Source: Clostridia bacterium
GTDB taxonomy: Bacteria > Bacillota > Clostridia > Oscillospirales > Acutalibacteraceae
NCBI GenBank assembly: GCA_017429345.1
Contig: JAFRPB010000115.1
Coordinates: forward strand, 1 to 64,000
DNA: 64,000 nucleotides
Reading direction: 5' to 3'
Shown: positions 1 to 64,000 of the stretch, piece by piece
How the letters are laid out: each line of letters begins with the position of its first letter
Position numbering within the stretch: position 1 is the first letter of the stretch
Translations under genes and position numbers: made by a program
The notes under the pieces: generated by a model
Seen by the model: only the letters and a program-made list of their open reading frames with translations
Told to the model about the DNA's origin: nothing
Database searches by the model: none

Positions 1-123
1 GCTTTCGTCTGCTCCGTCGATTTCCCATTGTAGCATTTCTTTCAGAACCCGGCAAGGGCATGCCCCTCCGGGGTGGCTGCCGGTGTCCTCCGGCTCGAAA
101 TCTAAAAACTGATTCTTTGCCAA
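1..123 (-). CDS. Possible N-terminal fragment of an unidentified ORF running off the left edge
   Basis: Reading leftward from a TTG at 123 an open frame continues to the window edge (about 41 codons) and includes a CPC motif and a Leu/Glu/Trp-rich stretch. A TATAAT lies at 134-129, but there is no convincing -35 element and no Shine-Dalgarno site, so any start would have to be leaderless or lie elsewhere. I do not recognise the product. The segment from 124 to 178 contains nothing else I can identify. Confidence 0.2.
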   Translation of the reverse strand, partial: MAKNQFLDFEPEDTGSHPGGACPCRVLKEMLQWEIDGADES

Positions 124-178
124 CGATAATTATACACTAAGTGCGGCAGGAACAAAAACGGAAAATGCATCCGGCGAA

Positions 179-220
179 AAAAGAACGCCCGCCTCACAGC
201 AGCGAGACGAGCGTTCTTTT
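179..220 (-). terminator. Rho-independent terminator of the thi operon
   Basis: On the minus strand a stem AAAAGAACGC / GCGTTCTTTT is followed by a T-run. The ascending arm lies inside the last codons of the ATPase gene, so the stop codon sits in the loop. Confidence 0.75.
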
Positions 221-943
221 ATACTGCAGAAATTCTTCTGTAAGGTTGAAGTCTGTGGGGCGGGGCTTCGGCGCGCCGATCGCAACCTCGTCCGTGATCT
301 CCCCGGGCCTGCCGCGCATAATGTAGATCCTGTCCGAGAGCAATATCGCCTCGTCGATGTCGTGGGTGACGAACAGCGTTGAGAGCTCGATCTCCCGCAT
401 CACGCCGAGATACCATGCGTGCATGGCGGATCTTGTGAGCGTGTCGAGCGCCGAGAACGGCTCGTCGAGCAGCGCAACGCCCGAGGCGGAGAGATAGGTC
501 CGCAGCAGCGCCGCACGCTGCCGCATGCCGCCCGAGAGCTGCGACGGGTATTTTTTTTCGCAGCCGTCCAGCCCGAATTTATGAAATTCCGCCGCCGCTC
601 TTTCGCGCGCCTCGCTTTTTTTCACGCCTTTGACGATCAACGGCAGGGCGGCGTTGTCGAGCACGGTGCGATAGGGCAGAAGCAGGTCCTTCTGCAGCAT
701 ATAGCTGATCTTCCCGGGCTTTCCGGTCACGTCCTCATCCTCGAGCAATACCCTGCCCTTGTCGGGTTCATACAATCCGGAGATCACGTTGAACAGCGTG
801 GTCTTGCCCGCGCCGCTCTGTCCGAGCAGGCAGACCAGCTCGCCGCGGCCGAGATACAGCGAAATATCTTTGATGACGGTCTGATCTCCGAAGGACTTCG
901 TCACGCCCTCGACCGTGAGAATACGATCACCCGAGGTATTCAT
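194..943 (-). CDS. thiZ: ABC transporter ATP-binding protein, thiamine-precursor uptake (ThiZ-like)
   Basis: This 249-residue protein is the cytoplasmic ATPase of a nitrate/taurine/ThiZ-type importer. The Walker A motif GQSGAGKT is at residues 41-48, the ABC signature LSGGMRQR at 136-143, Walker B VALLDEP at about 156-162 and the H-loop His at 194. It is the last gene of the leftward operon and its start overlaps the end of the substrate-binding protein gene by 17 nt, indicating translational coupling. Placement downstream of a TPP riboswitch points to a thiamine or hydroxymethylpyrimidine precursor as cargo. From the ATPase alone SsuB/TauB would be equally possible; the regulatory context decides. 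Confidence 0.85.
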   Translation of the reverse strand: MNTSGDRILTVEGVTKSFGDQTVIKDISLYLGRGELVCLLGQSGAGKTTLFNVISGLYEPDKGRVLLEDEDVTGKPGKISYMLQKDLLLPYRTVLDNAALPLIVKGVKKSEARERAAAEFHKFGLDGCEKKYPSQLSGGMRQRAALLRTYLSASGVALLDEPFSALDTLTRSAMHAWYLGVMREIELSTLFVTHDIDEAILLSDRIYIMRGRPGEITDEVAIGAPKPRPTDFNLTEEFLQYKRTLVSLL

Positions 944-1958
944 TGGTAAAACCGATCCCCGCGGGCAGCTCCTTTTCCATCAGACCCGTGCCGTTCAGCC
1001 ATGCGTAAAACGCGTCCCAGCGGGCGGGGTCGATATAGCCCCAGTACGGCGCGTCGGAGATATACTCTTTCGAAAGATATTCCTGACTCTGCATCACGAG
1101 CTCGTGCGCGTCCGCGAGCACGCCGTCGGTATCGGCGTCGATGAGGATCTGCGCCGCCTCGGCGGGATTTTCCGCCGCGAATTCATATCCCTTTTTCACC
1201 GCCGCCATGAACGCCTTCGTCACGTCGGGGTTCGCCTTCATAAAATCGTCATTGCCGATGATGACAGGGGTATAATAATCGAAGGTCGCGTCGATATCCT
1301 TAAAATAGAAGAAATCGAAATCGAAGTTCTGCACCTGCGCGTTGATCGCGCTCCAGCCGTAGAACACCCAGACCGCGTCGGTCTGACGCGCGGAAAGCGC
1401 TCCGGGCTCGTCGGTGATCGTATTCGGGATCAGCGTCACCTTGTCCCAGTCGCCGCCGTCCTTTTCGACGAGGGTTTTGAGCATCGCGAGCTCGATGGGC
1501 GAATCCCAGGTGGAATAGGTCCTGCCCGTGAGCCCTTTCGCGGTGTCGATCCCGTCGCCCTTGCGGGAGATGACGCCGGAGGTGTTGTGCTGCAGGATCG
1601 CCGCGATCGCCGTGACGGGCAGCGGCTCGTCGGTTGTATACGCCGCGGCGAGGGTATCCTGCGCGTCGATGCCGAAGGGCGCCCAGCCCGTGGCGACGAG
1701 CTGCGTGGAGGTGTCGCCGTCCACGAAAAGGATCTCCACGTCGAGCCCCGCGTCGGCGAAGTAACCTTTTTCCTGCGCGACGTAGAGCCCCGTGTGGTTG
1801 GTGTTCTGCGTCCAGTCAAGGGCGAATCTGAGCTTCGTCGGCTCCGCCGGCGCGGCGGTGGTCGCCTCCGCGTCGCCGTTCGTCTTCGGGGTTTCTTTGC
1901 ACGCCGCAAGGCAGAACAGCAGCGCCGCGGCAAGAAGAAGGCAGATAATTTTTTTCAT
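927..1958 (-). CDS. thiY: ABC transporter substrate-binding lipoprotein, NMT1/THI5-like (ThiY-like)
   Basis: The 343-residue product has a lipoprotein signal ending in LAAC (Cys20), then a T/A-rich linker and an NMT1/THI5-like periplasmic-binding fold. The LRFALDWTQNTNHTGLYVAQEKGYF-type start of the mature domain (split here as LRFALDWTQNTNHTG and LYVAQEKGYF) is characteristic of the family that binds thiamine pyrimidine precursors. It would be tethered outside the membrane and deliver ligand to the permease. The start ATG has only a weak AAAGG upstream. A 218-nt repeat-containing gap separates it from the permease gene, unusual inside this operon. Confidence 0.85.
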   Translation of the reverse strand: MKKIICLLLAAALLFCLAACKETPKTNGDAEATTAAPAEPTKLRFALDWTQNTNHTGLYVAQEKGYFADAGLDVEILFVDGDTSTQLVATGWAPFGIDAQDTLAAAYTTDEPLPVTAIAAILQHNTSGVISRKGDGIDTAKGLTGRTYSTWDSPIELAMLKTLVEKDGGDWDKVTLIPNTITDEPGALSARQTDAVWVFYGWSAINAQVQNFDFDFFYFKDIDATFDYYTPVIIGNDDFMKANPDVTKAFMAAVKKGYEFAAENPAEAAQILIDADTDGVLADAHELVMQSQEYLSKEYISDAPYWGYIDPARWDAFYAWLNGTGLMEKELPAGIGFTNEYLG

Positions 1959-2176
1959 TTGGATCAGACCTTTCGGGATGTTATATTCTGATTTATGAGA
2001 TCTTTCGTTTGCGGAAATCGGGGTTCGGGGATCGGATATCGTGTCCGGACCGCGGCTCAGATCATAGAATAAACGCTGCAGAATCGGGAAAAAGCAAGAA
2101 GCGTTGATTCTGCAGGCACGATCCGCGATATCCGATAGCCGATATCCGAAAAACCGAATCGTCGCTCCGCGGCGAT
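1959..2176. repeat. Intergenic inverted-repeat region inside the thi operon
   Basis: This non-coding gap holds an inverted pair CTGCAGAATC (2076-2085) / GATTCTGCAG (2106-2115). It is flanked by GATATCCG-type words: CGGATATCG near 2034 and GATATCCGATAGCCGATATCC near 2127-2147. A TTCTGATTTAT stretch near 1986 matches the stem motif found at several gene ends. No gene is visible. Confidence 0.7.
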
Positions 2177-2941
2177 TCAGGATTTACGCTCCCACGGCGT
2201 CAGGAGTTTCCGCAGCAGCGCGACGGCCGCCATCAGCGCAAGGGAGACGATCACGATCACCAGGATGACCGCGAACATCTTGTCAAAGGCGTACGCTTTT
2301 TTGACCTTCGTCATATAAACGCCGAGGCCCTCGAAGCCGCCGAGCCATTCCGCGATCACCGCGCCGACGATCGCGTAGGACGCGGAGATCTTGAGCCCCG
2401 AGAAAAACTGGTTCAGCGAGGCGGGGAATTTGATATAACGGAAGATCTTCAGATCCCCCGCGCCCATACTGCGCAGAAGCGAGATCTCGTCCGGATCGAC
2501 GCTCTTATATCCGTCCAGCAGCGCCACGGTGATCGGGAAAAACGTGGTCAGCACCACGAGCGCGATCTTCGGCTGCATGCCGTAGCCCATCCAGAGCACC
2601 AGCAGCGGCGCGATCGCGATGGTCGGGATCGTCTGCGAGATCACGAGCAGCGGATACCCCGCCTGATACAGCACGCGAAACCGGTCCATCAGCGAGGCAA
2701 ACACAAATGAAAGCGCCACGCCGATCGCAAGCCCCGCGAGGGATTCGATCAGCGTCGTTTTCAGGTGCCGCAGCAGCACGGGAGCCTCGCGCACCAGCGC
2801 GCTTCCCACTGCCGCCGGCGATGGCAGCATCGACGCGGGGATCGCCCCGAAGCCGCAGACCGCCGCCCACACGCCCACGAGCAGAGCGAGCGCGACGACC
2901 GGCGAGAGCTTATTCGTGATATTTCGATATTTTGCGGTCAA
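2177..2941 (-). CDS. thiX: ABC transporter permease, thiamine-precursor uptake (ThiX-like)
   Basis: The 254-residue integral membrane protein belongs to the BPD_transp_1 permeases of the SsuC/ThiX type, with about six hydrophobic segments and an EAA-type cytoplasmic loop (DPDEISLLRSMGAGDLKIF). The best start is a TTG at 2941, because the first membrane helix (NKLSPVVALALLVGVWAAV) lies just after it. The start overlaps the 3' end of the upstream thiamine-binding protein gene by 32 nt. With ThiY and ThiZ it forms a complete importer. Confidence 0.85.
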   Translation of the reverse strand: MTAKYRNITNKLSPVVALALLVGVWAAVCGFGAIPASMLPSPAAVGSALVREAPVLLRHLKTTLIESLAGLAIGVALSFVFASLMDRFRVLYQAGYPLLVISQTIPTIAIAPLLVLWMGYGMQPKIALVVLTTFFPITVALLDGYKSVDPDEISLLRSMGAGDLKIFRYIKFPASLNQFFSGLKISASYAIVGAVIAEWLGGFEGLGVYMTKVKKAYAFDKMFAVILVIVIVSLALMAAVALLRKLLTPWERKS

Positions 2942-3209
2942 TGGTCATGACCCCCTCGTCGGGCTTGTAGAAGACTTTGATATAAGCCGTCACGCCCGGG
3001 CTGCCCGCGCGGATCGCCACGTGCTGACACTCCTTGGCGATATCCATCAGCTGATCGTAGTCGTCGCCCTCGATCGTCGTCTCGAAGGGTCCGACGTAAT
3101 AATTGAGCCCCGTGGACGCGATATACGCGATGACCTCGTCCACGATGCGGCAGGTCTCGTCGTCGTCGAGTGTGGCGGGAAGGACCTGGATCGCTATACT
3201 TGCCTGCAT
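2910..3209 (-). CDS. Thiamine-binding protein (PF01910, YkoF/MTH1187-like)
   Basis: A 99-residue ferredoxin-fold protein beginning MQASIAIQVLP, with the conserved IASTGLNYYVGPFETTIEGD segment and an Ile-Lys-Val-Phe strand near the C terminus. An ATG at 3209 preceded by GGAGG is preferred over codons further upstream that lie in the repeat arm. It is the first gene of the operon and overlaps thiX. Members of this family bind thiamine or HMP and often accompany ThiXYZ transporters; a direct role in delivering ligand or sensing is inferred. Confidence 0.85.
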   Translation of the reverse strand: MQASIAIQVLPATLDDDETCRIVDEVIAYIASTGLNYYVGPFETTIEGDDYDQLMDIAKECQHVAIRAGSPGVTAYIKVFYKPDEGVMTIDRKISKYHE

Positions 3210-3230
3210 TGAAAAAACCTCCGGTTTTTT

Positions 3231-3505
3231 AATTGACAATTGACAATGGATAATGGACAATTTCGGAAAAGCGCTTCGCGCCTTTTTATTATAAATTCCG
3301 TAATGGTACTTCCGTGCAGCAAATTAACAATGATATTACCCATAATCATCGATAAGCAATTATACTCACATCTACAATAGGGTACGGAGGCGCGGATCTC
3401 CGATGGAGATCTCTGTGGCTTTCGCCACAGAAGCGCCGACCGAACCGGAAGGAGAGAAAAAAAGCCGTCCTTAATTATCCATTATCCATTGTCCATTATC
3501 CATTG
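3231..3505. repeat. Variable-arm intergenic element, copy A
   Basis: Inverted arms made of TTGACAATGGATAATGG-type words (left 3231-3263, right 3473-3505) surround a core of about 210 nt. The core begins GGAAAAGCGCTTCGCGCC followed by TTTTTATTA, and near its far end reads GGGTACGGAGGCGCGGATCT. The same core landmarks occur at 41900-42243 and, inverted, at 30193-30397, but with different arm words. The copy lies between the TPP riboswitch terminator and the first thi gene, so it is part of the thi leader transcript. Confidence 0.8.
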
Positions 3506-3510
3506 AAAAA

Positions 3511-3547
3511 GAAGACCCCGCGGATAATCCGCGGGGGTCGTCTTTTT
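3511..3547 (-). terminator. Expression-platform terminator of the TPP riboswitch
   Basis: On the minus strand GACCCC-C-GCGGAT pairs with ATCCGC-GGGGTC and is followed by TTCTTTTTC, a strong intrinsic terminator directly downstream of the aptamer. TPP binding would be expected to favour it and stop thi transcription. Confidence 0.85.
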
Positions 3548-3624
3548 CCTACGCCGGCATTATCCGTATCAGGTTCGAGGGTTCCGCCCGAAGGCGATCT
3601 CAGCCGGAGAACCAGCACCCCTTT
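3548..3624 (-). ncRNA. TPP (THI-box) riboswitch aptamer
   Basis: On the minus strand the conserved blocks appear in order: AAAGGGGTGCT, CTGAGA, ACCCT, GAACCTGATACGGATAATGCC and GGCGTAGG. These are the diagnostic TPP aptamer sequences. It sits between a consensus promoter and a terminator, 5' to the thiamine-binding protein and ThiXYZ genes, so it is a transcriptional off-switch responding to thiamine pyrophosphate. Confidence 0.95.
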
Positions 3625-3638
3625 GTTATTTCAGGATA

Positions 3639-3667
3639 ATGATAGCACAGGTTCTCTTTTTTGTCAA
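3639..3667 (-). promoter_or_regulatory. Sigma-A promoter of the thi operon
   Basis: TTGACA (3667-3662), 17-nt spacer, TATCAT (3644-3639), immediately upstream of the TPP aptamer. Confidence 0.85.
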
Positions 3668-3694
3668 GAAAAACGCATTACAGAAAAAGATCCA

Positions 3695-4765
3695 TCAGAT
3701 ATTAAAATTAATCATATTAATCGGAATTGCTACAACGACATAAATACTCACATCCCTGATTCCATTTCCTTCTTCTGCATATGTGCATATAACTGTGACA
3801 TCGTTTTTTTCATAAACAAGGCTGGAATACCAATCAGCACTCAATCGCTTGCTCCGCGATACGTTCTGAGTAAATCCTCTGTTTTTCAAAGTGTTTGTAT
3901 AAGTCTCTAATACCTGTACTGCGGATCCTGAATAGGATGGAGCTCTCTCAAATACGGCATCTTCATATAATAATTCGTAAACTCCGTATTTATACCAAAA
4001 CTCAATATATTGACCCGGAAAATCCTCATACTGAACAAGATCTGCCACAATCAGTTTTGTTGGGGTTTTTCCAAAAAAAGTACCCAAATCTGGAATTCCG
4101 TTATATCCGCCATAATCTCCAGAACCGTTATATATTAATTTCAAATCGATGCTTGCATAGACACTTGGGTTGTCTTTCAAAGAAATCGTGATTGAAGTGT
4201 TTACTGGAGCATAAGACCAACCGATTTCATTTACAAAGTCATTAGTAATAAACAACATATTTGATAATGTTCCATCTTCATTTTCGTTCCAACGAAAACT
4301 ACAATCCTTATCACCACATTTTATGTCTACTGCATCTTTAACAAATTGATCATTTACACCTGCTACCTTAACAAGTAGGGCCGCCGTTCCACCTTGATGT
4401 ATCTCGAAATAATTAGATGATACTTCAATTGGTTTTGTTTGCCTTGTCGGAACTGTTGTGGTCGGTTGCGTTGTTGTCGTCGGTTGGGTAGGAAGTGTTT
4501 CCAGCTTCGCGGCGGCGCGAAGGATTCTTCTTGCATCGGAAGACGTCACCTTTCCGTCTCCGTCTATATCCGCGAGCGAAATCTGACTTTGTGACAGCAC
4601 TTCAAGTTTCGCCGCAGAACGAAGAGCAACCCTTGCGTCGGTTGAATTTACCTTTCCGTCAAAGTTCAGATCTCCCTTCGCAGATGAAAACGCGGTAATG
4701 TTAAATATACCGGCTATGATTCCGAACATTAACATCACTATAACTATTCTTTGGCTTTTTTTCAC
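3695..4765 (-). CDS. Secreted protein with N-terminal dockerin-like domain
   Basis: This 356-residue protein has a signal peptide (residues 1-30) followed at once by two dockerin type I-like repeats, each with a Ca-binding loop and helix (DLNFDGKVNSTDARVALRSA and DIDGDGKVTSSDARRILRAA). A Thr/Pro linker follows, then about 240 residues that I do not recognise. Dockerins bind cohesins, but no cohesin gene is present here, and dockerins with this DARxxLRxAA helix are common outside true cellulosomes. The start is a GTG preceded by AGGAG. It lies 18 nt after a 51-codon ORF and shares its promoter. The DNA is clearly more AT-rich than its neighbours. Confidence 0.75.
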   Translation of the reverse strand: MKKSQRIVIVMLMFGIIAGIFNITAFSSAKGDLNFDGKVNSTDARVALRSAAKLEVLSQSQISLADIDGDGKVTSSDARRILRAAAKLETLPTQPTTTTQPTTTVPTRQTKPIEVSSNYFEIHQGGTAALLVKVAGVNDQFVKDAVDIKCGDKDCSFRWNENEDGTLSNMLFITNDFVNEIGWSYAPVNTSITISLKDNPSVYASIDLKLIYNGSGDYGGYNGIPDLGTFFGKTPTKLIVADLVQYEDFPGQYIEFWYKYGVYELLYEDAVFERAPSYSGSAVQVLETYTNTLKNRGFTQNVSRSKRLSADWYSSLVYEKNDVTVICTYAEEGNGIRDVSIYVVVAIPINMINFNI

Positions 4766-4783
4766 AGCGAATCAACTCCTATT

Positions 4784-4939
4784 TTATAATTTATTTACCG
4801 CATTACTGATATCCAATGCGGAATCGCACAATTCCCTGACTGCCGCGACAAAAGAGGGCAATCGTTTTCTTTTCTGGTATGCCTGGATTCTCTTGATTCT
4901 TTCCTTATCCATATCGCAAAACGTTATTGCTTTTTTCAC
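4784..4939 (-). CDS. Small ribbon-helix-helix-like protein, 51 residues
   Basis: A GTG-start frame with a good GAGAGGTG ribosome site encodes a 51-residue basic protein. It begins KKAITFCDMDKERIKRI and continues with a Ser-Phe-Val-Ala-Ala-Val-Arg-Glu-Leu helix. The order strand, helix, helix resembles Arc/CopG antitoxin-like DNA-binding proteins. It is the first gene after the operator-containing promoter and precedes the dockerin gene, so it may be a co-regulator or antitoxin-like protein. No adjacent toxin is visible. The assignment is by pattern only. Confidence 0.55.
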   Translation of the reverse strand: MKKAITFCDMDKERIKRIQAYQKRKRLPSFVAAVRELCDSALDISNAVNKL

Positions 4940-4964
4940 CTTTTGCACCTCTCTTTAGTTGTTA

Positions 4965-5008
4965 ATGTAACATTTTGAAACATTTTTATTGTAACAAAAT
5001 GTTACAAT
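4965..5008. promoter_or_regulatory. Two palindromic operators between the XRE gene and the divergent dockerin operon
   Basis: A perfect palindrome with arms ATTGTAACA / TGTTACAAT and centre AAA lies at 4988-5008. A second, imperfect site with arms ATGTAACA / TGAAACAT lies at about 4966-4983, 24 nt away centre to centre. The perfect copy sits between the -35 and -10 elements of the leftward promoter, an ideal repressor position. Confidence 0.8.
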
Positions 5009-5016
5009 TTTGTCAA
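4988..5016 (-). promoter_or_regulatory. Sigma-A promoter of the 51-aa ORF and dockerin gene
   Basis: TTGACA (5016-5011), 17-nt spacer, TACAAT (4993-4988). The spacer carries the perfect operator palindrome. Confidence 0.8.
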
Positions 5017-5028
5017 GGGGGGATATAT

Positions 5029-5232
5029 ATGATTGGCTTACGTCTGGCGCGAAAAGCCCGGAAACTGAATCAGCTCAAGGTCGCAATGGATCTGAATATC
5101 TCCCGCGAGGCGCTGTCTCTGTATGAAACGGGAAAACGCGAGCCGTCGCTGTCCCTGCTTCTCGCAATGTCTGAATACTTTAACGTATCGATCAATTATT
5201 TAATCACGGGAAAAGAATTTCAAAAACGGTAA
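5029..5232 (+). CDS. XRE-family helix-turn-helix transcriptional regulator
   Basis: This 67-residue protein is a single HTH_3 domain: LRLARKARKLNQLKVAMDL, then the recognition region NISREALSLYETGKREPSL, ending NYLITGKEF. Such one-domain XRE proteins act as dimeric repressors. The ATG at 5029 follows an AAGGGGGG ribosome site; an earlier in-frame ATG at 4975 lies inside the operator and is unlikely. It is transcribed divergently from the 51-aa ORF and dockerin gene and probably binds the TGTAACA palindromes between them, repressing that operon and perhaps itself. Confidence 0.85.
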   Translation: MIGLRLARKARKLNQLKVAMDLNISREALSLYETGKREPSLSLLLAMSEYFNVSINYLITGKEFQKR

Positions 5233-5270
5233 CCGGAAGCGTTGTTGAGGCGGTTCCGGTTTTGTTTTTA
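5231..5270 (+). terminator. Terminator of the XRE gene
   Basis: AACCGGAA (5231-5238) pairs with TTCCGGTT (5254-5261), followed by TTGTTTTT. Confidence 0.75.
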
Positions 5271-5375
5271 TGTTAACATAAAAAATTTGATTTCAACCCA
5301 TCGGGAACAAACCCGCGGTTTTCGGGAACGAAACGAGAACACAGATAGAAAAATACCGTCGCGATTTTTTATATA

Positions 5376-5404
5376 TTGCATAATTTTTGCAGGTGAACTA
5401 TAAT
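5376..5404 (+). promoter_or_regulatory. Promoter of the transglutaminase-dockerin gene
   Basis: TTGCAT (5376-5381), 17-nt spacer, TATAAT (5399-5404). Confidence 0.7.
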
Positions 5405-5450
5405 TGATTGCGTAATGAAAAGATGAAACGCTTCTTGCGGAGGATTCATT

Positions 5451-6845
5451 ATGTTCTATAATATCAAACGCCTCACTGTGAAAATATCGGCCCTGCTGCT
5501 CTGCGCGGCGGTATTATTTTCCTGTTTCGCGCAGGCGGCGTTCGCCTACCCCGCCGACGCGGAGGCGCTGCTGAACGCCGCGCCGCTGACGCCCGTTTAT
5601 TCAAACGACGAAGACGTGGACCGGATGGTGGCCGAGGTCCTTGCAGAGCAGACGACGCCCCGGATGACGACCGCCGAGAAGGTGCTGGCGCTCTACGATT
5701 ACTGCATAGCGAACTACACCTACGCAAAGCCCGACTATTACCATTCGTGGCTCTATTACGACGCTTACAAAAGCCGCACGGACGCGTGGACGGTCTGCTG
5801 CGCGGCGTATATCCTCAAATACCACGTCGGCGTGTGCGATCACTATTCCGCGGCGTATACGCTGATGCTGCGGGCGATCGGGCTCGAAGCGTATCACGTG
5901 CGCGGCACGGTGATCGGCGACGACCATATGTGGACGGTCGTGCGTCTGAACGGCGCGCTCTACACCTTCGACCCGGAGGTGGATTACAAAAATCAGACCA
6001 AGCGCGGCTCCCACGTTTACCTCTTTTACGGTATGCCGGACAGCGTCTCGCCGAAGTATTACGGCAACGGCGAACGGCAGGCCTGCATCAACGACTACGG
6101 CGGCTTTGCGCGCACGGACGGCAAACAGGCGGAGCCGCCCGCGCCGCAGATCCCGGCGACGGAAATCACGGATATTCTTTCAAGCGCGCCTGTCGTCTCC
6201 GTCGGCTGTTCCGCCCGCTTTCTCATCTTCTGCAGCGGCGGCGCGGAAAGCGGCGGCTCTTATACGGTCATACTATCCGATACGACGGACGCTGCGGCCG
6301 CGATCACGGAAAGGGACGGCGCTTTTCTCTGGACGCCGCGGACGGAAGGAACGCATCTTCTGAGGTTTTCCGCCGCGGGAGAAGACGGCAGCCGGGACGA
6401 CAAAGAATTCACGGTTGAAGTGCGTTCCGCCTCTGTTCTGAACGGCAAAAACGACGCCTGCGGCGCGGTTCCCGTTCCGCCGGACGAGACCGCCGGTTCT
6501 CTTGCCGCGGATTTCTTTGCGGGACAAAAGGTGGCTTTTCTTCTGCCGAACGGCGAACCTGCCGCACCCGATGCGACCGCTGCGGGGCTTACCGTTCGAC
6601 TCGACGCGTCGGACGACAAGGCGACGCTCGTTGCCGGCTGCGACGCGGACGGCAACGGAAAGATCACCTCGGCAGACGCAAGGCTTGCGCTTCGTGCAGC
6701 CGCCAGACTGCAAACGATAACCGATCCTCTCCGCTTTGCCTGTACGGACCTGAACAGAGACGGGAAAATCACCACCGCGGACGCGCGAGGGATCCTTCGC
6801 GCCGCCGCGCGCGTTATTCCGGCGGCGTATGTAAGCGTGATCTGA
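5451..6845 (+). CDS. Secreted transglutaminase-like protein with C-terminal dockerin
   Basis: The 464-residue protein has a signal peptide (1-32) and a transglutaminase-like core. The catalytic triad is visible as Cys129 in GVCDHYSAAY, His159 in DDHMWTVV and Asp174 in YTFDPEVD. A middle region (about 225-390) looks like a beta-sandwich. The C terminus carries two dockerin-like repeats (DADGNGKITSADARLALRAA and DLNRDGKITTADARGILRAA). Bacterial secreted members act as cysteine proteases or transpeptidases on peptides or cell-wall stems; the substrate here is unknown. It shares the dockerin type with the protein at 3695-4765. GGAGG precedes the ATG. Confidence 0.8.
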   Translation: MFYNIKRLTVKISALLLCAAVLFSCFAQAAFAYPADAEALLNAAPLTPVYSNDEDVDRMVAEVLAEQTTPRMTTAEKVLALYDYCIANYTYAKPDYYHSWLYYDAYKSRTDAWTVCCAAYILKYHVGVCDHYSAAYTLMLRAIGLEAYHVRGTVIGDDHMWTVVRLNGALYTFDPEVDYKNQTKRGSHVYLFYGMPDSVSPKYYGNGERQACINDYGGFARTDGKQAEPPAPQIPATEITDILSSAPVVSVGCSARFLIFCSGGAESGGSYTVILSDTTDAAAAITERDGAFLWTPRTEGTHLLRFSAAGEDGSRDDKEFTVEVRSASVLNGKNDACGAVPVPPDETAGSLAADFFAGQKVAFLLPNGEPAAPDATAAGLTVRLDASDDKATLVAGCDADGNGKITSADARLALRAAARLQTITDPLRFACTDLNRDGKITTADARGILRAAARVIPAAYVSVI

Positions 6846-6879
6846 CGCGTTATATTTGTAAACAAACTGTGAATATTTA

Positions 6880-6891
6880 GAACAAATGTTT
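6880..6891. promoter_or_regulatory. LexA (SOS) box
   Basis: GAACAAATGTTT differs by one base in its outer half-sites from the Gram-positive consensus GAACN4GTTC and overlaps the -35 element of the lexA promoter, as expected for autorepression. Confidence 0.7.
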
Positions 6892-6918
6892 GATATTCCC
6901 GCCGCGCTGTGCTATGAT
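6890..6918 (+). promoter_or_regulatory. lexA promoter
   Basis: TTGATA (6890-6895), 17-nt spacer, TATGAT (6913-6918). Confidence 0.75.
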
Positions 6919-6979
6919 ATTGCCGGAAATCAATATACAGGTATTTCAAACGGTTCTGCACCATATGGGGAGGCGGCTT

Positions 6980-7579
6980 ATGAAAACTCTCAACAATACA
7001 CAAAAACGCGTATACGATTATCTTGTCAAGGCGCTCGATGAGGACGGCGTGCCGCCCTCGATCCGTGAGATCGGCGCGGCGGTCGGGCTGAAATCGACCT
7101 CGTCGGTGCAGTCGAACCTGATCGCGCTGGAGGAAGCGGGTTATATCGAACGAAATCCGATGCACAAAAGACATATCCGGCTGAAAAACCGGCCGTCCGC
7201 CGCGCCGGTCGTTCCCCTTGTGGGCACGGTCACGGCGGGAATGCCGATCACCGCGGTGGAGATGATCGAGGATTATATCCCCCTCTTCGGCGGCGAAGCG
7301 GACGAGGCGGACAATATGTTCGCGCTGCGCATCCGGGGCGACAGCATGATCGACGCCGGGATCCTGAACGGGGACATTGTGGTCGTCGAAAAAACGCAGT
7401 ACGCTGAAAACGGCGAGATCGTCGTCGCGATGATCGACGACGAGGCGACCGTCAAACGGTTTTATAAAGAAAACGGTCATTACCGTCTCCAGCCCGAGAA
7501 CGACGCTTACGAACCGATCATTGTGCCGGAGGTTGCAATCATCGGCAAAGTGGTTTCTCTGCTCAGGAGCTACAGATAA
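6980..7579 (+). CDS. lexA: LexA repressor
   Basis: The 199-residue SOS repressor has an N-terminal winged helix (NTQKRVYDYLVKAL to about residue 70) and a C-terminal S24 self-cleavage domain. The scissile Ala86-Gly87 lies in TVTAGMP, the nucleophile is Ser122 in RGDSMIDAG and the general base is Lys159 in EATVKRF. The ATG at 6980 is chosen because GGGGAGGCGG lies just upstream; an earlier in-frame codon overlaps the promoter. RecA filaments trigger cleavage, and the box over the -35 element implies autoregulation. Confidence 0.95.
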   Translation: MKTLNNTQKRVYDYLVKALDEDGVPPSIREIGAAVGLKSTSSVQSNLIALEEAGYIERNPMHKRHIRLKNRPSAAPVVPLVGTVTAGMPITAVEMIEDYIPLFGGEADEADNMFALRIRGDSMIDAGILNGDIVVVEKTQYAENGEIVVAMIDDEATVKRFYKENGHYRLQPENDAYEPIIVPEVAIIGKVVSLLRSYR

Positions 7580-7641
7580 ACTTTTTTCTATCATAAACTA
7601 CAAATATTTTATTACTTATTTATAACATTTCACAAAAAAAC

Positions 7642-7670
7642 TTGACACGTCAGATTGTTTGGAATATAAT
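7642..7670 (+). promoter_or_regulatory. Promoter of the zinc-ribbon/SH3 gene
   Basis: TTGACA (7642-7647), 17-nt spacer, TATAAT (7665-7670): a full consensus sigma-A promoter. Confidence 0.85.
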
Positions 7671-7734
7671 TTAGTCTGTATGAAAGCAGGAAATGCTTTC
7701 CATACAAATAAGGAATGAAAAGTGAGGGAATTTT

Positions 7735-8490
7735 ATGAAATGCAGCAATTGCGGAAACATCATTTCCGACAACGCGGATTTTTGCCCGGTTTGCGGCGAG
7801 CGAACTTCTCCCGTACCTTATGACAACAGCGGGACGACATTCCGCCAGAGAAGCGCCAACGGCGCGCAGCCGAGACGCCAGCAGGAAGAGCCTGTTTATG
7901 AGGATGAGTACGAGCAGCAGGAAGCCTACGCGGATCAGGAAACGTATTATGACGACGAAGAAGACGCGGAGCCGAGAAGCAACCGCGCCATGATCGGCAT
8001 TCTGATCGCCATGGGCGTAATTATCATCATTCTGGTGATCGTTCTGATCGGCATCATCTTCAAGAACAAAAACACAAATACCCCGGTGAACACGCAGGTG
8101 ACGACAACCGCCGCGTCCACATCCGAAGCGGCTTCGACGCTGCCCGGTCAGACCACGGCTCCCGCCGGAACGCCCGGTACCGTGACGACGCTGCCCGGCG
8201 CATCCGTTGTTGTAACGACGGCTCCCGGCGCAACCACGGCCGTCGCCACGACCGTCGCGCCGACGGCTTCGCCGACCGAAGGACTGACGCCCGGCAACTA
8301 CGTTGTCTCCACCTCGGGCGATAACCTGAATATCCGCAAGGGACAGGGCACCGAATACGACAAAATCGGCAGCATCCCCAACGGAACCGCGGTCACAGCA
8401 TACAGCAACGGCGGCTCCTGGGCATACGTCACCTACGGCGGCGTATCCGGCTGGGTATCGACACAGTATCTGAAGGCTGTTGCCGGCTGA
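7735..8490 (+). CDS. Zinc-ribbon, single-TM protein with extracytoplasmic SH3b domain
   Basis: The 251-residue protein starts with a zinc ribbon (CSNC at residues 3-6, CPVC at 17-20). An acidic/Gln-rich cytoplasmic stretch follows, then one membrane helix (about 86-109), a long Thr/Ala/Pro linker (about 115-193) and a C-terminal bacterial SH3 (SH3_3) domain with the hallmark LNIRKGQGTEYDKIGSI and SGWVSTQYL. The arrangement suggests a cytoplasmic zinc sensor or adaptor linked to a cell-wall-binding domain outside. The consensus promoter suggests strong expression. The family is widespread in Clostridia but its role is not established. Confidence 0.8.
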   Translation: MKCSNCGNIISDNADFCPVCGERTSPVPYDNSGTTFRQRSANGAQPRRQQEEPVYEDEYEQQEAYADQETYYDDEEDAEPRSNRAMIGILIAMGVIIIILVIVLIGIIFKNKNTNTPVNTQVTTTAASTSEAASTLPGQTTAPAGTPGTVTTLPGASVVVTTAPGATTAVATTVAPTASPTEGLTPGNYVVSTSGDNLNIRKGQGTEYDKIGSIPNGTAVTAYSNGGSWAYVTYGGVSGWVSTQYLKAVAG

Positions 8491-8504
8491 TCTGCAAACA
8501 ACGG

Positions 8505-8532
8505 AAAACGGCTCCCCCGCGGAGCCGTTTTT
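8505..8532 (+). terminator. Terminator of the zinc-ribbon/SH3 gene
   Basis: AAACGGCTCC pairs with GGAGCCGTTT around a CCCGC loop, followed by TT. Confidence 0.8.
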
Positions 8533-8638
8533 CATTCGCCGGATAACCGTCGATTAATAAAATCCTGTATGCCGTTCTATGCGCGGAACGCGATTTTTTT
8601 CCTTTGTTTTTTATTCTTTTGTTTGCGCCGGATTTCTC

Positions 8639-8667
8639 TTGACGGCGCATACCGCCGCGGGTAAAAT
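8639..8667 (+). promoter_or_regulatory. azlCD promoter
   Basis: TTGACG (8639-8644), 17-nt spacer, TAAAAT (8662-8667). Confidence 0.65.
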
Positions 8668-8706
8668 AATAAACGATACGAAACACATACGCTTTGGAGA
8701 AATAAC

Positions 8707-9429
8707 ATGACCGGTGAACGCAAACAACAGTTTCTGAAGGGCCTGAAAGACGGATTCCCGATCTTTCTCGGGTATTTCGCCGTTTCTCTGACCCTGGGCA
8801 TCCACCTGCGCGAATACGGGCTGACGCCGCTGCAGGGAACGCTTGCGAGCCTGACGAACCATACCTCCGCCGGCGAGCTGATCGGTTTTCAGACCATCGC
8901 CGCGGATTCCGGATATTGGATCCTGATCCTCGCGGAGATCGTCGCAAACGCCCGTTATCTTCTGATGAGCTTCGCGCTGAGCCAGAAGATCGACCCGAAA
9001 ACGCCTCTGTGGCAACGGCTGCTCATGGGCCACGGCATAACTGATGAAATATTCAGCATCTCTATCTCCGTCCCCGGGAAACTGAGCCCGTTTTATACCT
9101 ACGGCGCGATCGCCGCCGCCCTGCCGGGCTGGACCGGCGGCACCTTCGTCGGGGCGATTCTCGGAAACGTACTGCCGACGCGGTTTGTCAGCGCGCTGAG
9201 CGTCGGCCTCTACGGCATGTTCATCGCGGCGTTTATCCCGCCGACGAAGAAGAACAAAGTCATGACCGGCCTGATCGCCGTCTGCTTCGTTCTGAGCTGG
9301 ATTTTCAACCGCCTGCCCGTTTTTGACGGGATCGACAGCGGTCTGAAGATCATAATTCTCACGGTCTTGATTTCTTCTGCCGCCGCGCTTCTTTTCCCGC
9401 GAAAGGAGGCGTCGCCCGATGAAACATAA
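8707..9429 (+). CDS. azlC: AzlC family branched-chain amino acid exporter subunit
   Basis: The 240-residue polytopic membrane protein shows the AzlC start (FLKGLKDGFPIFLGYFAVSLTLGI) and the NARYLLMSFALSQK segment typical of the family. With AzlD it forms a two-subunit exporter for branched-chain amino acids or analogues. It overlaps azlD by 11 nt. Confidence 0.9.
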   Translation: MTGERKQQFLKGLKDGFPIFLGYFAVSLTLGIHLREYGLTPLQGTLASLTNHTSAGELIGFQTIAADSGYWILILAEIVANARYLLMSFALSQKIDPKTPLWQRLLMGHGITDEIFSISISVPGKLSPFYTYGAIAAALPGWTGGTFVGAILGNVLPTRFVSALSVGLYGMFIAAFIPPTKKNKVMTGLIAVCFVLSWIFNRLPVFDGIDSGLKIIILTVLISSAAALLFPRKEASPDET

Positions 9430-9742
9430 CGTCTATGTGTATATTTTCATCTGTATGGCTTTGGTCACCTATCTGATCCGCATTCTGCCGCTGACGCTGA
9501 TCCGCAAAGAGATCAAAAACCGATTTTTCCGTTCATTCTTATATTACGTGCCTTATGTGACGTTGGCTGTCATGACGTTCCCCGCCATTCTCGACGCGAC
9601 GCAAAGCCCCGTCTCGGCGGTTCTCGCGCTTATTGCCGCGATCGCGGCCGCATTCTTCGGCGGAAGCCTTTTTACCGTCGCTCTCACCGGATGCGTTACG
9701 GTTTTTATATCGGAGCTTGTGATGGATCTGATAATAAAATAA
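9419..9742 (+). CDS. azlD: AzlD family branched-chain amino acid exporter subunit
   Basis: A 107-residue membrane protein with about four helices; the VTYLIRILPLTLIRK start and YVPYVTLAVMTFPAIL segment match AzlD. It overlaps azlC by 11 nt, so the two are translated together. No terminator is obvious after it; the gap to 10013 holds only the radical SAM promoter. Confidence 0.9.
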   Translation: MKHNVYVYIFICMALVTYLIRILPLTLIRKEIKNRFFRSFLYYVPYVTLAVMTFPAILDATQSPVSAVLALIAAIAAAFFGGSLFTVALTGCVTVFISELVMDLIIK

Positions 9743-9837
9743 CTCCCGCGCCCATGTGCGTCGGAAATCCGATCGTTTTCTGACAGATATGCACAAAAGA
9801 AGTCCCCAAAACGGCAAAAATTCCTCTGTTTTATGCT

Positions 9838-9866
9838 TTTACATTTTACATGAATTGTGGTATTCT
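9838..9866 (+). promoter_or_regulatory. Promoter of the radical SAM gene
   Basis: TTTACA (9838-9843), 17-nt spacer, TATTCT (9861-9866), about 150 nt before the gene; the rest of the gap 9743-10013 shows nothing else. Confidence 0.5.
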
Positions 9867-10013
9867 ATAGGGTGCGATGGAATAATCTGACTGAAAAAAG
9901 CCAAAAATTACATCAAAGGAACCAATAATTACGTCAGCCGCCGTTTTCCGCCGCCGTATGATATGATATCATTCATATTTGCGGTGATTTTGCTTTGAAG
10001 GAGGTATGAAACG

Positions 10014-11456
10014 ATGGCAGGATCTCATAAACTCACCAAAGCTGCGATCGGGAAAATCATCGACGGCGCGCTGAAATCGATCGAAAAAGATCCCGAAGGG
10101 AATATCGTCAAGCTGATTGACCGCGCGTCGGTATTTCTGAAGAGCGTATTCCCGCCTGAAAATATCGACCGAATCAAAGCGGGGATGCACGATCCCGAAA
10201 ACGTTTACCGTCAGATGGCGTTCAACATTGTGCGCGACATTGACAAGAATATTCTCCGCACGACGCTTCTCGCGCTCGGCGTTGACGGCGCGATGTACGG
10301 CACGAAGACCGTTCGCGAAAACCGCGATAAATACGACTGCAATATTCCATGGCTGATCCTGATGGATCCCACCAGCGCCTGCAACCTGCACTGCAAGGGA
10401 TGCTGGTCCGCGGAGTACGGTCATCACCAGAATCTGAGCTATGACGAAATGCAGAGCGTGATCGACCAGGGCCGCGCGCTCGGCACGCATCTCTATATGA
10501 TGACAGGCGGCGAACCGCTGATCCGCAAAGACGATATCATCCGCCTTTGCGAGAACAATCCCGACTGCGCGTTCGGCGCGTTTACCAACGGTACCCTCGT
10601 GGACGAAAAGCTCTGCGAAGAGATCCGCCGCGTCGGCAATTTCTTCTTGATCCTCAGCATCGAGGGCACCGAAGAGAGCAACGACGCGCGCCGCGGCAAG
10701 GGCGCGTACGCGAAAACGATTGCCGCCATGGATCTGCTGCGTGAGAATCGCTGTCTGTTCGGCATCTCCGTGTGCTACACCCGGTTAAACGACGAGTTCG
10801 TGACAAGCGACGATTTTCTTGACAATATGGTCGCTCACGGCGCAAAATTCGGCATGTATTTCAACTTTATGCCTGTCGGCCGCGGAGCGGACCCGGATCT
10901 GATCCCCACCCCGGCGCAAAGAAAATATATGTATGAGTGGATCCGCCGCGTCCGAAACGGCAAAACCGGCAAGCCGATGTTTATTTTTGATTTTCAGAAC
11001 GACGGCGAGTTTGTCGGCGGCTGCATCGCGGGCGGCAGAAGATATTTCCACATCAATTCCGCCGGAGATATGGAGCCGTGCGTGTTTATTCACTATTCCG
11101 ACTCCAATATCCGCGAAAAAACGATCCTTGAAGCGCTTCGAAGCCCGCTGTTTATGGCTTATCGCCGCGGTCAGCCGTTTAATGACAATCACCTCAGACC
11201 TTGCCCGATGCTTGAAAATCCGCAGATCCTGCGCAAGATCGTCAAAACGACCGGCGCGAAGTCGACCGATCTGCTGATCGAAGAAGACGTCGATACGCTC
11301 TGCGGCAAGTGCGACGCATTCGCGTTTGAGTGGGCGCCGCAGGCAAAAGAGCTCTGGGAGTCCACGCCTCACAAAAAGACGCACACGCAGTATTACAGAG
11401 ACCGCCACCCGGAATATGACGTTTCGGAGTTTCATGCGTCTGACGGCGACGAATGA
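10014..11456 (+). CDS. Radical SAM protein with SPASM-like C-terminal cysteines
   Basis: The 480-residue enzyme binds a 4Fe-4S cluster through CNLHCKGC (Cys123, Cys127, Cys130) and SAM through TGGEPL. After the TIM-barrel, further Cys residues occur in GGCIAGGRRYFHINSAG, MEPCVFIHYSD, RPCPML and LCGKCDAFAFEW, the pattern of a SPASM/twitch domain holding extra clusters. An N-terminal helical extension of about 105 residues precedes the radical SAM core. Such enzymes modify peptides or cofactors, but no precursor peptide gene is adjacent, so the substrate is unknown. AAGGAGGT precedes the ATG. Confidence 0.85.
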   Translation: MAGSHKLTKAAIGKIIDGALKSIEKDPEGNIVKLIDRASVFLKSVFPPENIDRIKAGMHDPENVYRQMAFNIVRDIDKNILRTTLLALGVDGAMYGTKTVRENRDKYDCNIPWLILMDPTSACNLHCKGCWSAEYGHHQNLSYDEMQSVIDQGRALGTHLYMMTGGEPLIRKDDIIRLCENNPDCAFGAFTNGTLVDEKLCEEIRRVGNFFLILSIEGTEESNDARRGKGAYAKTIAAMDLLRENRCLFGISVCYTRLNDEFVTSDDFLDNMVAHGAKFGMYFNFMPVGRGADPDLIPTPAQRKYMYEWIRRVRNGKTGKPMFIFDFQNDGEFVGGCIAGGRRYFHINSAGDMEPCVFIHYSDSNIREKTILEALRSPLFMAYRRGQPFNDNHLRPCPMLENPQILRKIVKTTGAKSTDLLIEEDVDTLCGKCDAFAFEWAPQAKELWESTPHKKTHTQYYRDRHPEYDVSEFHASDGDE

Positions 11457-11501
11457 TTTTATTACCTTGCTCTTCAGTGAACCTTCATTGATGATATACG
11501 G

Positions 11502-11541
11502 GAAAGTCCCCCGGCGAACGTCGAGGGACTTTTTCTTTTTT
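11502..11541 (+). terminator. Terminator of the radical SAM gene
   Basis: AAAGTCCC (11503-11510) pairs with GGGACTTT (about 11525-11532), followed by TTCTTTTTTG. Confidence 0.8.
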
Positions 11542-11604
11542 GTCTTTTTTCCCGGAGTGATATGGTCCAGCAGGACCTCTTTGCTGAAAAAATCGGCCGT
11601 TCTG

Positions 11605-11642
11605 CTGAAAAAATCGCCGTTCCCCGAAGGGAACGGCGGATT
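11605..11642 (-). terminator. Terminator of the giant-protein gene
   Basis: On the minus strand CGCCGTTCCC and GGGAACGGCG form a stem closed by a TTCG-like loop and followed by ATTTTTTC. Confidence 0.8.
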
Positions 11643-11673
11643 TTATGTTTGTACGGCTTTATTCAGCCGGAGT

Positions 11674-14600
11674 TTATGCTTTGCTTCCAAACAGGCCTTT
11701 GAACCAGTTGATGATCGACTTCAGCCAGTCAATGATCTTCTGGAACATCGGGATGAAGCCGTGCGAGACAACGCCTTCTTCGTCAACAACGTCAGACGTC
11801 TTGTCGAAGATCTTGTGCATCATAGCCGCGAAGGACTGGATGTACGCGTCATCGGAACCGTCGATCATGCCGATCATGAATCTCCAGTTGTCGTTTGTCT
11901 CGTCAAGTCTCTCAAGCGTTGCCGCGGAAGCGACGTCCCAACCGAAGAATACGTAGTATGCAAGACCCATCATCATTGTGATGCCCTGCGGCTTCGCAAG
12001 ATATTCGATGAACGTATCGTAGGTCGCAAGTACATACTCCTGCGTCTCGGCATCCGGAATGTTATCCTTGATCATCTGTTTGACAGTGCTCTGATTCTCG
12101 GGCAGCGTCAGCCAGTGGAGTGCGAGTCTGAGAACGACCGTGATCATGTCGGACTTGCCGGCCATCTGCAGTTCTTCATCCTCGACGTATTCCATCGTGA
12201 ACGCCTGCTCGCCGTTCTTGGATGTATACTCGATAACCTCACCGAGCGTCAGTTCAGCAATGCTGTTGAGCGCGGGTTCGGTGATCTCATCCGCATAGTC
12301 GGGCAGGAGCTTGTTGATGACCAGTCTGAGGACATACTCCATATCCATCTCTTCAAGGTTGAAGTTCATGACTTCGTACAGATCAACCTTGACGAGCGGT
12401 TCGATCGCGTGCAGGATCACGTAGACCGGATGGAGAACGTTTCTGAACGCAGTGTCGAGACCGTCGGAGTTGACGAAGTAGATCAGCGCCGGGAGTCTGT
12501 CAAGCAGATGGTTCAGCGGATCTTCGGTGATGTAGTCAATGAAGTCGAGCAGCGGGTTCAGAATATCTCTGATCAGGTTGTCTTCATCCGCTTCAACGTC
12601 AGCCTTATACTGGGCAAACGTCTTGATGTTCTCGTTCTTGTAGTCAAAGGCCTCAAGCAGCGGGATGATCGCCTTGTTGTAGCCCTGGCCGCCGGGAAGA
12701 ACGATGAGGTTGGAATGGTCAACGTCGTTGAAGAATGCGATCTGCTCATCCAGCAGCAGCCAGCGAAGCACCGGATACAGCGGACGGACAAAGTCGATGA
12801 TCGAGTTGATGAAGCCGTCTCTGTCGCCGTCTTCAAACGCGAACTCGAAGCCTTCCTCAGCATACTTGTTATACTCGTTCAGATCAACGCCGAGCGAATC
12901 CTTGACAAGCGCCTTGATGTGGCCGTCGGGATCGATCTCATCGATCTTCTCGATGTAGGTGAGGATCTTGACAGCGATCTTTTCAGCGTTGCCGGTTGTA
13001 TAGGCGTAATCCTCAAGCAGGAATTCAAGCGTGGTCTCAAGGTCGGAGAGATCGAAGCCGTCGATACGGATACCGAGCAGACGCATCGTGTTGTCAACAA
13101 CCTTGTTCAGGTTCTCTGCGACATAGTCTGCCTTCTCAACCGTCCAGTACTGGTCGTAACCCTCACGGAAGACGATCGATCTTTCCATCGGCGATACGGG
13201 CATCTCAACGCTCGAGTCGATCTCGGTGTAATTATTGACCGTGAACAGCCATCTGTAATCAGAGTACTCGATATCATTCTCATGAAGATCGAGAACATTT
13301 CTGATCGCCTTGTAGGTGTTCGCGCCGTTGTCGCCGAGCAGACTGATGAGCGCATCCTTGTTCGCGTCGTTGCGGACGATGTTCACAGCCGCAGCTACGA
13401 GGATCGTCACAACGTCGAGGTAAGCGAGCTCACTGTTGTCAACGCCGAGCGTATCGTTTACATAGTTCATCTTGTAAGCGATGTTGCCGTTCGCGGACTC
13501 GATCTGCTCGACCTCGCCGATCGCGAAGGTCTCAAACAGGTTGTTGCCGTCATAGGTGACGGAGCCGTTGATCTGAAGGCCGGTCAGCGCTTCAACGATG
13601 TCAAGGACCGCGACAATGTCAAGGTTCTCAACATCGATCTTGCCCGCAAGCTTCTCGTTGTCTTTCAGCAGCTCGTCAACGATGCTCTGCAGCGTCGCAT
13701 ATTCGGGCTTGCCGATCAGCGTCGAGACGTCTTCAAGCAGGTTCGTCACGGGAACGATCAGGTTGCGTACGGATACGGACAGACCGTTCGCGTTGATGAA
13801 GTAGAGCAGGTTCGGGATCTTCTCAACGATCTTGCGGACGGAATCTTCGTCATTGACGATCGTGTCGATCTCGCCGAGGAGTTTCTCAGCCGTGTATCTC
13901 AGATAATCGATACCGGTGGGATTCTCAAGGGTGCCGAGGTCGCTCAGGTCGATGCCCAGCGCCTCGAGGATCGGAACGATCGCGTTCATGAAGCCGTTCG
14001 CGCCGTCGAAGCGGATCGCGTCATAACGGACCTCATCGTTCGCGACATAGCCGTCCTTGGTGTAGAGCAGGCACAGGTCTTCATCGGCAAGCAGCCAGTT
14101 CAGCAGGAAGTCGATGGGTTCAACGATCGAAATCAGCTCGTTGATGAACGCATCTCTCGTCATGCTGCCGGTGTTCTCTTCGTTGATGTATTTATCCCAG
14201 GTGTCGAGATCAACATCAAGAACAACGGAAATGGCTTTGCGCAGGACTTCGTCCATATCGCCGACCATGTTGCCGACCGCAGCGCCGATCTTGTTGACGG
14301 TCTCCCACGAATACAGGTTCGCTGCGCTGTACTTATCTTTGATCAGCGCGCTCAGCGAATCGTAATCGGAGGCGTTCTTGATGACCGTGTCTACGATGCT
14401 GTAGAAGTTATCCTGAATGTATTTTACGGTTTCAAGGTTCCAGTTGTTGCTGTAATCGAGATAGCCCATCGTGGACTTTCTGTAATCCACGGGTACCTTC
14501 GAGCCGACGCCGCTGAAGCTTTCTTCAGAGACGGAGGAATCGAAGTAGAACCAGTCGTACTCAGCGAACGCAGCCTCTTCAATCGCCTTGTTCATCAGAT

Positions 14601-17600
14601 TGATGACCGCGTTGTATCTGTCTTCGCCGATAAGACCGGACCAGAAGCTGCTGTTGCCCTCATACTTGAACAGATCGATCGCGGAGCAGATCAGGATGGT
14701 CAGCATGCTCATGCCGTCCATATCGTCGTTATACTCCATCGTGTAATACGTTCTGCCCTCATCGAGGCCGTCGAGCTTCACGAGCTTACCGATTGCAAAC
14801 TTCTCAAGATACAGAATGCCGTCGTTGGAGAGCGCGTCTCTGATCGAGAGATTGATGTCATTCTGGCCGAGGATCGTCTCAGCGATATCAACCACGTCGC
14901 CGAGTCTGATGTCGTTAATCGAAGTGATGCCGTACTGGTCAAGTTTCAGCAGCGAAACGATATCAACGTCATCCTTGCCGGTGAACTTCATGACTTCGTT
15001 TACGAGCGCGATGACCGAACCGAAAATGTTGTTCACCGCTACGCCGAGGCCGTTCGCGTTGATGAAGTACAGCAGCTGCGGTACCATATCCGAAAGCGTC
15101 TTCAGCGGATCGTCGGAATCGAGGACCGTCATGACCTTTTCGATGATCTTCGTCAGGGCCAGTTCGACCGCGCCGAGACCGTCAAGATCTGCAAGATCGT
15201 CTTCCGAGATGTCGCATTCAAGCACGCGAAGGATCGGCAGCACGCCTTCTTCGAAGCCGTTGGCGCCGGTCAGGCTGATCGCAGCGTCGCCGTTCTTGAG
15301 ATAGAATACCTCGATCGGCTTGTCTTTACCGAACATCAGCCAGTCAACAAGGATGCCGACGGGTCTGAGCATTGCCATGACCTTATTGATGAACTGTTTC
15401 GGCGTGTACTTCGTGTTCTGCGCGTCGCTGATCTCCTCATCGGGATCCTCAACGGCCTTGTACTGGTTGATAATGTTCTTCCATTCGTTCCAGTCTTCCT
15501 CGGGGATGCCGAGCGCAACGCCGAGCAGATCGATCAGCTGATCGTTGTCAAGATTCTCAAGCAGGCTTGCAATCAGTTTGCCGACCTTGTACTCCAGTCT
15601 CTTGTCAAGCGGGTTCTTGCTCTCCCAGAGGTTGTTCAGGTACGCTTTTGCTGTTGTGATATCGTCGTTCGAGGCGTCGTCGTCGCCTGCGACGATCATG
15701 CCGACGACAAGATCGAGGATATCTTTGAATTCTCTGCGCAGTCTGTCTGCTCTGCCGGCATTCCAGAGATTCTTCTGATCCTCATCCATGTAGGACAGAT
15801 AGGACTCAAGAATGTAATCCATCGAGGTCGAATACTCCGCGAGATCCGCCTCGCCGGATGCAAGCGCCGAAAGGAAGGCAGCCGCTTCTTCTGTCGAATA
15901 GCCCTTCACTTCATCGCTGAAGTAGAACCAATCGTATTCCGCGATTTCGGGCTCGATCTTCGAATGCAGCATCTCTCTGATCGTTCTCACCGTCTCAACG
16001 GCGGATTCGGGATCATCCTTGTTAATGATCTTCGCGATCGTGAGATCGTGCGGGAAGACGCCCTCTTCGGGTTCATAGTTGAATACGTCGAACGCAGCGC
16101 AGATCAGGATGGTGATCATGCTCATGCCGTCGAGATCGTCGTTGTACTCCATCGTGAAGTACGGATCGCCGGTGACCTCGGACGTCTTGTTGACGAGCTT
16201 GCCGAGCGCAAACGTCTCAAGGAAGTTTTCGCCGTCAAGCGAAAGCGCGTCGATCAGGTTCAGCGTGATGTCGTTCTTCGCAAGGATCAGTTCGACGACC
16301 TTGACAAGATCAACGAGTCTGAAGTCTTCGATCGACTCAATGCCGTACTGATCAAGCTTCAGCAGTTTTACGAGATCGGAGATCTCCTCTTTGCCGGTGA
16401 GCGTCGCGGCCTGCGTAAGAAGTTCCTTCACGGGACCGAGCAGGTTGTGAAGCGTGACGCCCAGACCGTTCGCGTTGACGAAGTACAGCAGCTGCGGGAT
16501 CATGTCAACGACCGTCTCAACCGGATCTTCGGACTCGAGGACCGCTTCCAGCTTGCCGATCAGGGCGTTGAGCGTGATTCTGAGAGCCGAGATACCGTCA
16601 AGCTCTTCAAGATCGATCTCGGGGATGTCGCACTCAAGCACTTCGAGGATCGGGAGCAGGCCCTTCTCAAAGCCCTTCGAGCCGGAGAGATTGATCGCTG
16701 CACTGTTGTCGTTCAGGTAGAATACCTTAATGGGTTTGTCGCAAAGCAGCCAGTCAAGAAGCTTGCCGATCGGGCTGAACATGTCAAGGATCTCGTCGAC
16801 GAATTCGGACGGCGTATAAACCGTGTTCTCTTCGTCCGGGATAGCCTCTTCGACGTCTTCTATCTCGGTATACTGTGCCATTGTCTCTCTCCAGGCAGCC
16901 CAGTCGCTCTCGGGAATGTCGAGCACTACGCCGATCAGTTCCGCAAGCGTCTCATTGTCAAGCTGCGAGAAGATATTGCCGACCGCGCCGCCGATGGTGC
17001 AGAGAAGTCTCTTGTTCAGCGGGTTGTTGCGCTCCCAGATGCTGTTGAGATACTGGGAAGCGGTGGTCATAGCGTCGTTGGATTCGTCGTCGTCATTCTT
17101 TACGATCTCCGCAATGATCATGTTGATGATGTCGTTGTGAAGATCTTTGATGGCGGCGGCTGTTCTTGCGTTCCAGAGGTTCGTCTGGTCTTCATCCTTA
17201 TAGCTCAGGTAGCTCGTAAGGATGTAGTTCATCGTCGTCGCATACTCGGAGAGGTCAGCCTCGCCGTTGGCAAGCGCGATCAGGAACTCGGACATATCGT
17301 CGGCGTTGTAATCGCTCAGCTCCTGATTGAAGTAGAACCAATCATACTCACCGTAATAGGTCTCGTCAACGAAGATCTGGAGCATGTTTCTGATCGCTGC
17401 GACTTTTTCGGCGCCCGCTGCGGGATCGTCCTTATCAACAAGCTTGCCGATCGCAAGGTCATTCGGGTATTCGCCGTCGACCTGATAGTTCAGCACGTCG
17501 AAGACCGTGTAGATGAGGATCGTAAGCAGATCCGCCTTGCTCTCCTCGGTGGCATCCGTAAACTCGGCGTAGTAACGGTCGAGACCGTTCGCAGACGCCT

Positions 17601-20600
17601 TCTTGTGAATGTCGCCGTAGTAGAAGTTTTCAAGGTAATTGTACCCGGTCACAACATTGTAGTTGATATTGCCGTCCGGACCCGGAAGCGTGCCGTGAAC
17701 GGTCATGGTGACCGCGTCGTAAACGTTGATGCCGGTGAGGACTTTCACGATGTTGAGAACGGCTTCCAGATCAAGGGTGCCGATGGAGAAGTCATCAGGC
17801 AGCACGACCGGTTCTTCCGCGTCGTTGTTGCTCTTGTTGATCGCGCCGATGACAAGATCGTCAACAACGGCGATCAGCTTGTCGTAGCCGGAAATGCTTT
17901 CGTCCGCAAGGATCTCACGGATGTGCGCTTTCTCTTCATCGTCCGTATCGATCAGCATCGGGCCGATCGCGGTGATCAGCGGAGCGATCGGAGCGACAAG
18001 GTTCACGATGCTCGTGGTCAGACCGTTGGCGTTAATGAAGTAAAGCAGGTTGGGAAGAAGATCGAGAACCGCGTTGAGGGGATCGTCGCTGTTGACGATG
18101 GAATCAAGCTTGTTCAGGATCGAGGTGATCGTGTAGGTCAGCACGCTGACGCCGGTATCGTCTGCCGTAAGCAGGGCGGGCTCGCACCCGAACGCCTCGA
18201 GGATCGGAACCAGGCAGCGGTTATAGCCCTGGCCGCCGGCAAGGACGATCTGATCCTGCGCAACGGTGTCCTGCGCGTCTGCGGAGGTGGAAACCTGACC
18301 GTTCTGGTTCGTCATCGAGTAGAAGAATTTATACTCGTCGCCGACCAGCAGCCAGCTCAGGATCTCATCAAGCGGAGAAAGAAGCGAAGCGAGGGCCTCG
18401 GAGAATTCTTCAGTTGTTGCATAAGGCTCTGCGCTCTGCCATTCCTCTTTCGCCTGCCAGATCTTGACGGGTTCGCCGGTCTCATCGTCGAGAACGACTT
18501 CTTCGGTCTCTTCGCCGGTTTCTTCGTCAACGATGATCTTGGTCTTATCCACCTGCTCAAGGTAGGTCTGCGCCCACGTGTCAAGGTCGATTTCCAGGAA
18601 TACGTTCAGCAGATCTTTGAATGTCATCACCTCAGCGGGGATGAAGCCGTAAACCATCTGGGCAATGTCGCCGATGGTCTTGGGCGAGAAAGCGCTGCCG
18701 ACTTTTTCACTCCAGATACCCTGGATGAACTCGCTCGCGGAGGCATACGGAGCCTCCGAGTTCTTCGTGAGCATCTCGACCGCCATATCCGCAAGAGCGG
18801 GAATGCTGTCGATCAGCTTGCGGGCAAGCTCGTTGGTCCACAGGTTGACGTCGTCGGGAAGCTGCTGGATCTCGAACAGATCCGCGGGGGTATCGATCCC
18901 CTTGCCGTATCTCAGGTAGTAGATGGTTCTGCCGGGCAGGACGATCTCGCCGTCTTCCTCGCGTCTTGAGCTGCCGTCGATATAGAACCAGTTGGGCTCT
19001 CTCAGGTAAGATACCACGGAACCGGTATCCTGCAGCACAGCCTTGATCGCACTGACAAGATCGACATACTCGGTGACCTTCGCCGCTTTTTCTTCATCGG
19101 TGATCAAACGGGTCAGCAGGCTCTTGATCGCCTCGATGTTCGTGCCCTCGAACACCAGATCGAGCGCCATGGAAACGGCGACCGTCAGGATGTTCGCGGC
19201 ATTCGCACGGTTCTTCTTATCGGTACCGTTTTCTGAGAAGATGATACGCGTGGGATAAACCGTCGACTTGCCCGTTGTAGACGAATGCTCAAGAGCGAGG
19301 ACGTTTTCAACGCCGTAGTTCAGCGGAGCGATATCGAAGTAGTTCGCGCTGCCGACAGTCGCGCCGTTGGCCTTGTTGATCGCCTTGCCGACGATGTCAA
19401 ACAGAGCCGCGGTGTCGATCTTTCTCAGGCTGATGTTGTAATAGTTGGTGGGCGTAAGAAGCGCCGCGCCCTTCGGGAACTCAAACTCAATGTTCTCGGG
19501 ATCGGTCAGCGCCTGATCGATCACGTCGCCGACGATCTGACCAAGAACGTTATTGATATTGATGCCCAGAAGCGGTCTGACCGTGTCTACCAGCGTCAGA
19601 ATGGGCTTCGCAAGCTCGCGTACGGTCACGGAGACGCCGTTGCTCTCAAGGAACTGGAGCAGGTTGGGCACCAGCTTCGTCATCGTGTTGGTGATGACGT
19701 TATTGCTGCTGTTCGAGGCGCCGTCAAGAACCGCAAGCCAATCGAACGCGGTATCCATAACGTAGGTCAGCTTTGCGTCGTAATTGCCGAGCGCGTTGAA
19801 CTCAGACTGCGTTTTGATATTTTCATTCGGTACGCCGAGCGCTTCGAACAGCGGGATGATCGCCGTCTCATAACCGTTGTTGCCGAGGAGCTGCAGAACG
19901 CCGTTCGGGTTCGCGGTCGTCGGGAACAGGGCGCCGCTCGCGCCGCTCAGCAGGATATCGATCACCGGGCTCAGCGGCTGGAAGATGCAGCCCATCATCG
20001 CCTGGAACGCATGTCTGTTCTGATTGCGCTCTTCTGCGGTCAGTGCGACGTTATCCAGCACCTTGACGAACGAGTAGGTCGTGCCGCCGCTGGTATAGGT
20101 CCACTTGACGTCCTTTTCGGCCTCGCCGGTCTCTTCGTTGTAGACGACCTCGCCGGTGGCGGAGTCGATCTTGTCCACGATCGTCGGGACAAGACCCGGG
20201 AAGTTGTTGACGTAGTCGGCCTGGCCGGGCTGTTTATGCCGCTCCTCCGCCGGGGTCTCGTCGGTATCGTACAGATAACCGAAGGTATCCGCCCAGGCGT
20301 GGATGTTCAGGCCCTGAGAGGTGAAACGGCTGAGGATGAAGTTGAGCTGATAGTTGTCGAGCGAATCGCCGATGCCCGCCAGGAACTTGATGAAGTTCGT
20401 GACGTTGCCCTCGTGGAAGCCCTTGCCGAGAATGGTGTCGAGCCAATCCGCGAAGGAAGCGTATCCGTCTTTCTCCAGCGTATCCTTCAGCAGCGTGGTG
20501 AAGATATCGTTCGTGCTTTCCACCAGCGCCTCTGCCTTCTCATAGGTCCAGTCGTTACCGTATTTCAGGTAGACGTAGGAGGAACCGTTGGCATGGCCGT

Positions 20601-23600
20601 CGGTCGTTCTGAGAACGCTGTTGCTGGCGTCTTTGGTTGTCCACTGATTGTACTGCGCATGCGCGTAGGAGACGGGATTGAACAGTTCGATGAGCGCGGC
20701 GCCGAATGCGTTCTGATCGTTGCCGATCGCGGAGAGAAGCGTGGTGATGATTGAGTCATCGTCGCTCTCGTCGCTGATCAGCATGCCCATGATACTGTTC
20801 CGGAACGTCTCATTTGCCAGCGCAGATCCGACATATTTGAGCAGCCACCACAGAACGTCCGGTTTATCCGCCGGGACGAAATAACGCGTGCCGTAGGTGC
20901 GCTCCGAACCGGTAGCGTTGCAGCTTGTGCCGAGTTCGCTGAGCTGCGTCTGATTGATATACGGCAGACTGTTGACCAGCGCGGTCAGCTTTGCGTTGTC
21001 GGATTTCGCAAGAAGACCCTTGAGGATCTTGTTGATATCGGTGATGTCGCGCTCGTTCTCGGGCAGACCGTCGAGCAGCATGCCGGCAAGATCGATCTTT
21101 CCGCCGACGTTGACCGGCATCTTGATCTGCGGCAGCGCGTTGTTGATCTGGCTCTTGAACAGGCTGAGGATCCAGTCCGCATCGAGCCACGAAACGCCGA
21201 TCGAGGCCTGGTCGATATCCTCGACCTCAAGATCGATGGTCATGTTGATGGTGAGGTTGTTCAGCAGCCCGTTGATCGCGTCGTTGCGCAGCGCGTAGGT
21301 CAGCGTGGGCAGGATGCTGAGGATCTTATCGATGGGATAGGTCGTGACCTGCGTGATCAGCGCCTTCAGCGGGCCCATCAGCCCGTTGACGTAGGTCGCG
21401 GCGTCGCTGTCCGTGCCCGGACGGTAGCTCGACAGGTTCACAGCGTTATAGCTGTAGTTATCGACGCCGAACGCCTCGAAGATGGGCGCCAGGATGTCTC
21501 TGTAGCCGTAGACCGTGGGACCGTTTTCACCGTGCGTCGCGGTGATGCTGAAGTATGCGCCGGCGCGCGCCTTGACGAACAGCGCGGCGTTGATGTTGCC
21601 GGTATCGGTGCCCATGAGGGTCGCATGGACCTTCGCGTGCATATCGTCGGAGATCGCGTAGCCCGCGGAGCCGAGATGCGTCGTATAGTTGGTCTTGCCG
21701 CCGAGCGCGATGCGCGCAACGGGCAGGATCGAGTCGATGATCGCGGTCAGCGCGTTCTTGAACTTCGTCTCATCGCCGTTGATGCCCCAGACGAAGTCGA
21801 GCTGATCGTCGTTGCCGTACAGATACGGGTTGTAACCGACGACCGTATCGGAGACATAATTCGCCGCCTGCCAGTCGCCGGGGAAGTTGCCGAGGTAACT
21901 ATAGTTCGTACCCTGATCCGGCGTGTTCCAGTTCGCGGCGCTCCGCAGCATCGACTGGACGGACGGGAACGCGCCCATATGATTCGCCAGATACTCCGGA
22001 TAGATATCAAGACCCGCGTTGTGGAGCAGATCCTTGAACTTCGCCGTGCTCTGCGGCCCGTTGAAGTAGAGGTAAACGTAACCGCTCATGCCGTCGCAGC
22101 CGCCGCCCCAGGAACCGGTGCTGCCGCTGATGTTGAACGTGGAGAGATCGACGGGGTTGTAGTGCGGGTTGTTGTAGAAGAACACTCTGGCGAGCTGGAC
22201 CTTCAGCAGGTTGCAGATCATCGGATAGATCGTGCCGACCAGCTTGTTCATGATCTCGTCGGAATAGAGCTTATCGCGAAGGACCGCTTCGATCAGCTCG
22301 TTCAGGTTCCGGACCTCATGCCCGTTGAGGGTATAGGGAGACTCGGTGCCGTCCGGATTTTCCTTCTTGAGGTTGATGAGGTTCGTCAGATCGTTGCTCT
22401 TCAGGAAATTGTCGAGCTTCGAGATCGTAGCGTTGACCCTTTCGTTGTTTACGTCATAGTTCTCGCCGGTGACTCTCGCAAGATCCAGCTCGGTATTGCC
22501 GTAACGGATCGTGTAGGTGCTGCCGGAGATCTCCATATTGACGCGCGACCATGCCGCCGCCTTCGCCACGGTATCGGTGACCGCGTCGTAAACGCCGTCA
22601 AAGGAGTCCGCCGCGTGAGCGATCAGGATCATGCCCGCAGTGGGCGCCGAGGATGCGGCGGGAGCGTAGATCAGGCTGCGCGCATAATCGTCGCCGTTGG
22701 CGAGATAATTGTAGATGTTCTCATTGATGTCGCTGCCGACCGCCTTGAGCGCGTCCGCATTGACATAGTTGATCTCGCCTTCCGCATCGTAAACTGCCTT
22801 CGCATCGAGAACCTGACGCTCAAGATCCGCAAACAGGACCGTATCGTTGAACGCGACCGCCTTGTTGATCAGCGCGTCGACGTCGTCCGACAGACCGAGA
22901 TACGCTTTCACGCCCTCGATCGTCTCAATCAGCTGATCCACGGAAGCATCGACGTTGACAAGATAAGCGGCCTTTACGGCTGCCTCTGCGCCGTACGCGA
23001 TATCGCCGGGTTCAAATTCGCCGTTTCTGGCCGTAAGCGTCGACCGGATGCCGCGGTCGACCAGGCTGAAATCGAAGGACGGATACGCCTGGGCGGCGCC
23101 TTCTTCAACTTCTTCACGCTGTTTCTCGGAAAGAGAATAGTTGAGAACATAGCTTACGCCCGCAAGAACGCCGTAGATATACTCAAGACGCGCGTCGGAA
23201 AGAGAGGCGTCGAAATACTCAACAGCGGGAACAAACTCCGCGGGTTCCGCTGCGCCTTCCGAGCCTTCATCCATGGCGGCAAGATAAGCGTCTACGTAAT
23301 TAAGATACTGTTCTCTGTAATCGGCCTCGGTCTCTTCGTCGGACTTCTTTGCCGCCGCGAGTTCATCGAGGACGCTGCCGAGAAGCTTGCCCGCGAACCA
23401 GGCGATCACGGTCTTGACATCCTTCAGCTGTTTGTCGAGCACTTTGCCGTAGGCGTCCCAGCTCTTGAGACCGGCCAGATTCGCCGCAGCCGCGGTGTTC
23501 TTGCTGTCGCTCTTGGAAAGAAGAACGCGATATTTCTCGACCTGATCGCGCAGAGCAACATAGTTGCCGATCTGCTGCTTGTAAAGCTCTTCAACGTCTT

Positions 23601-24687
23601 CGACGCCTTCGACGCCGGTCGTATCTTCAAGATCGAGCTTTTCGTAGCTGTCCACAACAGCGTTCATTCTGTCAACGATCGGGCTGAGCGCGCGCGTATA
23701 GCAGGCGCCGTCGATCGCGAGAAGCAGATCCGCGACCGTGTTGCTTACCCATTCGTCGGCAACAATGCCGCCGTACCAGTCTGCGCCGAGATCAACCAGA
23801 GCGGTGAAAACGGCGTAGCCGCGCTCCGCAAGATCTGCAAGATCCGCAGCCGTGTACAGCTTGCTGTTGTTTTTCAGGTATTTCGCCATCTCTGCGCCGT
23901 TATAGCTGTCTTCATCCGCGCCGAACATATCGGTAAACGCGTCGATGACCGCCTTCTGCTCGGACACATCGGTGGTTTCTTTGTCGATTGTGGGTTTGGC
24001 AGAGAAATAGTAGAACTCATAGGTCGAAGTCTCAGCGCCGGTGATCGCGCCGTCTTCCGACGTATAAGCTACCGCGGCTTTCTGCCATGCCGCGCAATGA
24101 TAAGTGATCGAATACTCGGTCACGACCTCCGCCGGGATATTGCCCGCGGAGTAATCTGCAATCGCGTCGGACGCAGATCTTGATGCGCTGACGGTGACGT
24201 CGCCGGGCTCCTCATCGAGGATAAAGTCCGCCTGATCGGAGCCTTCGGTCGCCACACGGTAATTTGCAAGGCTGTGGAACTCCGAAGTGCCGCCGACGGT
24301 GGGGATCAGCTCGTTGATCAGAGCAAGCTTCACCTCATCGGAACCGGCGCCCGACTGAGCGATGACTGCGTCACGGATCTCGCCCATGAAGTTCGCACCC
24401 TCGGTGCCGCCCTTCAGCGCGCCGTTTTTCACGGTGGGCTGAGAAGCGAGCTTCACGGTCAGCGCGGAAACAATCGGACCCAAAGCCTCAAGGACCTTGA
24501 AACGATTGTTTTCGGACGCGTCGTTTGCGTAATCGGTCAGCGCGTCAGCCAGCGACGCTTCCGTCGCAGCCTGCGTCTGCTCAACCGACGCGGCAAATAC
24601 CTGTATCCCCGCCATAGCCGACGTTGAAAGCATCAACACCGACAGGAAGATACTCAGCACTGCACGCAATGGTTTGTTCATCTTCAT
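11674..24687 (-). CDS. Giant secreted modular protein, 4337 residues, unknown family
   Basis: A signal peptide (residues 1-33) is followed by about 700 mostly helical, Glu/Ala-rich residues. The rest consists of about seven diverged modules. Each carries the core order PxxxxLxWLL, GxxGYxxAIIPLLEAFG, about 40 residues of helix with DDPL, LPNLLYFINANGL and VxNLLxPVxxLL. The LLYFINANGL-like anchors lie near residues 1132, 1681, 2216, 2736, 3207, 3629 and 4071, so modules shorten from about 550 to 420 residues toward the C terminus. A second recurring motif, EYDWFYF, occurs between anchors in the later modules. Cysteine is very rare. The last residues (IIDWLKSIINWFKGLFG) form an aromatic/basic amphipathic tail. 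There is no LPXTG motif. The start has AAAGGAG upstream. A large surface or adhesive role is plausible; no function is shown. Confidence 0.85.
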   Translation of the reverse strand: MKMNKPLRAVLSIFLSVLMLSTSAMAGIQVFAASVEQTQAATEASLADALTDYANDASENNRFKVLEALGPIVSALTVKLASQPTVKNGALKGGTEGANFMGEIRDAVIAQSGAGSDEVKLALINELIPTVGGTSEFHSLANYRVATEGSDQADFILDEEPGDVTVSASRSASDAIADYSAGNIPAEVVTEYSITYHCAAWQKAAVAYTSEDGAITGAETSTYEFYYFSAKPTIDKETTDVSEQKAVIDAFTDMFGADEDSYNGAEMAKYLKNNSKLYTAADLADLAERGYAVFTALVDLGADWYGGIVADEWVSNTVADLLLAIDGACYTRALSPIVDRMNAVVDSYEKLDLEDTTGVEGVEDVEELYKQQIGNYVALRDQVEKYRVLLSKSDSKNTAAAANLAGLKSWDAYGKVLDKQLKDVKTVIAWFAGKLLGSVLDELAAAKKSDEETEADYREQYLNYVDAYLAAMDEGSEGAAEPAEFVPAVEYFDASLSDARLEYIYGVLAGVSYVLNYSLSEKQREEVEEGAAQAYPSFDFSLVDRGIRSTLTARNGEFEPGDIAYGAEAAVKAAYLVNVDASVDQLIETIEGVKAYLGLSDDVDALINKAVAFNDTVLFADLERQVLDAKAVYDAEGEINYVNADALKAVGSDINENIYNYLANGDDYARSLIYAPAASSAPTAGMILIAHAADSFDGVYDAVTDTVAKAAAWSRVNMEISGSTYTIRYGNTELDLARVTGENYDVNNERVNATISKLDNFLKSNDLTNLINLKKENPDGTESPYTLNGHEVRNLNELIEAVLRDKLYSDEIMNKLVGTIYPMICNLLKVQLARVFFYNNPHYNPVDLSTFNISGSTGSWGGGCDGMSGYVYLYFNGPQSTAKFKDLLHNAGLDIYPEYLANHMGAFPSVQSMLRSAANWNTPDQGTNYSYLGNFPGDWQAANYVSDTVVGYNPYLYGNDDQLDFVWGINGDETKFKNALTAIIDSILPVARIALGGKTNYTTHLGSAGYAISDDMHAKVHATLMGTDTGNINAALFVKARAGAYFSITATHGENGPTVYGYRDILAPIFEAFGVDNYSYNAVNLSSYRPGTDSDAATYVNGLMGPLKALITQVTTYPIDKILSILPTLTYALRNDAINGLLNNLTINMTIDLEVEDIDQASIGVSWLDADWILSLFKSQINNALPQIKMPVNVGGKIDLAGMLLDGLPENERDITDINKILKGLLAKSDNAKLTALVNSLPYINQTQLSELGTSCNATGSERTYGTRYFVPADKPDVLWWLLKYVGSALANETFRNSIMGMLISDESDDDSIITTLLSAIGNDQNAFGAALIELFNPVSYAHAQYNQWTTKDASNSVLRTTDGHANGSSYVYLKYGNDWTYEKAEALVESTNDIFTTLLKDTLEKDGYASFADWLDTILGKGFHEGNVTNFIKFLAGIGDSLDNYQLNFILSRFTSQGLNIHAWADTFGYLYDTDETPAEERHKQPGQADYVNNFPGLVPTIVDKIDSATGEVVYNEETGEAEKDVKWTYTSGGTTYSFVKVLDNVALTAEERNQNRHAFQAMMGCIFQPLSPVIDILLSGASGALFPTTANPNGVLQLLGNNGYETAIIPLFEALGVPNENIKTQSEFNALGNYDAKLTYVMDTAFDWLAVLDGASNSSNNVITNTMTKLVPNLLQFLESNGVSVTVRELAKPILTLVDTVRPLLGININNVLGQIVGDVIDQALTDPENIEFEFPKGAALLTPTNYYNISLRKIDTAALFDIVGKAINKANGATVGSANYFDIAPLNYGVENVLALEHSSTTGKSTVYPTRIIFSENGTDKKNRANAANILTVAVSMALDLVFEGTNIEAIKSLLTRLITDEEKAAKVTEYVDLVSAIKAVLQDTGSVVSYLREPNWFYIDGSSRREEDGEIVLPGRTIYYLRYGKGIDTPADLFEIQQLPDDVNLWTNELARKLIDSIPALADMAVEMLTKNSEAPYASASEFIQGIWSEKVGSAFSPKTIGDIAQMVYGFIPAEVMTFKDLLNVFLEIDLDTWAQTYLEQVDKTKIIVDEETGEETEEVVLDDETGEPVKIWQAKEEWQSAEPYATTEEFSEALASLLSPLDEILSWLLVGDEYKFFYSMTNQNGQVSTSADAQDTVAQDQIVLAGGQGYNRCLVPILEAFGCEPALLTADDTGVSVLTYTITSILNKLDSIVNSDDPLNAVLDLLPNLLYFINANGLTTSIVNLVAPIAPLITAIGPMLIDTDDEEKAHIREILADESISGYDKLIAVVDDLVIGAINKSNNDAEEPVVLPDDFSIGTLDLEAVLNIVKVLTGINVYDAVTMTVHGTLPGPDGNINYNVVTGYNYLENFYYGDIHKKASANGLDRYYAEFTDATEESKADLLTILIYTVFDVLNYQVDGEYPNDLAIGKLVDKDDPAAGAEKVAAIRNMLQIFVDETYYGEYDWFYFNQELSDYNADDMSEFLIALANGEADLSEYATTMNYILTSYLSYKDEDQTNLWNARTAAAIKDLHNDIINMIIAEIVKNDDDESNDAMTTASQYLNSIWERNNPLNKRLLCTIGGAVGNIFSQLDNETLAELIGVVLDIPESDWAAWRETMAQYTEIEDVEEAIPDEENTVYTPSEFVDEILDMFSPIGKLLDWLLCDKPIKVFYLNDNSAAINLSGSKGFEKGLLPILEVLECDIPEIDLEELDGISALRITLNALIGKLEAVLESEDPVETVVDMIPQLLYFVNANGLGVTLHNLLGPVKELLTQAATLTGKEEISDLVKLLKLDQYGIESIEDFRLVDLVKVVELILAKNDITLNLIDALSLDGENFLETFALGKLVNKTSEVTGDPYFTMEYNDDLDGMSMITILICAAFDVFNYEPEEGVFPHDLTIAKIINKDDPESAVETVRTIREMLHSKIEPEIAEYDWFYFSDEVKGYSTEEAAAFLSALASGEADLAEYSTSMDYILESYLSYMDEDQKNLWNAGRADRLRREFKDILDLVVGMIVAGDDDASNDDITTAKAYLNNLWESKNPLDKRLEYKVGKLIASLLENLDNDQLIDLLGVALGIPEEDWNEWKNIINQYKAVEDPDEEISDAQNTKYTPKQFINKVMAMLRPVGILVDWLMFGKDKPIEVFYLKNGDAAISLTGANGFEEGVLPILRVLECDISEDDLADLDGLGAVELALTKIIEKVMTVLDSDDPLKTLSDMVPQLLYFINANGLGVAVNNIFGSVIALVNEVMKFTGKDDVDIVSLLKLDQYGITSINDIRLGDVVDIAETILGQNDINLSIRDALSNDGILYLEKFAIGKLVKLDGLDEGRTYYTMEYNDDMDGMSMLTILICSAIDLFKYEGNSSFWSGLIGEDRYNAVINLMNKAIEEAAFAEYDWFYFDSSVSEESFSGVGSKVPVDYRKSTMGYLDYSNNWNLETVKYIQDNFYSIVDTVIKNASDYDSLSALIKDKYSAANLYSWETVNKIGAAVGNMVGDMDEVLRKAISVVLDVDLDTWDKYINEENTGSMTRDAFINELISIVEPIDFLLNWLLADEDLCLLYTKDGYVANDEVRYDAIRFDGANGFMNAIVPILEALGIDLSDLGTLENPTGIDYLRYTAEKLLGEIDTIVNDEDSVRKIVEKIPNLLYFINANGLSVSVRNLIVPVTNLLEDVSTLIGKPEYATLQSIVDELLKDNEKLAGKIDVENLDIVAVLDIVEALTGLQINGSVTYDGNNLFETFAIGEVEQIESANGNIAYKMNYVNDTLGVDNSELAYLDVVTILVAAAVNIVRNDANKDALISLLGDNGANTYKAIRNVLDLHENDIEYSDYRWLFTVNNYTEIDSSVEMPVSPMERSIVFREGYDQYWTVEKADYVAENLNKVVDNTMRLLGIRIDGFDLSDLETTLEFLLEDYAYTTGNAEKIAVKILTYIEKIDEIDPDGHIKALVKDSLGVDLNEYNKYAEEGFEFAFEDGDRDGFINSIIDFVRPLYPVLRWLLLDEQIAFFNDVDHSNLIVLPGGQGYNKAIIPLLEAFDYKNENIKTFAQYKADVEADEDNLIRDILNPLLDFIDYITEDPLNHLLDRLPALIYFVNSDGLDTAFRNVLHPVYVILHAIEPLVKVDLYEVMNFNLEEMDMEYVLRLVINKLLPDYADEITEPALNSIAELTLGEVIEYTSKNGEQAFTMEYVEDEELQMAGKSDMITVVLRLALHWLTLPENQSTVKQMIKDNIPDAETQEYVLATYDTFIEYLAKPQGITMMMGLAYYVFFGWDVASAATLERLDETNDNWRFMIGMIDGSDDAYIQSFAAMMHKIFDKTSDVVDEEGVVSHGFIPMFQKIIDWLKSIINWFKGLFGSKA

Positions 24688-24782
24688 GCGAATTCTCCTT
24701 TACATTGAAGAGTTGCCTATAAGCGCTCGAAAGCACACGTTTTCACCAAAACGCCACTTTCTCACGCTATATATTCATTAAT

Positions 24783-24811
24783 ATCTTATAACACAATACC
24801 GAAAAAATCAA
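24783..24811 (-). promoter_or_regulatory. Promoter of the giant-protein gene
   Basis: TTGATT (24811-24806), 17-nt spacer, TAAGAT (24788-24783), leaving a leader of about 90 nt. The remainder of the gap to 24936 is AT-rich and otherwise featureless. Confidence 0.6.
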
Positions 24812-24936
24812 CCGCTAAAACAAAATTTGTTATAATTATCTTGGAATTCTTCTGAGAATTAACATTTACTTCATTTTTTATATGCCGTTTTCAACGCAGT
24901 TTTCCACAATTTTACACACTTGTCGCTTAATTACCG

Positions 24937-25626
24937 TTATTCCAGCGGAAAGCACTGCAGATCCTCGAGCCGCACCAGGGTGGGAACGGGGTCCGTATCG
25001 ACGGCGAGCCAGCCGCCGTCGTCGACGATCTCGCCTTCGTATTCGTCGCCGTATTCAAGCGTCGGCGTGTGGCCGAACACCAGCGTCACGCCGTCGTAAC
25101 AGTTCTCGCCCCGCGCTGGGACCGTCTCTGTCAGCTCAGCGAGCGTATACTCCGACATCTTTTTCTTCGGATCATAATTCCCGAGCCCCGCGTGCACCAG
25201 CAGCCAGTCGCGGTCGTTTTCATCGGTCACGAACGCGTATGCGGGCGCGTCGCCGACATAATCGAGGATATCGGCGCGTTCATCTGCGGAAAGAGCCGTC
25301 AGCGCGCGTATCGTATCCCCGCCGCCGGCGTCTTTCCATCTGTTGAGCTTTTCGACCCGCCCGGGCGTCAGCTCCGCCGGTATGCCCGCGGAAAGCGCTT
25401 CAAAAATAAACGAGCAGTCAAGAAGCATTTTCTCATGCTCGCCGAGGATCAGCTCCACGTTCGGCTGCTCCATAAGATACCGCAGCAGTCGGACGCTGTT
25501 TTCTCCGTAGTCGATCACATTGCCGAGCACGTAACAGGTATCCTCCTCCCGCAGGCCCGCCTTTTCAAACGCGGCAGCCAGTTTTTCGGGATCGTAGCCA
25601 AAAAGGTCCGATATCACATATGTCAT
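24937..25626 (-). CDS. Degenerate PPP-type metallophosphoesterase (predicted pseudo-phosphatase)
   Basis: The 229-residue protein aligns by eye with bacterial PPP-family phosphatases throughout, but the metal-site motifs are changed. SDLFG (residues 6-10) stands for SDIHG, so His9 is Phe. LGNVIDYG (34-41) stands for LGDxIDRG, so Asp36 is Asn and Arg40 is Tyr. LGEHE (61-65) stands for LGNHE, so Asn63 is Glu. The later ligands His145 (VHAG) and His186 (GHTPT) are kept. Catalysis is therefore doubtful; a binding or regulatory role is inferred. Its ATG overlaps the stop of the CE15-like gene by 4 nt, so it is translationally coupled to it. Confidence 0.8.
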   Translation of the reverse strand: MTYVISDLFGYDPEKLAAAFEKAGLREEDTCYVLGNVIDYGENSVRLLRYLMEQPNVELILGEHEKMLLDCSFIFEALSAGIPAELTPGRVEKLNRWKDAGGGDTIRALTALSADERADILDYVGDAPAYAFVTDENDRDWLLVHAGLGNYDPKKKMSEYTLAELTETVPARGENCYDGVTLVFGHTPTLEYGDEYEGEIVDDGGWLAVDTDPVPTLVRLEDLQCFPLE

Positions 25627-26681
25627 AAAGAGCCGTCCTTTCTGTCTTTTAAAGATTCAACGTAAGCCTCCCAGTCGTGATAGGAGAGCTGGTGTTCTCC
25701 GCCGCGCAGATGATACGCGACGCGCCCGCCGGCGATCGTCTCGCCGACCTCCGCGCGGCGCCCGCCGCCAATAAAGCCGGGCAGACCCAGTTCCTCCCAC
25801 GCTTTGCCCGCCGCAAGACAGCCGAGCTGCTGCGCGAGCGGATCGGCCCAGTCGTCCCGCTCCGCCGCGCCGACGTGCAGGAACCGCGGAGCGATGCAGG
25901 CGAGCAGATAATGCTGGTCGAAGTCCGCCGGCACGCCGACCGCGGCGTATTTATGAAAGTTTTTGCAGAACCAGAACGGGATCGCCCCCACGATGTCGGC
26001 GATCTGTTCGCCGCCCTTGCCGCGGAAGATCGCGTCGCCGCAGCATCCCGCGTCGTTTGAAAATACATAAGTAAATCGCTCGTCGAGCATCCCCGTCAGA
26101 AGCGCCGTCTTGCCCAGGCGCGAATGCCCCATCACCGCCGCGCGCGCCGGATCGGCGCCCGGAAGTGTCAGCGCGTAGTCGAGCATGCGCGAGGCGCAGA
26201 ACGACCAGAGCGCGAGCTTGCCGCAGGTATCGCCCTTCTCCTGTCCGTGCGGCAGCAGGACCGACGCGATCCCGTTCGTGAAATCGTTGTCGTCGCTCGC
26301 CGCGTCCGTATAAAAGAACGATATCACGTTGACGCCCCACTCGGCGACCAGCTCCACCGGATAATAGCCGGACGGCACGCCGTGTTTGAAATCCATATAG
26401 ACGATAACGGGGCGCTTTCTGCCGTCTTCACACCAAAGGCGGGTGAACGGCAGCACGAACGACCCGTATTCGGAGGAGATCGTCATTTCCATTTTCATAT
26501 ACGGAAACGTGCCCCGGACCAGCGGCGAACAAACCGCTTCGACTTCACGGACCGAAACCGTATACGCCACGTCGGGCAGATACCCGTATTCCTCCCGCAG
26601 AAGGAGATCTTTCATTTCCTCCCGGCTTTTCAGCGGCGGCAGCGCGCGAAGCGCGAGAAGTTCCCTTAAATCCTGTTCCAT
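25623..26681 (-). CDS. CE15-like (glucuronoyl esterase-type) alpha/beta hydrolase
   Basis: The 352-residue protein shows GHSRLG at residues 185-190, the G-x-S-R-x-G nucleophile elbow of carbohydrate esterase family 15, with Ser187 as nucleophile. The catalytic His is probably in GGEHQLSYHDW (330-335). SGYYPVELVAEWG and NDAGCCGDAIFRGKGGE also match this family. There is no signal peptide, so it would act in the cytoplasm, for instance on imported glycan fragments. The start at 26681 follows GGAGG; a longer in-frame extension would overlap capA and is not supported. It lies 11 nt after capA. Confidence 0.8.
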   Translation of the reverse strand: MEQDLRELLALRALPPLKSREEMKDLLLREEYGYLPDVAYTVSVREVEAVCSPLVRGTFPYMKMEMTISSEYGSFVLPFTRLWCEDGRKRPVIVYMDFKHGVPSGYYPVELVAEWGVNVISFFYTDAASDDNDFTNGIASVLLPHGQEKGDTCGKLALWSFCASRMLDYALTLPGADPARAAVMGHSRLGKTALLTGMLDERFTYVFSNDAGCCGDAIFRGKGGEQIADIVGAIPFWFCKNFHKYAAVGVPADFDQHYLLACIAPRFLHVGAAERDDWADPLAQQLGCLAAGKAWEELGLPGFIGGGRRAEVGETIAGGRVAYHLRGGEHQLSYHDWEAYVESLKDRKDGSL

Positions 26682-26692
26682 GATATTCCTCC

Positions 26693-27787
26693 TTACGCGC
26701 CGGACGTTCCGTCGCCGTGCCAGCTCGGGAAGATCGTATGCCACACGTCCGTATGCGCCTCGCAGTCGAGATAATGCGGAAAGACCTGATTGCACTTCTC
26801 CCCTTCGGGAACGTTGACGTATGCGTTTCTGACCGCGTCGACGTAATAGGGCATTGTATAGCAGAACGCCTCCCACGCGGCGAGCCATTGATCCTCATCC
26901 TGAAGGATCTCTCCGCGGCGGTCGAATCCGGCGAGCAGCCGCGCCTTTTCATCGCCGCCTGCGAGGCGGACGCCCGTCTGCGTCACGACGACGGGGATAT
27001 AATCCACGCGCAGTCCGCCGTCGAAGTCCGCGTCGACGATCAGGCCGCTGCGCCACTGTTCGTTGTCGGGGTCGTCCAGAAAATTGAAATTCCCCTGTCC
27101 GTAAAGGATCTCGCCGCCCGCATACGCCTCGCGGCAGCCGATGCAGTGGCTGTGCTGCGTGAGGACGAGATCCGCCCCCGCGCGGATCATCGCGCGGCAG
27201 GCCTTGCGCAGACGGGGCGAGGGGTATTCGCTCTGCTCCTTGCCGCCGTGATACATCACGACGACGTGATCCGCTTCTTTTTTCGCGTCGGCGATGTCCT
27301 GCATCGTATCGAAGGGATCGAAGGGGTTCGCGCCGAACCGGTCGCGCAGCGCGTAAGTATATTCGTGCTCGCAGACCGCCACGACGGCGACGCGCTGTCC
27401 GTCTTTTTCAAGGAACAGCGGTTTTCTGGAATCGCGGTCGTTCTCGCCGAAGCCGAAGGGGACCATGCCCGCCTCTTCGACGGCGCGGACGGTATCGCGC
27501 ATGCCCGCGACGCCGTAGTCAAGCGTATGGTTGTTGCTCAGCCCGACGTGGGTAAAGCCGCAGTCGGCGACGACTTGCGCGTCCCCGGGCGCGCCTTTCA
27601 GTAGCGCGCCGAGTTTGCGGATCGCGGCGTCGCTGTCGGTCAGCGCGCACTCAAGATTCACGACGGCGAAATCGCCCGCGCGGATCACGGGCAAAGCGTC
27701 GCCCATCAGCGCGGCAAGATCGCCGCGATCGAACGCCGGGCGCGTCGCCGCCGTCGGGCAGAGATCGCCGCATAGGATCAGTTTCAT
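26693..27787 (-). CDS. CapA family protein (PGA_cap metallophosphatase-like)
   Basis: The 364-residue protein begins directly with ILCGDLCPT and carries ECALTD, GLSNNHTLDYG, VVMYHGGKEQSEYPS and DLVLTQHSHCIG, which are the metal-ligand motifs of the CapA/PgsA calcineurin-like family. Classical CapA is membrane-anchored and used in poly-gamma-glutamate export; this protein lacks a signal or anchor, so a soluble role is more likely. It forms a run with the CE15-like esterase and the degenerate phosphoesterase. GGGAGGAAAA precedes the ATG. Confidence 0.8.
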   Translation of the reverse strand: MKLILCGDLCPTAATRPAFDRGDLAALMGDALPVIRAGDFAVVNLECALTDSDAAIRKLGALLKGAPGDAQVVADCGFTHVGLSNNHTLDYGVAGMRDTVRAVEEAGMVPFGFGENDRDSRKPLFLEKDGQRVAVVAVCEHEYTYALRDRFGANPFDPFDTMQDIADAKKEADHVVVMYHGGKEQSEYPSPRLRKACRAMIRAGADLVLTQHSHCIGCREAYAGGEILYGQGNFNFLDDPDNEQWRSGLIVDADFDGGLRVDYIPVVVTQTGVRLAGGDEKARLLAGFDRRGEILQDEDQWLAAWEAFCYTMPYYVDAVRNAYVNVPEGEKCNQVFPHYLDCEAHTDVWHTIFPSWHGDGTSGA

Positions 27788-27807
27788 GTTTTTTCCTCCC
27801 GTAATAG

Positions 27808-27842
27808 AAGTAAGAGGTCAGAGGCCAGAAGCCAGAGGCCAA
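27808..27842. repeat. AGGCCAGA word array
   Basis: Imperfect repeats AGAGGTCAGAGGCCAGAAGC and CAGAGGCC lie between pepD and capA. It is one of the short word arrays found at gene borders across the window. Confidence 0.6.
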
Positions 27843-27902
27843 CCATATATAGAATGTTATTTATATTAATAGAGACGCAAATATATGCTATACCTTTTAC
27901 TC

Positions 27903-29345
27903 TTACAGCATCGCAAGCATCCGCTTCACCAGCGCGAACGTTTCGGCGAAGGAGTCAAGCTGCATCCGCTCGTCGGGGGTGTGAATATCCCGCAGGTCGG
28001 GGCCGATCGAAACGGCGTCCATACCGCCGAGCTTCTGCCCGATCACGCCGCACTCCAGTCCCGCGTGGATCGCCTCGACCCGCGCTTCGGCGCCGGTCGT
28101 TTCACGGTACGCCGCAAGATATACGTCGCGCACGCGGCTCGCCGGCGCGTATTCCCAGCCGGGATAGCGGTCGACGAAATCCGCCTGCGCGCCGAGCAGC
28201 CCGGCAAGCAAAGAAATTTTGCGGATGATCAGATCAAGACGGCTTTCCGCGCTCGAGCGGGGCATGACCGTAAACACGGTTTCCCCGGCTTCGGTACGTA
28301 CAACGCCGAGGCTCGACGAGGACTCCACCAGCTCCGGCGCGTCGGGCGTGCGGCTCTGCACCCCGTTCGGCACAAGCGAAGCAAAGGCGAGGATCCGGCG
28401 CGTGTCTTTCGCCGAAAGCGCGTCTTCCGCCGAAGCTTCTTCGATCTTCACCGAAAAACCGGCGTCCGCGGCGCAAAGCTCGTTGCTGATGCGCTCCGCC
28501 GCCGCGGCAATCTGCGCCCGGGCTTCGGCCTCGTCTTCGACGGCGATCTCCGCATCGCATTCCCGGGGGATGGCGTTCGACTTGTTCCCGCCGTTCAGCG
28601 AGCTGAGGCGCAGCGGCGTTTTTTCCGCGGTTTCCGAAAGGATCCGGCAGAGAGTGAGGATCGCGTTCGCCCTGCCGAGGTGGATATCCGCCCCGGAATG
28701 TCCTCCCGCGAGCCCCGCGACCGATACGCGCAGCGCCCTGCCGCCGACGGGCTGCGCTTCTGCGGAAAACCGGATGCTGCCCGTCGCGCCGCCCGCGCAG
28801 CTCACCGTGGCGACGCCCGGCGTCTCGCTGTCGAGATTGATCATCGTCCTGCCGCGGACGAGCGACCAGTCGAAGCCGTTCGCGCCGTCCATACCGGTCT
28901 CCTCCTGCACGGTAAACATACATTCCAGCGCGGGATGCTCCGCTTTTTCGTCCCCCAGGATCGCGAGCATCATCGCCACCGCCGCGCCGTCGTCGCCGCC
29001 GAGCGTCGTGCCCTCGGCGCTGAGCCAGCCGCCGTCGACGCGCAGGCGCAGCCCGTCGCGCAGAAAATCATGTGCGACGTCCGCGTTTTTCTCGCAGACC
29101 ATATCCGTGTGGCCCTGCAGGATCACCGGCGGATGCGCCTCAAACCCCGGCGACGCGGGCTTTCTGATCAGCACGTTGTGCAGCGCGTCGGTGTGATATT
29201 CAAGCCCCGTTTTCTCCGCGAAAGCGCAGAGATACGCCGCGATCCCCGCCTCGTTCCCCGAGCCGCGCGGGATCGCGCTGATATCCTCAAAATATTCGAA
29301 CAGGGCTGCCGGCTCATACCCGGCGAGCACGCGTTTTTGTCCCAT
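27903..29345 (-). CDS. pepD: Aminoacyl-histidine dipeptidase (beta-Ala-His dipeptidase, PepD)
   Basis: The 480-residue M20-family metallopeptidase has the expected landmarks: FEDISAIPRGSGNE at the start, the zinc ligand motif ILQGHTDMVCEK, LGGDDGAAVA and QEETGMDGA. The length matches the family. It cleaves Xaa-His and other dipeptides in the cytoplasm. It has its own promoter; the three genes downstream may be co-transcribed across a 115-nt gap. Confidence 0.92.
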   Translation of the reverse strand: MGQKRVLAGYEPAALFEYFEDISAIPRGSGNEAGIAAYLCAFAEKTGLEYHTDALHNVLIRKPASPGFEAHPPVILQGHTDMVCEKNADVAHDFLRDGLRLRVDGGWLSAEGTTLGGDDGAAVAMMLAILGDEKAEHPALECMFTVQEETGMDGANGFDWSLVRGRTMINLDSETPGVATVSCAGGATGSIRFSAEAQPVGGRALRVSVAGLAGGHSGADIHLGRANAILTLCRILSETAEKTPLRLSSLNGGNKSNAIPRECDAEIAVEDEAEARAQIAAAAERISNELCAADAGFSVKIEEASAEDALSAKDTRRILAFASLVPNGVQSRTPDAPELVESSSSLGVVRTEAGETVFTVMPRSSAESRLDLIIRKISLLAGLLGAQADFVDRYPGWEYAPASRVRDVYLAAYRETTGAEARVEAIHAGLECGVIGQKLGGMDAVSIGPDLRDIHTPDERMQLDSFAETFALVKRMLAML

Positions 29346-29381
29346 ACGGAACCGCCCCTTCCCTTTTCATTATATAAAAAA

Positions 29382-29410
29382 ATAGTATCACCGAATCGGT
29401 CAATTGTCAA
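29382..29410 (-). promoter_or_regulatory. pepD promoter
   Basis: TTGACA (29410-29405), 17-nt spacer, TACTAT (29387-29382). Confidence 0.7.
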
Positions 29411-29427
29411 TGCGGGCGGAAGACAAG

Positions 29428-29456
29428 TTGACATATTTTTTTTGATGCGATACAAT
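29428..29456 (+). promoter_or_regulatory. Promoter of the DUF2461 gene
   Basis: TTGACA (29428-29433), 17-nt spacer, TACAAT (29451-29456), divergent from the pepD promoter. Confidence 0.8.
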
Positions 29457-29493
29457 GGGACCGTACCGCAGACAACGAAAGGAGAACGCAGGC

Positions 29494-30147
29494 ATGTCCT
29501 CTTATTTTTCACAAAAAACCGGAGACTTTCTCTGGGAGCTGGCGCTCAACAACGAGCGGCCCTGGTTTCAGGCGCACAAAGCGGAATTTGAGACCGTCGT
29601 CCACCGACCGTTAAAAACATTCGCGTTCGAAACGCTTGAGATCATGCGGGAGAGGTACCCCGAGGAGGATTTCGGGCTGCATATCAGCCGTATCTACCGC
29701 GACGCGCGCAGACTGTTCGGCAGAGGTCCGTTTAAAGAAAACATGTGGTTTACGATCAAGGACGGCGACCCGAAAGCCCAAGGGCCCTGCTTCTGGTTCG
29801 AGATCACGCCGTCGGACTTTTCTTACGGAATGGGGACCTGGGATATGACCGCGAAACAGGCGCAGAATTACCGCGACAGGATCGACGTCGCTCCCGCGCG
29901 GTTCGAACAGATGGTCCGGGACCTGCTCGCCCACGGCGACGTGCGTCTGTGGGGGGACGAATACAAGCGGGCAAAGGCGGACCGCGGCGCGATTCTGAAC
30001 CCGTGGTACAACCGGAAGACGATCAGCGTCGGCTATACTTTCGGTTACGATACGGAAATATCCCCCGACCGCCTCGCCCGGGACTTTGCACACTTTATGC
30101 CGATGTTTCATTTTTTGAGAGAGGTATGCGCGGAGTTGGAAGAGTAA
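29494..30147 (+). CDS. DUF2461 family protein
   Basis: A 217-residue cytoplasmic protein with the DUF2461 signature: FLWELALNNERPWFQAHKAEF near the start, the ISRIYRDARR segment, and a central WFEI strand. The biochemical role of this family is unknown. The ATG at 29494 follows AAAGGAG. Its stop codon TAA is the first part of a TAAATTCTGATTTATC repeat stem. Confidence 0.8.
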   Translation: MSSYFSQKTGDFLWELALNNERPWFQAHKAEFETVVHRPLKTFAFETLEIMRERYPEEDFGLHISRIYRDARRLFGRGPFKENMWFTIKDGDPKAQGPCFWFEITPSDFSYGMGTWDMTAKQAQNYRDRIDVAPARFEQMVRDLLAHGDVRLWGDEYKRAKADRGAILNPWYNRKTISVGYTFGYDTEISPDRLARDFAHFMPMFHFLREVCAELEE

Positions 30148-30443
30148 ATTCTGATTTATCGCGGAGCGATAAAGATAAATCAGAATTAAATAAGAAATGA
30201 AAAATGAAAAGTGAAAAATTAATGAAGGGGCTCCGCCCCTTACCCCAATTTATAGAAATGCGTTAAATTTACCTTTTGATAATAAAAAATCTCTGCGTAT
30301 ATTCTTTTCATCAAAATGTTCTGTTCTCACATTTATAATAAAAAGGCGCGCAGCGCTTTTCCGAAATTTTTCATTTTTCATTTTTCATTTTTCACTTAAA
30401 ATCTGATTTATCGGGGCGCAAGCGCCCCGATAAATCAGATTTT
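30145..30443. repeat. Nested inverted-repeat intergenic element, copy C (contains inverted core of copy A type)
   Basis: Outer arms AATTCTGATTTATC (30147-30160) / GATAAATCAGAATT (30174-30187) form one hairpin at the DUF2461 stop. Inner inverted arms of GAAAAATGAAAAGTG words (30193-30220 and 30364-30397) enclose a core. In the opposite orientation the core has the same CGGAAAAGCGC, CTTTTTATTATAA and GGGGTA-GGGGC landmarks as copies A and B. A final 22-bp perfect hairpin ends at 30443. Confidence 0.8.
30398..30443 (-). terminator. 22-bp perfect hairpin at the ytqA stop codon
   Basis: AAAATCTGATTTATCGGGGC and its extension GC pair perfectly with the sequence ending CCCGATAAATCAGATTTT. The TGA inside the stem is the ytqA stop codon. 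On the minus strand the hairpin ends in TTTT and may terminate transcription. Confidence 0.75.
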
Positions 30444-31337
30444 CCTCCCCTGTTCCACATCTCTTCTCACAAACTCCGCGTGAAGATAATTCAGCACCCG
30501 CTTCTTGTCGCCGCTCCACAGCGGGGCGAGGAGTTCTTTTTTATCCCCGTCGCCGGTGTAGCGGTGGACGACTGTTTCACGCGGCAGATATCCGATCAGA
30601 TCGCAGAGAAGATCCGCGTATTCCTCCAAAGATAAAACGTTAAACTCCCCCCGCTGGTACATCTGCGCGAGAACGGTATTTTTCAGAACGTGGGTCAGGT
30701 GCAGCTTCACGCCCTGAGCGCCGAGCGATCCGGCGTGCAGGACGGTGTTTTTCATATCTTCGCGCGTCTCGCCGGGCAGGCCGAGCATGATATGCGTCAC
30801 GACCTCAATCCCGCTTTCATGCAGCGCGCGGACGGCTTCGTCGTAAACGGCGGTCGGATAACACCGGTTGATCCGCCGCGCAGTCCCGTCGTTCGCGGTC
30901 TGCAGCCCGAGTTCGACCCAGACGGGCTTCTTTTCGTTCAGCTCCGCGAGCAGGTCGACCGTTTCGGGCGGCAGGCAGTCCGGTCGCGTCGCGATCGAAA
31001 GCGCGGCAACGTCCGGGCGCGAGATCGCCCGGGAAAACAGCTCCCGCAGCGCAGACAGCGGCGCGTAGGTATTCGTAAAGCTCTGGAAATAGGCGATATA
31101 CCCGCAGTTTTCCCCGGTTTTCGTTCGGATTTTTTCCTTTGCCGCAAAGAGCTTTTCGTCAAGGCTGTCTCCGCGCCCGGCGAAGTTCCCCGCGCCGCCG
31201 GCAGAGCAGAAGATGCATCCGCCGACGCCCGCCGTCCACTCACGGTTGGGGCAGGTAAAGCCGCAGTCCAGCGACAGCCGGTACATTTTTCTGCCGAAGC
31301 GCTCCCTCATCGCGCGGTCAAACGTATTGATATACAC
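30435..31337 (-). CDS. ytqA: TIGR01212 family radical SAM protein (YtqA/YhcC-like)
   Basis: The 300-residue protein has the unusual cluster motif of this family (LDCGFTCPNREWT then GGCIFCSAGG), the AYFQSFTNTYAPL segment and the RYTGDGDK tail typical of YtqA/YhcC. The family is cytoplasmic and linked to tRNA modification or electron bifurcation, though its reaction is not settled. The start is GTG at 31337 preceded by GGAAGGAGG. The stop codon lies in a repeat stem. Confidence 0.88.
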   Translation of the reverse strand: MYINTFDRAMRERFGRKMYRLSLDCGFTCPNREWTAGVGGCIFCSAGGAGNFAGRGDSLDEKLFAAKEKIRTKTGENCGYIAYFQSFTNTYAPLSALRELFSRAISRPDVAALSIATRPDCLPPETVDLLAELNEKKPVWVELGLQTANDGTARRINRCYPTAVYDEAVRALHESGIEVVTHIMLGLPGETREDMKNTVLHAGSLGAQGVKLHLTHVLKNTVLAQMYQRGEFNVLSLEEYADLLCDLIGYLPRETVVHRYTGDGDKKELLAPLWSGDKKRVLNYLHAEFVRRDVEQGRKI

Positions 31338-31415
31338 GCTCTCGGCCTCCTTCCCCGTGATCGGTCTGTATTATCATACCGCGTTCCGCCCTCAAAGTCA
31401 AACGGCGCTTCTTTA

Positions 31416-31445
31416 TTGACTTTCCGGCGCGGGATATGATATGAT
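31416..31445 (+). promoter_or_regulatory. Promoter of the first cotH-like gene
   Basis: TTGACT (31416-31421), 18-nt spacer, TATGAT (31440-31445). Confidence 0.65.
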
Positions 31446-31501
31446 AAAATCGTGAAAGAATGATCGAAATCTTCAGGTCCCCGAAGAAAGGAGCGTCCGG
31501 G

Positions 31502-33478
31502 ATGAAAAAAGCCGTCTGTCTTCTGCTGTGCGCGCTGTTTCTGACCGCGCTCTTTTCGCTTTCCGGCTGCCGGAAGGCGGACGGCGGCGTGCCGTTCTCC
31601 GTGCTCGCGGTCGGTAACGATCCGGACACACGGATCGACCTTTGGCTTGACGCGTCGGCGAATGTTTATTATCTTTTCCTGCCGGCGGATACGGACAGAT
31701 CCGCGCTGACCGTACTATGCGGAAACCGTGTGGAGATCGACGGCGCAGCCCTGACCGACGGCGAAGCGACGGACCTCTTTGCGGAAAAAAACGCCGCGGT
31801 GATGCGTTTCGGCGACAGAGAATATTCGCTGATCGTCTCGCAGTCGGCGAACGTCCCCGCGATATTCATCCGGACGGAAAGCGGCTCGCTCGACGCGATC
31901 CGGGCAGATAAGGATCATAAAGAATCCGCCGTGATGACCGTCTGCGAAAACGGCGGCACGACGCTGTCCGCCGCGCATCTCGCCTATATGAAAGGCCGGG
32001 GCGGCTCCACCTGGCTGAATTATGAAAAAAAACCCTACAACATAAAGTTTGAGGAAAAGACCGATCTGTTCGGCATGGGCAGCGCGAAAAAATGGGCGCT
32101 GCTCGCAGACGCGCAGCCGCTGGCCCGGATCAAGGAGCCTGCGGCGCTCGACCTCGCGCGGGAGATGAGCTTCGCATATACGCCCGAATACCGGCACGTC
32201 GACCTGTACGTCAACAGCGAATATCTGGGGCTTTACCGCGTCTGCGAAAAAGCCGAGGTCGGCGGTCAGCGGACGGATATCCCCGATCTGGACGACGCGA
32301 ACGCCGCGGCGAATCCAGACGTCAAAAGCGCCGGTCTTGCCTATGAGATCGTCCGGGCGGACGGGACCGTCGATACCGCCGAAGGAACGCTGCTTCCCGG
32401 CGGACGCCGCGCGGCGGCGTGGGAGAACGAGCCCGCGGATATCGCGAAAGGGTATCTTCTCGAGCTGACCGACCACGACGGCGGCGGGTGCGGCTTCCGC
32501 TCCCCGCGGGGCTTCCATATCGAGCTGACGAGCCCCGAATACGCGACCCGAAACGAGGCTTCGCTGATCGCGTCGCTTTACGCGGACGCGGAGGAAGCGC
32601 TGTTCTCCCCCGACGGCAGAAACGCGAAGGGGAAATATTATACCGATTACTTCGACCCGGTCTCCTTTGCCGATATGTATATCCTGCGGGAATACACGCT
32701 GGATCACGACGCGGGGAACCGCAGCATCTTCTTTTATAAACCGGCCGACGGCGAAACGCTGTACGCAGGCCCCGTCTGGGATTTCAACGCGACGTTCGCG
32801 CTGGATTACACGACGCTCGGGACTTCGCTGAACGATCCCGCCGCGCTCTGGATCGCGGCGAACTGCTATTTCAGCGAAACGACCGGGACAGACGGCGCCG
32901 GGCTCGACGGCATCCTGCCGTCGCTGTTCACCGCGCTTTACCGGCACGAGGATTTCCGCGCCGTCGTCGCCGCCCGCTGGGCGGAGCTCTCGCCGCGGTT
33001 CGACGAAGCGGCAGACAAAGCGTCCGCGCTGAACAAAAACCTGCGCGCCGCATCGCTTGCCGACCGGCTCCGGTGGGGCGCGCCCGTCGGAGATACCGAC
33101 GTCGCCGCGCTGACCGAATTCATGACGGCGCGCAAAGCCGCGCTTGACATAGCGTTTTCCGCGGACGGCGCGATGCTGTATTACGACGCGGGCGCGGGCG
33201 AGGGCTTCGCCGCGGAATCGAAGATCCTCCGCGTCGGGGATCCCGTCGCGCTCAGGGGCGTATTGGAAGAAACGCAGGAACAATTGCGGGCTGAGATCGA
33301 AAACGGCGTTTCCGTCCTGTCGCGGATCGACACGCTGATCACCCCGCCCTCCGATGATTACGAATTCGCCGGGTGGAACACAAAGCCCGACGGCAGCGGC
33401 GAAACGTATCAGCCCGGCGACGGGTTCACCGTGACGCAGACGACGACCGTGCTCTGGGCACAGTGGAAGAAAAAATAG
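31502..33478 (+). CDS. CotH-kinase family lipoprotein 1
   Basis: The 658-residue lipoprotein (lipobox LSGC, Cys23) has an N-terminal beta domain (about 30-160) followed by a CotH kinase domain. The domain includes MKGRGGSTWLNYEKKPYNIK, LLADAQPLARIKE, LYVNSEYLGLYRVCEKAEV, the DHDAGNRS motif and AGPVWDFN. CotH proteins are atypical ATP-dependent kinases; the Asp residues of the last two motifs are the likely metal ligands. The C terminus holds one Listeria-Bacteroides (InlB B-like) repeat, YEFAGWNTKPDGSGETYQPG. The ATG at 31502 follows AAAGGAG. It is the most divergent of three copies and keeps the most canonical active-site residues. Confidence 0.85.
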   Translation: MKKAVCLLLCALFLTALFSLSGCRKADGGVPFSVLAVGNDPDTRIDLWLDASANVYYLFLPADTDRSALTVLCGNRVEIDGAALTDGEATDLFAEKNAAVMRFGDREYSLIVSQSANVPAIFIRTESGSLDAIRADKDHKESAVMTVCENGGTTLSAAHLAYMKGRGGSTWLNYEKKPYNIKFEEKTDLFGMGSAKKWALLADAQPLARIKEPAALDLAREMSFAYTPEYRHVDLYVNSEYLGLYRVCEKAEVGGQRTDIPDLDDANAAANPDVKSAGLAYEIVRADGTVDTAEGTLLPGGRRAAAWENEPADIAKGYLLELTDHDGGGCGFRSPRGFHIELTSPEYATRNEASLIASLYADAEEALFSPDGRNAKGKYYTDYFDPVSFADMYILREYTLDHDAGNRSIFFYKPADGETLYAGPVWDFNATFALDYTTLGTSLNDPAALWIAANCYFSETTGTDGAGLDGILPSLFTALYRHEDFRAVVAARWAELSPRFDEAADKASALNKNLRAASLADRLRWGAPVGDTDVAALTEFMTARKAALDIAFSADGAMLYYDAGAGEGFAAESKILRVGDPVALRGVLEETQEQLRAEIENGVSVLSRIDTLITPPSDDYEFAGWNTKPDGSGETYQPGDGFTVTQTTTVLWAQWKKK

Positions 33479-33502
33479 ATCATACAATACGGAGGGACTC
33501 TT

Positions 33503-35536
33503 ATGAAACGCTTTCTCTGCCTGCTGCTCTGCGCCGCGCTTCTGACGGGCGGGCTTTGCGTTTCTCTGTCCGGCTGCACCCGAACGCCGTCGGCGCCGCC
33601 CTTCTGCGTGCTCGCCGTATCCGGCAACCGACGTACCCGCCTGACGCCCCGGTTCGATCAGAAGACCGGCGAATATCTCCTGTTTCTGCCCGAGGGAGTC
33701 GACCGCGGCGCTCTGACGGTCGACTGTGAAAAAGAGATCCTGATCGACGGCCGCGACCCCGCCGACAGCGGGACGGCCGGGCTGTTTACGGATACGGACG
33801 CGCACACGCTGTCCGTCGGAAAGAAAGAATACCCCCTGCGGGTGATCGGGACCGGCGACGTCCCCGCCGTATTCATTCAGACCGAATCCGGCTCTCTGGA
33901 TCATATCCATCGGGATAAGGAAAACAAAGAGGCCGCCCGGATCACGGTGATCGAAGACGGCAAAGTCACGCTGGACGGATCAAAGCTCGCCCACATCAAG
34001 GGGCGGGGCAACATGACGTGGAAAAACGAAAAAAAGCCGTACAATATAAAATTTGAAGAAAAAACCGCGCTTCTGGGCATGAATGCCGCGAAAAAATGGG
34101 CGCTTCTCGCCGACGCGGATCCGATGAGCTGCATCGCCGAGCCGGTCCTTTTCGGCCTCGCGCGGCAGACGGATCTTGCCTATACCCCCGAAAGCCGTCA
34201 CGCCGCGCTGTTTGTCAACGGGGAATATCTCGGCCTGTACCGCGTCAGCGAAAGAGTGCAGGTGGGGAAAAACAGACTGGATATCGACGATCTCGATAAA
34301 GCGAACGAAAAGGCGAACCCGCAGACGGATCTTTCCGCTCTGCCGAAAAAAAAGACCCTGCGCAGCGGCGAAGAAGGCTCCGGCGGCGACGTTCTGCAGC
34401 CGGGAGAGCGGCTGTGGTCTGAGGGGCTGCGCGATCCCGCAGATATCTCCGGCGGATACCTGCTCGAATTCGAATCAAGGGCAAGAGAAGCCGCGTTTTC
34501 GACCTCCCGCGGGCTGATCTTATCCCTGCGGTCGCCGGAATACGCCTCCCGCGGGGAGATCGACCTGATCGCGGATCTGTATCAGCGCGCCGAGGACGCG
34601 CTGTATTCCGAAGACGGATACAACGATCGGGGGGAACACTGGTCGGAGCTGTTCGACGTCGCCTCCTTTGCTTATCTGTATCTTCTTCAGGAATTCGGGG
34701 TCTGCGGCGAGGCGGAAAACTACGGCAGCACCTTTATTTACAAACCCGCGGGGGAAGACAGATTCTACGCGGGTCCCGTCTGGGACATGGGCAACGCCTG
34801 GTCGCTCTCCGAGCTGCCCGGGCTGCCCGTCCCGATCGAAAACGGCGGATTCCGATATACGAGCGCCATGACGGACTACGTGCAGCGCACCGACGCCGCC
34901 GGCAGGGTCACGTCCCTGGGGAGCATTCCCTCCTTTTTCAACGCGATGTTCCGCCGCGAGGAATTCCGCATCGCCGCGGCGGAGCGCTGGACGGCGCTGT
35001 CGGAGCCCGTCTCGAAGCTGCCGGACGCCGCCCGGGACCTGTTCGGCGCCCTGTCCTCCGCCATCGAGGCGGACGCGCGCCGATGGCAAACCGGCGAAGA
35101 GACCGGGGAGCTGCCGGCCGTACAGATCAGAAAACAATTCTCCGACCGGCTCGCCGTGATGCGCCGCCGGACCGACGCGCTGAACAAAGCATTTACGGAG
35201 GATGCGGCGGTATTGTATTATGACGCGAACGGCGGCGAAGGCGCGATGTCGCATCCGCAGTTTCTGCACATCGGCGATACCGCGACGCTTTCGACCTCCC
35301 GGATCGAAAATACGAACCAGACCGATCTTGTCAAAAAACTGCTTGAGTCCTCCGGGATGCCCTTTTTCCTCTCCGGTTTTTATTACGCGACGATCACCCC
35401 GCCCTCGCAGGAATATGAATTCGCCGGGTGGAACACAAAGCCCGACGGCAGCGGCGATATGTATCAGCCGGGAGAATCTTTCACCGTGACGCAGGCGACG
35501 GCCGTGCTCTGGGCGCAGTGGGCGCCGAAAGGATAA
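33503..35536 (+). CDS. CotH-kinase family lipoprotein 2
   Basis: The 677-residue lipoprotein (lipobox Cys25) has the same plan as its neighbour: beta domain, CotH kinase domain (IKGRGNMTWKNEKKPYNIK, LFVNGEYLGLYRVSERVQV) and C-terminal Listeria-Bacteroides repeat. In place of the DHDAGN motif of copy 1 it has CGEAENYGS, while GPVWDMGN is close to canonical, so activity may be reduced or altered. Its leader and several internal blocks are nearly identical in DNA to copy 3. It starts 24 nt after copy 1 with GGAGG and its stop overlaps a possible start of the next gene. Confidence 0.85.
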   Translation: MKRFLCLLLCAALLTGGLCVSLSGCTRTPSAPPFCVLAVSGNRRTRLTPRFDQKTGEYLLFLPEGVDRGALTVDCEKEILIDGRDPADSGTAGLFTDTDAHTLSVGKKEYPLRVIGTGDVPAVFIQTESGSLDHIHRDKENKEAARITVIEDGKVTLDGSKLAHIKGRGNMTWKNEKKPYNIKFEEKTALLGMNAAKKWALLADADPMSCIAEPVLFGLARQTDLAYTPESRHAALFVNGEYLGLYRVSERVQVGKNRLDIDDLDKANEKANPQTDLSALPKKKTLRSGEEGSGGDVLQPGERLWSEGLRDPADISGGYLLEFESRAREAAFSTSRGLILSLRSPEYASRGEIDLIADLYQRAEDALYSEDGYNDRGEHWSELFDVASFAYLYLLQEFGVCGEAENYGSTFIYKPAGEDRFYAGPVWDMGNAWSLSELPGLPVPIENGGFRYTSAMTDYVQRTDAAGRVTSLGSIPSFFNAMFRREEFRIAAAERWTALSEPVSKLPDAARDLFGALSSAIEADARRWQTGEETGELPAVQIRKQFSDRLAVMRRRTDALNKAFTEDAAVLYYDANGGEGAMSHPQFLHIGDTATLSTSRIENTNQTDLVKKLLESSGMPFFLSGFYYATITPPSQEYEFAGWNTKPDGSGDMYQPGESFTVTQATAVLWAQWAPKG

Positions 35537-35574
35537 TGAATGCGGGATCCCCCCGTCGGAAAGGATGTTGCACC

Positions 35575-37350
35575 GTGATCAAAAAGCTTCGGTTCACCGG
35601 GACGGATTATTTTGCCGTCGCGGTATTCCTGATATTCGCGGCGGTGCTGGCGACAGGCCTCTCTTTTTGGGACTTCGGATCCGACGAACCGTTCTATTAT
35701 GCGATGGCAGGCAGGTTCGCACACGGCGACAGAGCCTTTGTCGACGACTGGGATCTGACGCAGACGTATACGATCTTTCTGCTTCTGCCCTATCGCATCT
35801 TCACCCGGCTCGCAGGAGGCACGGACGGCATTATATTATTTATGCGATATCTGTTCCTCGCTGCGGACCTCGGCTGTTACTGGTTGCTGTATCTGTCCAT
35901 GCGCAGGCATATGTCCTATTGGAGCGTTCCCGCGGCGACGCTTTTCTGTCTTGATTTTCTTGCCCCGGCGCTGAGCTATTTCAATCTTTGTATTTTCTTC
36001 TTAATGCCCGTCAGCCTGCTTTTTATTCTCCAAAGAAAAAAACCGTCCCGCGCAAGGCTTGTTTTCATCGGGATCCTGTTCTCCTGCGCAGTGCTCTGCG
36101 AACCGATGCTGGCGGCGGCGTATCTTTTTTTCAGCGTTCTTGCCGCGGTACGGACCGCAGGGAAGCAGCGCGGGCGCGATATTTTTTCGTCATATGCCTT
36201 TCTCCTTGACAGAACGAATTGGCTCTGGATCACCGTGGGGATCGCTCTGAGCGCCGCGGCATACCTTTGTTATATCCAGGCGACGAGCGGCATACAGAAT
36301 ATCCTCCGTCTGCTGCCGGACATTTTTTCAAGCAAAGAATTCAAAACGAGCTGGTACGGCAGCAACGGCAACCCTGAGAAACTGCGTTCAACGATCGGGA
36401 CGTTCTCCCCCGTCGGCCTGGGCGGACTGCTGGCCGCGGATCTTGCCTGTCTGTTTTTCGGCAGAAGGATAAGGGAAAGAAAAGCTCTGCGATCCGGCGT
36501 TTTCGTCTCTGCCTTGTTTTTCCTGGCGTTTTGTTATATCTATATGATTCTGAACTATGAGAATATCTTTCTCTATGCCATCAGCCTGCCGATCATTCTC
36601 TTCGGCGTCGTTTGCCGGGCGCTCTGCGAGGAAAAAAACGCGCGGATGTCCGCGCTTCTGGCTTTCTCGCTCATCTGTTCTCTGCCCGTGGATTATATGT
36701 CGATCTGCCGGATCGGATTTGCCGGAAGGCTGATATATTTTCCGACGCTTTATTACGCGGTCCGGCTGTTCCGGGAACTGCGATGCGCCGAGGCGGAAAA
36801 GCCGAAACAGGTCCGACGGCTCCTGGGCGCCGCGCGCGGTGTGCCCTGCGTATGTGTCGCCCTTGTGCTGCTGGTGTTTTTTTCTTCATTCGGATTAAAT
36901 CTGATCGGATCTGCCGGCAGCGCGACGGAGATCACACGGGGGCCGTACAAAGGACTGAAGTGCTCGCCGGAAAACGCTTCGCGCTATGAAGACTCTTTAT
37001 CGGATCTTGATATGATCGGAGATTCCCCGGTCGAACCGTTTTACAATGACGGGAAGCTGAGTCTCGCATATTTATACCTGGACCGGCCTGCCGCGATGTT
37101 TTCCGTCTATTATCACGCTCCGGATGCGACCGACAGAGCGATCCGTTACTGGGAAGTGTTTCCCGAGCGCCGTCCCGCCTATATATACGTATCACTGTAT
37201 AAATCCAGCATGGACGAAGAGGGAGATCTCGAGCAGCGGCTTCGGTTTTTGTCTTCGATCTGTGATTTTGACCGGATAAACGGCAAAGCGGGATATATTC
37301 TGCGGATCACCGGCTGGAAGATCCCCTCTTTGCAGGAAGACCCGACCTGA
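35575..37350 (+). CDS. Polytopic membrane protein, GT-C glycosyltransferase-like
   Basis: About 591 residues with roughly ten membrane helices. After the first helix comes FWDFGSDEPFYYAMAGRFAH, which carries a DE pair in the first outer loop as in GT-C enzymes (ArnT/PMT type), followed by a mostly non-membrane C-terminal domain. It could transfer a lipid-linked sugar outside the membrane; the donor and acceptor are unknown. I prefer GTG at 35575 because AAAGGA precedes it; an ATG at 35536 overlapping the previous stop is the alternative. It sits between two CotH lipoproteins. Confidence 0.6.
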   Translation: MIKKLRFTGTDYFAVAVFLIFAAVLATGLSFWDFGSDEPFYYAMAGRFAHGDRAFVDDWDLTQTYTIFLLLPYRIFTRLAGGTDGIILFMRYLFLAADLGCYWLLYLSMRRHMSYWSVPAATLFCLDFLAPALSYFNLCIFFLMPVSLLFILQRKKPSRARLVFIGILFSCAVLCEPMLAAAYLFFSVLAAVRTAGKQRGRDIFSSYAFLLDRTNWLWITVGIALSAAAYLCYIQATSGIQNILRLLPDIFSSKEFKTSWYGSNGNPEKLRSTIGTFSPVGLGGLLAADLACLFFGRRIRERKALRSGVFVSALFFLAFCYIYMILNYENIFLYAISLPIILFGVVCRALCEEKNARMSALLAFSLICSLPVDYMSICRIGFAGRLIYFPTLYYAVRLFRELRCAEAEKPKQVRRLLGAARGVPCVCVALVLLVFFSSFGLNLIGSAGSATEITRGPYKGLKCSPENASRYEDSLSDLDMIGDSPVEPFYNDGKLSLAYLYLDRPAAMFSVYYHAPDATDRAIRYWEVFPERRPAYIYVSLYKSSMDEEGDLEQRLRFLSSICDFDRINGKAGYILRITGWKIPSLQEDPT

Positions 37351-37404
37351 TCACACAAACAGGGAATTTCGACTTTATAAAAACCGCTGCGCCGGTTTCC
37401 GAAA

Positions 37405-37460
37405 CCGACGACCGTGCTCCGGGCGCAGCGGAAGAAAAAACAGATCACACAAGGGAACCT
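37405..37460 (+). pseudogene. Relic of a cotH-like 3' end
   Basis: The stretch around 37411-37458 matches the last codons and the 3' flank of cotH copy 1 (33433-33486), including ACGACCGTGCTC, GGGCGCAGCGGAAGAAAAAA and CAGATCACACAA. The visible differences are transitions, and the stop codon TAG is CAG here. No open frame continues upstream from it. It looks like the remains of a further CotH gene removed by recombination. The rest of the gap 37351-37632 holds no gene. Confidence 0.65.
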
Positions 37461-37632
37461 CTGAATATTCGACGCATTCAGATCGCGAAAAGATTTTTTC
37501 GTCAGACGAAACAAAAAGCGGAGTTGATACTTTGTGTATTGACGAGCATTTTTGTAAAGCAAGACGAAAAAAGATCAAGTAAGATGACTGTGAGAGAATT
37601 TTCAGAGTTGACCGCGATACGGAGGGATCCTT

Positions 37633-39660
37633 ATGAAACGCTTTCTCTGCCTGCTGCTCTGCGCCGCGCTTCTGACGGGCGGGCTTTGCGTTCCTCTGTC
37701 CGGCTGCACCCGAACGCCGTCGGAACCGCCCTTCGGCGTGCTTGCGTTTGCGGGCAGCGAAAGTACGCTGATCCGTCTGTGGTTCAGCGAGGCGGAAAAC
37801 GTTTATTATCTGTTCCTGCCGGCGGATGCGGACCGCAGCGCGCTGACGGTCGTCTGCGACGGATCCGTCGCGGTCGACGGCGTCGAGCTGACCGACGGAC
37901 AGCAAACGGATATCTTTGCGGAGAAAGATCTGTTTTTCGCCGAGATCGGCAAAAGAAAGCTCGAGATACGCATCGAGCAGACCGGAAACATCCCCGCCGT
38001 TTTTATTCGGACGGCTTCCGGTTCGCTCGACGCGATCCACGCGGACAAGGAGCATAAAGAAACCGCCGAAATGACCGTGGTCGAAGACGGAGCCGTTACG
38101 CTGAGCAGCGCAAAGCTGGCGCACATAAAAGGCAGAGGCAACACAACGTGGGAAAATGAAAAAAAGCCGTACAATATAAAATTTGAGGAAAAAACCGCGC
38201 GTCTGGGCATGAACGCCGCAAAGAAATGGGCGCTTCTCGCCGACGCGGATCCGATGAGCTGCATCGCCGAGCCGGTCCTTTTCGGTCTCGCGCGGCAGAC
38301 GGATCTTGCCTATACCCCCGAAAGCCGTCACGCCGCGCTGTTTGTCAACGGGGAATATCTCGGCCTGTACCGCGTCAGCGAAAAGGTGCAGGTGGGAAAA
38401 AACAGACTGGATATCGACGATCTCGATAAAGCGAACGAAAAGGCGAACCCGCAGACGGATCTCTCCGCGCTGCCAAAGAAAAAGTCCCTGCGCGGCGGCA
38501 AGGAAGGCGCCGTCGGCGACTATCTGCTGCCGGGAGAGCGGCTCTGGTCGGAGGGTCTGCGCGATCCCGCAGATATCTCCGGCGGATACCTGCTCGAATT
38601 CGAAACAAAAATGGGGGACGCTTCATTCTGCACTTCCCGCGCGGTATGGCTGTCGGCGCATTCACCGGAATACGCCTCCCGCGGGGAGATCGACCTGATC
38701 GCGGATCTGTATCAGCGCGCCGAGGACGCGCTGTATTCCGAAGACGGATATAACGATCGGGGGGAACACTGGTCGGATCTTTTCGACGTCGCCTCCTTCG
38801 TCGATCTATATCTCCTGCAGGAGTTCGGCATGTACAGCGAGGGAGAGAACTCCAGCAGCACTTATATATACAAACCGGCGGGAGAAGACAAGTTTTACGC
38901 CGGTCCTGTCTGGGACGCGGGCGCTTCCTGGCTGTTCGCCGAGCTTCCCGATCTGCCTGTCACGATCAAAAACGACGCGTTCCGCTACGCGAGCTCTCTG
39001 ATATATTATATGCTGATCCCCGACGATACCGGCACAGAGAAATGTGCAGTAAGTATCCCGTCCTTCTTTAATGCAATGTTCCGCCACGAGGAGTTCCGCA
39101 CCGCCGCGGCAAAGCGCTGGGCGGCGCTGTCGGAGCCCGTCTCGAAGCTGCCGGACGCCGCCCGGGACCTGTTCGGCGCCCTGGCCTCCGCCATCGAGGC
39201 GGACGCGCGCCGATGGAACACCGGCGAAGAGACCGGGGAGATGCCGGCCGTACAGATCAGAAAACAATTCGCCGATCGGCTCGCCGTGATGCGCCGCCGG
39301 ACCGACGCGCTGAACAAAGCCTTCACAGAGGACGCGGCGGTATTGTATTATGACGCGAACGGCGGGAAAGGCGCGATGTCGCATCCGCAATTCCTGCATA
39401 TCGGGGAGGAAGCAGCCGTTTCACATGCACAGATCGGAAGCCGATCACAGGCAGAAATAACAGAATCGGTGCTGTCTTTCGAGATACCGATCTATCTGAT
39501 CGACTTCTATGATTCAACGATCATCCCGCCCTCCAAGGAATACGAATTCGTCGGGTGGAACACAAAGCCCGACGGCAGCGGCGATATGTATCAGCCCGGC
39601 GACGAATTCACCGTGACGCAGGCGACGACCGTGCTGTACGCGCAGTGGAAGAACAGATGA
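37633..39660 (+). CDS. CotH-kinase family lipoprotein 3
   Basis: The 675-residue lipoprotein (Cys25) has a leader identical in the first 20 residues to copy 2. Its N-terminal beta domain is closer to copy 1 (YYLFLPADADRSALTVVCDG; FIRTASGSLDAIHADKEHKE), and its kinase domain is again nearly identical to copy 2. The position of the DHDAGN motif reads YSEGENSSS and GPVWDAGA replaces GPVWDFN, so the acidic and Asn residues are partly lost. A Listeria-Bacteroides repeat closes the protein. The mosaic pattern indicates gene conversion. A heptamer array starts immediately at its stop codon. Confidence 0.85.
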   Translation: MKRFLCLLLCAALLTGGLCVPLSGCTRTPSEPPFGVLAFAGSESTLIRLWFSEAENVYYLFLPADADRSALTVVCDGSVAVDGVELTDGQQTDIFAEKDLFFAEIGKRKLEIRIEQTGNIPAVFIRTASGSLDAIHADKEHKETAEMTVVEDGAVTLSSAKLAHIKGRGNTTWENEKKPYNIKFEEKTARLGMNAAKKWALLADADPMSCIAEPVLFGLARQTDLAYTPESRHAALFVNGEYLGLYRVSEKVQVGKNRLDIDDLDKANEKANPQTDLSALPKKKSLRGGKEGAVGDYLLPGERLWSEGLRDPADISGGYLLEFETKMGDASFCTSRAVWLSAHSPEYASRGEIDLIADLYQRAEDALYSEDGYNDRGEHWSDLFDVASFVDLYLLQEFGMYSEGENSSSTYIYKPAGEDKFYAGPVWDAGASWLFAELPDLPVTIKNDAFRYASSLIYYMLIPDDTGTEKCAVSIPSFFNAMFRHEEFRTAAAKRWAALSEPVSKLPDAARDLFGALASAIEADARRWNTGEETGEMPAVQIRKQFADRLAVMRRRTDALNKAFTEDAAVLYYDANGGKGAMSHPQFLHIGEEAAVSHAQIGSRSQAEITESVLSFEIPIYLIDFYDSTIIPPSKEYEFVGWNTKPDGSGDMYQPGDEFTVTQATTVLYAQWKNR

Positions 39661-39755
39661 GAAAAGTGAAAAGTGAAAAGTGAAATGTGAGAAGTGAAAT
39701 GTGAAATGTGAGAAGTGAAATGTGAAATGTGAGAAGTGAGAAGTGAACAGGTGAA
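39661..39755. repeat. Heptamer word array GARAWGT at the cotH3 stop codon
   Basis: Twelve consecutive 7-nt units (GAAAAGT, GAAATGT or GAGAAGT) run from 39661 to 39744, then two GTGAACAG-like units follow. The array begins at the first base after the TGA stop. No spacers are present, so it is not a CRISPR. Confidence 0.85.
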
Positions 39756-39787
39756 CAGAAGAAAGAGCCCCTGATCAACAGACGGCT

Positions 39788-39828
39788 CCGGCGGCGCGGA
39801 AAGATTTCCGCGCCGCCGGTTTTGTTGT
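39788..39828 (+). terminator. Terminator downstream of the cotH cluster
   Basis: CCGGCGGCGCGGAAA pairs with TTTCCGCGCCGCCGG and is followed by TTTTGTTGT. Confidence 0.8.
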
Positions 39829-39972
39829 CTGCACTCGCATGTATGTTTTTTCACACTTTTGCAACAATATTGTCACATTCCGCAGGCGGAGAGCCTATAT
39901 AATAGAATCAGATCATTGCGGGGTCATTTTAACAGGATCCTGACAGGATCCCGCGCAGAAAGGAGCTATTCT

Positions 39973-41856
39973 ATGAAAAAGATCATTTCCGTTCTTCTCG
40001 CGTGCGTGATGTGCCTGTCGGCGCTGACGCTCGCCGCCGGAGCCGAGGACGCGGAGGAGCCTCCCACCGTGGTCGTTTCTGCGAACGCCTCCGCCGTGGA
40101 ATCCTACGCGGCGCGGACGCTGCAGGGGTATCTCGCCCGGATCACCGGGACGGACGTTCCGCTCGTCACCGACGCGGACGCGTCGGGGGAAAACGAGATC
40201 GTCGTCGGCGCGACTTCGCGGCGGGCGATCGACGTCTCCGGTCTGCCGGACGGCGGCTACCGCATTATCAGCGAAAACGGCACGGTCTATATCGCGGGCA
40301 GCGGTTCCCGCGGCAACATCTACGGCGTGTTCGGCTTCCTTGAGAAATACTGCGGCTGTCACTGGTACGCCGCGGATGAATTCGTGATCCCCGAGGGCGC
40401 GGTCATCGTGCCCGACGGCGTCGATTATACCTATAAACCCTTCTTCGAATACACCGAGACCGACTGGCTCAGCCCGCGCAATACGGAATACTCCCTTGCG
40501 AACGGTCTGAACGGCAACAGCTACCGCTGGCTCTCCCCCGAGCAGGGCGGCAACGTCTGCTATATTTCGGGCTTCTGCCACACGCTGACCACGCAGTTCT
40601 GCGCGGAAGGGACGTATTTTGCGGAGCATCCCGAATATTACGCCCTTGTTGACGGCGAGCGTCAGCCAACGCAGCTTTGTCTTACGAATCCCGATGTGCT
40701 GCAGATCGTGACGAACGAAGTGCTCTCGCTTGCCGCGAGCCGTTACGATCCCTCGCAGGCGGTGCAGATCATCTCGCTCACGCAGGACGACAATCAGAAA
40801 TACTGCACCTGCGACAGATGCAAGGCTCTTGCCGCGGAATGCGGCGGCGCGCAGTCCGGCGTCATGCTGACCTTTATCAACAACGTCGCCCGCGCGGTCA
40901 AGGCGGCGGGTTACGACAATATCGCGATCGACACCTTCGCGTATCAGTACACCCGCAAGGCGCCGAAAAACGTCGTGCCCGACGATAACGTGATCGTCCG
41001 CCTGTGCTCCATCGAGTGCTGCTTCGGGCACGCGCTCGCCGATCCCGCCTGCGCGCAGAACGTCGATTTCATGAACGACCTCTCCGACTGGGGCAAGATC
41101 TGCAGCCGCATCTACGTCTGGGACTACGCGACCAACTACAGCCAGACGCTCAATCCCTTCGCGGATTTCGAGGTGCTGCAGAAGAATATGCAGACCTTCT
41201 ATGAAAACGGCGTCAAGGGCATGTACGTCGAGGGCGCGTATTACGTCGGCGCGGTCAACGGCGAGTTCGCCGACCTGCGCAGCTACATGATTTCGAAATT
41301 CATGCAGGATCCCTACTGCGATTACGACGAGGTCGTCAACGGCTTCCTCGCGGCGTATTACGGCGGCGGCTGGCAGAGCATCCGCGAATTCATCGACCTG
41401 ATCTGCGACAAATGCGTCACAAAGACCCGTCATATGGGCATCTATCAGGCGCCGCAGGAATCCCTGCCCGCGATGACGCTGAAGGATATTTCGGACGCCG
41501 ACGAAATGTGGCTGAACGCAAAGGAGAACGCGGGCAGCGAAAAGGCGCTCGCGCGCGTGGAGCGCAGCGAGATCTGCTGGCGCTTCTGGAAAGCGAACAA
41601 CAATAAGGGCGAATTCGCGTTCACGAAAGGCTTTGTCAAAGTCCTCGACGCGCGCGAGCAGCTTTACAACGACCTGGTCGAAAACGGCGTCACGATCCTC
41701 GGCGAGGGCGGCAACCGCGCCCTGACGACCGAGCGTCAGCAGTATCTGCTCACGCCGCCGCGCGAGTGGGACGATGAGCGCATCGGCAACGTCTTCGTGC
41801 GCTGGCTCGCCCCGCTGCTGCTGTGGATGTATCAGATGTGTAAGGACAGAGCGTAA
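39973..41856 (+). CDS. Secreted DUF4838-domain protein, glycoside hydrolase-like
   Basis: The 627-residue protein has a signal peptide (1-24) and an N-terminal GH-N-like domain (VVVSANASAVESYAARTLQG; SGSRGNIYGVFGFLEKYCGC HW when read continuously). The catalytic-type DUF4838 barrel follows, with ISLTQDDNQKYCTCDRCKAL and ERSEICWRFWKA. This family is found with glycan-degrading loci, and its N-terminal fold matches the alpha-glucuronidase/hexosaminidase N-domain; the substrate is unknown. The CxCxxC cluster is typical of the family. The ATG at 39973 follows AAAGGAGCT. A TATAAT near 39897 may belong to its promoter. The stop codon lies in the stem of a 20-bp hairpin. Confidence 0.8.
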   Translation: MKKIISVLLACVMCLSALTLAAGAEDAEEPPTVVVSANASAVESYAARTLQGYLARITGTDVPLVTDADASGENEIVVGATSRRAIDVSGLPDGGYRIISENGTVYIAGSGSRGNIYGVFGFLEKYCGCHWYAADEFVIPEGAVIVPDGVDYTYKPFFEYTETDWLSPRNTEYSLANGLNGNSYRWLSPEQGGNVCYISGFCHTLTTQFCAEGTYFAEHPEYYALVDGERQPTQLCLTNPDVLQIVTNEVLSLAASRYDPSQAVQIISLTQDDNQKYCTCDRCKALAAECGGAQSGVMLTFINNVARAVKAAGYDNIAIDTFAYQYTRKAPKNVVPDDNVIVRLCSIECCFGHALADPACAQNVDFMNDLSDWGKICSRIYVWDYATNYSQTLNPFADFEVLQKNMQTFYENGVKGMYVEGAYYVGAVNGEFADLRSYMISKFMQDPYCDYDEVVNGFLAAYYGGGWQSIREFIDLICDKCVTKTRHMGIYQAPQESLPAMTLKDISDADEMWLNAKENAGSEKALARVERSEICWRFWKANNNKGEFAFTKGFVKVLDAREQLYNDLVENGVTILGEGGNRALTTERQQYLLTPPREWDDERIGNVFVRWLAPLLLWMYQMCKDRA

Positions 41857-41895
41857 ATATTGAATGAACGGCAAGGCCGTTCATTCAATATTTAC
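41853..41895. terminator. 20-bp perfect hairpin at the DUF4838 stop codon
   Basis: GTAAATATTGAATGAACGGC (41853-41872) pairs perfectly with its complement at 41876-41895 around an AAG loop. The TAA stop of the upstream gene is inside the first arm. No T-run follows, so termination efficiency is uncertain. Confidence 0.7.
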
Positions 41896-41896
41896 C

Positions 41897-42243
<347 letters not shown>

Positions 42244-42289
42244 TTGAGAGGTCGAAGACCTCGATAGACCAACCACCCTCCCCACTTTT

Positions 42290-43237
42290 ATGAACTCAAA
42301 ACCAAAACTCAAACCCTTCCTCGGGCCGGCGATCCTGCTGGTCGGCTCGGTCATCTGGGGCTCGTCGTTCGTCGCACAGAGCGACGGCGGCGTGATCGGC
42401 TCCTTCACGTTCCAGGGGCTGCGCAACACGCTGGCGTTTCTCTCGATCGGCGTCGCCGTTCTCGTCAACGAAAAGCTCCTGCGGCGCAAAGCGCCGCGTC
42501 CCCGATACGCCGGCGTCAGGGATTACGTCGCGAAAAACCGCGACCAGCTCAAAGCGGGTCTTCTTTGCGGGATCTTCCTTTTCATCGCGACGATCACGCA
42601 GCAGGTCGGCATCGACATGAACGGCACCGGCGTCTCCGTCGGCAGGGCGGGCTTCCTGACCGCGCTGTATATCGTGCTTGTGCCCGTGTTCGGCGTCGTG
42701 ATCGGCAGAAAGGTCACCCTCAAGGCGTGGATCAGCGTCGCGATCGCCGTGGGCGGCATGTATCTGATCTCCGTCAAGCCCGGCGCGGGCGGCGGCATTT
42801 CGCTTGCGGACGGGCTGATGATCGTCTGCGCGGCGTTTTTCTCGATGCAGATCCTTACGGTCGACGCGTTCTCTCAGAAGACGGACGGTCTGCGGCTCGC
42901 CGGCACGGAATTTCTGATCTGCGCGATCCTCGCCCTCGCGGGGATGTTTCTCTTTGAGAAGCCCGACCCGGCGCAGATCAACCGGTACTGGCCGTCGATC
43001 TTCTACTCCGGCGTGATGTCCGGCGGCTTCGGCTATACGCTGCAGATCCTCGGGCAGAAATACACGAAACCCGTGCTCGCGTCGCTGCTGATGAGCCTTG
43101 AGTCTGTCTTCTCCGCGCTTTCGGACTGGATCATCCGCGGCAACGCGCTCTCCGCGATGGAGCTTGCCGGGTGCGCGGTGATGTTCGCCGCGGTCATCCT
43201 CGCACAGATCCCTGATATCAAAAGGAAAACAAAGTGA
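42290..43237 (+). CDS. EamA/DMT-superfamily transporter
   Basis: The 315-residue membrane protein has two EamA repeats of about five helices; the start LGPAILLVGSVIWGSSFVAQ and the C-terminal SVFSALSDWIIRGNALSAMELAGCAVMF match drug/metabolite exporters. The substrate is unknown. The start is set by family homology, but no Shine-Dalgarno site precedes it: the 50 nt upstream are the edge of repeat element copy B plus a small GAGGTC-GAA-GACCTC hairpin. It lies 13 nt before the GtrA gene. Confidence 0.85.
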   Translation: MNSKPKLKPFLGPAILLVGSVIWGSSFVAQSDGGVIGSFTFQGLRNTLAFLSIGVAVLVNEKLLRRKAPRPRYAGVRDYVAKNRDQLKAGLLCGIFLFIATITQQVGIDMNGTGVSVGRAGFLTALYIVLVPVFGVVIGRKVTLKAWISVAIAVGGMYLISVKPGAGGGISLADGLMIVCAAFFSMQILTVDAFSQKTDGLRLAGTEFLICAILALAGMFLFEKPDPAQINRYWPSIFYSGVMSGGFGYTLQILGQKYTKPVLASLLMSLESVFSALSDWIIRGNALSAMELAGCAVMFAAVILAQIPDIKRKTK

Positions 43238-43250
43238 AAGGATCGTTTTT

Positions 43251-43784
43251 ATGGCAAACGAAGCTCAAAAATTTACTGAAAAACACGGCGAACTCTGGAA
43301 ATTCATCAAATTTTCCTTCGCGGGCGTCAGCTCCTTTGTGGTGCAGTATCTATTCGACCTGCTGTTCCATTTCGTCATATTCAAAGGGCTGCAGGGCAGG
43401 ACGATTGACAGCGCGCTCTTCCGGTTCCTCGGCATCGACAGCCAGATGGACGCGGCGCTCGCGTATCTGATCGCCGCGACCATCGGTTACGCAGTCTCGT
43501 ACATGATGAACCGCAAGGTCACGTTCAATTCCAGCGCAAACCTTGCGCGCTCGATCATCCTCTACGTCGTGATGGTCGTCGCGACGATCTTCATAACTGC
43601 GTGGCTCAAGGGCTGGCTCGTGCAGATGGCGGTCGACAAAGGCTTCGTCAACGAGGACGGCACGATCACCTGGCTTGCCGACACGATCATCTTCATCGTA
43701 ACCGTGACGCTCCCCTTCGTTTGGACCTATCCGCTGCAGAGATTCGTTATCAACCCGCCGCAGAAAAAAGCCAAGGAAGGATAA
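43251..43784 (+). CDS. GtrA-like family membrane protein
   Basis: A 177-residue protein with four membrane helices. WKFIKFSFAGVSSFVVQYLFD at the start and YAVSYMMNRKVTFNSS in the middle match the GtrA/DPMS family, which flips or positions lipid-linked sugars for surface polysaccharide assembly. GAAAGGATC precedes the ATG; the gene is probably co-transcribed with the EamA transporter. Confidence 0.85.
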   Translation: MANEAQKFTEKHGELWKFIKFSFAGVSSFVVQYLFDLLFHFVIFKGLQGRTIDSALFRFLGIDSQMDAALAYLIAATIGYAVSYMMNRKVTFNSSANLARSIILYVVMVVATIFITAWLKGWLVQMAVDKGFVNEDGTITWLADTIIFIVTVTLPFVWTYPLQRFVINPPQKKAKEG

Positions 43785-43832
43785 AGCGAAAAACGTCCGC
43801 GCCGCGTATTTCACGGCGTGGGCGGTTTTGTA

Positions 43833-43861
43833 TTGACAAATCATTCCGAGTATACTATATT
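43833..43861 (+). promoter_or_regulatory. Promoter of the acyltransferase cluster
   Basis: TTGACA (43833-43838), 17-nt spacer, TATATT (43856-43861). Confidence 0.75.
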
Positions 43862-43919
43862 TGTTATGTTGTAGAACTATGAAATGCTCCGTTCATTTTC
43901 ATCTGAAGGAGGCGTTCCC

Positions 43920-45041
43920 ATGACAAAAAAAGCGCTGCCGAAGCGCAACGGAGAAATCGATTTCTGGAAATTCGTTGCGTCGATCTATATCGTTTTGTTT
44001 CATTCCAGAGCCTTCTATAACCCGGATCTTTTCCGCGGGGCGATGGCGCTGCCGGTGGAATTCTTTTTCGTCGTCAGCGGTTTTTTCTTTGCCTCATCTG
44101 TATATCGGGACCAACGTGAATTCAACAGCCGCACCATCGGTCAGGAGACCGTAGGCTTTATTTGGCATAAGATCAAAGGCTTCCTTTACTATTTTCTGTT
44201 CGGTTTCGGATTTTCTCTTATTGCGGTGGTGTACCGCTACGGTCCCGCGTACCTGTTTACGCTGGAACGGATCAAAAATATCGTTTTTGAGTTTTTCCTC
44301 ATTAACACCCTGACTTCAACATCGTCTTCGATCATCCCGGCCGACTGGTATCTCTCGACGATGCTGACCGCGATGTTTTTCCTGTATCCGTTGTTCCGCT
44401 GTAAAAAAGATATTTTCTCCGCATATATCGCTCCGCTGGTGGGTATCGGCGGGCTCGGCTATCTGATGTTTAAATACGGCGTGATCGCTGCGGGAGCCGA
44501 CGGCGTTTTCCCGTCAAAGGGGCTGATCCGCGCGATCGTCAGCATCTGTCTCGGCGTGGCAGCCTACCGCGTCTCCGAAGAACTGAAGAAGAAAGAATTC
44601 GGCCGCTTCGGCATTGCCGTCTGTTCCGGGATCGGCGCCGTCTCCGTTCTCGGCGCATTCATTCTGTTTATTAAAATGCCGAAGGAGATTCAGGCGTTCG
44701 CCGTTATGCTCTGCGCGGTGTTCGTCGCGGTATCGGCAAGCGGGAAATCCGTATTCAGCAAAATGTTCCCCGCCGCGCTCTGTCAGAAGCTCGGGGAATT
44801 CAGCCTCTCGCTTTATCTCGGACATTCCGCCGTAAGAACCGCAATTCAGGGATTCAACAAACACCACACCATTCTGAAGCCGTATTTCAAGAACGGAGAT
44901 AAGCAGTGGATCGGCGTATTGATCTACCTTGCCGGGTCCTGTATTCTCGCTGTTGTTATGATCTATATGAACAAGCTGCTGAAAAAAATACTTGACGCAA
45001 GAAAAGAAGCAAAGACGCCCCACTCGGTCACGGTAGAATAA
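43920..45041 (+). CDS. Acyltransferase family 3 membrane protein, copy 1
   Basis: The 373-residue polytopic protein starts KRNGEIDFWKFVASIYIVLFHS, the conserved first helix with its catalytic-type His, followed by LPVEFFFVVSGFFFA. It belongs to the Acyl_transf_3 family (OafA/WecH type) that O-acylates surface glycans from a cytoplasmic donor. About ten helices are present. The ATG at 43920 follows GAAGGAGG. It is the first of three tandem paralogues. Confidence 0.85.
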   Translation: MTKKALPKRNGEIDFWKFVASIYIVLFHSRAFYNPDLFRGAMALPVEFFFVVSGFFFASSVYRDQREFNSRTIGQETVGFIWHKIKGFLYYFLFGFGFSLIAVVYRYGPAYLFTLERIKNIVFEFFLINTLTSTSSSIIPADWYLSTMLTAMFFLYPLFRCKKDIFSAYIAPLVGIGGLGYLMFKYGVIAAGADGVFPSKGLIRAIVSICLGVAAYRVSEELKKKEFGRFGIAVCSGIGAVSVLGAFILFIKMPKEIQAFAVMLCAVFVAVSASGKSVFSKMFPAALCQKLGEFSLSLYLGHSAVRTAIQGFNKHHTILKPYFKNGDKQWIGVLIYLAGSCILAVVMIYMNKLLKKILDARKEAKTPHSVTVE

Positions 45042-45065
45042 AAAAAGATTTTTGAGGAGTCAAAT

Positions 45066-46175
45066 ATGTCAGAAACTGTTTCCAAACGCAACGGCGAAAT
45101 TGATTTATGGGTTTTCATTTTCTCCATTATACTGTTTTTTTCTCATACAGGCAAAACGATCGGAGGAAAAACGCTTTTTGCAAGAAGCTATCTTGTTGTT
45201 GATTTTTTCCTTTTTCTTGCAGGATACTGGCTTGCAAACCGGATACGAACCGATATGCGCTCCGGCAGTCTCACACCTACGGACTGTTTAATGAGAAGAA
45301 CGCTTTCTGTTTTTTACAAAGCGTTTTTCGCCTCTTTTATAATCGGTTTTTTATGTACCGAAATAACAGAGAAAACGCCGATTCTGACGATGCTGAAGAA
45401 TCTGATGCTCAGCACACATGAGATCGGGTTATCCAGAATGTACGGCTTGAACATTCTGCAGGATTTCAACGTGCCGACGTGGTTTTTTTCTGCCCTGCTG
45501 ATTGCGTTTGTTCTTCTATACCCGCTCGGGAAGAAATACAGGCGCCCGTTTTTTACGGTTGCCTGTCCCGTAATCGCGCTGAGCTGTTATGCTTATTTGC
45601 TGCAGACATTCCATACGATTAACGTCAGAGAAGACGTCTCGCTCGGCAATTTTGTTCTCGCGGGGGTGCTGCGGGCGATCGCCGACGTGTCGCTCGGTAT
45701 GTTTTTGAACGAATGCTGCGCTCTCGTGCAGGAAAAGGGCTTCCGACCGTCCCGTTTCGCTTCATTCGTGTTTTTCGTTTGCAAAGCTCTTTGTCTTGCT
45801 TTGATTTTTTTCTACTTCAATATCGCGAAAAAATATCGTTGGGGCAAAAAAATGGACTTCATCCTCGCATTTTTCTTGCTTTTATTTTGTTTCCTGGTTT
45901 TGTCGGAGCTGACGGGGTTCAAAAAGCTCTTCCGAACAGATCGGTTTTCCGTATTATCGAAAATCAGCCTGTATCTTTTCCTGTCTGTCGGAATTGCCGA
46001 AAAAATCGTTCTGTCGGTCTGCACCAAAGAGAACCCCGGAAGAAATCTGCTCATTTATGCGATCCTTACGATAGCGGTAATGCTGCTGTGCCGTGTCCTG
46101 GTGTTGTCGTTTGACTTTTTTGGGAAGCGCGTCTTTCCGAAGATTAAAAGCATAATGTTTGAGAAAACGACTTGA
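45066..46175 (+). CDS. Acyltransferase family 3 membrane protein, copy 2
   Basis: The 369-residue paralogue begins KRNGEIDLWVFIFSIILFFSHTG, which has the same first-helix motif, and has VVDFFLFLAGYWLANRIR. About ten membrane helices. GAGGAGT precedes the ATG, 24 nt after copy 1. Its DNA is more AT-rich than the window average, as is copy 3, suggesting a different origin from copy 1. Substrate unknown. Confidence 0.8.
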   Translation: MSETVSKRNGEIDLWVFIFSIILFFSHTGKTIGGKTLFARSYLVVDFFLFLAGYWLANRIRTDMRSGSLTPTDCLMRRTLSVFYKAFFASFIIGFLCTEITEKTPILTMLKNLMLSTHEIGLSRMYGLNILQDFNVPTWFFSALLIAFVLLYPLGKKYRRPFFTVACPVIALSCYAYLLQTFHTINVREDVSLGNFVLAGVLRAIADVSLGMFLNECCALVQEKGFRPSRFASFVFFVCKALCLALIFFYFNIAKKYRWGKKMDFILAFFLLLFCFLVLSELTGFKKLFRTDRFSVLSKISLYLFLSVGIAEKIVLSVCTKENPGRNLLIYAILTIAVMLLCRVLVLSFDFFGKRVFPKIKSIMFEKTT

Positions 46176-46187
46176 CGGGGGGCGCTT

Positions 46188-47318
46188 ATGAAAACAAAAA
46201 AATTGTCCGCTGCTTATAACCCCGAGGTTGACTTCTGGAAATTCTTTTTTGCCGTGATTATTTTCGTCTTTCATTCCGGCGGAATAATAAACGGCGGGAA
46301 TCCGATCAAATTGGGCTATCTCGGCGTTGAGTTTTTCTTTATTGTAAGCGGTTATTTCCTTGCCGCCAAGGTTCGGTCCGATGAAGCCCGCGGCGTTCGC
46401 ACCCCGACAAGTGAATTTATGAAACGGAAAATCAGCGGGATCTACAGACCGTTTCTCGCTGCGTTTATTATTGCGTTCACGACGCGCTGTATTGCTGCTG
46501 ACTTGCCGTTTATCGATACGCTCAAAAATCTGCTGTTAAGCTTATTTGAGGTGTTGCTCGTTCGTATGTACGGTTTTCCCGGATACAATATGAACAACGG
46601 TCCGACTTGGTATATTTCTTCCATGATGATCGCGATGGTCATGCTGTACCCACTGATGGCAAAATACCGGCGTCCGTTTCTTCGGATCGCCTGCCCCGTG
46701 ATCACGCTTTTCTTTTACGGATACTATGCTCAGAGGGCGAACGGGATCGGCTTCTCCCCTGCGGATAAGGTTTCGCTGCTGATTTTTTCCGGCTATACGA
46801 TCCGTGCGTTTCCCGGTCTGTGCCTCGGCGCTTTTGTCAATGAATGCTGCGCCTTAATAAAAGAACGGAAAATACGAACGACAAAAGCTGGCTGCATTGT
46901 TTTTGCCGGTGCGGAGCTGTTAGCCCTCGCATGGATCCTTTTTTATATGATTTTCGCATATAAATTAAAATGGGCTGCCGTATGTATGTATTCCATGCCC
47001 GCGGCATTGGCGTTCTTCTGTTTCATCGTGTTTTCAGAATTGACCGGAATAAAACGGCTCCTGCGGGGAATAGATTTTTCCGTTTTTTCAAAGCTGAGCC
47101 TATATCTGTATTTATCTCACAGAGTAATTCTCAGACTGCTCGACGGAAAAACGCAGGGGATGTCAAACCTGAAAATCTACGCAATATACATAGGCCTGAC
47201 GCTCTGCTCCATGGCATTGTGCAGACTGCTCGTTTTTCTGTTCGATCTGTATACCGAAAAGTGCTCGCCGAAGATCAAAAACCTGTTCCGCCGGGAGGAC
47301 GTCGTCATTGATTTTTGA
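46188..47318 (+). CDS. Acyltransferase family 3 membrane protein, copy 3
   Basis: The 376-residue paralogue begins YNPEVDFWKFFFAVIIFVFHSG and continues LGVEFFFIVSGYFLAAKVR. It shares NECCALIKERKIR and SLYLYLSHRVILRLL with copy 2, so copies 2 and 3 are each other's closest relatives here. A GGGGGGCG ribosome site lies upstream, 12 nt after copy 2. It is followed by a region of repeats rather than another gene. Confidence 0.8.
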   Translation: MKTKKLSAAYNPEVDFWKFFFAVIIFVFHSGGIINGGNPIKLGYLGVEFFFIVSGYFLAAKVRSDEARGVRTPTSEFMKRKISGIYRPFLAAFIIAFTTRCIAADLPFIDTLKNLLLSLFEVLLVRMYGFPGYNMNNGPTWYISSMMIAMVMLYPLMAKYRRPFLRIACPVITLFFYGYYAQRANGIGFSPADKVSLLIFSGYTIRAFPGLCLGAFVNECCALIKERKIRTTKAGCIVFAGAELLALAWILFYMIFAYKLKWAAVCMYSMPAALAFFCFIVFSELTGIKRLLRGIDFSVFSKLSLYLYLSHRVILRLLDGKTQGMSNLKIYAIYIGLTLCSMALCRLLVFLFDLYTEKCSPKIKNLFRREDVVIDF

Positions 47319-47387
47319 CTGTCAGCGCACAATACTTGCCGAAACCACCGCCCCGCAGACGATTTCACGATATTACGGTTTCTTGAT

Positions 47388-47757
47388 GCGTAACGAGCGT
47401 AACGAGCGTAACATTCGTAATATTTTTCATGCGGGCAGCGGGAAAAAACTAAATACATCATACATATATTACGGGAAAAAGCCCTCGCGCCTCCCGACCG
47501 AAACGTATATCACGGAAACAGATTCCGAACGTCCGTTCATCGTCGTCTGTTTCCGTGGTTTTTGTTATGAATATCGGTTTTTCCGCCGAAAGACGATATT
47601 CAGGAAAACGTAAATGAGAAAAAGACCCCTTGAATCATCCTTGCACCCGCGGAATCGGAACCCGGCGCCGCGCCGCCGGATAATGTTACGCTCGTTACGC
47701 TTGTTACGCTCGTTACGGTCGTTACGCTCGTTACGGTCGTTACGCTCGTTACGCAAC
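47388..47757. repeat. Inverted 9-bp word arrays (GTTACGCTC)n around a 260-nt core
   Basis: The left arm has about three and a half units of GAGCGTAAC (47388-47420). The right arm has eight consecutive 9-nt units GTTACGCTC, GTTACGGTC or GTTACGCTT (47685-47756). The arms are inverted relative to each other. The core holds a terminator but no convincing gene; its landmarks differ from copies A-C. Confidence 0.85.
47511..47564 (+). terminator. Hairpin with 12-bp perfect stem and T-run
   Basis: CACGGAAACAGA (47511-47522) pairs with TCTGTTTCCGTG (47546-47557), followed by GTTTTTG. It may end transcription from the acyltransferase genes. Confidence 0.55.
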
Positions 47758-47759
47758 AG

Positions 47760-47905
47760 GAAATTCTGATTTATCGGGATAAAGGCAATAGGCATTAGGT
47801 AAAGACCGCGGCGCACAGCGTATATTTGACAGGTCTATTGCCTGATGCCCAATGCCTAATGCCTGTAAATTCTGATTTATCGCTCCGCGATAAATCAGAA
47901 TTTAC
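47760..47905. repeat. Nested inverted-repeat element at the spoIIE stop codon
   Basis: From outside to inside: AAATTCTGATTTATCGGGAT (47761-47780), a GGCAATAGGCATTAGG word arm (47784-47799), a 37-nt core, the inverted word arm ATTGCCTGATGCCCAATGCC (from 47837) and a 19-bp perfect hairpin GTAAATTCTGATTTATCGC / GCGATAAATCAGAATTTAC with TCC loop (47865-47905). The spoIIE stop codon TGA is provided by the hairpin stem. Confidence 0.8.
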
Positions 47906-50228
47906 ACCTCTTCACCTTCGCCGCAATGACCGTGATGTCGTCCGCGCGACCGGCGGGGGCATGTTCCCGGGCAAAGGACGCAAGCCCGGCTGCAATCTCC
48001 TCCGCCCGACCGTCGCGCAGCTGCGATATTTTTTCCCGCAGCAGCTCGCGCGGCACATCCGCAGCGCCGTCACTCATCATCAGAAGCAGATCCCCGTCGC
48101 TCATCTCGCCGCTCACCCGTTCGAAATCCACATCCCGGAGGATCCCCAGCGGCATCGACGCGCGGTCGACGCGGATCACCCTGCCGCTGCGGCAGATCAG
48201 GGAGGCCGCCGCGCCGGCTTTATAAAACAGCGCGAGCCCCTCAAACAGATCCACCGAAATGATATCCAGCGTCGCAAGAGACTCCTCTTTTGACTTGACC
48301 ATCAGCGCGGAATTGACGATTCTGACCACGCTGTCAAAGCCGAATCCCGCCCGAAGAAGCCGCGAAGCGAGATTCGCGGTCATCGCGCCGTCGATCGCCG
48401 CGCGGCTGCCGGTGCCCATGCCGTCGCTGAGGATCATGATGAAATGTCCCCGTCCGTCGTTGAAGTAGTCATACGCGTCCCCGCAGACCGTCTGTCCCTC
48501 GCCGACCATCTGACTCGCCGCAGCGCGGACAGAATAAGGCGACCGCTCGCAGAAAAGCAGCGCCAACCGCGCCGGATCGGTTCTGTCGATCACCGGCGGC
48601 GCGAAATCCACGCCCACGGCCGCGCTTACCGCTTCGGTCAGCAGCCGCACAGGTATCTTTTTGTCCGCCGGCGGACAATAAATCTGCAGCGTCAGGTATC
48701 CGTGAACATTGATCTCACACTGCGCGTCGGTCGTCTGCAGACCGAGTTCCTCCGCGGCGGCGCGCGCTTTTTCGCCTGTTTCGGGAGAAAATACGATATC
48801 TTTGTCCAACTCCGCGGCAAGATCGCCGAGCATCACCGAAATGGACGCAAACTGTTCCGCGGCGATACGGCGCGCCTCCGAAAGCTGCAGCTCCGACGCG
48901 CGCTTGAACTCCCGCATCGTATACCGCTCGTTGAAGCATCCGACCAGCTCTTCCGTATGACGGCAGCGCTCCGCGAAATGCTTCGGCAGGGCGTCCGCCG
49001 CGGCCGGCGCGCCGTTTTTTCGCCGCATCGTCAGGCGGGAAAACGCATCGAGCGTCGCGTCAAAGTTATATTCCCAACAGCTCTTCCGCCGTTCGCAATC
49101 CTCGCAGACAGCGTCACGCACATCCTCATATACGGCGGTCTCATTTCTGTTCTCCAGCTTCCCGAGCGCGTTCGATACCCGTCTGACCGCGCCGCAGACC
49201 TCATATACCGTATCCGCCGCGGCCTTCAGCTTATGCCGCAGCAGCCCTTTCATATTTTCCGATTCGTCGGAATACCCGGGACTCAGGAAAAAGCCCGAAA
49301 ACCAGTCGCCGACGCCGCGGGGAAGCAGCGTGACCGCCAACGCCGCGGCTCCCGTTTCGATCGAAGCGGCAAACAGCCCGTTCGCGTCGCCGGCAAACAG
49401 ATACACAAACGCGTTGCCGATGATAAAGGCGACCGCGGCAAGAAACCGGCTCACCCTGCCCGCCGCCGCGGCGAACAGCCCGCCCAGCGGCAGCGCGCCG
49501 GAAAACAGCTGCGCCCCTTCCGCAAAGCCCATTACCGCGCCGAAACACACCCCGCTGATGCTGCCCGCGCTTTCGCGGCCGTAAACGGCGCAGACCAGCA
49601 CAAGAAAGTCCGCGAGCATTCGCGCGGGCGACACGCCGAAAATATCAAACTGTGAAATCGCGAACAGATATGCCGACGCGACAGCCAGCACCGCCGCCAG
49701 CTCCGAAGCGCGCAGCACTTTTTTTTCGCGCAGAACGCCGATCGCGATTCGCGCCTGATCCGAAAAAAAGCAGAAGCAGCCGCCGACCGCGCCTTCCGCT
49801 ATGCAAAGCATCAGCTCGAAGGCGTCCCCGCCGGCGCCGAGGGTGAAGGCAAGCCCCGAGGCGGCGAGACATCCGCCCGCGCATATTGCGACAAAGGAAC
49901 GGCGCAGCCGTCTGCCCGACAGTCGGCGCACCGTATAGATCAGCGTCGCGGCCGTCAGAATCGCCGCGCCGTATTTGAAGGTCAATTCATCCGCGCCGGA
50001 AACGACATACCCGAAGATCGCCCCGCCCGCCGCCGCGGGAAGAAACGGAAACGGAACGCTTATCGCGTACGCCGCGCCGAAAGGCGCAAGAGACGAAAAC
50101 ACCTTGCCGAGAGACAATATGAATCCGCTCAAAAACACGCCGAGGAAACGCAGCGCGGCGAGCACCGCGCCGACAGCGTCGGGATAATCGTCAACCAGAC
50201 CCTCTATCCTCATTTTCAGCTTCTGCAT
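47895..50228 (-). CDS. spoIIE: Stage II sporulation protein E (SpoIIE)
   Basis: The 777-residue protein has an N-terminal region of about ten membrane helices (residues 30-320), a central domain containing AVCEDCERRKSCWEY, and a C-terminal PP2C phosphatase domain with GDAYDYF, LSDGMGTGSRA and MSDGAADVP metal-binding motifs. SpoIIE localises to the polar septum and dephosphorylates SpoIIAA, releasing sigma-F in the forespore. Its presence shows that the organism has the endospore programme. The start has AGAGGAAG upstream. A TGTCGCA at 50286-50292 resembles a Spo0A box, with one mismatch. Confidence 0.93.
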   Translation of the reverse strand: MQKLKMRIEGLVDDYPDAVGAVLAALRFLGVFLSGFILSLGKVFSSLAPFGAAYAISVPFPFLPAAAGGAIFGYVVSGADELTFKYGAAILTAATLIYTVRRLSGRRLRRSFVAICAGGCLAASGLAFTLGAGGDAFELMLCIAEGAVGGCFCFFSDQARIAIGVLREKKVLRASELAAVLAVASAYLFAISQFDIFGVSPARMLADFLVLVCAVYGRESAGSISGVCFGAVMGFAEGAQLFSGALPLGGLFAAAAGRVSRFLAAVAFIIGNAFVYLFAGDANGLFAASIETGAAALAVTLLPRGVGDWFSGFFLSPGYSDESENMKGLLRHKLKAAADTVYEVCGAVRRVSNALGKLENRNETAVYEDVRDAVCEDCERRKSCWEYNFDATLDAFSRLTMRRKNGAPAAADALPKHFAERCRHTEELVGCFNERYTMREFKRASELQLSEARRIAAEQFASISVMLGDLAAELDKDIVFSPETGEKARAAAEELGLQTTDAQCEINVHGYLTLQIYCPPADKKIPVRLLTEAVSAAVGVDFAPPVIDRTDPARLALLFCERSPYSVRAAASQMVGEGQTVCGDAYDYFNDGRGHFIMILSDGMGTGSRAAIDGAMTANLASRLLRAGFGFDSVVRIVNSALMVKSKEESLATLDIISVDLFEGLALFYKAGAAASLICRSGRVIRVDRASMPLGILRDVDFERVSGEMSDGDLLLMMSDGAADVPRELLREKISQLRDGRAEEIAAGLASFAREHAPAGRADDITVIAAKVKRCKF

Positions 50229-50410
50229 AATTACACTTCCTCTTATACTGATTCACCGGCAGTATAAACGGTTTTGACGCAGAGATCTGTCGCATTTCGG
50301 CGGCGCGGGAAATTTTTGTTATTTTTTTCATAAATATGCAAATTGGTATAGCGCTTCGAACAGATATGTGTTATACTGTCAGAGAATCCAATAAGCAAAG
50401 GAAGAGAAAA

Positions 50411-51028
50411 ATGAGCAACGAAATGTATATCGCCTGCCTCGACATGGAGGGCGTTCTTACGCCGGAGATCTGGATCGCGTTTTCCGAGGCGAGCGGCATC
50501 CCCGAGCTGCGCCGCACCACCCGCGACGAGCCGGATTACGACAAACTGATGCGCTGGCGCATCGGCATTCTCAAGGAACACGGGCTCGGTCTTAAAGAAA
50601 TTCAGGCGACGATCGCAAAGATCGATCCGCTGCCCGGCGCAAAGGAATTTCTCGACGAGCTGCGTTCGTTCAGCCAGGTGCTGATCCTGAGCGACACATT
50701 TACGCAGTTTGCCTCGCCTCTGATGGAAAAGCTCGGCAGACCCTCGCTCTTCTGCAACACCCTCGAGGTCGCGCCGGACGGCGAGATCACGGGCTTTCGC
50801 ATGCGCTGCGAAAACTCAAAGCTCTCCACGGTCAAAGCGCTGCAGTCGATCGGCTTCAACACGATCGCCGCGGGCGACAGCTTCAACGACATCGGCATGA
50901 TCCGGGCGGGCAAAGCGGGCTTCCTTTTCCGCACTACCGACAAAATTAAAGCGGACAATCCCGATCTCCCCGCGCTCGAGCGCTTTGACGATCTGCTGAA
51001 CGCATTCAGGAGCGCGATGCAGGCGTAA
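50411..51028 (+). CDS. thrH: ThrH-type phosphoserine phosphatase / homoserine phosphotransferase
   Basis: The 205-residue HAD-family protein starts with CLDMEGVLTPEIW, the altered nucleophile motif of ThrH (DxE instead of DxD), and has LSDTF and AAGDSFNDIGM. ThrH can dephosphorylate phosphoserine and phosphorylate homoserine using phosphoserine as donor. The aspartokinase and homoserine dehydrogenase genes lie 10 kb away in this window, so a supply role in threonine synthesis is plausible. The ATG at 50411 follows AAAGGAAGAG. Confidence 0.88.
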   Translation: MSNEMYIACLDMEGVLTPEIWIAFSEASGIPELRRTTRDEPDYDKLMRWRIGILKEHGLGLKEIQATIAKIDPLPGAKEFLDELRSFSQVLILSDTFTQFASPLMEKLGRPSLFCNTLEVAPDGEITGFRMRCENSKLSTVKALQSIGFNTIAAGDSFNDIGMIRAGKAGFLFRTTDKIKADNPDLPALERFDDLLNAFRSAMQA

Positions 51029-51029
51029 C

Positions 51030-51064
51030 AAAAAAGCCGAAGTCCCCGGCGGGATGCTTCAGCC
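51030..51064 (-). terminator. Terminator of the SGNH hydrolase gene
   Basis: On the minus strand GCTGAAG pairs with CTTCGGC (one G-T pair) and a run of six T follows. Confidence 0.6.
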
Positions 51065-51090
51065 GTATTTTATACCGATTATCGCGCAGC

Positions 51091-51120
51091 GGGCTCCGTC
51101 TTCCTCGGAAGACGGAGCCC
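51091..51120. repeat. 14-bp perfect hairpin between thrH and the SGNH gene
   Basis: GGGCTCCGTCTTCC (51091-51104) and GGAAGACGGAGCCC (51107-51120) are exact complements. No T-run follows on either strand, so it is not an obvious terminator. Confidence 0.7.
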
Positions 51121-51163
51121 CAAATTCTATTTTACAGAATCGCTGTTCTGCTTTGATTTGACT

Positions 51164-52342
51164 TCAGGAAAGCTTCGCGCTGAGACGGTCCAGAAGAGCG
51201 CCGATCTTTTCCATCAGCGACTTGAACCACTCGACGAACTTCGCCACGAAATTATTCGTTTTCTGCGTTGCCGCATCCTTCGCAAGATCCTTCTCGACAG
51301 CGTTGATGATCCTCTCGGCGATCTGCTCATAGCCGTGCGGCGTGGGATGCGCGATCAGCGCGTACTCTATGGGGTCTGTGATCGACATGATCTGACTGAT
51401 GGACTTCGGGTTTACCGAAGTGGGCGTATCCACGTCGGAGATATCGACGTACAGGCAGCCGTACTGCAGTGCGCACCGCTGCGTATACTGATTCACGCGG
51501 TCCATGATGCCGTTGAGAATAGAGCCGATCCTGATCGAGATCTCATCACTTAAGGTCGCGTCCTTGAGGGGATTCAGCGTGCCGACGAGAACGATCTTCG
51601 CATCGGGATTGACTTTTCTGACGTAGTCGATCAGAATCGGATACGCGTTCTCCCAGTAGTGGAAATATTCATCGAGCAGTTCGACGATATGGGCGACGCC
51701 CGCGGGGAGAGACGCCGTATCGCTGAAATCAAGCACGTTCAGGCCGAAGATCTGCGCCTTGTAAATAACGTCCGTCTGGCCGACGCCGATGGTGATCAGG
51801 CTCGCGTTCTTGATCATATCGCGCACGCTCATGATCTCGCCGGTCTGGCCGTAGGTCGACTGACCGTCAAGCGAATAGCTCTCCGGATCGCCGAAATATC
51901 TGAGGTCCGTCTCGTAACGCTCGGTCATGTAGGAATGCGAATAGGTGAACTCCTCGTCGCGGAAGCCGTCGTCAATGCCGAGAAGGTCGAGCACGTAGGC
52001 GGTGGAGACCGCGTCGTGCGCCAGGGGCCAGAGCTTGCCGCTCATGTCGCGGATATCCTCCGGCGTGTCAAGGCCGAACTTTTCGGCGACCAGGTTCGGA
52101 TAGGAACCGGGCACGTTGCGGCACTCGAAATTGCCGTAGGTGTCGTTGAGGTAGATATGATCCTGCCATACGTCGCCGGCGCCGTAGCCGCGGGTGAAGC
52201 TGTCGCCGATCGCGACGTAGCCGATGCCTTCCTTGAGCGCCGCATAGGGATCTTCTTCCTCTGCCGCGAATGCAGGTACCGCAATAAGCGACGTCATCAG
52301 AACGGCGAGCGCTACCGCAAGGATTTTGAATGTTCGTTTCAT
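51164..52342 (-). CDS. Secreted SGNH/GDSL hydrolase with amphipathic C-terminal tail
   Basis: The 392-residue protein has a signal peptide (1-27) and GYVAIGDSFTRGYG as block I, with Ser48 as nucleophile. IGVGQTD occupies block III, where Asn is usual, and AHPTPHGYEQIAE is block V with the catalytic His. The family covers lipases and carbohydrate acetylesterases. The last 30 residues (VAKFVEWFKSLMEKIGALLD) form an aromatic/basic amphipathic helix like the tail of the giant protein at 11674-24687. The ATG at 52342 follows AAAGGAGT; a TTG further up overlaps the promoter. Confidence 0.85.
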   Translation of the reverse strand: MKRTFKILAVALAVLMTSLIAVPAFAAEEEDPYAALKEGIGYVAIGDSFTRGYGAGDVWQDHIYLNDTYGNFECRNVPGSYPNLVAEKFGLDTPEDIRDMSGKLWPLAHDAVSTAYVLDLLGIDDGFRDEEFTYSHSYMTERYETDLRYFGDPESYSLDGQSTYGQTGEIMSVRDMIKNASLITIGVGQTDVIYKAQIFGLNVLDFSDTASLPAGVAHIVELLDEYFHYWENAYPILIDYVRKVNPDAKIVLVGTLNPLKDATLSDEISIRIGSILNGIMDRVNQYTQRCALQYGCLYVDISDVDTPTSVNPKSISQIMSITDPIEYALIAHPTPHGYEQIAERIINAVEKDLAKDAATQKTNNFVAKFVEWFKSLMEKIGALLDRLSAKLS

Positions 52343-52377
52343 GATAATTACTCCTTTTATATTTTTATCCATTAACA

Positions 52378-52406
52378 ATTATAGCGCAATTGTTTATTTT
52401 TTGCAA
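52378..52406 (-). promoter_or_regulatory. Promoter of the SGNH hydrolase gene
   Basis: TTGCAA (52406-52401), 17-nt spacer, TATAAT (52383-52378). Confidence 0.75.
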
Positions 52407-52436
52407 TAGCTAAGAGAAAAAAGATGTAAAAATGGG

Positions 52437-52801
52437 TAAAATCACGGATTGGCGGGAGATCGTGCTGCGTTGTGCGTTTTGTGTTTTGCGTTTTGCGCTG
52501 ATTGTGCGCCCGACCGGGCCGCGCGGCAAAGCCGCGTCAACTCCGAATCCGAACTCCTAACTCGTAAAATCACGAATTGGCGTAAGGTCGTGAAGTCGCG
52601 TTGCGTTTTGTGTTATGCGTGTTGCGACTGCGTACCCGACGCCGTGCTGTTTGGAAAACAGGAAATGCAGTGAATTCGATTTTCCATATCCGAATCAACG
52701 AAACGCTTCGCGTTCCCTATGTCCCGCAAAGAAATTATGCCCACCGCAGCCCGTAACCCGCAGCCCGCAAGCCGATCCCCGATATCCGATCCCCGATATC
52801 C
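52437..52801. repeat. Word-array region with GCGTTTTG and GATATCCG arrays
   Basis: Two imperfect direct copies of a block (AAAATCACGGATTGGCG near 52438 and AAAATCACGAATTGGCG near 52565) are each followed by TGCGTTTTGTGTT words. Further on, CCGCAGCCCGTAACCCGCAG and CCGATCCCCGATATCCGATC arrays occur. I see no gene between 52343 and 52929. Confidence 0.7.
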
Positions 52802-52848
52802 GAAAGCATATCTCCGCTCTTCGCTCTTCGCTCTCGTAAAAAACCCGA

Positions 52849-52877
52849 TTTACAATTATCACACAATATGGTATAAT
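52849..52877 (+). promoter_or_regulatory. Promoter of the metallophosphoesterase gene
   Basis: TTTACA (52849-52854), 17-nt spacer, TATAAT (52872-52877). Confidence 0.75.
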
Positions 52878-52929
52878 CCATTCGGAACGGTCCGGGGGGA
52901 TCGTCCGCACATATCCGGGAGGGATTTTT

Positions 52930-53877
52930 TTGAGCAGAATCAGACCGCTTTACGACAACTGTCTTGTCTCCTGCGTGATCGCGGCGGACACGCATATCGA
53001 TATCAAACACCCGCAGCCGTGGCTGCCGCAGCTTCTTTTGAAACGGGCGCTGTCGGATTCGACGAAAGCGCGCGCAACGCAGGACGCGTTCATCATCGTC
53101 GGCGACACGACCTCGCGCGGGGACGACGTGAACTGGGGCCTTGCGGAGGACTGCTTCAAAAAATACCCCGCCCCGGCGAAGGAGATCTTTCTCCCGCTCG
53201 GCAATCACGACACCTGGAACGACGACGGTTACGACAGCGCCGTCAGCTGCTGGTACCGCGCGGTGGAAAAAATCTGCGGAAAATCGCCGGAAAAGCAGTA
53301 TTTTTCGGCGGAGGTCGGCGGCTTCCGGTTTATCTTTATGGGCAGCGTCGGCGACGTGGGCGATATGCCGGTGCTCGGCGACGAACAGCTCGTCTGGCTC
53401 GACGGTGAGCTCGCAGCGGGAACGAAAGACGGCAAGCCCGTCTTCGTCTTCAACCACCAAAGCCTGAACGGCAGGCACGGTCTGCCGCAGACCGCGGAAG
53501 CGGATCCCCCTGCCGACGTCGATCCGGCGGAGGGCGGGATCGGCGCGGAGTCCGACGCGCTCGAGGCGATCCTGAAAAAATATCAAAACGTGTTTTATTT
53601 CAGCGGACACTCGCACATGGGCTTCTGCGGCGAGAAATTCCTGCGGGAAAAGGGGTTCTCGAGTATCGAGGAAGAGGACGGCGTCGTGCTGTTCAACCTG
53701 CCGAGCAACGCCTGCGGGAACCATTCGGGCGAGAACAACCGCAACTGCGTCGGCTTCGTACTCGAGATCTACAAAGACAAAGTCGTCGTCCGCCTGCGGG
53801 ATTTCCTGCTGCATACCTGGTTCAAAAAGGTCCCCGTTCAAAACGGCCGCCCGTACTATGAAAAAGCGATCCGATAA
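52930..53877 (+). CDS. Calcineurin-like metallophosphoesterase
   Basis: The 315-residue protein keeps a complete set of metal-site motifs: AADTHID, IVGDTTSRG, PLGNHDTW, VFNHQ and FSGHSHMG. It is a soluble cytoplasmic phosphoesterase of unknown substrate, in contrast to the degenerate relative at 24937-25626. The start is TTG at 52930, preceded by GGGAGGGA; no ATG fits the family start. A terminator follows directly. Confidence 0.85.
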   Translation: MSRIRPLYDNCLVSCVIAADTHIDIKHPQPWLPQLLLKRALSDSTKARATQDAFIIVGDTTSRGDDVNWGLAEDCFKKYPAPAKEIFLPLGNHDTWNDDGYDSAVSCWYRAVEKICGKSPEKQYFSAEVGGFRFIFMGSVGDVGDMPVLGDEQLVWLDGELAAGTKDGKPVFVFNHQSLNGRHGLPQTAEADPPADVDPAEGGIGAESDALEAILKKYQNVFYFSGHSHMGFCGEKFLREKGFSSIEEEDGVVLFNLPSNACGNHSGENNRNCVGFVLEIYKDKVVVRLRDFLLHTWFKKVPVQNGRPYYEKAIR

Positions 53878-53879
53878 CG

Positions 53880-53908
53880 AAAAAAGCCGACGTGCGTCGG
53901 CATTTTTG
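53880..53908 (+). terminator. Terminator of the metallophosphoesterase gene
   Basis: GCCGAC and GTCGGC around a GTGC loop, flanked by AAAAAA and ATTTTTG; it could work in both directions. Confidence 0.8.
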
Positions 53909-53910
53909 TT

Positions 53911-53945
53911 CAGTAAACACTGAACGGAGAACAGTAAACAGTTCG
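53911..53945. repeat. ACAGTAAACAGT word array
   Basis: CAGTAAACACTGAACGGAGA followed by ACAGTAAACAG, between two convergent genes. Confidence 0.6.
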
Positions 53946-53958
53946 GTCAATTGATCTT

Positions 53959-54639
53959 TTACCTTGGGAATCGCTTCTTCTCTACGGATTTTATGTAATT
54001 CCTCTTCAGCTCGTTTGGTTTGTAGAAAAAAGACAACTCCGATTTTGTCAGCTGATTATGTTCTCTTTTTTGTTTCAGCAACTCCATTGAACAGATAAAA
54101 TCGGCAACCTGCAAAAGCTTATATTTTTTCGGGGATGCATTTCTGAATTCGACATCGGAAAGCATTGTATTCAATATGGTATTGATAATCACACTCAATT
54201 CCTGCTGACCGTAATCATAATAAACGATGATACGCGAATAATTCTGAAAAAATGAAAGATTTTCCCTGATAAACCGGGAAAGCTCTTTTGCTATTTTTGC
54301 CGATAACTTAAATTTGTCGGCGGCTTCCGTTTTATTAACGACGATATTGAAATACGAAATATCGCACGCCATTGTGAATCGAAGCATTTTATTCAAAATT
54401 CTTCTGCGGTCATCTATGGAAAGATTGCGATACGGATCCTCTTTGCGAATGAGCGGATGCGTGTGGATGTATTCATCCTCGAAACCGCAGTCTTTTAATT
54501 GACGATCCAAGCGTTCGATCAATTCGCCGATATCATTGTCCTGATCATGACAAACAAAGGTTACAATATAATACGGAGACGCGTTTACGACTTCACCGAA
54601 ATCTCCCGATTCATCAATAAAAACGCTTAATTCTTTCAT
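53959..54639 (-). CDS. DUF3800 domain protein
   Basis: The 226-residue protein starts LSVFIDESGDFG, the conserved acidic motif of DUF3800, and ends with a basic LLQVADFICSMELLKQK helix; LLQxADxI is also a family hallmark. DUF3800 proteins have an RNase H-like fold and are often found near mobile or defence genes; function is not established. The start at 54639 follows AGGAG directly after a terminator hairpin. The gene is AT-rich compared with its neighbours, consistent with transfer. Confidence 0.85.
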   Translation of the reverse strand: MKELSVFIDESGDFGEVVNASPYYIVTFVCHDQDNDIGELIERLDRQLKDCGFEDEYIHTHPLIRKEDPYRNLSIDDRRRILNKMLRFTMACDISYFNIVVNKTEAADKFKLSAKIAKELSRFIRENLSFFQNYSRIIVYYDYGQQELSVIINTILNTMLSDVEFRNASPKKYKLLQVADFICSMELLKQKREHNQLTKSELSFFYKPNELKRNYIKSVEKKRFPR

Positions 54640-54757
54640 TGCGGATCTCCTAAAAAAATGACGGGGAATATGCTCCCCGTCTGCGGTGGCCCCAGAGCCG
54701 AAGCTCAAGCCAGAGTAACTGTTTTTTGCAACAGATATGATAACAGTATCCCCTTGC
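54640..54757 (-). ncRNA. Structured 5' leader of the DUF3800 gene (candidate regulatory RNA)
   Basis: From a good promoter the leader runs about 118 nt. It contains, in order, an ACTGTT...AACAGT pairing, a GAGC-TTCG-GCTC tetraloop hairpin (54706-54695) enclosed by GGC/GCC, and a terminator hairpin GACGGGGA / TCCCCGTC (54681-54660) with seven T residues. The terminator ends just before the ribosome site. This is the layout of an attenuator or riboswitch. Published structured-RNA surveys describe DUF3800-associated motifs; whether this is one of them needs a covariance search. Confidence 0.6.
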
Positions 54758-54763
54758 AATAAT

Positions 54764-54793
54764 ATTATATACTGCCGGGAGCATCTTTGTCAA
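54764..54793 (-). promoter_or_regulatory. Promoter of the DUF3800 leader
   Basis: TTGACA (54793-54788), 18-nt spacer, TATAAT (54769-54764). Confidence 0.75.
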
Positions 54794-54867
54794 TATTTTT
54801 TTCTCCATGCCCCGCATCCTGCACCCGAGCATCAGAATAAAACTCTGACGCACATAACAATAAAGCG

Positions 54868-54974
54868 ATCGGAATTCGGACATCGGACATCGGACATCGA
54901 TTTCACGGCTATCATGATTTATCGTTACGCACGGCGTCGGGACTCCTGTCGCAAAACGCAAAACGCAACACGCC
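54868..54974. repeat. GGACATCGGACATC and GCAAAACGCAAAACGC word arrays
   Basis: A CGGACATC array (54875-54899) and a GCAAAACGCAAAACGCAAC array (54951-54969) occupy the gap. The second one ends next to the stop codon of the antiporter gene. Confidence 0.7.
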
Positions 54975-54975
54975 T

Positions 54976-56277
54976 TCACTTCTTCTCCTCCGCAAACCTC
55001 TCTCTGCTCTGCTTCTCCGGCGACACCGGCGAGATCTCGCCCGCCTTCGCAAGCGCGTTCTTCGTCATCAGCGGGCCGACCAGCTCGTAAATCATCACGC
55101 TGAACAGGATGATATTACGGATCATGCCGCCCATCTCCTCGCCGAGCACCTGCGCGCTCACGACCATGCCGAGCGCAACGCCTGCCTGCGGGAAGAGGGT
55201 GATGCCGAGATATTTTTTCACGTTGTGATCGCATTTCATCAGCGCGCTCGAGCCCTGGGCGCCGAAATATTTGCCGAGGCAGCGTACAAGGATATAGACG
55301 ACGCCGATCAGCACGACCTCCCAGCTGCGGAACACGTCCAGCTCGAGCTGCGCGCCGGAGATCACGAAAAACACCGTGTAAAGCGGCGCGGTCCAGCGGC
55401 TCGAACGGTGCATGATATCCGCGGAATACTCGCTCATGTTGCAGAAGATCGTGCCGAGCATCATACAGACGAGCAGCGACGAAAAGGAGATCTTCACCTC
55501 GCCGATCGGGATCTCGACCGACGCCATGGCGATGGTCATCAGCACGAAGGCGATGGTCATGGCAAGGCGGTTCGTGTTTGAGAAAAACAGCTTTTCGAGG
55601 ATCGTGAGCACCGCGCCCATGAACGCTCCGAGGATCAGCGAACAGACGATCTCGAGAAGCGGATTCACGATGACGGAGATCAGATTCAGCTCGCCGCCGT
55701 TCATCGCCTGCGCGACGCCGATGGACACCGCGAAAACCACAAGCCCCACCGCGTCGTCAAGGGCGACGATGGGCAGCAGAAGATCGGTCAGCGGTCCCTT
55801 CGCCTTATACTGACGCACGACCATCAGCGTGGCGGCGGGCGCTGTAGCGGAGGCGATCGCGCCGAGCGTGATCGCGACGGGCAGCGGCAGGATATCGCCG
55901 CCGAGGATGAAATGCAGCCCGATCAGCGCCGCGTCGACGAGCAGCGTCGCCGCGACCGCCTGAATGACGCCGATCACCGTGGCGGTCTTGCCGGTCTGCT
56001 TGAGCTGACCGAGGCGGAATTCGTTGCCGATATCGAAGGCGATAAAGCCGAGCGCGGCGTTCGAGAGCAGCGAGACGTGCCCGAGCTCTTCCATGGAGTT
56101 GAAGCCCAGGCCCGTCAGGCCGATCCGCCCCAGCAGATAGGGGCCGACGATAATGCCCGCGATCAGGAACGCCGTCACGTCGGGCAGCTTCAGGTGCAGA
56201 TATTTGAACGCGCGGGTCATCATCAGCCCCGCGAACAGCGACACTGCGGTCGCCAGAAGAATACTCATTGCGTCCAT
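54976..56277 (-). CDS. Cation:proton antiporter (CPA2, KefB-like)
   Basis: The 433-residue membrane protein has about twelve helices. KYLHLKLPDVTAFLIAGIIVGP near the start and ASATAPAATLMVVRQYKAKG plus LPIVALDDAVGLVVFA in the middle match Na/H or K/H exchangers of the CPA2 family; the Asp-Asp pair in ALDDAVG lies where the transport aspartates are found. There is no C-terminal TrkA domain. The ATG at 56277 follows GGGAGA; an upstream TTG would place the ribosome site inside the gene. Confidence 0.88.
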   Translation of the reverse strand: MDAMSILLATAVSLFAGLMMTRAFKYLHLKLPDVTAFLIAGIIVGPYLLGRIGLTGLGFNSMEELGHVSLLSNAALGFIAFDIGNEFRLGQLKQTGKTATVIGVIQAVAATLLVDAALIGLHFILGGDILPLPVAITLGAIASATAPAATLMVVRQYKAKGPLTDLLLPIVALDDAVGLVVFAVSIGVAQAMNGGELNLISVIVNPLLEIVCSLILGAFMGAVLTILEKLFFSNTNRLAMTIAFVLMTIAMASVEIPIGEVKISFSSLLVCMMLGTIFCNMSEYSADIMHRSSRWTAPLYTVFFVISGAQLELDVFRSWEVVLIGVVYILVRCLGKYFGAQGSSALMKCDHNVKKYLGITLFPQAGVALGMVVSAQVLGEEMGGMIRNIILFSVMIYELVGPLMTKNALAKAGEISPVSPEKQSRERFAEEKK

Positions 56278-56385
56278 TTTTGTTTTTCTCCCATATGTTT
56301 TGTCCAATCGATAATTATATACCCGGAAGAAGGGAATATCAAGTATTTTCTTTAAAGAACGCTGCCCCGATCCGTCGTTTTCCCG

Positions 56386-56421
56386 GCAAAAGAAACGGAC
56401 CGCTTTTCCGCGATCCGTTTC
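56386..56421 (-). terminator. Terminator of the feo operon
   Basis: On the minus strand GAAACGGA pairs with TCCGTTTC and is followed by TTTTGCC. Confidence 0.75.
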
Positions 56422-56460
56422 CTATCAATTTATGATCCTCTTTTTAACCCCGAACGTCGC

Positions 56461-56637
56461 TTATTTGCCCGCGCGCTCACAGGCGCCGCGCATCGCGCAG
56501 TGTTCGCAGCCGCAGCCGCAGGACGAGCGGCCTTTCTTTTTATCTCTGCACATTTTGATAATGACGACCGCGACGATCGCAATTAAGATCAGCGCGACCA
56601 GGATCGTTCCGAGATTTGCCGAAAGCCAGGAAAACAT
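56461..56637 (-). CDS. FeoB-associated Cys-rich membrane protein
   Basis: A 58-residue protein starts MFSWLSANLGTILVALIL, has one membrane helix (about 8-28), then a basic linker and the cysteine-rich tail SSCGCGCEHCAMRGAC. This matches the FeoB_associated family that accompanies FeoB in Clostridia, possibly assisting iron transfer. An AAAGGAAG ribosome site precedes it, and it lies 29 nt after feoB as the last gene of the operon. Confidence 0.88.
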   Translation of the reverse strand: MFSWLSANLGTILVALILIAIVAVVIIKMCRDKKKGRSSCGCGCEHCAMRGACERAGK

Positions 56638-56666
56638 AAGCTCGCTTCCTTTCGTTTGCTTTTTTG

Positions 56667-59063
56667 TCAGATCTTCTTCGTCAGCTTGGTGGCTTCTTTA
56701 TATTTCTTGAAGAACAGCATATAGATCATACCCGCGATCAGCGCCAGCGCGCAGATAAAGCCGATGATATTGAAGTTCCCCGTAAAGAGGCCGCCGATCT
56801 GGTTGATGCACAGCGATACCGCATAGGCAAATCCGCACTGATAGCCGATGGCGAACCACGTCCATTTCGCGGAGTTCATTTCACGCTTGATCGCGCCGAT
56901 CGCCGCGAAGCAGGGGGCGCACAGCAGGTTGAACACGAGGAAGGAGAAGCCGGTGACGCCGGTGAACGCCTGATGCAGCGCCTGCCACGCGGTCAGCTCG
57001 CCGCCGCCGTAGAGGATGCCCATGGTGCCGACGATGTTCTCCTTGGCGACAAGGCCGGTAATGGAGGCGACCGCCGCCTGCCATGTGCCCCAGCCGAGGG
57101 GCGCGAAGATCCACGCGATCACGCTGCCGATACGCGCGAGGATGGAGAGATCCAGCTCGTCCTCCGCCAGCATCCGGAAGCCGTCTTCGGCAAAACCGAA
57201 GTAAGAGGTGAACCAGACGAGGATCGTGGAAAGCAGGATGATCGTGCCGGCCTTTTTGATGAAGCTCCAGCCGCGCTCCCACATGCTGCGCAGCACGCTG
57301 CCGACGGTGGGCCAGTGATAAGCAGGCAGCTCCATGACGAAGGGCGCGGGATCGCCCGCGAACATCTTCGTCTTTTTCAGCATGATGCCTGAGACCACGA
57401 TCGCCGCCATGCCGATGAAATAGGCGGAGGTAGAGATCCACGGGCTTCCGCCGAAGATCGCGCCTGCGATCATCGCGATAAAGGGCACCTTCGCGCCGCA
57501 GGGGATAAAGGTCGTCGTCATGATGGTCATGCGCCGGTCGCGCTCATTTTCGATGGTGCGGCTCGCCATGATGCCGGGCACGCCGCAGCCCACGCCGATG
57601 AGCATCGGGATAAAGGATTTGCCCGAAAGTCCGAATTTGCGGAATATTCTATCCAAGACAAAGGCGATACGCGCCATGTAGCCGCAGGCCTCCAGGAATG
57701 CCAACATCAGGAACAGCACCAGCATCTGCGGCACGAAGCCCAGCACCGCGCCCACGCCCGCGACGATACCGTTAAGGATTAATCCTTTCAGCCAGTCTGC
57801 CGCATTTACAGCGTCAAGTCCTTTTTCCACAAGTGCCGGAATGCTTGGGATCCAAGTACCGTAGTCTGCGGGATCAGGTTTCTCGCCGATCTGATCCAAA
57901 GTGTTTTTTGCCTCTTTATAATCTGCGAGGCTTGCCGTTTCCTCTGTAATCTCCAACGTTTCATCGTCCTGTACGGAATAGGTAAACTCTCCCGTCGGCG
58001 CACTTCCGTTCTTTTCCGTCCACGCCTCGTATCCATCTACGATCGCAGAAGCATCCCCATATTGCTCGGCAAGCTCTGCATACCCTCCATCCATACCGAA
58101 CAAATGGAATCCGTCGCCGAAAATCTTATCGTTTGTAAAATCTGTCGCAGGCGCGCCCACGGCCACCATGGCGATCCAGTAGACGAGGAACATCACCGCG
58201 GCGAAGATGGGAAGCCCGAGCCACCGGTTGGTGACCACCTTGTCAATCTTATCCGATGTGGTCAGGCTGCCCTTGTTTTTCTTTTTATAGCACGATTTGA
58301 TGACCTCGGCGATATATACATAGCGCTCGCCGGTGATGATGCTCTCCGCGTCGTCGTCCAGCTCCTCTTCGGCCGCGGCGATATCCTTTTCGATGTGCGC
58401 CAGCGTCTCGGCCGGGATGTTCAGCTGCCCGAGCACCTTGTCGTCCCGCTCAAAGATTTTGATCGCATACCAACGCTGCTGCTCCTCGGGCAAATCGTGG
58501 ACGACCGCCTCTTCAATATGCGCGAGCGCGTGTTCCACGGGGCCGGAGAAGGTGTGCATCGGCACGGTTTTCGCGTTCTTCGCCGCTTCAATGGCAGCTT
58601 CGGCGGCTTCCGTCACGCCCGTGCCCTTCAGCGCGGAGATCTCCACCGCTTTGCAGCCGAGCTGTTTGCCCAGTGACGCCGTGTCTATCCTGTCGCCGTT
58701 TTTCTTCACCACGTCGATCATATTGATCGCCAGCACCACGGGGATGCCCAGCTCGGTGAGCTGTGTCGTGAGATACAGGTTGCGCTCAAGGTTCGTGCCG
58801 TCTATGATATTCAGGATCGCGTCGGGACGCTCGCCGATCAGGTAGTTTCTCGCGACGACCTCCTCGAGCGTATAGGGAGAGAGCGAATAGATGCCCGGAA
58901 GATCCGTGACCGTCACGTCGTCTTGTTTCTTCAGTTTGCCCTCTTTTTTCTCCACCGTGACGCCCGGCCAGTTGCCGACGAACTGATTCGAGCCGGTCAG
59001 CGCGTTGAACAGCGTCGTCTTGCCGCTGTTCGGGTTGCCCGCAAGTGCGATACGTATACTCAT
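56667..59063 (-). CDS. feoB: Ferrous iron transporter FeoB
   Basis: The 798-residue protein has an N-terminal G domain with GNPNSGKT (9-16), DLPGIYSL and NMID motifs, a helical GDI-like domain, then two Gate segments. CGVPGIMASRTIENERDRR and IPCGAKVPF are the iron-pathway motifs. It imports Fe(II) across the membrane. Between the first membrane helix (ILVYW-type segment near residue 290) and the next lies an insert of about 100 residues (roughly 310-410), Asp/Glu/Tyr-rich, facing outside. The DNA encoding it (about 57800-58130) is less GC-rich than the rest. Confidence 0.95.
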   Translation of the reverse strand: MSIRIALAGNPNSGKTTLFNALTGSNQFVGNWPGVTVEKKEGKLKKQDDVTVTDLPGIYSLSPYTLEEVVARNYLIGERPDAILNIIDGTNLERNLYLTTQLTELGIPVVLAINMIDVVKKNGDRIDTASLGKQLGCKAVEISALKGTGVTEAAEAAIEAAKNAKTVPMHTFSGPVEHALAHIEEAVVHDLPEEQQRWYAIKIFERDDKVLGQLNIPAETLAHIEKDIAAAEEELDDDAESIITGERYVYIAEVIKSCYKKKNKGSLTTSDKIDKVVTNRWLGLPIFAAVMFLVYWIAMVAVGAPATDFTNDKIFGDGFHLFGMDGGYAELAEQYGDASAIVDGYEAWTEKNGSAPTGEFTYSVQDDETLEITEETASLADYKEAKNTLDQIGEKPDPADYGTWIPSIPALVEKGLDAVNAADWLKGLILNGIVAGVGAVLGFVPQMLVLFLMLAFLEACGYMARIAFVLDRIFRKFGLSGKSFIPMLIGVGCGVPGIMASRTIENERDRRMTIMTTTFIPCGAKVPFIAMIAGAIFGGSPWISTSAYFIGMAAIVVSGIMLKKTKMFAGDPAPFVMELPAYHWPTVGSVLRSMWERGWSFIKKAGTIILLSTILVWFTSYFGFAEDGFRMLAEDELDLSILARIGSVIAWIFAPLGWGTWQAAVASITGLVAKENIVGTMGILYGGGELTAWQALHQAFTGVTGFSFLVFNLLCAPCFAAIGAIKREMNSAKWTWFAIGYQCGFAYAVSLCINQIGGLFTGNFNIIGFICALALIAGMIYMLFFKKYKEATKLTKKI

Positions 59064-59101
59064 AGTAATGTCTTCCTTTCCGCCGTCCCCGGCTTTGACA
59101 T

Positions 59102-59117
59102 GTTAGCTTCTGCTAAC
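59102..59117. promoter_or_regulatory. DtxR-type operator inside the feo operon
   Basis: GTTAGCTTCTGCTAAC, a palindrome matching the boxes upstream of feoA, lies between the second feoA and feoB. It suggests an extra iron-controlled entry point. Confidence 0.7.
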
Positions 59118-59128
59118 CGCTGACTGAA

Positions 59129-59161
59129 AAATAATTCCGAATTCAGTATTCCGAATTGAAA
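59129..59161. repeat. ATTCCGAATT word array
   Basis: ATTCCGAATTCAGTATTCCG followed by AATT sits next to the stop codon of the second feoA. It uses the same words as the arms of repeat element copy B. Confidence 0.6.
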
Positions 59162-59383
59162 TCATTCCACCTCGATCATTTCCGCGTCCGCCTTGCGGAT
59201 CGAGAGCTCGTAGCCCCGCACCGTGACCTCGATGGGGTCGCCGAGGGGCGCGACCTTGCGGATATACACCGGGGTATGCTTCGTGATCCCCATGTCCATG
59301 ATACGGCGCTTCACTGCGCCCTCGCCGTGCAGCTTCACCACCGTGACCGTTTCGCCGATCTTCGCGTCTCTGAGCGTTTTCAC
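59162..59383 (-). CDS. feoA: FeoA-domain protein 2
   Basis: A 73-residue SH3-like FeoA protein: RDAKIGETVTVVKLHGEG, then MDMGITKHTPVYIRKVAPLG and ITVRGYELSIR-like C-terminal strands. FeoA stimulates FeoB. It starts with GTG preceded by AGGAGG and is the second of two adjacent feoA genes. Confidence 0.9.
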   Translation of the reverse strand: MKTLRDAKIGETVTVVKLHGEGAVKRRIMDMGITKHTPVYIRKVAPLGDPIEVTVRGYELSIRKADAEMIEVE

Positions 59384-59410
59384 TGTCGATTCCTCCTATA
59401 TCAATAATAT

Positions 59411-59623
59411 TTAAACCATGATTTTGCGGGCCAGCGCTTCGTCCACCGCCACGCGGCTTTCCTTGACCTTCACGATCAGGTTGCCCGAAAGCGCGCTTAC
59501 GATGCAGACCTCGCCGCCGACGTTGAAGCCGAGCGTTTCAAGATGCTGTTTTACGTCCGGACTGCCGCCGATCTTCCTGATGATCTGCGGGCTGCCGACA
59601 TCCGCCATACTGAGAGGTATCAT
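59411..59623 (-). CDS. feoA: FeoA-domain protein 1
   Basis: A 70-residue FeoA-like protein: MIPLSMADVGSPQIIRKIGG, HLETLGFNVGGEVCIVSALSG and a C-terminal VKESRVAVDEALARKI. It is the first gene of the feo operon; the start at 59623 follows CGGAGG. Paired FeoA proteins may form the FeoB-associated cytoplasmic complex. Confidence 0.88.
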   Translation of the reverse strand: MIPLSMADVGSPQIIRKIGGSPDVKQHLETLGFNVGGEVCIVSALSGNLIVKVKESRVAVDEALARKIMV

Positions 59624-59645
59624 TTTCTTTCCTCCGATCCGCATT

Positions 59646-59727
59646 GTTAGCATCTGCTAACTCTCATGTCCGAAAAAAGTGGTTAGCAACCTCTAACCGC
59701 TTGTTATTATAGTTAGCATACGCTAAT
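59646..59727. promoter_or_regulatory. Three DtxR-type operators controlling feo
   Basis: GTTAGCATCTGCTAAC (59646-59661), GTTAGCAACCTCTAAC (59682-59697) and GTTAGCATACGCTAAT (59712-59727). The third fills exactly the spacer between the -35 and -10 elements of the feo promoter; the others lie downstream in the leader. The first two are spaced 36 nt apart and the last two 30 nt apart. Confidence 0.85.
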
Positions 59728-59734
59728 TTGTCAA
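59706..59734 (-). promoter_or_regulatory. feo operon promoter
   Basis: TTGACA (59734-59729), 17-nt spacer, TATAAT (59711-59706); the spacer is a DtxR-type operator. Confidence 0.9.
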
Positions 59735-59752
59735 GTGCTTTTCTGTTTTTTG

Positions 59753-59781
59753 TTGATTTTTTCTTTCGGTTATGGTATGCT
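59753..59781 (+). promoter_or_regulatory. Promoter of the dtxR-like gene
   Basis: TTGATT (59753-59758), 17-nt spacer, TATGCT (59776-59781), followed by a TCTAAC half-site. Confidence 0.55.
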
Positions 59782-59811
59782 TTTTCTAACCGATCAAAAG
59801 GAGGCGTTCGC

Positions 59812-60183
59812 ATGGCTTTATACGAATCCGGTGAAATGTATCTGGAAACGATCTATATCCTGTCGCAGAGATCCTCCGCCGTTCGCAGTATCGACGTCGG
59901 CGAATACATGGGGTTTTCGAAGCCTTCGGTCAGCCGCGCCGTCGGCCTTCTGAAAAAAGACGGTCTGATCGTCACGGACGAAAACGGTTATATCAGGCTG
60001 ACCGAAGAGGGAAATAAGATCGCGCAGAGCATTTACGAACGGCATACCGTACTTACCGGACTGTTTGTGGGCCTCGGCGTCGACGAAAAAACCGCCGCCG
60101 CGGACGCCTGCCGCATCGAGCACTGCATCAGCGATAAAACGTTCAACGCGATCAAAGATCATATGAAAAAATACAAAACCTGA
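59812..60183 (+). CDS. DtxR/MntR-family iron-dependent repressor
   Basis: The 123-residue protein has the DtxR winged helix (SGEMYLETIYILSQRSSAVR, then DVGEYMGFSKPSVSRAVGLL) and a short dimerisation/metal domain with ADACRIEHCIS, which carries Glu and His ligands. No SH3 domain is present, as in MntR/IdeR short forms. It is divergent from feo, which has four matching palindromes, so it is the probable iron sensor of this operon. The ATG at 59812 follows AAAGGAGG. Confidence 0.9.
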   Translation: MALYESGEMYLETIYILSQRSSAVRSIDVGEYMGFSKPSVSRAVGLLKKDGLIVTDENGYIRLTEEGNKIAQSIYERHTVLTGLFVGLGVDEKTAAADACRIEHCISDKTFNAIKDHMKKYKT

Positions 60184-60202
60184 CCCGCCCGGGATAATCA
60201 AA

Positions 60203-60251
60203 GGGAGACACGGCGTTTATTTGCCCGTGTCTCCCTTATTTTGTTTCATTA
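60203..60251. terminator. Terminator shared by dtxR-like gene and lysC
   Basis: GGGAGACACGG (60203-60213) pairs with CCGTGTCTCCC (60235-60245), followed by TTATTTTG; convergent genes on both sides. Confidence 0.8.
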
Positions 60252-60254
60252 TGA

Positions 60255-61466
60255 TCAGTCTTCCGGGAAGAACTTCGCGTGGATCGCCTCGACCGCCTTA
60301 TCGGCGTCGGCCGCGTCGATGATCACGGAGATCTTGATCTCGCTGGTCGCGATCATCTGGATATTGATGTTCCGGTCATACAGAGCCTCAAACATCTTCG
60401 CGGCGGTGCCGGGATGCGTCTCCATGCCCGCGCCGACGACGGAAACCTTCGCGACGCCGGTGTCGATCACGATCTTATCGGGATCGATCTCGGGGATCTT
60501 TGTGCTTAGAAGCTCCACGGCCTGCTCGCCGTCCGCCTTCGCGGTGGTAAAGGTAATATCCTTCGTGCCCTTTCTGCCGATGGATTGCAGAATTACGTCC
60601 ACGTTGATCTGTTTGCCCGCAAGCGCGTTGAAAATTTTAAACGCGATACCCGGCGTATCGGGCACGCCCACGACGGAGATCCGGGCGATATCGGCGTCCT
60701 TCGTAACGCCTCTGAGCAGCATTTTTTCCATTCTTGTAACCTCCCTGACAACGGTGCCGGGCGCTCTCTTCATGCTGGAGAGCACTTCCAGCTCCACATT
60801 ATATTTTTTCGCCATTTCGACGCTGCGGTTGTTCAGCACCTGCGCGCCGAGCGTCGCGAGTTCAAGCATTTCGTCGTAGGTGATCTCCTTGAGCTTGATC
60901 GCGTTCGGGATCTTGCGCGGGTCGGCGGTATACACGCCCTCGACGTCTGTGAAGATCTGACAGCGATCCGCGTGCAGCGCCGCCGCGAGGGCGACCGCGC
61001 TGGTATCGGAGCCGCCTCTGCCGAGCGTCGTGATGTCGTCGTGCCGGTTCAGCCCCTGGAAGCCCGCGACCACGACGATGTTATTGTTGTCGAGCGCGGA
61101 ACGGACGCGCGTCGTATCGACCGTGCGGATGCGCGCCGCGCCGTAGGTGGAATTCGTATTGAAGCCCGCCTGCCAGCCGAGCATTGAGATGACCGGGCAG
61201 CGCTCCGTTTCGATCGCCATGGCAAGCAGCGCGATCGAGATCTGCTCCCCCGCCGCCATCAGCATATCCATTTCGCGCTTCGAGGCCTTCGGGTTGATCT
61301 CACGCGCTTTTTCGATCAGATCGTCCGTCGTGTCGCCCTGCGCGGAAACGACGACGACCACCTGGTTCCCTTCGCGGTAGCAGTCCGTAACGATGCGGGC
61401 GACGTTGCGCACCCGCTCGGCGTTCGCGACGCTGCTGCCGCCGAATTTCTGTACTATCAGACTCAT
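60255..61466 (-). CDS. lysC: Aspartate kinase
   Basis: The 403-residue enzyme begins IVQKFGGSSVANAERV and has GRGGSDTSAVALAAAL and FTDVEGVYTADPR in the kinase domain, then two C-terminal ACT domains (from about residue 265). It phosphorylates aspartate as the first step toward lysine, methionine and threonine, usually with feedback by lysine and/or threonine. It lies 84 nt downstream of hom, same strand, so the two form an operon. GAAGGAGA precedes the ATG. Confidence 0.95.
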   Translation of the reverse strand: MSLIVQKFGGSSVANAERVRNVARIVTDCYREGNQVVVVVSAQGDTTDDLIEKAREINPKASKREMDMLMAAGEQISIALLAMAIETERCPVISMLGWQAGFNTNSTYGAARIRTVDTTRVRSALDNNNIVVVAGFQGLNRHDDITTLGRGGSDTSAVALAAALHADRCQIFTDVEGVYTADPRKIPNAIKLKEITYDEMLELATLGAQVLNNRSVEMAKKYNVELEVLSSMKRAPGTVVREVTRMEKMLLRGVTKDADIARISVVGVPDTPGIAFKIFNALAGKQINVDVILQSIGRKGTKDITFTTAKADGEQAVELLSTKIPEIDPDKIVIDTGVAKVSVVGAGMETHPGTAAKMFEALYDRNINIQMIATSEIKISVIIDAADADKAVEAIHAKFFPED

Positions 61467-61550
61467 AATATCTCCTTCCCCGACGCGCCGCGGTCATCCC
61501 CCGACGCGCCCGGACTGAATTCTCTCTTCTCTTTCTATTATATCGCCGGA

Positions 61551-62780
61551 TCAGTAATCCGTGACTCTCATAACGACCGGATCGGCGATCCCCACGGTCT
61601 GCAGCGTCTTGCGCAGCCATTTCTCCGACGGCGCGTTCACGAGGAATGCCGCCTCGTCCGCCGGGGCGTTCTCCGCAAAGAGCACCTTGACCGACTTCAT
61701 TCCCGCAGTGACGCTGCCCGCACCGGAGCCGTCCGTCATTGTGCCGCGCACATAGAACCTGCCGGGCACAGACGCGTAATCCGCGACGTAGCCCTCCTCG
61801 CTGTCGGTCCAGCCGAAGATCCTGCGGCGCTCGGTGTGCTTCGCGGAATCGATCACGTCCGCGACCACGGCGCTGGCGGTGGGCAGCTTGCCCGCGCCTC
61901 TGCCGTAGAACACCACATCGCCGATCGCGTCGCCGCGCACGAGGATCGCGTTGAACACGTCGCTGACGCTCGCGAGCTGGCTGTGCTTATCGATCAGGCA
62001 CGGCGCGACCGAGATCACCACCTGATTGCCCGTCTTTTTCGCGACGCCGAGCAGCTTGATGACCATATCCGCGTTTCCCGCATAGGCGACGTCGCGCAGC
62101 GTGATGCCGCGGATGCCCTCGGTATGTACGGACTTCGGATAGACGTGTTTGCCGAAGCAGAGCGACGCTAAAATGCAGATCTTTCTCGACGCGTCGATGC
62201 CGTCGATATCCGCGGTCGGATCCTTTTCGGCATAGCCGAGCTTCTGAGCCAGCTTCAGAGCGTCGGTAAGCTCCATATTCTCGCGGATCATTTTTGTCAG
62301 AATAAAATTCGTCGTGCCGTTGAGGATGCCTGCGACCTCGGAGATATCGTTCGCCGCAAGGCATTGCGTGATCGGGCGGATGATCGGCACGCCGCCGCCC
62401 ACGCTCGCCTCAAACAGGAAATTGACGCCGTTTTCCTTCGCAAGCGCCAGCAGCTCGCAGCCCTTTTCGGCGACAAGTTCTTTGTTTGAGGTCACGACGC
62501 TCTTGCCCGCTTTGAGCAGCGCGGACACAAAATCATACGCCGGATGCAGCCCGCCCATCGTCTCCACGACGATGCCGACGGTCTCGTCGTTCAGAATCAG
62601 GTTGAAATCCTTTATCATATTATCAGCGTAAGGGCTGTCGGGAAAATCCCGGATATCGAGGATATATTTCAGCTCAAACGGCGCGTGCAGACTTTTTTCG
62701 GCGATCATCTCGTGATTTTTCGTAAAAACCTCCGCGACGCCGGAACCGACGACGCCGAAACCCATAATGGCGATATTCAT
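61551..62780 (-). CDS. hom: Homoserine dehydrogenase
   Basis: The 409-residue enzyme has the NAD(P)-binding GFGVVGSGVAEVF, the ETMGGLHPAYDF and SNKELVAEKG segments and GILNGTTNFILTKM, followed by a C-terminal ACT-like domain. It reduces aspartate semialdehyde to homoserine. The ATG at 62780 is preferred to a GTG three codons upstream because GGAG lies at the right distance. It is upstream of lysC. Confidence 0.95.
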   Translation of the reverse strand: MNIAIMGFGVVGSGVAEVFTKNHEMIAEKSLHAPFELKYILDIRDFPDSPYADNMIKDFNLILNDETVGIVVETMGGLHPAYDFVSALLKAGKSVVTSNKELVAEKGCELLALAKENGVNFLFEASVGGGVPIIRPITQCLAANDISEVAGILNGTTNFILTKMIRENMELTDALKLAQKLGYAEKDPTADIDGIDASRKICILASLCFGKHVYPKSVHTEGIRGITLRDVAYAGNADMVIKLLGVAKKTGNQVVISVAPCLIDKHSQLASVSDVFNAILVRGDAIGDVVFYGRGAGKLPTASAVVADVIDSAKHTERRRIFGWTDSEEGYVADYASVPGRFYVRGTMTDGSGAGSVTAGMKSVKVLFAENAPADEAAFLVNAPSEKWLRKTLQTVGIADPVVMRVTDY

Positions 62781-62909
62781 TCCGTTCACTCCGATTTTCG
62801 AAATTATATGGTGCGCAAAACAGATACAGAAAAGAGTATATCACACTCTCCCGCAAAATTAAAGACAAATTTTCAAATAAATGACAATATATGCGATATT
62901 TGAGGAGAA

Positions 62910-64000
62910 TTATTTGAAATTGACGGTCACGCCGTACTTCGCGTCGGAAAATCTCGTTCCGGCGTCAATGCGGATATAGTATCTGCCGGGCGCAAGATTG
63001 ACCAGCGCAGACGTGACGCTTCTGGTCTCAAGCATGGACGCGAACGACGTCAGCACCGTCCCTTTTTCGTCCGCGAGGGAGACGACCCAGCCCTCTCCCT
63101 CACCGGAGACCGTATTATGACTGAACGTCAGGGTAACGGCGGAGGTCTTCTGAACGGAAAACGCGTAATAGTCCGTATCGAATTCGAGCCCTGCGCTGAC
63201 GAGCGTGCCGTAGCGGATCACGCCGGGCTCGACGGGATCCGCGAGCTCGGCCGTATCGTTGTTTTCCGATTCCCAGTTTTTGCCCGCGACAAAGGTCACA
63301 TTGATCGTATACGTCTCGTTCGTATAAAGCATATCCTCGCCGTCGACGCAGATATAATAGGTTCCCGCGCTCAGACCGATCTGGGGCGAGGCGACGGTCG
63401 TATCGATCCAGCGGGAGGTCGTGCGGAAAAGCTCTTCTCCCGCCGCGTCTTTCAGAATGATCCGCCAGCCGTCGCGGGGACGCAGCAGGTCCTTATGCAG
63501 AAACGTAAAGGAGATCACGCCGTCCGACGGAAGAGTAAACCGGTAACAGTCCCTGTCCGGCGTTCCGTCTTTTTCCGCAAGGGAACCGCTGATCCGGTTC
63601 GTCCGATCGGAGATCGGGATTTCGTTCGCCGTTTCGGACGCTTCGTTGAGCTCCTTTTCGTATTCGTCCGTCAGCACCCGCTCGCAGGTAATGAAATAGT
63701 CCGCATCCTGCCGGACGTTCGGCTCGACGTTCAGATAATAATACCCTGCGTCAAGGCCGATCTCGCCGCTGGTCGTCTCGGCGTCCTGCAGGTTCGACCG
63801 CTGCCGGAAGATCGTCTCCCCCCGCTCGTTCATCAGCGTCAGGAACCAGCCGACGCTGACGCCGCCGAGCTTTTCATGCTCAAACAGAACGGAGATATAT
63901 CCCGGCGCGGGCATTTCGATCAGATACCAGTCCTGATCGGACGCGAGCGTATTGGAGCTGCTGCCGCCGGTCCGCACGCCGGCTGCGAGCTCGTTATAAC
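62910..64000 (-). CDS. PPC-like beta-sandwich repeat protein, 5' end outside window
   Basis: The frame is open to the right edge. The visible 363 residues contain three similar domains of about 115 residues, each with DxDxYxFxxP, a VSFTF-type strand, GWxxxLxDExG and LxxGxYYxxVD. These are features of bacterial pre-peptidase C-terminal (PPC) domains used on secreted enzymes and surface proteins. The catalytic or anchoring part, if any, lies outside the window. It ends with VTVNFK and no anchor. Confidence 0.75.
   Translation of the reverse strand, partial: YNELAAGVRTGGSSSNTLASDQDWYLIEMPAPGYISVLFEHEKLGGVSVGWFLTLMNERGETIFRQRSNLQDAETTSGEIGLDAGYYYLNVEPNVRQDADYFITCERVLTDEYEKELNEASETANEIPISDRTNRISGSLAEKDGTPDRDCYRFTLPSDGVISFTFLHKDLLRPRDGWRIILKDAAGEELFRTTSRWIDTTVASPQIGLSAGTYYICVDGEDMLYTNETYTINVTFVAGKNWESENNDTAELADPVEPGVIRYGTLVSAGLEFDTDYYAFSVQKTSAVTLTFSHNTVSGEGEGWVVSLADEKGTVLTSFASMLETRSVTSALVNLAPGRYYIRIDAGTRFSDAKYGVTVNFK

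Follow-up and report, generated by a model that had tools for sequence, protein, structure and literature searches.

A giant secreted protein in a gut Clostridia genome

The window, by which we mean the whole 64,000-nucleotide stretch of DNA analysed here, belongs to a gut bacterium related to Ruminococcus, whose genome (G000) amounts to 3.78 Mb in 251 contigs. Its minus strand carries a frame that starts with ATG, stays open for 4,337 codons and encodes a protein of 4,337 residues. As detailed in Table 1, this protein consists of a signal peptide (MKMNKPLRAVLSIFLSVLMLSTSAMAGIQVFAA), a variable N-terminal region of about 750 residues, seven modules, a short linker and a C-terminal amphipathic helix. 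Its composition is dominated by Leu (10.9%), Ala (9.2%) and Asp (8.8%).

Comparison with the gene of a relative (locus L120; 62% identity, 3,775 aligned codons) showed 1058, 787 and 1765 substitutions at the three codon positions, and a dN/dS of about 0.30, which fell to 0.18 across the last 500 codons. Thus, the frame is a functional protein-coding gene under purifying selection. The opposite strand contains a 2,547-aa open reading frame (11326-18969, +), which we rejected as a gene because it is a shadow of the codon usage of the giant; comparable antisense shadow frames lie opposite giants at other loci.

An earlier note, made from the sequence of the window, had described a secreted protein of 4,337 residues with its own promoter and terminator, almost no cysteine and no LPXTG motif. 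The open frame, the Sec-type signal peptide and the strong bidirectional terminator hairpin agree with this description, as do the presence of only 15 cysteines (0.35%) and the absence from the whole protein of any LPXTG-like motif of the sort found in sortase-anchored proteins. The promoter fared less well: no site resembling the sigma-70 consensus was found in 24500-25100, and a promoter belonging to the gene would be deduced only from the upstream gap being 249 bp long and AT-rich.

Table 1. Features of the giant gene, its product and other genes of the window
Feature	Position	Strand	Basis
Whole gene, giant secreted tandem-module protein, 4,337 aa	11674..24687	-	Open frame, codon-position bias, dN/dS
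Ribosome-binding site AAGGAG, 7 nt upstream of ATG	24695..24700	-	Sequence
Putative signal peptide MKMNKPLRAVLSIFLSVLMLSTSAMAGIQVFAA, residues 1-33	24589..24687	-	Hydropathy peak at residues 10-28 and sequence; Sec-type
Variable N-terminal region, residues 34-788, without known domain	22324..24588	-	No Pfam match; comparison with relatives
Module 1, degenerate, residues 789-1318	20734..22323	-	Profile, 31.8 bits over 1060-1317; clusters with first modules of other giants
Module 2, residues 1369-1872	19072..20583	-	Profile, 139 bits
Module 3, residues 1947-2442	17362..18849	-	Profile, 240 bits
Module 4, residues 2492-2878	16054..17214	-	Profile, 257 bits; lineage-specific duplicate of module 5
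Module 5, residues 2963-3377	14557..15801	-	Profile, 255 bits
Module 6, residues 3404-3810	13258..14478	-	Profile, 330 bits
Module 7, residues 3836-4225, the module modelled	12013..13182	-	Profile, 360 bits; AlphaFold2
C-terminal amphipathic tail GFIPMFQKIIDWLKSIINWFKGLFGSKA, 28 residues	11677..11760	-	Helical in model; recurs in about 18 proteins of the genome
Bidirectional intrinsic terminator hairpin, strong, 10-11-bp stem	11614..11639	-	3 found vs 0.8 expected
Dockerin protein	3695..4765	-	
Dockerin protein	5451..6845	+	
CotH-kinase protein with Listeria-Bacteroides repeat	37633..39660	+	
EamA transporter, GtrA-like protein, three consecutive membrane acyltransferases (PF01757)	42290..47318	+	
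SpoIIE	47895..50228	-	

The N-terminal region is the fastest-diverging part of the family and the C-terminus the most conserved one, as illustrated by the identities of 55, 59 and 74% observed from N- to C-terminus between the window protein and one relative. The N-terminal region is 54% identical to that of a relative in genome G003, and clear likeness was found in the nearest relative only; elsewhere just the last 100 or so residues before the modules matched. Pfam recognised no adhesive domain in the window protein. A toxin-like layout was also considered and rejected, because the protein ends in the tail and a C-terminal effector domain is absent.

Elsewhere in the window, the presence of two dockerin proteins, one of which has a transglutaminase-like domain and a dockerin match just below the cut-off, indicates that the host probably makes cellulosome-like complexes. 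The run of genes from the EamA transporter to the three acyltransferases is likely to serve the modification of a cell-surface polysaccharide. The CotH-kinase protein and SpoIIE suggest that the host is probably a spore former.

Seven diverged modules and their duplication

To assess the modules, we used a profile built from other genomes only, without any sequence from the window. With this profile, the window protein showed six clear modules (139-360 bits) preceded by a degenerate one (31.8 bits), seven in all, while the top score among 200 shuffles of the same protein was 2.5 bits. Internal BLAST pairs reached E values down to 1.6e-89. These comparisons with shuffled sequence, together with the dN/dS, rule out chance repetition and a reading-frame artefact of GC-rich DNA, and they bear out the count of about seven diverged modules given in the earlier note. 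The repeated motifs listed there, including WLL, DDPL and EYDWFY, could also be located: LLYFINANGL-type motifs occurred five times, WLL or WLM six times, and EYDWFY and DDPL or EDPL three times each. Modules of the window protein are about 390-500 residues long, with a basic unit of about 390 residues, and share about 20-55% identity.

The earlier note further stated that module length falls from the N- to the C-terminus and took this as a sign of stepwise duplication. Successive LLYF or LLQF motifs are 538, 519, 472, 422 and 441 residues apart, so that there is a rough trend and no strict fall. Duplication itself was confirmed, although by a module tree and not by length, which does not support it as such. 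In this tree, the first modules of the giants cluster together, as do the last ones, both being old and common to giants, while internal modules were duplicated within lineages. Modules 4 and 5 of the window protein correspond to a single module in its two nearest relatives, and genome G005 has four near-copies. Stepwise duplication is therefore correct, but it is internal and recent.

Alignment of 110 modules revealed near-invariant columns at F120, G160, G163, P170, E173, P227, Y231, F232, G237, N244, G310, S317 and N359. No conserved cluster of H, D, K or C that would suggest catalysis was present among these modules. Gly, Pro, Phe, Tyr and Asn account for most of the near-invariant positions, a pattern that speaks against an enzyme.

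A confidently predicted fold without a convincing counterpart in the PDB

Structure prediction of one module, proposed in the earlier note as a check, was performed with AlphaFold2 and family alignments, and gave a confident model for residues 3840-4230 (391 residues; pLDDT 90.8, pTM 0.89). A longer construct comprising residues 3826-4337 (512 residues) was modelled with a pLDDT of 88.4 and a pTM of 0.83. The predicted module is mainly helical, as had been suggested from the sequence, with the addition of two beta-hairpins, which had not.

Comparison of these models with the PDB yielded nothing convincing, either with Foldseek (best E 0.71 and TM about 0.1 for the 512-residue model; best E 0.52 and TM 0.14 for the 391-residue model) or with VIA (best Z 4.2 and 3.8, respectively, over 63-70 residues). 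A search of BFVD with the 512-residue model gave no match. In particular, neither Foldseek nor VIA confidently matched the module to any enzyme or adhesin fold in the PDB, which is the result that the earlier note had named as one that would contradict it. At the sequence level, the whole protein had no significant match in Pfam, NCBIfam or PDB sequences, the 110 modules searched one by one against Pfam revealed no recurrent family, and a profile of them found nothing convincing among PDB sequences. The Pfam scans of the whole protein and of the modules and the NCBIfam scan of the whole protein returned scattered sub-threshold matches, each in one to three members only. The statement that the modules belong to no recognisable family thus held in each of these searches. 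To judge from its sequence, the module family is represented in neither Pfam nor NCBIfam, and the modelled fold is apparently new relative to the PDB.

Distribution and architecture of the family

When 84,980 species genomes were scanned, 62 module loci emerged. Every one belonged to Clostridia (under the labels Oscillospiraceae, Ruminococcaceae or Clostridia), and most came from assemblies of ruminant rumen, omasum, caecum or rectum. Module proteins were present in 35 of 200 genomes and 18 of 107 genera of the window's own family. Sampling about 1,200 genomes more widely, 396 at the level of the order, 392 at that of the class and 398 at that of the phylum, gave matches within this family only. 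The database search advocated in the earlier note thus confined the matches, in the sampled genomes, to a single Clostridia family. A phage or plasmid origin was discarded, since tblastn against 50,697 records of phages and 72,556 of plasmids found nothing, and IMG/VR gave no match either. The host genome has at least six module genes: that of the window and five more, on contigs C224, C193, C135, C27 and C223, in which no Pfam match rose above the cut-off. We found nothing describing the module family in the literature on giant rumen proteins.

Module proteins are of two kinds, giants and a membrane-anchored short form. The members have in common a signal peptide and an N-terminal region of about 700 residues, followed by the modules, whose number ranges from 2 to about 19, a linker and the tail; the longest giant has a frame of 10,494 residues with 19 module matches. 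In one member (genome G014, contig C13; locus L122, 712-11052, +), about 2,300 residues of GLUG-type repeats replace the N-terminal region, ahead of two modules and the tail. This arrangement and the N-to-C conservation gradient are what one would expect of a stalk that bears a variable head at its distal end. No neighbouring gene was conserved in more than 8 of about 78 giant loci.

A tail common to many proteins of the host

The tail (GFIPMFQKIIDWLKSIINWFKGLFGSKA) is an amphipathic helix. Four such stretches have a hydrophobic moment of 0.56-0.61, a value reached by at most 0.2% of shuffles. Searching the host genome with a tail profile identified about 18 proteins that end within 7 residues of the tail, 9 of which had not been used in building the profile. 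The bodies of these proteins are mutually unrelated: one is LRR_5, and others appear, from their sequences, to be subtilase-like, beta-repeat or transglutaminase-like. The recurrence of the tail at so many C-termini suggests that it is a sortase-independent surface-retention signal common to many surface proteins of the cell. The host encodes two sortases. None of the NCBIfam sorting signals extends over the tail, whose sole NCBIfam match was to PSM-epsilon, below the cut-off (E 6.5e-4), and the literature on C-terminal amphipathic anchoring contained nothing describing it.

The loci sharing the tail (L126-L150) lie on contigs C114, C168, C199, C221, C159, C247, C218, C56, C144, C186 and others of the host genome. 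Several secreted proteins have a C-x-x-C-G-K-x-H knuckle directly before the tail (e.g. CKWCGKVHTDNFFQKILAFFHKIFAALFG). A second set of proteins (L137, L138, L140, L142, L147, L151, L152 and L153) has a similar helix at the very N-terminus instead (e.g. MSFQQFIQSIVAFFQSIILFFTGLF), in some cases ahead of apparent GH16 or phosphoesterase domains. This helix may be an N-terminal counterpart of the putative retention signal.

A two-module form linked to the gene of an ABC protein

The short form has about 870 residues. A signal peptide precedes its two modules, a transmembrane helix lies at its C-terminus, and no Pfam family was found in it. Its conservation greatly exceeds that of the giants, with 46% mean column identity and 42 invariant columns, and its first and second modules, in the ABC-linked proteins, make up two well-supported clades of the module tree. 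In 13 of 15 loci, the short-form gene is followed immediately by one for an ABC protein, in most cases with an overlap or a distance of no more than 25 bp; MarR or TetR regulators are encoded upstream in several loci.

This neighbour is an ATPase-FtsX fusion of about 915 residues (PF00005 and PF02687; 59-92% identity among loci), with MacB as its best PDB match (E 1e-70). A transmembrane helix near residues 272-290 is followed by about 475-480 extracellular residues and then by C-terminal transmembrane helices. It thus has the features of a Type VII ABC protein, i.e. an ATPase, an FtsX-type permease, few transmembrane helices and a large extracellular domain. Its extracellular domain forms a clade of its own, with a mean column identity of 65%, which occurred only together with the short form. 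Among the 200 family genomes, members of this clade (>560 bits, the next best being 305) were detected in 11, from 5 genera, and in all 11 the short form occupied the same place; the clade was never seen without it. Two further genomes of the 200 had a short form and no ABC protein of this clade. Three genomes had the short form without giants, and more than 20 had giants with neither the short form nor the ABC protein, indicating that the two uses of the module are separable.

In two loci (L097 of G120 and L098 of G193), the short form has no ABC neighbour. At its C-terminus, the L097 protein has a sortase-like signal composed of VPTGD, a run of hydrophobic residues and RKKKHA, and the L098 protein ends similarly, with RKRKHA. 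Judging from these termini, the short form without the ABC protein seems to have changed its anchor.

MacA structures are deposited in the PDB, and a profile of the short form matched no PDB chain up to E 10, MacA included. Type VII ABC proteins use ATP for work on the outer side of the membrane and not for passage of a substrate across it, and an adaptor gene is part of many MacB operons of Gram-positive bacteria (PMC5985334). By analogy, it is possible that the short form is a functional counterpart, and not a relative, of MacA. Like the MacA-type adaptors YknX and SpMacA, it is extracellular, membrane-anchored and encoded beside a MacB-like ABC gene; unlike them, it has an N-terminal signal peptide together with a C-terminal transmembrane helix, two modules of a new family and no MacA sequence match. 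The neighbour, for its part, resembles other MacB/FtsX proteins by its N-terminal ATPase fused to an FtsX permease and its large extracellular domain, but differs by the fact that this domain, of about 475 residues, is a separate clade tied to the short form.

Discussion

The reading that we favour for the giants, to which we give about an even chance, is that they are Sec-exported, surface-retained stalks or fibres of variable length, made of a new module. The signal peptide would take the protein across the membrane, and the aromatic amphipathic helix at its C-terminus would hold it at the envelope, by binding the membrane or a wall polymer. The seven alpha-rich modules of about 390 residues may form a long articulated rod, with the fast-diverging N-terminal region facing outward, where it could meet plant fibre, mucus or other cells. 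The number of modules, and with it the length of the putative stalk, changes between species through the internal tandem duplication that we observed. The two-module form would be the membrane-anchored extracellular partner of the MacB/FtsX-type ABC ATPase to whose gene it is linked. In view of this use, the module probably began as, or was recruited to be, a force-bearing protein-protein interaction domain and not an enzyme. Such a mechanical partner fits the extracellular work of Type VII ABC proteins (PMC5985334), and the strict gene neighbourhood with the ABC protein makes the basic function of the module family testable.

The recurrent architecture, the conservation gradient, the member with GLUG-type repeats, the internal duplications, the non-catalytic invariant positions and the recurrence of the tail all speak for a stalk. 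Against it are the divergence of the modules, which makes them less uniform than many stalk repeats, the absence of a recognised adhesive domain in the window protein and the ABC-linked short form, which needs a function beyond that of a plain stalk. Thus, what stands of the earlier proposal of a large surface fibre or adhesin of an undescribed kind is the new family, the secretion, the tandem modules and the stalk-like layout; what it missed is that the gene is one of at least six of its kind in the host genome, that the C-terminus is a tail also borne by unrelated surface proteins, and that the module, whose two-module form is encoded in close operon linkage with a Type VII ABC protein, is not only a stalk.

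In our second choice, about half as probable as the stalk, the module would bind a ligand or assist efflux. The short form would be the dedicated extracellular partner of the ABC protein, acting in the manner of MacA-type adaptors though unrelated to them, and the giants would collect or pass the same hydrophobic ligand (a lipid, a peptide or an antimicrobial) outside the cell. The position of the ABC gene directly downstream of the short form, the constant presence of the short form in the 11 genomes with the ABC clade, against only two further genomes that have the short form without it, and the adaptor genes of known Gram-positive MacB operons (PMC5985334) are in line with this. It is at odds with the many genomes in which giants do without the ABC protein, and with the C-terminal transmembrane helix of the short form and its lack of a PDB match, MacA included. 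The MarR and TetR regulators upstream in several loci, of a type typical of efflux operons, add to its credit, and they also detract from another reading, which we consider improbable, where the proteins regulate the wall or division. The short form and the ABC protein would then be an FtsEX-like device pulling a wall-bound partner, and the giants would be wall-spanning structural proteins. It is true that the FtsEX branch of the MacB/FtsX superfamily, to which the ABC protein belongs, transmits force to extracellular helical partners. However, no peptidoglycan-binding or hydrolase domain was found in any member scanned, and the patchy spread (18 of 107 genera) argues against a core role in division.

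Slightly less probable still is that the modules are enzymes of an unfamiliar kind, acting for instance on plant polysaccharide and amplified for valency. The dockerin genes of the host imply that it makes plant-fibre enzymes, but the near-invariant positions of the module are structural (G, P, F, Y and N) with a single E, no enzyme fold of the PDB was matched, and no dockerin or CBM was found in the family members scanned.

Giant tandem-domain surface proteins are already known in the fibrillar adhesins (PMC8286594) and in Giant1-5 of Apilactobacillus (PMC12863079). Common to all are very long single chains of tandem domains, a signal peptide, a variable N-terminus, a length that changes by duplication and C-terminal retention, the last being putative for the window protein. 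The seven modules form a tandem array of stalk-like domains, one of the properties that define fibrillar adhesins, next to an adhesive domain and attachment to the cell surface (PMC8286594), but do not belong to a listed Pfam stalk family. Whereas the known giants are made of known stalk domains, the window protein has an alpha-rich module without Pfam relative or PDB match, and no sortase motif or recognised adhesive domain; the module also exists in a transmembrane-anchored, ABC-linked form. What differs from the known giants is the module, its ABC-linked form and the tail. The latter is, like phenol-soluble modulins and membrane-binding amphipathic helices, a short cationic-aromatic amphipathic helix, but it terminates large secreted proteins instead of being a free peptide, and its match to PSM-epsilon is probably due to convergence.

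Taken at its broadest, the picture would be that of a new fold restricted to a single family of gut Clostridia. In its two-module form it would be the obligate extracellular partner of its own ABC clade, tandem duplication would have amplified it into surface fibres of up to about 10,500 residues, and a new sortase-independent C-terminal amphipathic tail, common to much of the surface proteome, would retain these; we put this forward tentatively, as a whole that is rather less likely than the stalk by itself. At the least, the modules define a large undescribed family of gut and rumen proteins of up to 10,494 residues, with no Pfam or NCBIfam entry and a predicted fold without convincing PDB counterpart. 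About half of a set of adhesin-like proteins was reported to have no known anchor (PMC8286594), and the tail, as a candidate sortase-independent retention signal, is relevant to how such adhesin-like proteins of Gram-positive bacteria are held.

What the first reader, a model, noticed from the sequence alone, without database searches (positions are those of the whole stretch)
30145..47905. TTCTGATTTATC stems sit exactly at gene stop codons and supply the stop
The ytqA stop (30435) and the spoIIE stop (47895) are both the TGA inside a TCTGATTTATCG stem of a perfect hairpin, and the DUF2461 stop TAA (30145-30147) immediately abuts the same motif. A further 20-bp hairpin of different sequence includes the DUF4838 stop (41854-41856). 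An element that places itself at the 3' end of unrelated genes and replaces their stop codon and terminator is unusual.
Basis: seen in the sequence. Interest (0 to 1): 0.75.

Follow-up and report, generated by a model that had tools for sequence, protein, structure and literature searches.

The report
Repeated hairpins supplying genes' stop codons
A short repeated DNA palindrome scattered through the genomes of some rumen Clostridia sits exactly on the ends of unrelated genes and provides the signal that ends their proteins; similar cases are known from pneumococcus and Coxiella, but this family is unusually strict about where it sits.

Summary
The palindrome (T)AAATTCTGATTTATC - short stem/loop - GATAAATCAGAATTT(A) occurs 36 times as an exact hairpin in the window's 3.78-Mb genome, in 4 of 7 genomes of the genus and in 0 of 53 other relatives. 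Among 159 hairpins, 78 gene ends lie within about 14 nt; in 66 the stop is one of two inside the element's first ten bases, TAAATTCTGA (37 TAA, 29 TGA). No gene reads through in the third frame. In the window's genome 24 of 41 testable hairpins supply a stop, 0.5 expected by random placement. Hairpin-bearing orthologues end at the same codon (18 of 20); those without are often a few residues longer. Best reading: a lineage-specific, REP/MITE-like palindromic repeat tolerated at gene 3' ends because it carries its own stop, often joined by heptamer-repeat cassettes. "Replaces the terminator" is not supported: no T-tract. The DUF4838 hairpin is single-copy, probably a diverged relative. Pneumococcal BOX and Coxiella QMITE repeats are published precedents, so this is a new variant of a known kind. 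How it moves and whether it acts in mRNA are inferred.

The parts
30145..30187 (+). Hairpin 1: TAAATTCTGATTTATC...GATAAATCAGAATT; its TAA (30145-30147) is the stop of the DUF2461 gene 29494-30147
30188..30397 (.). AT-rich insert between hairpins 1 and 2: heptamer array (AAATGAA, 30195-30219), core with GCGCGCAGCGC, inverted heptamer array (ATTTTTC, 30366-30394)
30398..30443 (-). Hairpin 2: AAAATCTGATTTATCGGGGCGC stem; read from the ytqA side AAAATC-TGA, TGA 30437-30435 is the ytqA stop (protein ends ...GRKI*)
41853..41895 (+). Diverged single-copy hairpin GTAAATATTGAATGAACGGC; TAA 41854-41856 is the stop of the DUF4838 gene
41897..42242 (.). Heptamer-flanked insert (AATTCGG x4.6 ... AATTCCG x4.6) next to the DUF4838 hairpin
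47764..47775 (+). Solo half-site TTCTGATTTATC, direct repeat of the near arm of hairpin 3
47776..47863 (.). Cassette with inverted GGCATTA-type heptamer arrays between the half-site and hairpin 3
47864..47906 (-). Hairpin 3: TGTAAATTCTGATTTATCGC stem; TGA 47897-47895 is the spoIIE stop (protein ends ...KRCKF*)
1986..1997 (+). Half-site TTCTGATTTATG of a further copy (one mismatch)
2154..2187 (-). Degenerate copy, GTAAATCC-TGA-ATCGCC read on the minus strand; TGA 2179-2177 is the stop of the gene 2177-2941(-); CGATATC heptamers lie at 2126-2149 beside it
   Evidence: read by eye

Best explanation
This is a genus-restricted, non-autonomous palindromic repeat (REP/MITE-like) whose two ends both read (T)AAATTCTGATTTATC inward. 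The first ten bases, TAAATTCTGA, contain a stop in two of the three frames: TAA directly, or AAA-TTC-TGA, which adds Lys-Phe. Copies that land at or within a few codons of a native stop therefore end the protein cleanly and are tolerated. Because the element is a palindrome, it can do this for genes on both sides. Copies in the read-through frame or deep inside genes are removed. The RNA would fold into a strong hairpin directly on the stop codon, most likely acting as a 3'-end structure rather than a canonical terminator. The arms also flank, as direct repeats, secondary cassettes bordered by heptamer arrays. SHOWN by sequence: the repeat, its lineage restriction, the two stop phases, conservation of the position between species, C-terminal differences, mirrored arm changes, cassette arrangement. 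INFERRED: past mobility, the enzyme, purifying selection on the third frame, RNA function, and what keeps the arms identical (RNA constraint or template-switch correction).
For: The exact hairpin occurs 36 times in G000, in 4 of 7 genus genomes, in 0 of 53 others. Pooled, 159 unique hairpins have 78 gene ends within -14..+12 nt: 29 TGA and 37 TAA at the element's own stops, 12 at +2..+11. No gene is found that reads on and ends up to 450 nt past the arm. All 37 at the TAA phase are TAA, against 125 of 293 stops away from hairpins (p = 2e-14). Half-sites outside hairpins also do it in the G000 sample: 14 of 34, all in the same orientation. Hairpins lie in 14 of 40 convergent gaps and 3 of 34 divergent ones (Fisher p = 0.011). 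Presence/absence at orthologous stops: the L146 gene ends FKF* with the hairpin, FES* and FRA* without it in G002 and G003; the L177 gene (nth-like by my reading) ends ICDF* or ICKF* with it and is 3-9 residues longer without it in G003-G005. Lengths: hairpin against no-hairpin orthologue, 13 of 33 equal, 15 shorter, 5 longer; controls without hairpin, 37 of 60 equal, 10 shorter, 13 longer. AAA before TTCTG is conserved on all sides, so these bases belong to the element. A complete TIR form with a longer interior is seen in L018.
Against: No transposase was found with these ends: of five Y1-transposase loci in the genus none carries the exact motif; other transposase families were not searched. 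No clean target-site duplication was found, and T before AAA is only 60% on plain flanks. The hairpin is at the same codon in 18 of 20 hairpin-bearing orthologue pairs, which also fits old vertical inheritance with little present mobility. Tolerance alone does not obviously explain why positions a few tens of bases past a stop are so much rarer than the stop itself. Excess shortening (15:5 against 10:13) is modest, and the pairs are not independent. At least 81 of 159 hairpins have no gene end within 12 nt.
Confidence: 0.62

Rival explanations
1. Not mobile elements but transcription terminators or mRNA 3'-end hairpins that arose in place and are inherited with their genes, with a conserved outer stem because a protein or RNase binds it. 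The tight fit to the stop codon reflects Firmicute-style uncoupled transcription, in which terminators sit close to stops.
For: Position conserved in 18 of 20 hairpin-bearing orthologue pairs. More frequent in convergent than divergent gaps. Very stable RNA folds, -15.6 to -34.7 kcal/mol, z -4.6 to -8.5. Arm changes are compensated: 10 symmetric deviants against about 2-3 real asymmetric ones. B. subtilis terminators lie only a few nucleotides past stops (PMC7858274, passage read).
Against: No T-tract, and none of the four is among the terminator-like hits. The 16 T-tailed terminators my scan found in the same sample never overlap a stop, median distance 19 nt. Unpaired half-sites also supply stops. 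Orthologues in G001/G004/G005 have no such hairpin. One-sided intermediates such as G-U pairs are rare, which RNA selection alone would not predict.
Confidence: 0.2
2. The 12-bp arm is the crossover site of a cassette-type recombination system. Cassettes with heptamer arrays are captured as direct repeats beside a hairpin attachment site parked at gene ends.
For: In distinct clusters that hold a cassette, 22 of 24 have the direct-repeat arrangement, including one tandem pair. The same gene end carries different cassettes in different species.
Against: Cassettes are about 90-320 bp, none shown to carry a gene. No recombinase was looked for or seen linked. Tandem duplication or nested insertion gives the same pattern. 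attC features were not tested.
Confidence: 0.1
3. DNA uptake sequences in terminator-like inverted pairs, as in Neisseria.
For: A 12-mer often in inverted pairs after genes; the DUS precedent is described in PMC2397512 (passages read).
Against: About 198 copies in 3.78 Mb, a density well below neisserial DUS (recalled). In the sampled 410 kb 0 of 71 perfect hairpins lie inside genes, and in that sample no half-site faces a gene end in the other orientation.
Confidence: 0.03
4. Artefact of gene calling or chance.
For: The gene caller was my own codon-usage script and the loci were chosen around hairpins.
Against: Stop positions are set by the reading frame, not by start choice; null 0.50 of 41 against 24 observed; orthologous proteins agree to the last residues.
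Confidence: 0.02

Closest known systems
Pneumococcal BOX, RUP and SPRITE repeats (PMC3049150, passages read)
   Same: Small interspersed repeats of one lineage; in 36 cases BOX encodes the stop of a CDS; SPRITE hairpins are enriched at CDS 3' ends.
   Different: Different sequence and modules. Here the stop comes from two fixed phases of the palindrome's first ten bases, the hairpin alone is often the whole unit, and no T-rich tail follows.
Coxiella QMITE1/QMITE2 (PMC5896051, passages read)
   Same: TIR elements overlapping the 3' ends of functional genes by a few bases, thought to be tolerated there.
   Different: Other sequences and a different make-up. No two-phase stop is described in the passages I read, and one case there extends the protein.
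REP / GTAG palindromes with RAYT transposases (PMC3733652, passages read)
   Same: 20-40 bp palindromes, mainly downstream of coding regions, between convergent or unidirectional genes.
   Different: No GTAG-type tag in the consensus seen here, and no linked Y1 transposase.
Mycobacterial MIRUs (PMC12548453, one passage read)
   Same: Repeats inserting at a gene boundary codon with little effect on expression.
   Different: According to that passage MIRUs insert at start codons and carry an ORF; these elements supply stops and carry none that I saw.
Neisserial DUS terminators (PMC2397512, passages read)
   Same: Short word in close inverted pairs after genes.
   Different: Low copy number, and hairpins not in coding DNA in the sample.

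Membership tests
REP (repetitive extragenic palindrome) | Short palindromic repeat in many copies, extragenic | tested here: met
   36 exact hairpins in G000; 0 of 71 perfect hairpins of the 410-kb sample inside genes
REP (repetitive extragenic palindrome) | GTAG (or CGTC) tag at one end | tested here: not met
   Flank base counts show (T)AAATTCTG on both sides, no GTAG or CGTC tag
REP (repetitive extragenic palindrome) | RAYT (Y1) transposase linked to the repeats | tested here: not met
   Five Y1_Tnp loci in 4 of 7 genus genomes; no TCTGATTTATC in any of those loci
MITE | Terminal inverted repeats flanking a non-coding interior | tested here: met
   Solo hairpins and the about 270-bp L018 form with inverted ends
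MITE | Target-site duplication | tested here: inconclusive
   No uniform duplication; T at -4 is 60% on plain flanks and 28% after retained stops
MITE | Partner transposase sharing the ends | not tested
   Only the Y1 family was searched; other transposase families were not
Intrinsic terminator | GC-rich stem followed by a T-tract | tested here: not met
   None of the four window hairpins among 36 terminator-like sites
Intrinsic terminator | Ends transcripts in vivo | not testable with these tools
   needs Term-seq
DNA uptake sequence | Many copies spread through coding and non-coding DNA | tested here: not met
   Hairpins extragenic in the sample, copy number low
DNA uptake sequence | Needed for DNA uptake | not testable with these tools
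   needs transformation assays
Integron attC / cassette system | Recombinase and attC structure | not tested
   only the direct-repeat arrangement was counted

The most novel reading that the evidence does not exclude
The palindrome is actively targeted to stop codons (to their T, or to whatever marks the end of translation) rather than merely tolerated there. It turns gene 3' ends into reusable docking sites whose outer arms and reading phase are kept across species while inner stem and cassette are exchanged, and template-switch correction keeps the two arms identical.
Probability: 0.13. Interest if true: 0.78.

Novelty: new variant of a known kind. Interest (0 to 1): 0.47.

Why it matters
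It is a clear, countable case of a repeat settling at the one place in a dense genome where insertion costs little, by carrying its own stop in two frames. It gives a natural data set for asking whether position comes from targeting or from selection, and how perfect palindromes stay symmetric while they diverge. It also warns that ends of proteins annotated from these rumen MAGs (...KF*) can be repeat-derived, and that contigs break at these repeats.

Tried and rejected
TA target duplication (mariner-type): considered because (T)AAATTCTG...CAGAATTT(A) could hide a TA duplication. Rejected as a general rule because T at -4 is only 60% on plain flanks and 28% after retained stops. RAYT partner: rejected. 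Known RNA family: Rfam gave only two chance-level matches (E 0.55 and 0.57) in window 29900-48100. DUF4838 hairpin as a second repeat family: its arm word occurs only at this locus in 7 genus genomes, so it is a diverged relative at most; 14 of 200,000 shuffles reach its 15/19 match. Uptake sequence: see rival 3. A paper search on heptanucleotide arrays with palindromes (listing only) gave nothing on Clostridia that I could see. Searches for a described repeat that supplies stops: (listings), then passages as cited; others (TRIP1, passages; stem-loops in prokaryotes, passages) gave related but different repeats; (template switching) was seen as a listing only. I did not find this palindrome described, but sequences were not searchable in text.

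Limits of the counts. Gene calls are from my own script. Loci were picked around hairpins. Only part of the window's genome (410 kb of 3.78 Mb) was read for hairpin statistics. One search counts distinct sequences with exact arms only. Orthologue pairs come from few genes and are not independent; labels genes by motif words near the stop. In one search, 20 of 27 gene ends gave a usable orthologue.
Full report
WHAT WAS CLAIMED AND WHETHER IT IS THERE. All four coincidences exist at the stated coordinates. The ytqA-like gene ends at TGA 30437-30435(-) and spoIIE at TGA 47897-47895(-), each inside a perfect hairpin whose arms contain (A/T)TCTGATTTATC. The DUF2461 gene ends at TAA 30145-30147, whose last base is the first base of a 14-bp palindrome. 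The DUF4838 gene ends at TAA 41854-41856 inside a 20-bp hairpin of different sequence. Pfam supports the gene names. The hairpins fold strongly as RNA (z -4.6 to -8.5).

GENOME-WIDE. The window is part of a 251-contig, 3.78-Mb genome. TCTGATTTATC occurs 97 + 101 times on the two strands, the reversed control 0. The paired form occurs 36 times; it is present in 4 of the 7 genus genomes searched and in 0 of the 53 other relatives. The outer stem is constant; the inner stem and loop vary between palindromic versions. When arms deviate from consensus they do so on both sides together: 10 symmetric cases against about 2-3 genuine asymmetric ones (some pairs listed there are chance pairings or interrupted hairpins).

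THE STOP CODON. In the sampled part of the window's genome (410 kb), 44 hairpins of the family gave 27 gene ends within -13..+10 nt: 12 are AAATTC|TGA, 14 are TAA|ATTCTG, 1 lies 4 nt before the arm, none elsewhere. Pooled over all groups, 159 unique hairpins gave 78 such gene ends: 29 TGA and 37 TAA at these two positions, and 12 at +2 to +11. No gene was found that runs through a hairpin and ends within 450 nt beyond. Sliding each hairpin at random within its own gap predicts 0.50 of 41 in these phases; 24 are seen, and the largest of 20,000 simulations is 5. All 37 at the TAA phase use TAA although only 125 of 293 stops away from hairpins do (p = 2e-14). Half-sites that are not in hairpins behave the same way in this sample: 14 of 34 supply a stop, always with the gene running into TTCTGATTTATC. 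The sequence TAAATTCTGA thus carries stops in two frames, and the third frame is not found at gene ends.

WHOSE BASES ARE THEY. AAA before TTCTG is conserved at 62-100% per base on every kind of flank, including plain intergenic and cassette sides, so it belongs to the element. The T before it is 60% on plain flanks, 46% in the TGA class and 28% after retained stops. So the TAA stop is made from the element's AA and a T that may come from either side, while the TGA is wholly the element's.

COMPARISON BETWEEN SPECIES. I looked at orthologous 3' ends of 27 gene ends, 3 of them in the window; 20 of 27 gave a usable orthologue. ytqA in G002 carries the hairpin at the same stop with a mirrored arm variant (TACTG...CAGTA). 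SpoIIE ends ...KRCKF* here and ...RKSKF* in G002, where the second arm has decayed. It ends ...KKR*...KKAS*...HKRA* without the hairpin in G003, G001/G004 and G005, and in G006 a hairpin follows ...RRKK*. The L160 gene ends ...KF* in three species whose hairpins have three different inner stems. For the L174 gene the G003 orthologue keeps only a right half-site, whose TAA is now the stop (the opposite orientation to that in the G000 sample). For the L146 gene the relatives G002 and G003 without a hairpin stop at the same codon. For the L177 gene relatives without it are 3-9 residues longer in G003, G004 and G005. In numbers (pairs not independent): hairpin against hairpin, 18 of 20 equal length. 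Hairpin against none, 13 of 33 equal, 15 shorter, 5 longer. Neither, 37 of 60 equal, 10 shorter, 13 longer (one an outlier of 431). So the position is conserved where the hairpin is shared, and carrying it goes with a slightly shortened C terminus, more in the TGA phase than in the TAA phase by inspection.

SURROUNDINGS. On the side away from the gene the flank is often a 7-bp tandem array: 28 of 72 opposite flanks against 0 of 78 gene-side flanks reach a period-7 match of 0.6, with 0 for periods 6 and 8. Cassettes of about 90-320 bp, often with inverted heptamer arrays, lie between the hairpin and a further half-site. In 22 of 24 distinct clusters with a cassette the half-sites are direct repeats, including one tandem pair in L171. 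The window's 47764-47906 is one of these. L018 holds a complete form with inverted ends about 270 bp apart, whose first bases stop the upstream gene. Gaps between convergent genes carry a hairpin in 14 of 40 cases, tandem in 20 of 151, divergent in 3 of 34 (the sample was chosen around hairpins).

IS IT A TERMINATOR? The sequence does not say so. None of the four is among the 36 terminator-like sites. The 16 T-tailed terminators that my scan found in the same sample start after the stop, median 19 nt, and 0 of 16 overlap it. In Firmicutes terminators can lie very near stops (PMC7858274, passage read, citing Johnson et al. 2020, which I did not read), so a 3'-end role remains possible.

THE DUF4838 HAIRPIN. 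Its 14-mer occurs only here in 7 genomes. Yet TAAATATTGAATGAACGGC matches the family variant TAAATTCTGATTTAACGGC at 15 of 19 bases, with the differences mirrored in the other arm since the arms pair perfectly; 14 of 200,000 shuffles do as well. I take it as a diverged copy, with moderate confidence.

WHAT IT IS. I favour a REP/MITE-like palindromic repeat that has settled at gene ends because it brings its own stop (0.62). Mobility is inferred from copy number, lineage restriction and presence/absence, not seen directly, and no enzyme was found. In-place terminators held by selection (0.20) and a cassette recombination system (0.10) remain open. Published precedents exist: BOX encodes the stop of 36 pneumococcal CDSs and QMITEs overlap gene ends in Coxiella. 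The new points are the two-phase stop with no third-frame cases, mirrored arm divergence and the heptamer cassettes.

Noticed in passing
window 3231-3504, 39661-39763, 41897-42242, 52466-52497, 54868-54899: Intergenic regions are full of 7-bp tandem arrays of many different unit sequences (AATTGAC, GAAAAGT, AATTCGG, TGCGTTT, ATCGGAC), some as inverted pairs around a shared core (GGAAAAGCGCTTCGCGCC); the array at 39661 starts directly after the stop at 39660.
   Followed up: partly
window 1986-2187: Degenerate further copy with half-site, CGATATC heptamers and a TGA that ends the gene 2177-2941(-) in the same phase.
   Followed up: partly
window 47685-47754: 9-bp tandem repeat GTTACGCTC, 7.8 copies, next to the spoIIE element.
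   Followed up: no
L001, L003, L009, L017, L022, L029, L030: Many contigs of the genome begin or end within a few hundred bases of the motif, several in longer repeats starting TTCTGATTTATCGGGATGTTTCCCGCGG or similar; the assembly seems to break at these elements.
   Followed up: partly
L210, L216 (G003, G002), downstream of the aligned genes: Arrays of short palindromes separated by CATATCGA words follow some gene ends in place of the heptamer cassettes.
   Followed up: no
window 11674-24687 (-): A single open frame of 4337 codons, a very large protein not examined.
   Followed up: no
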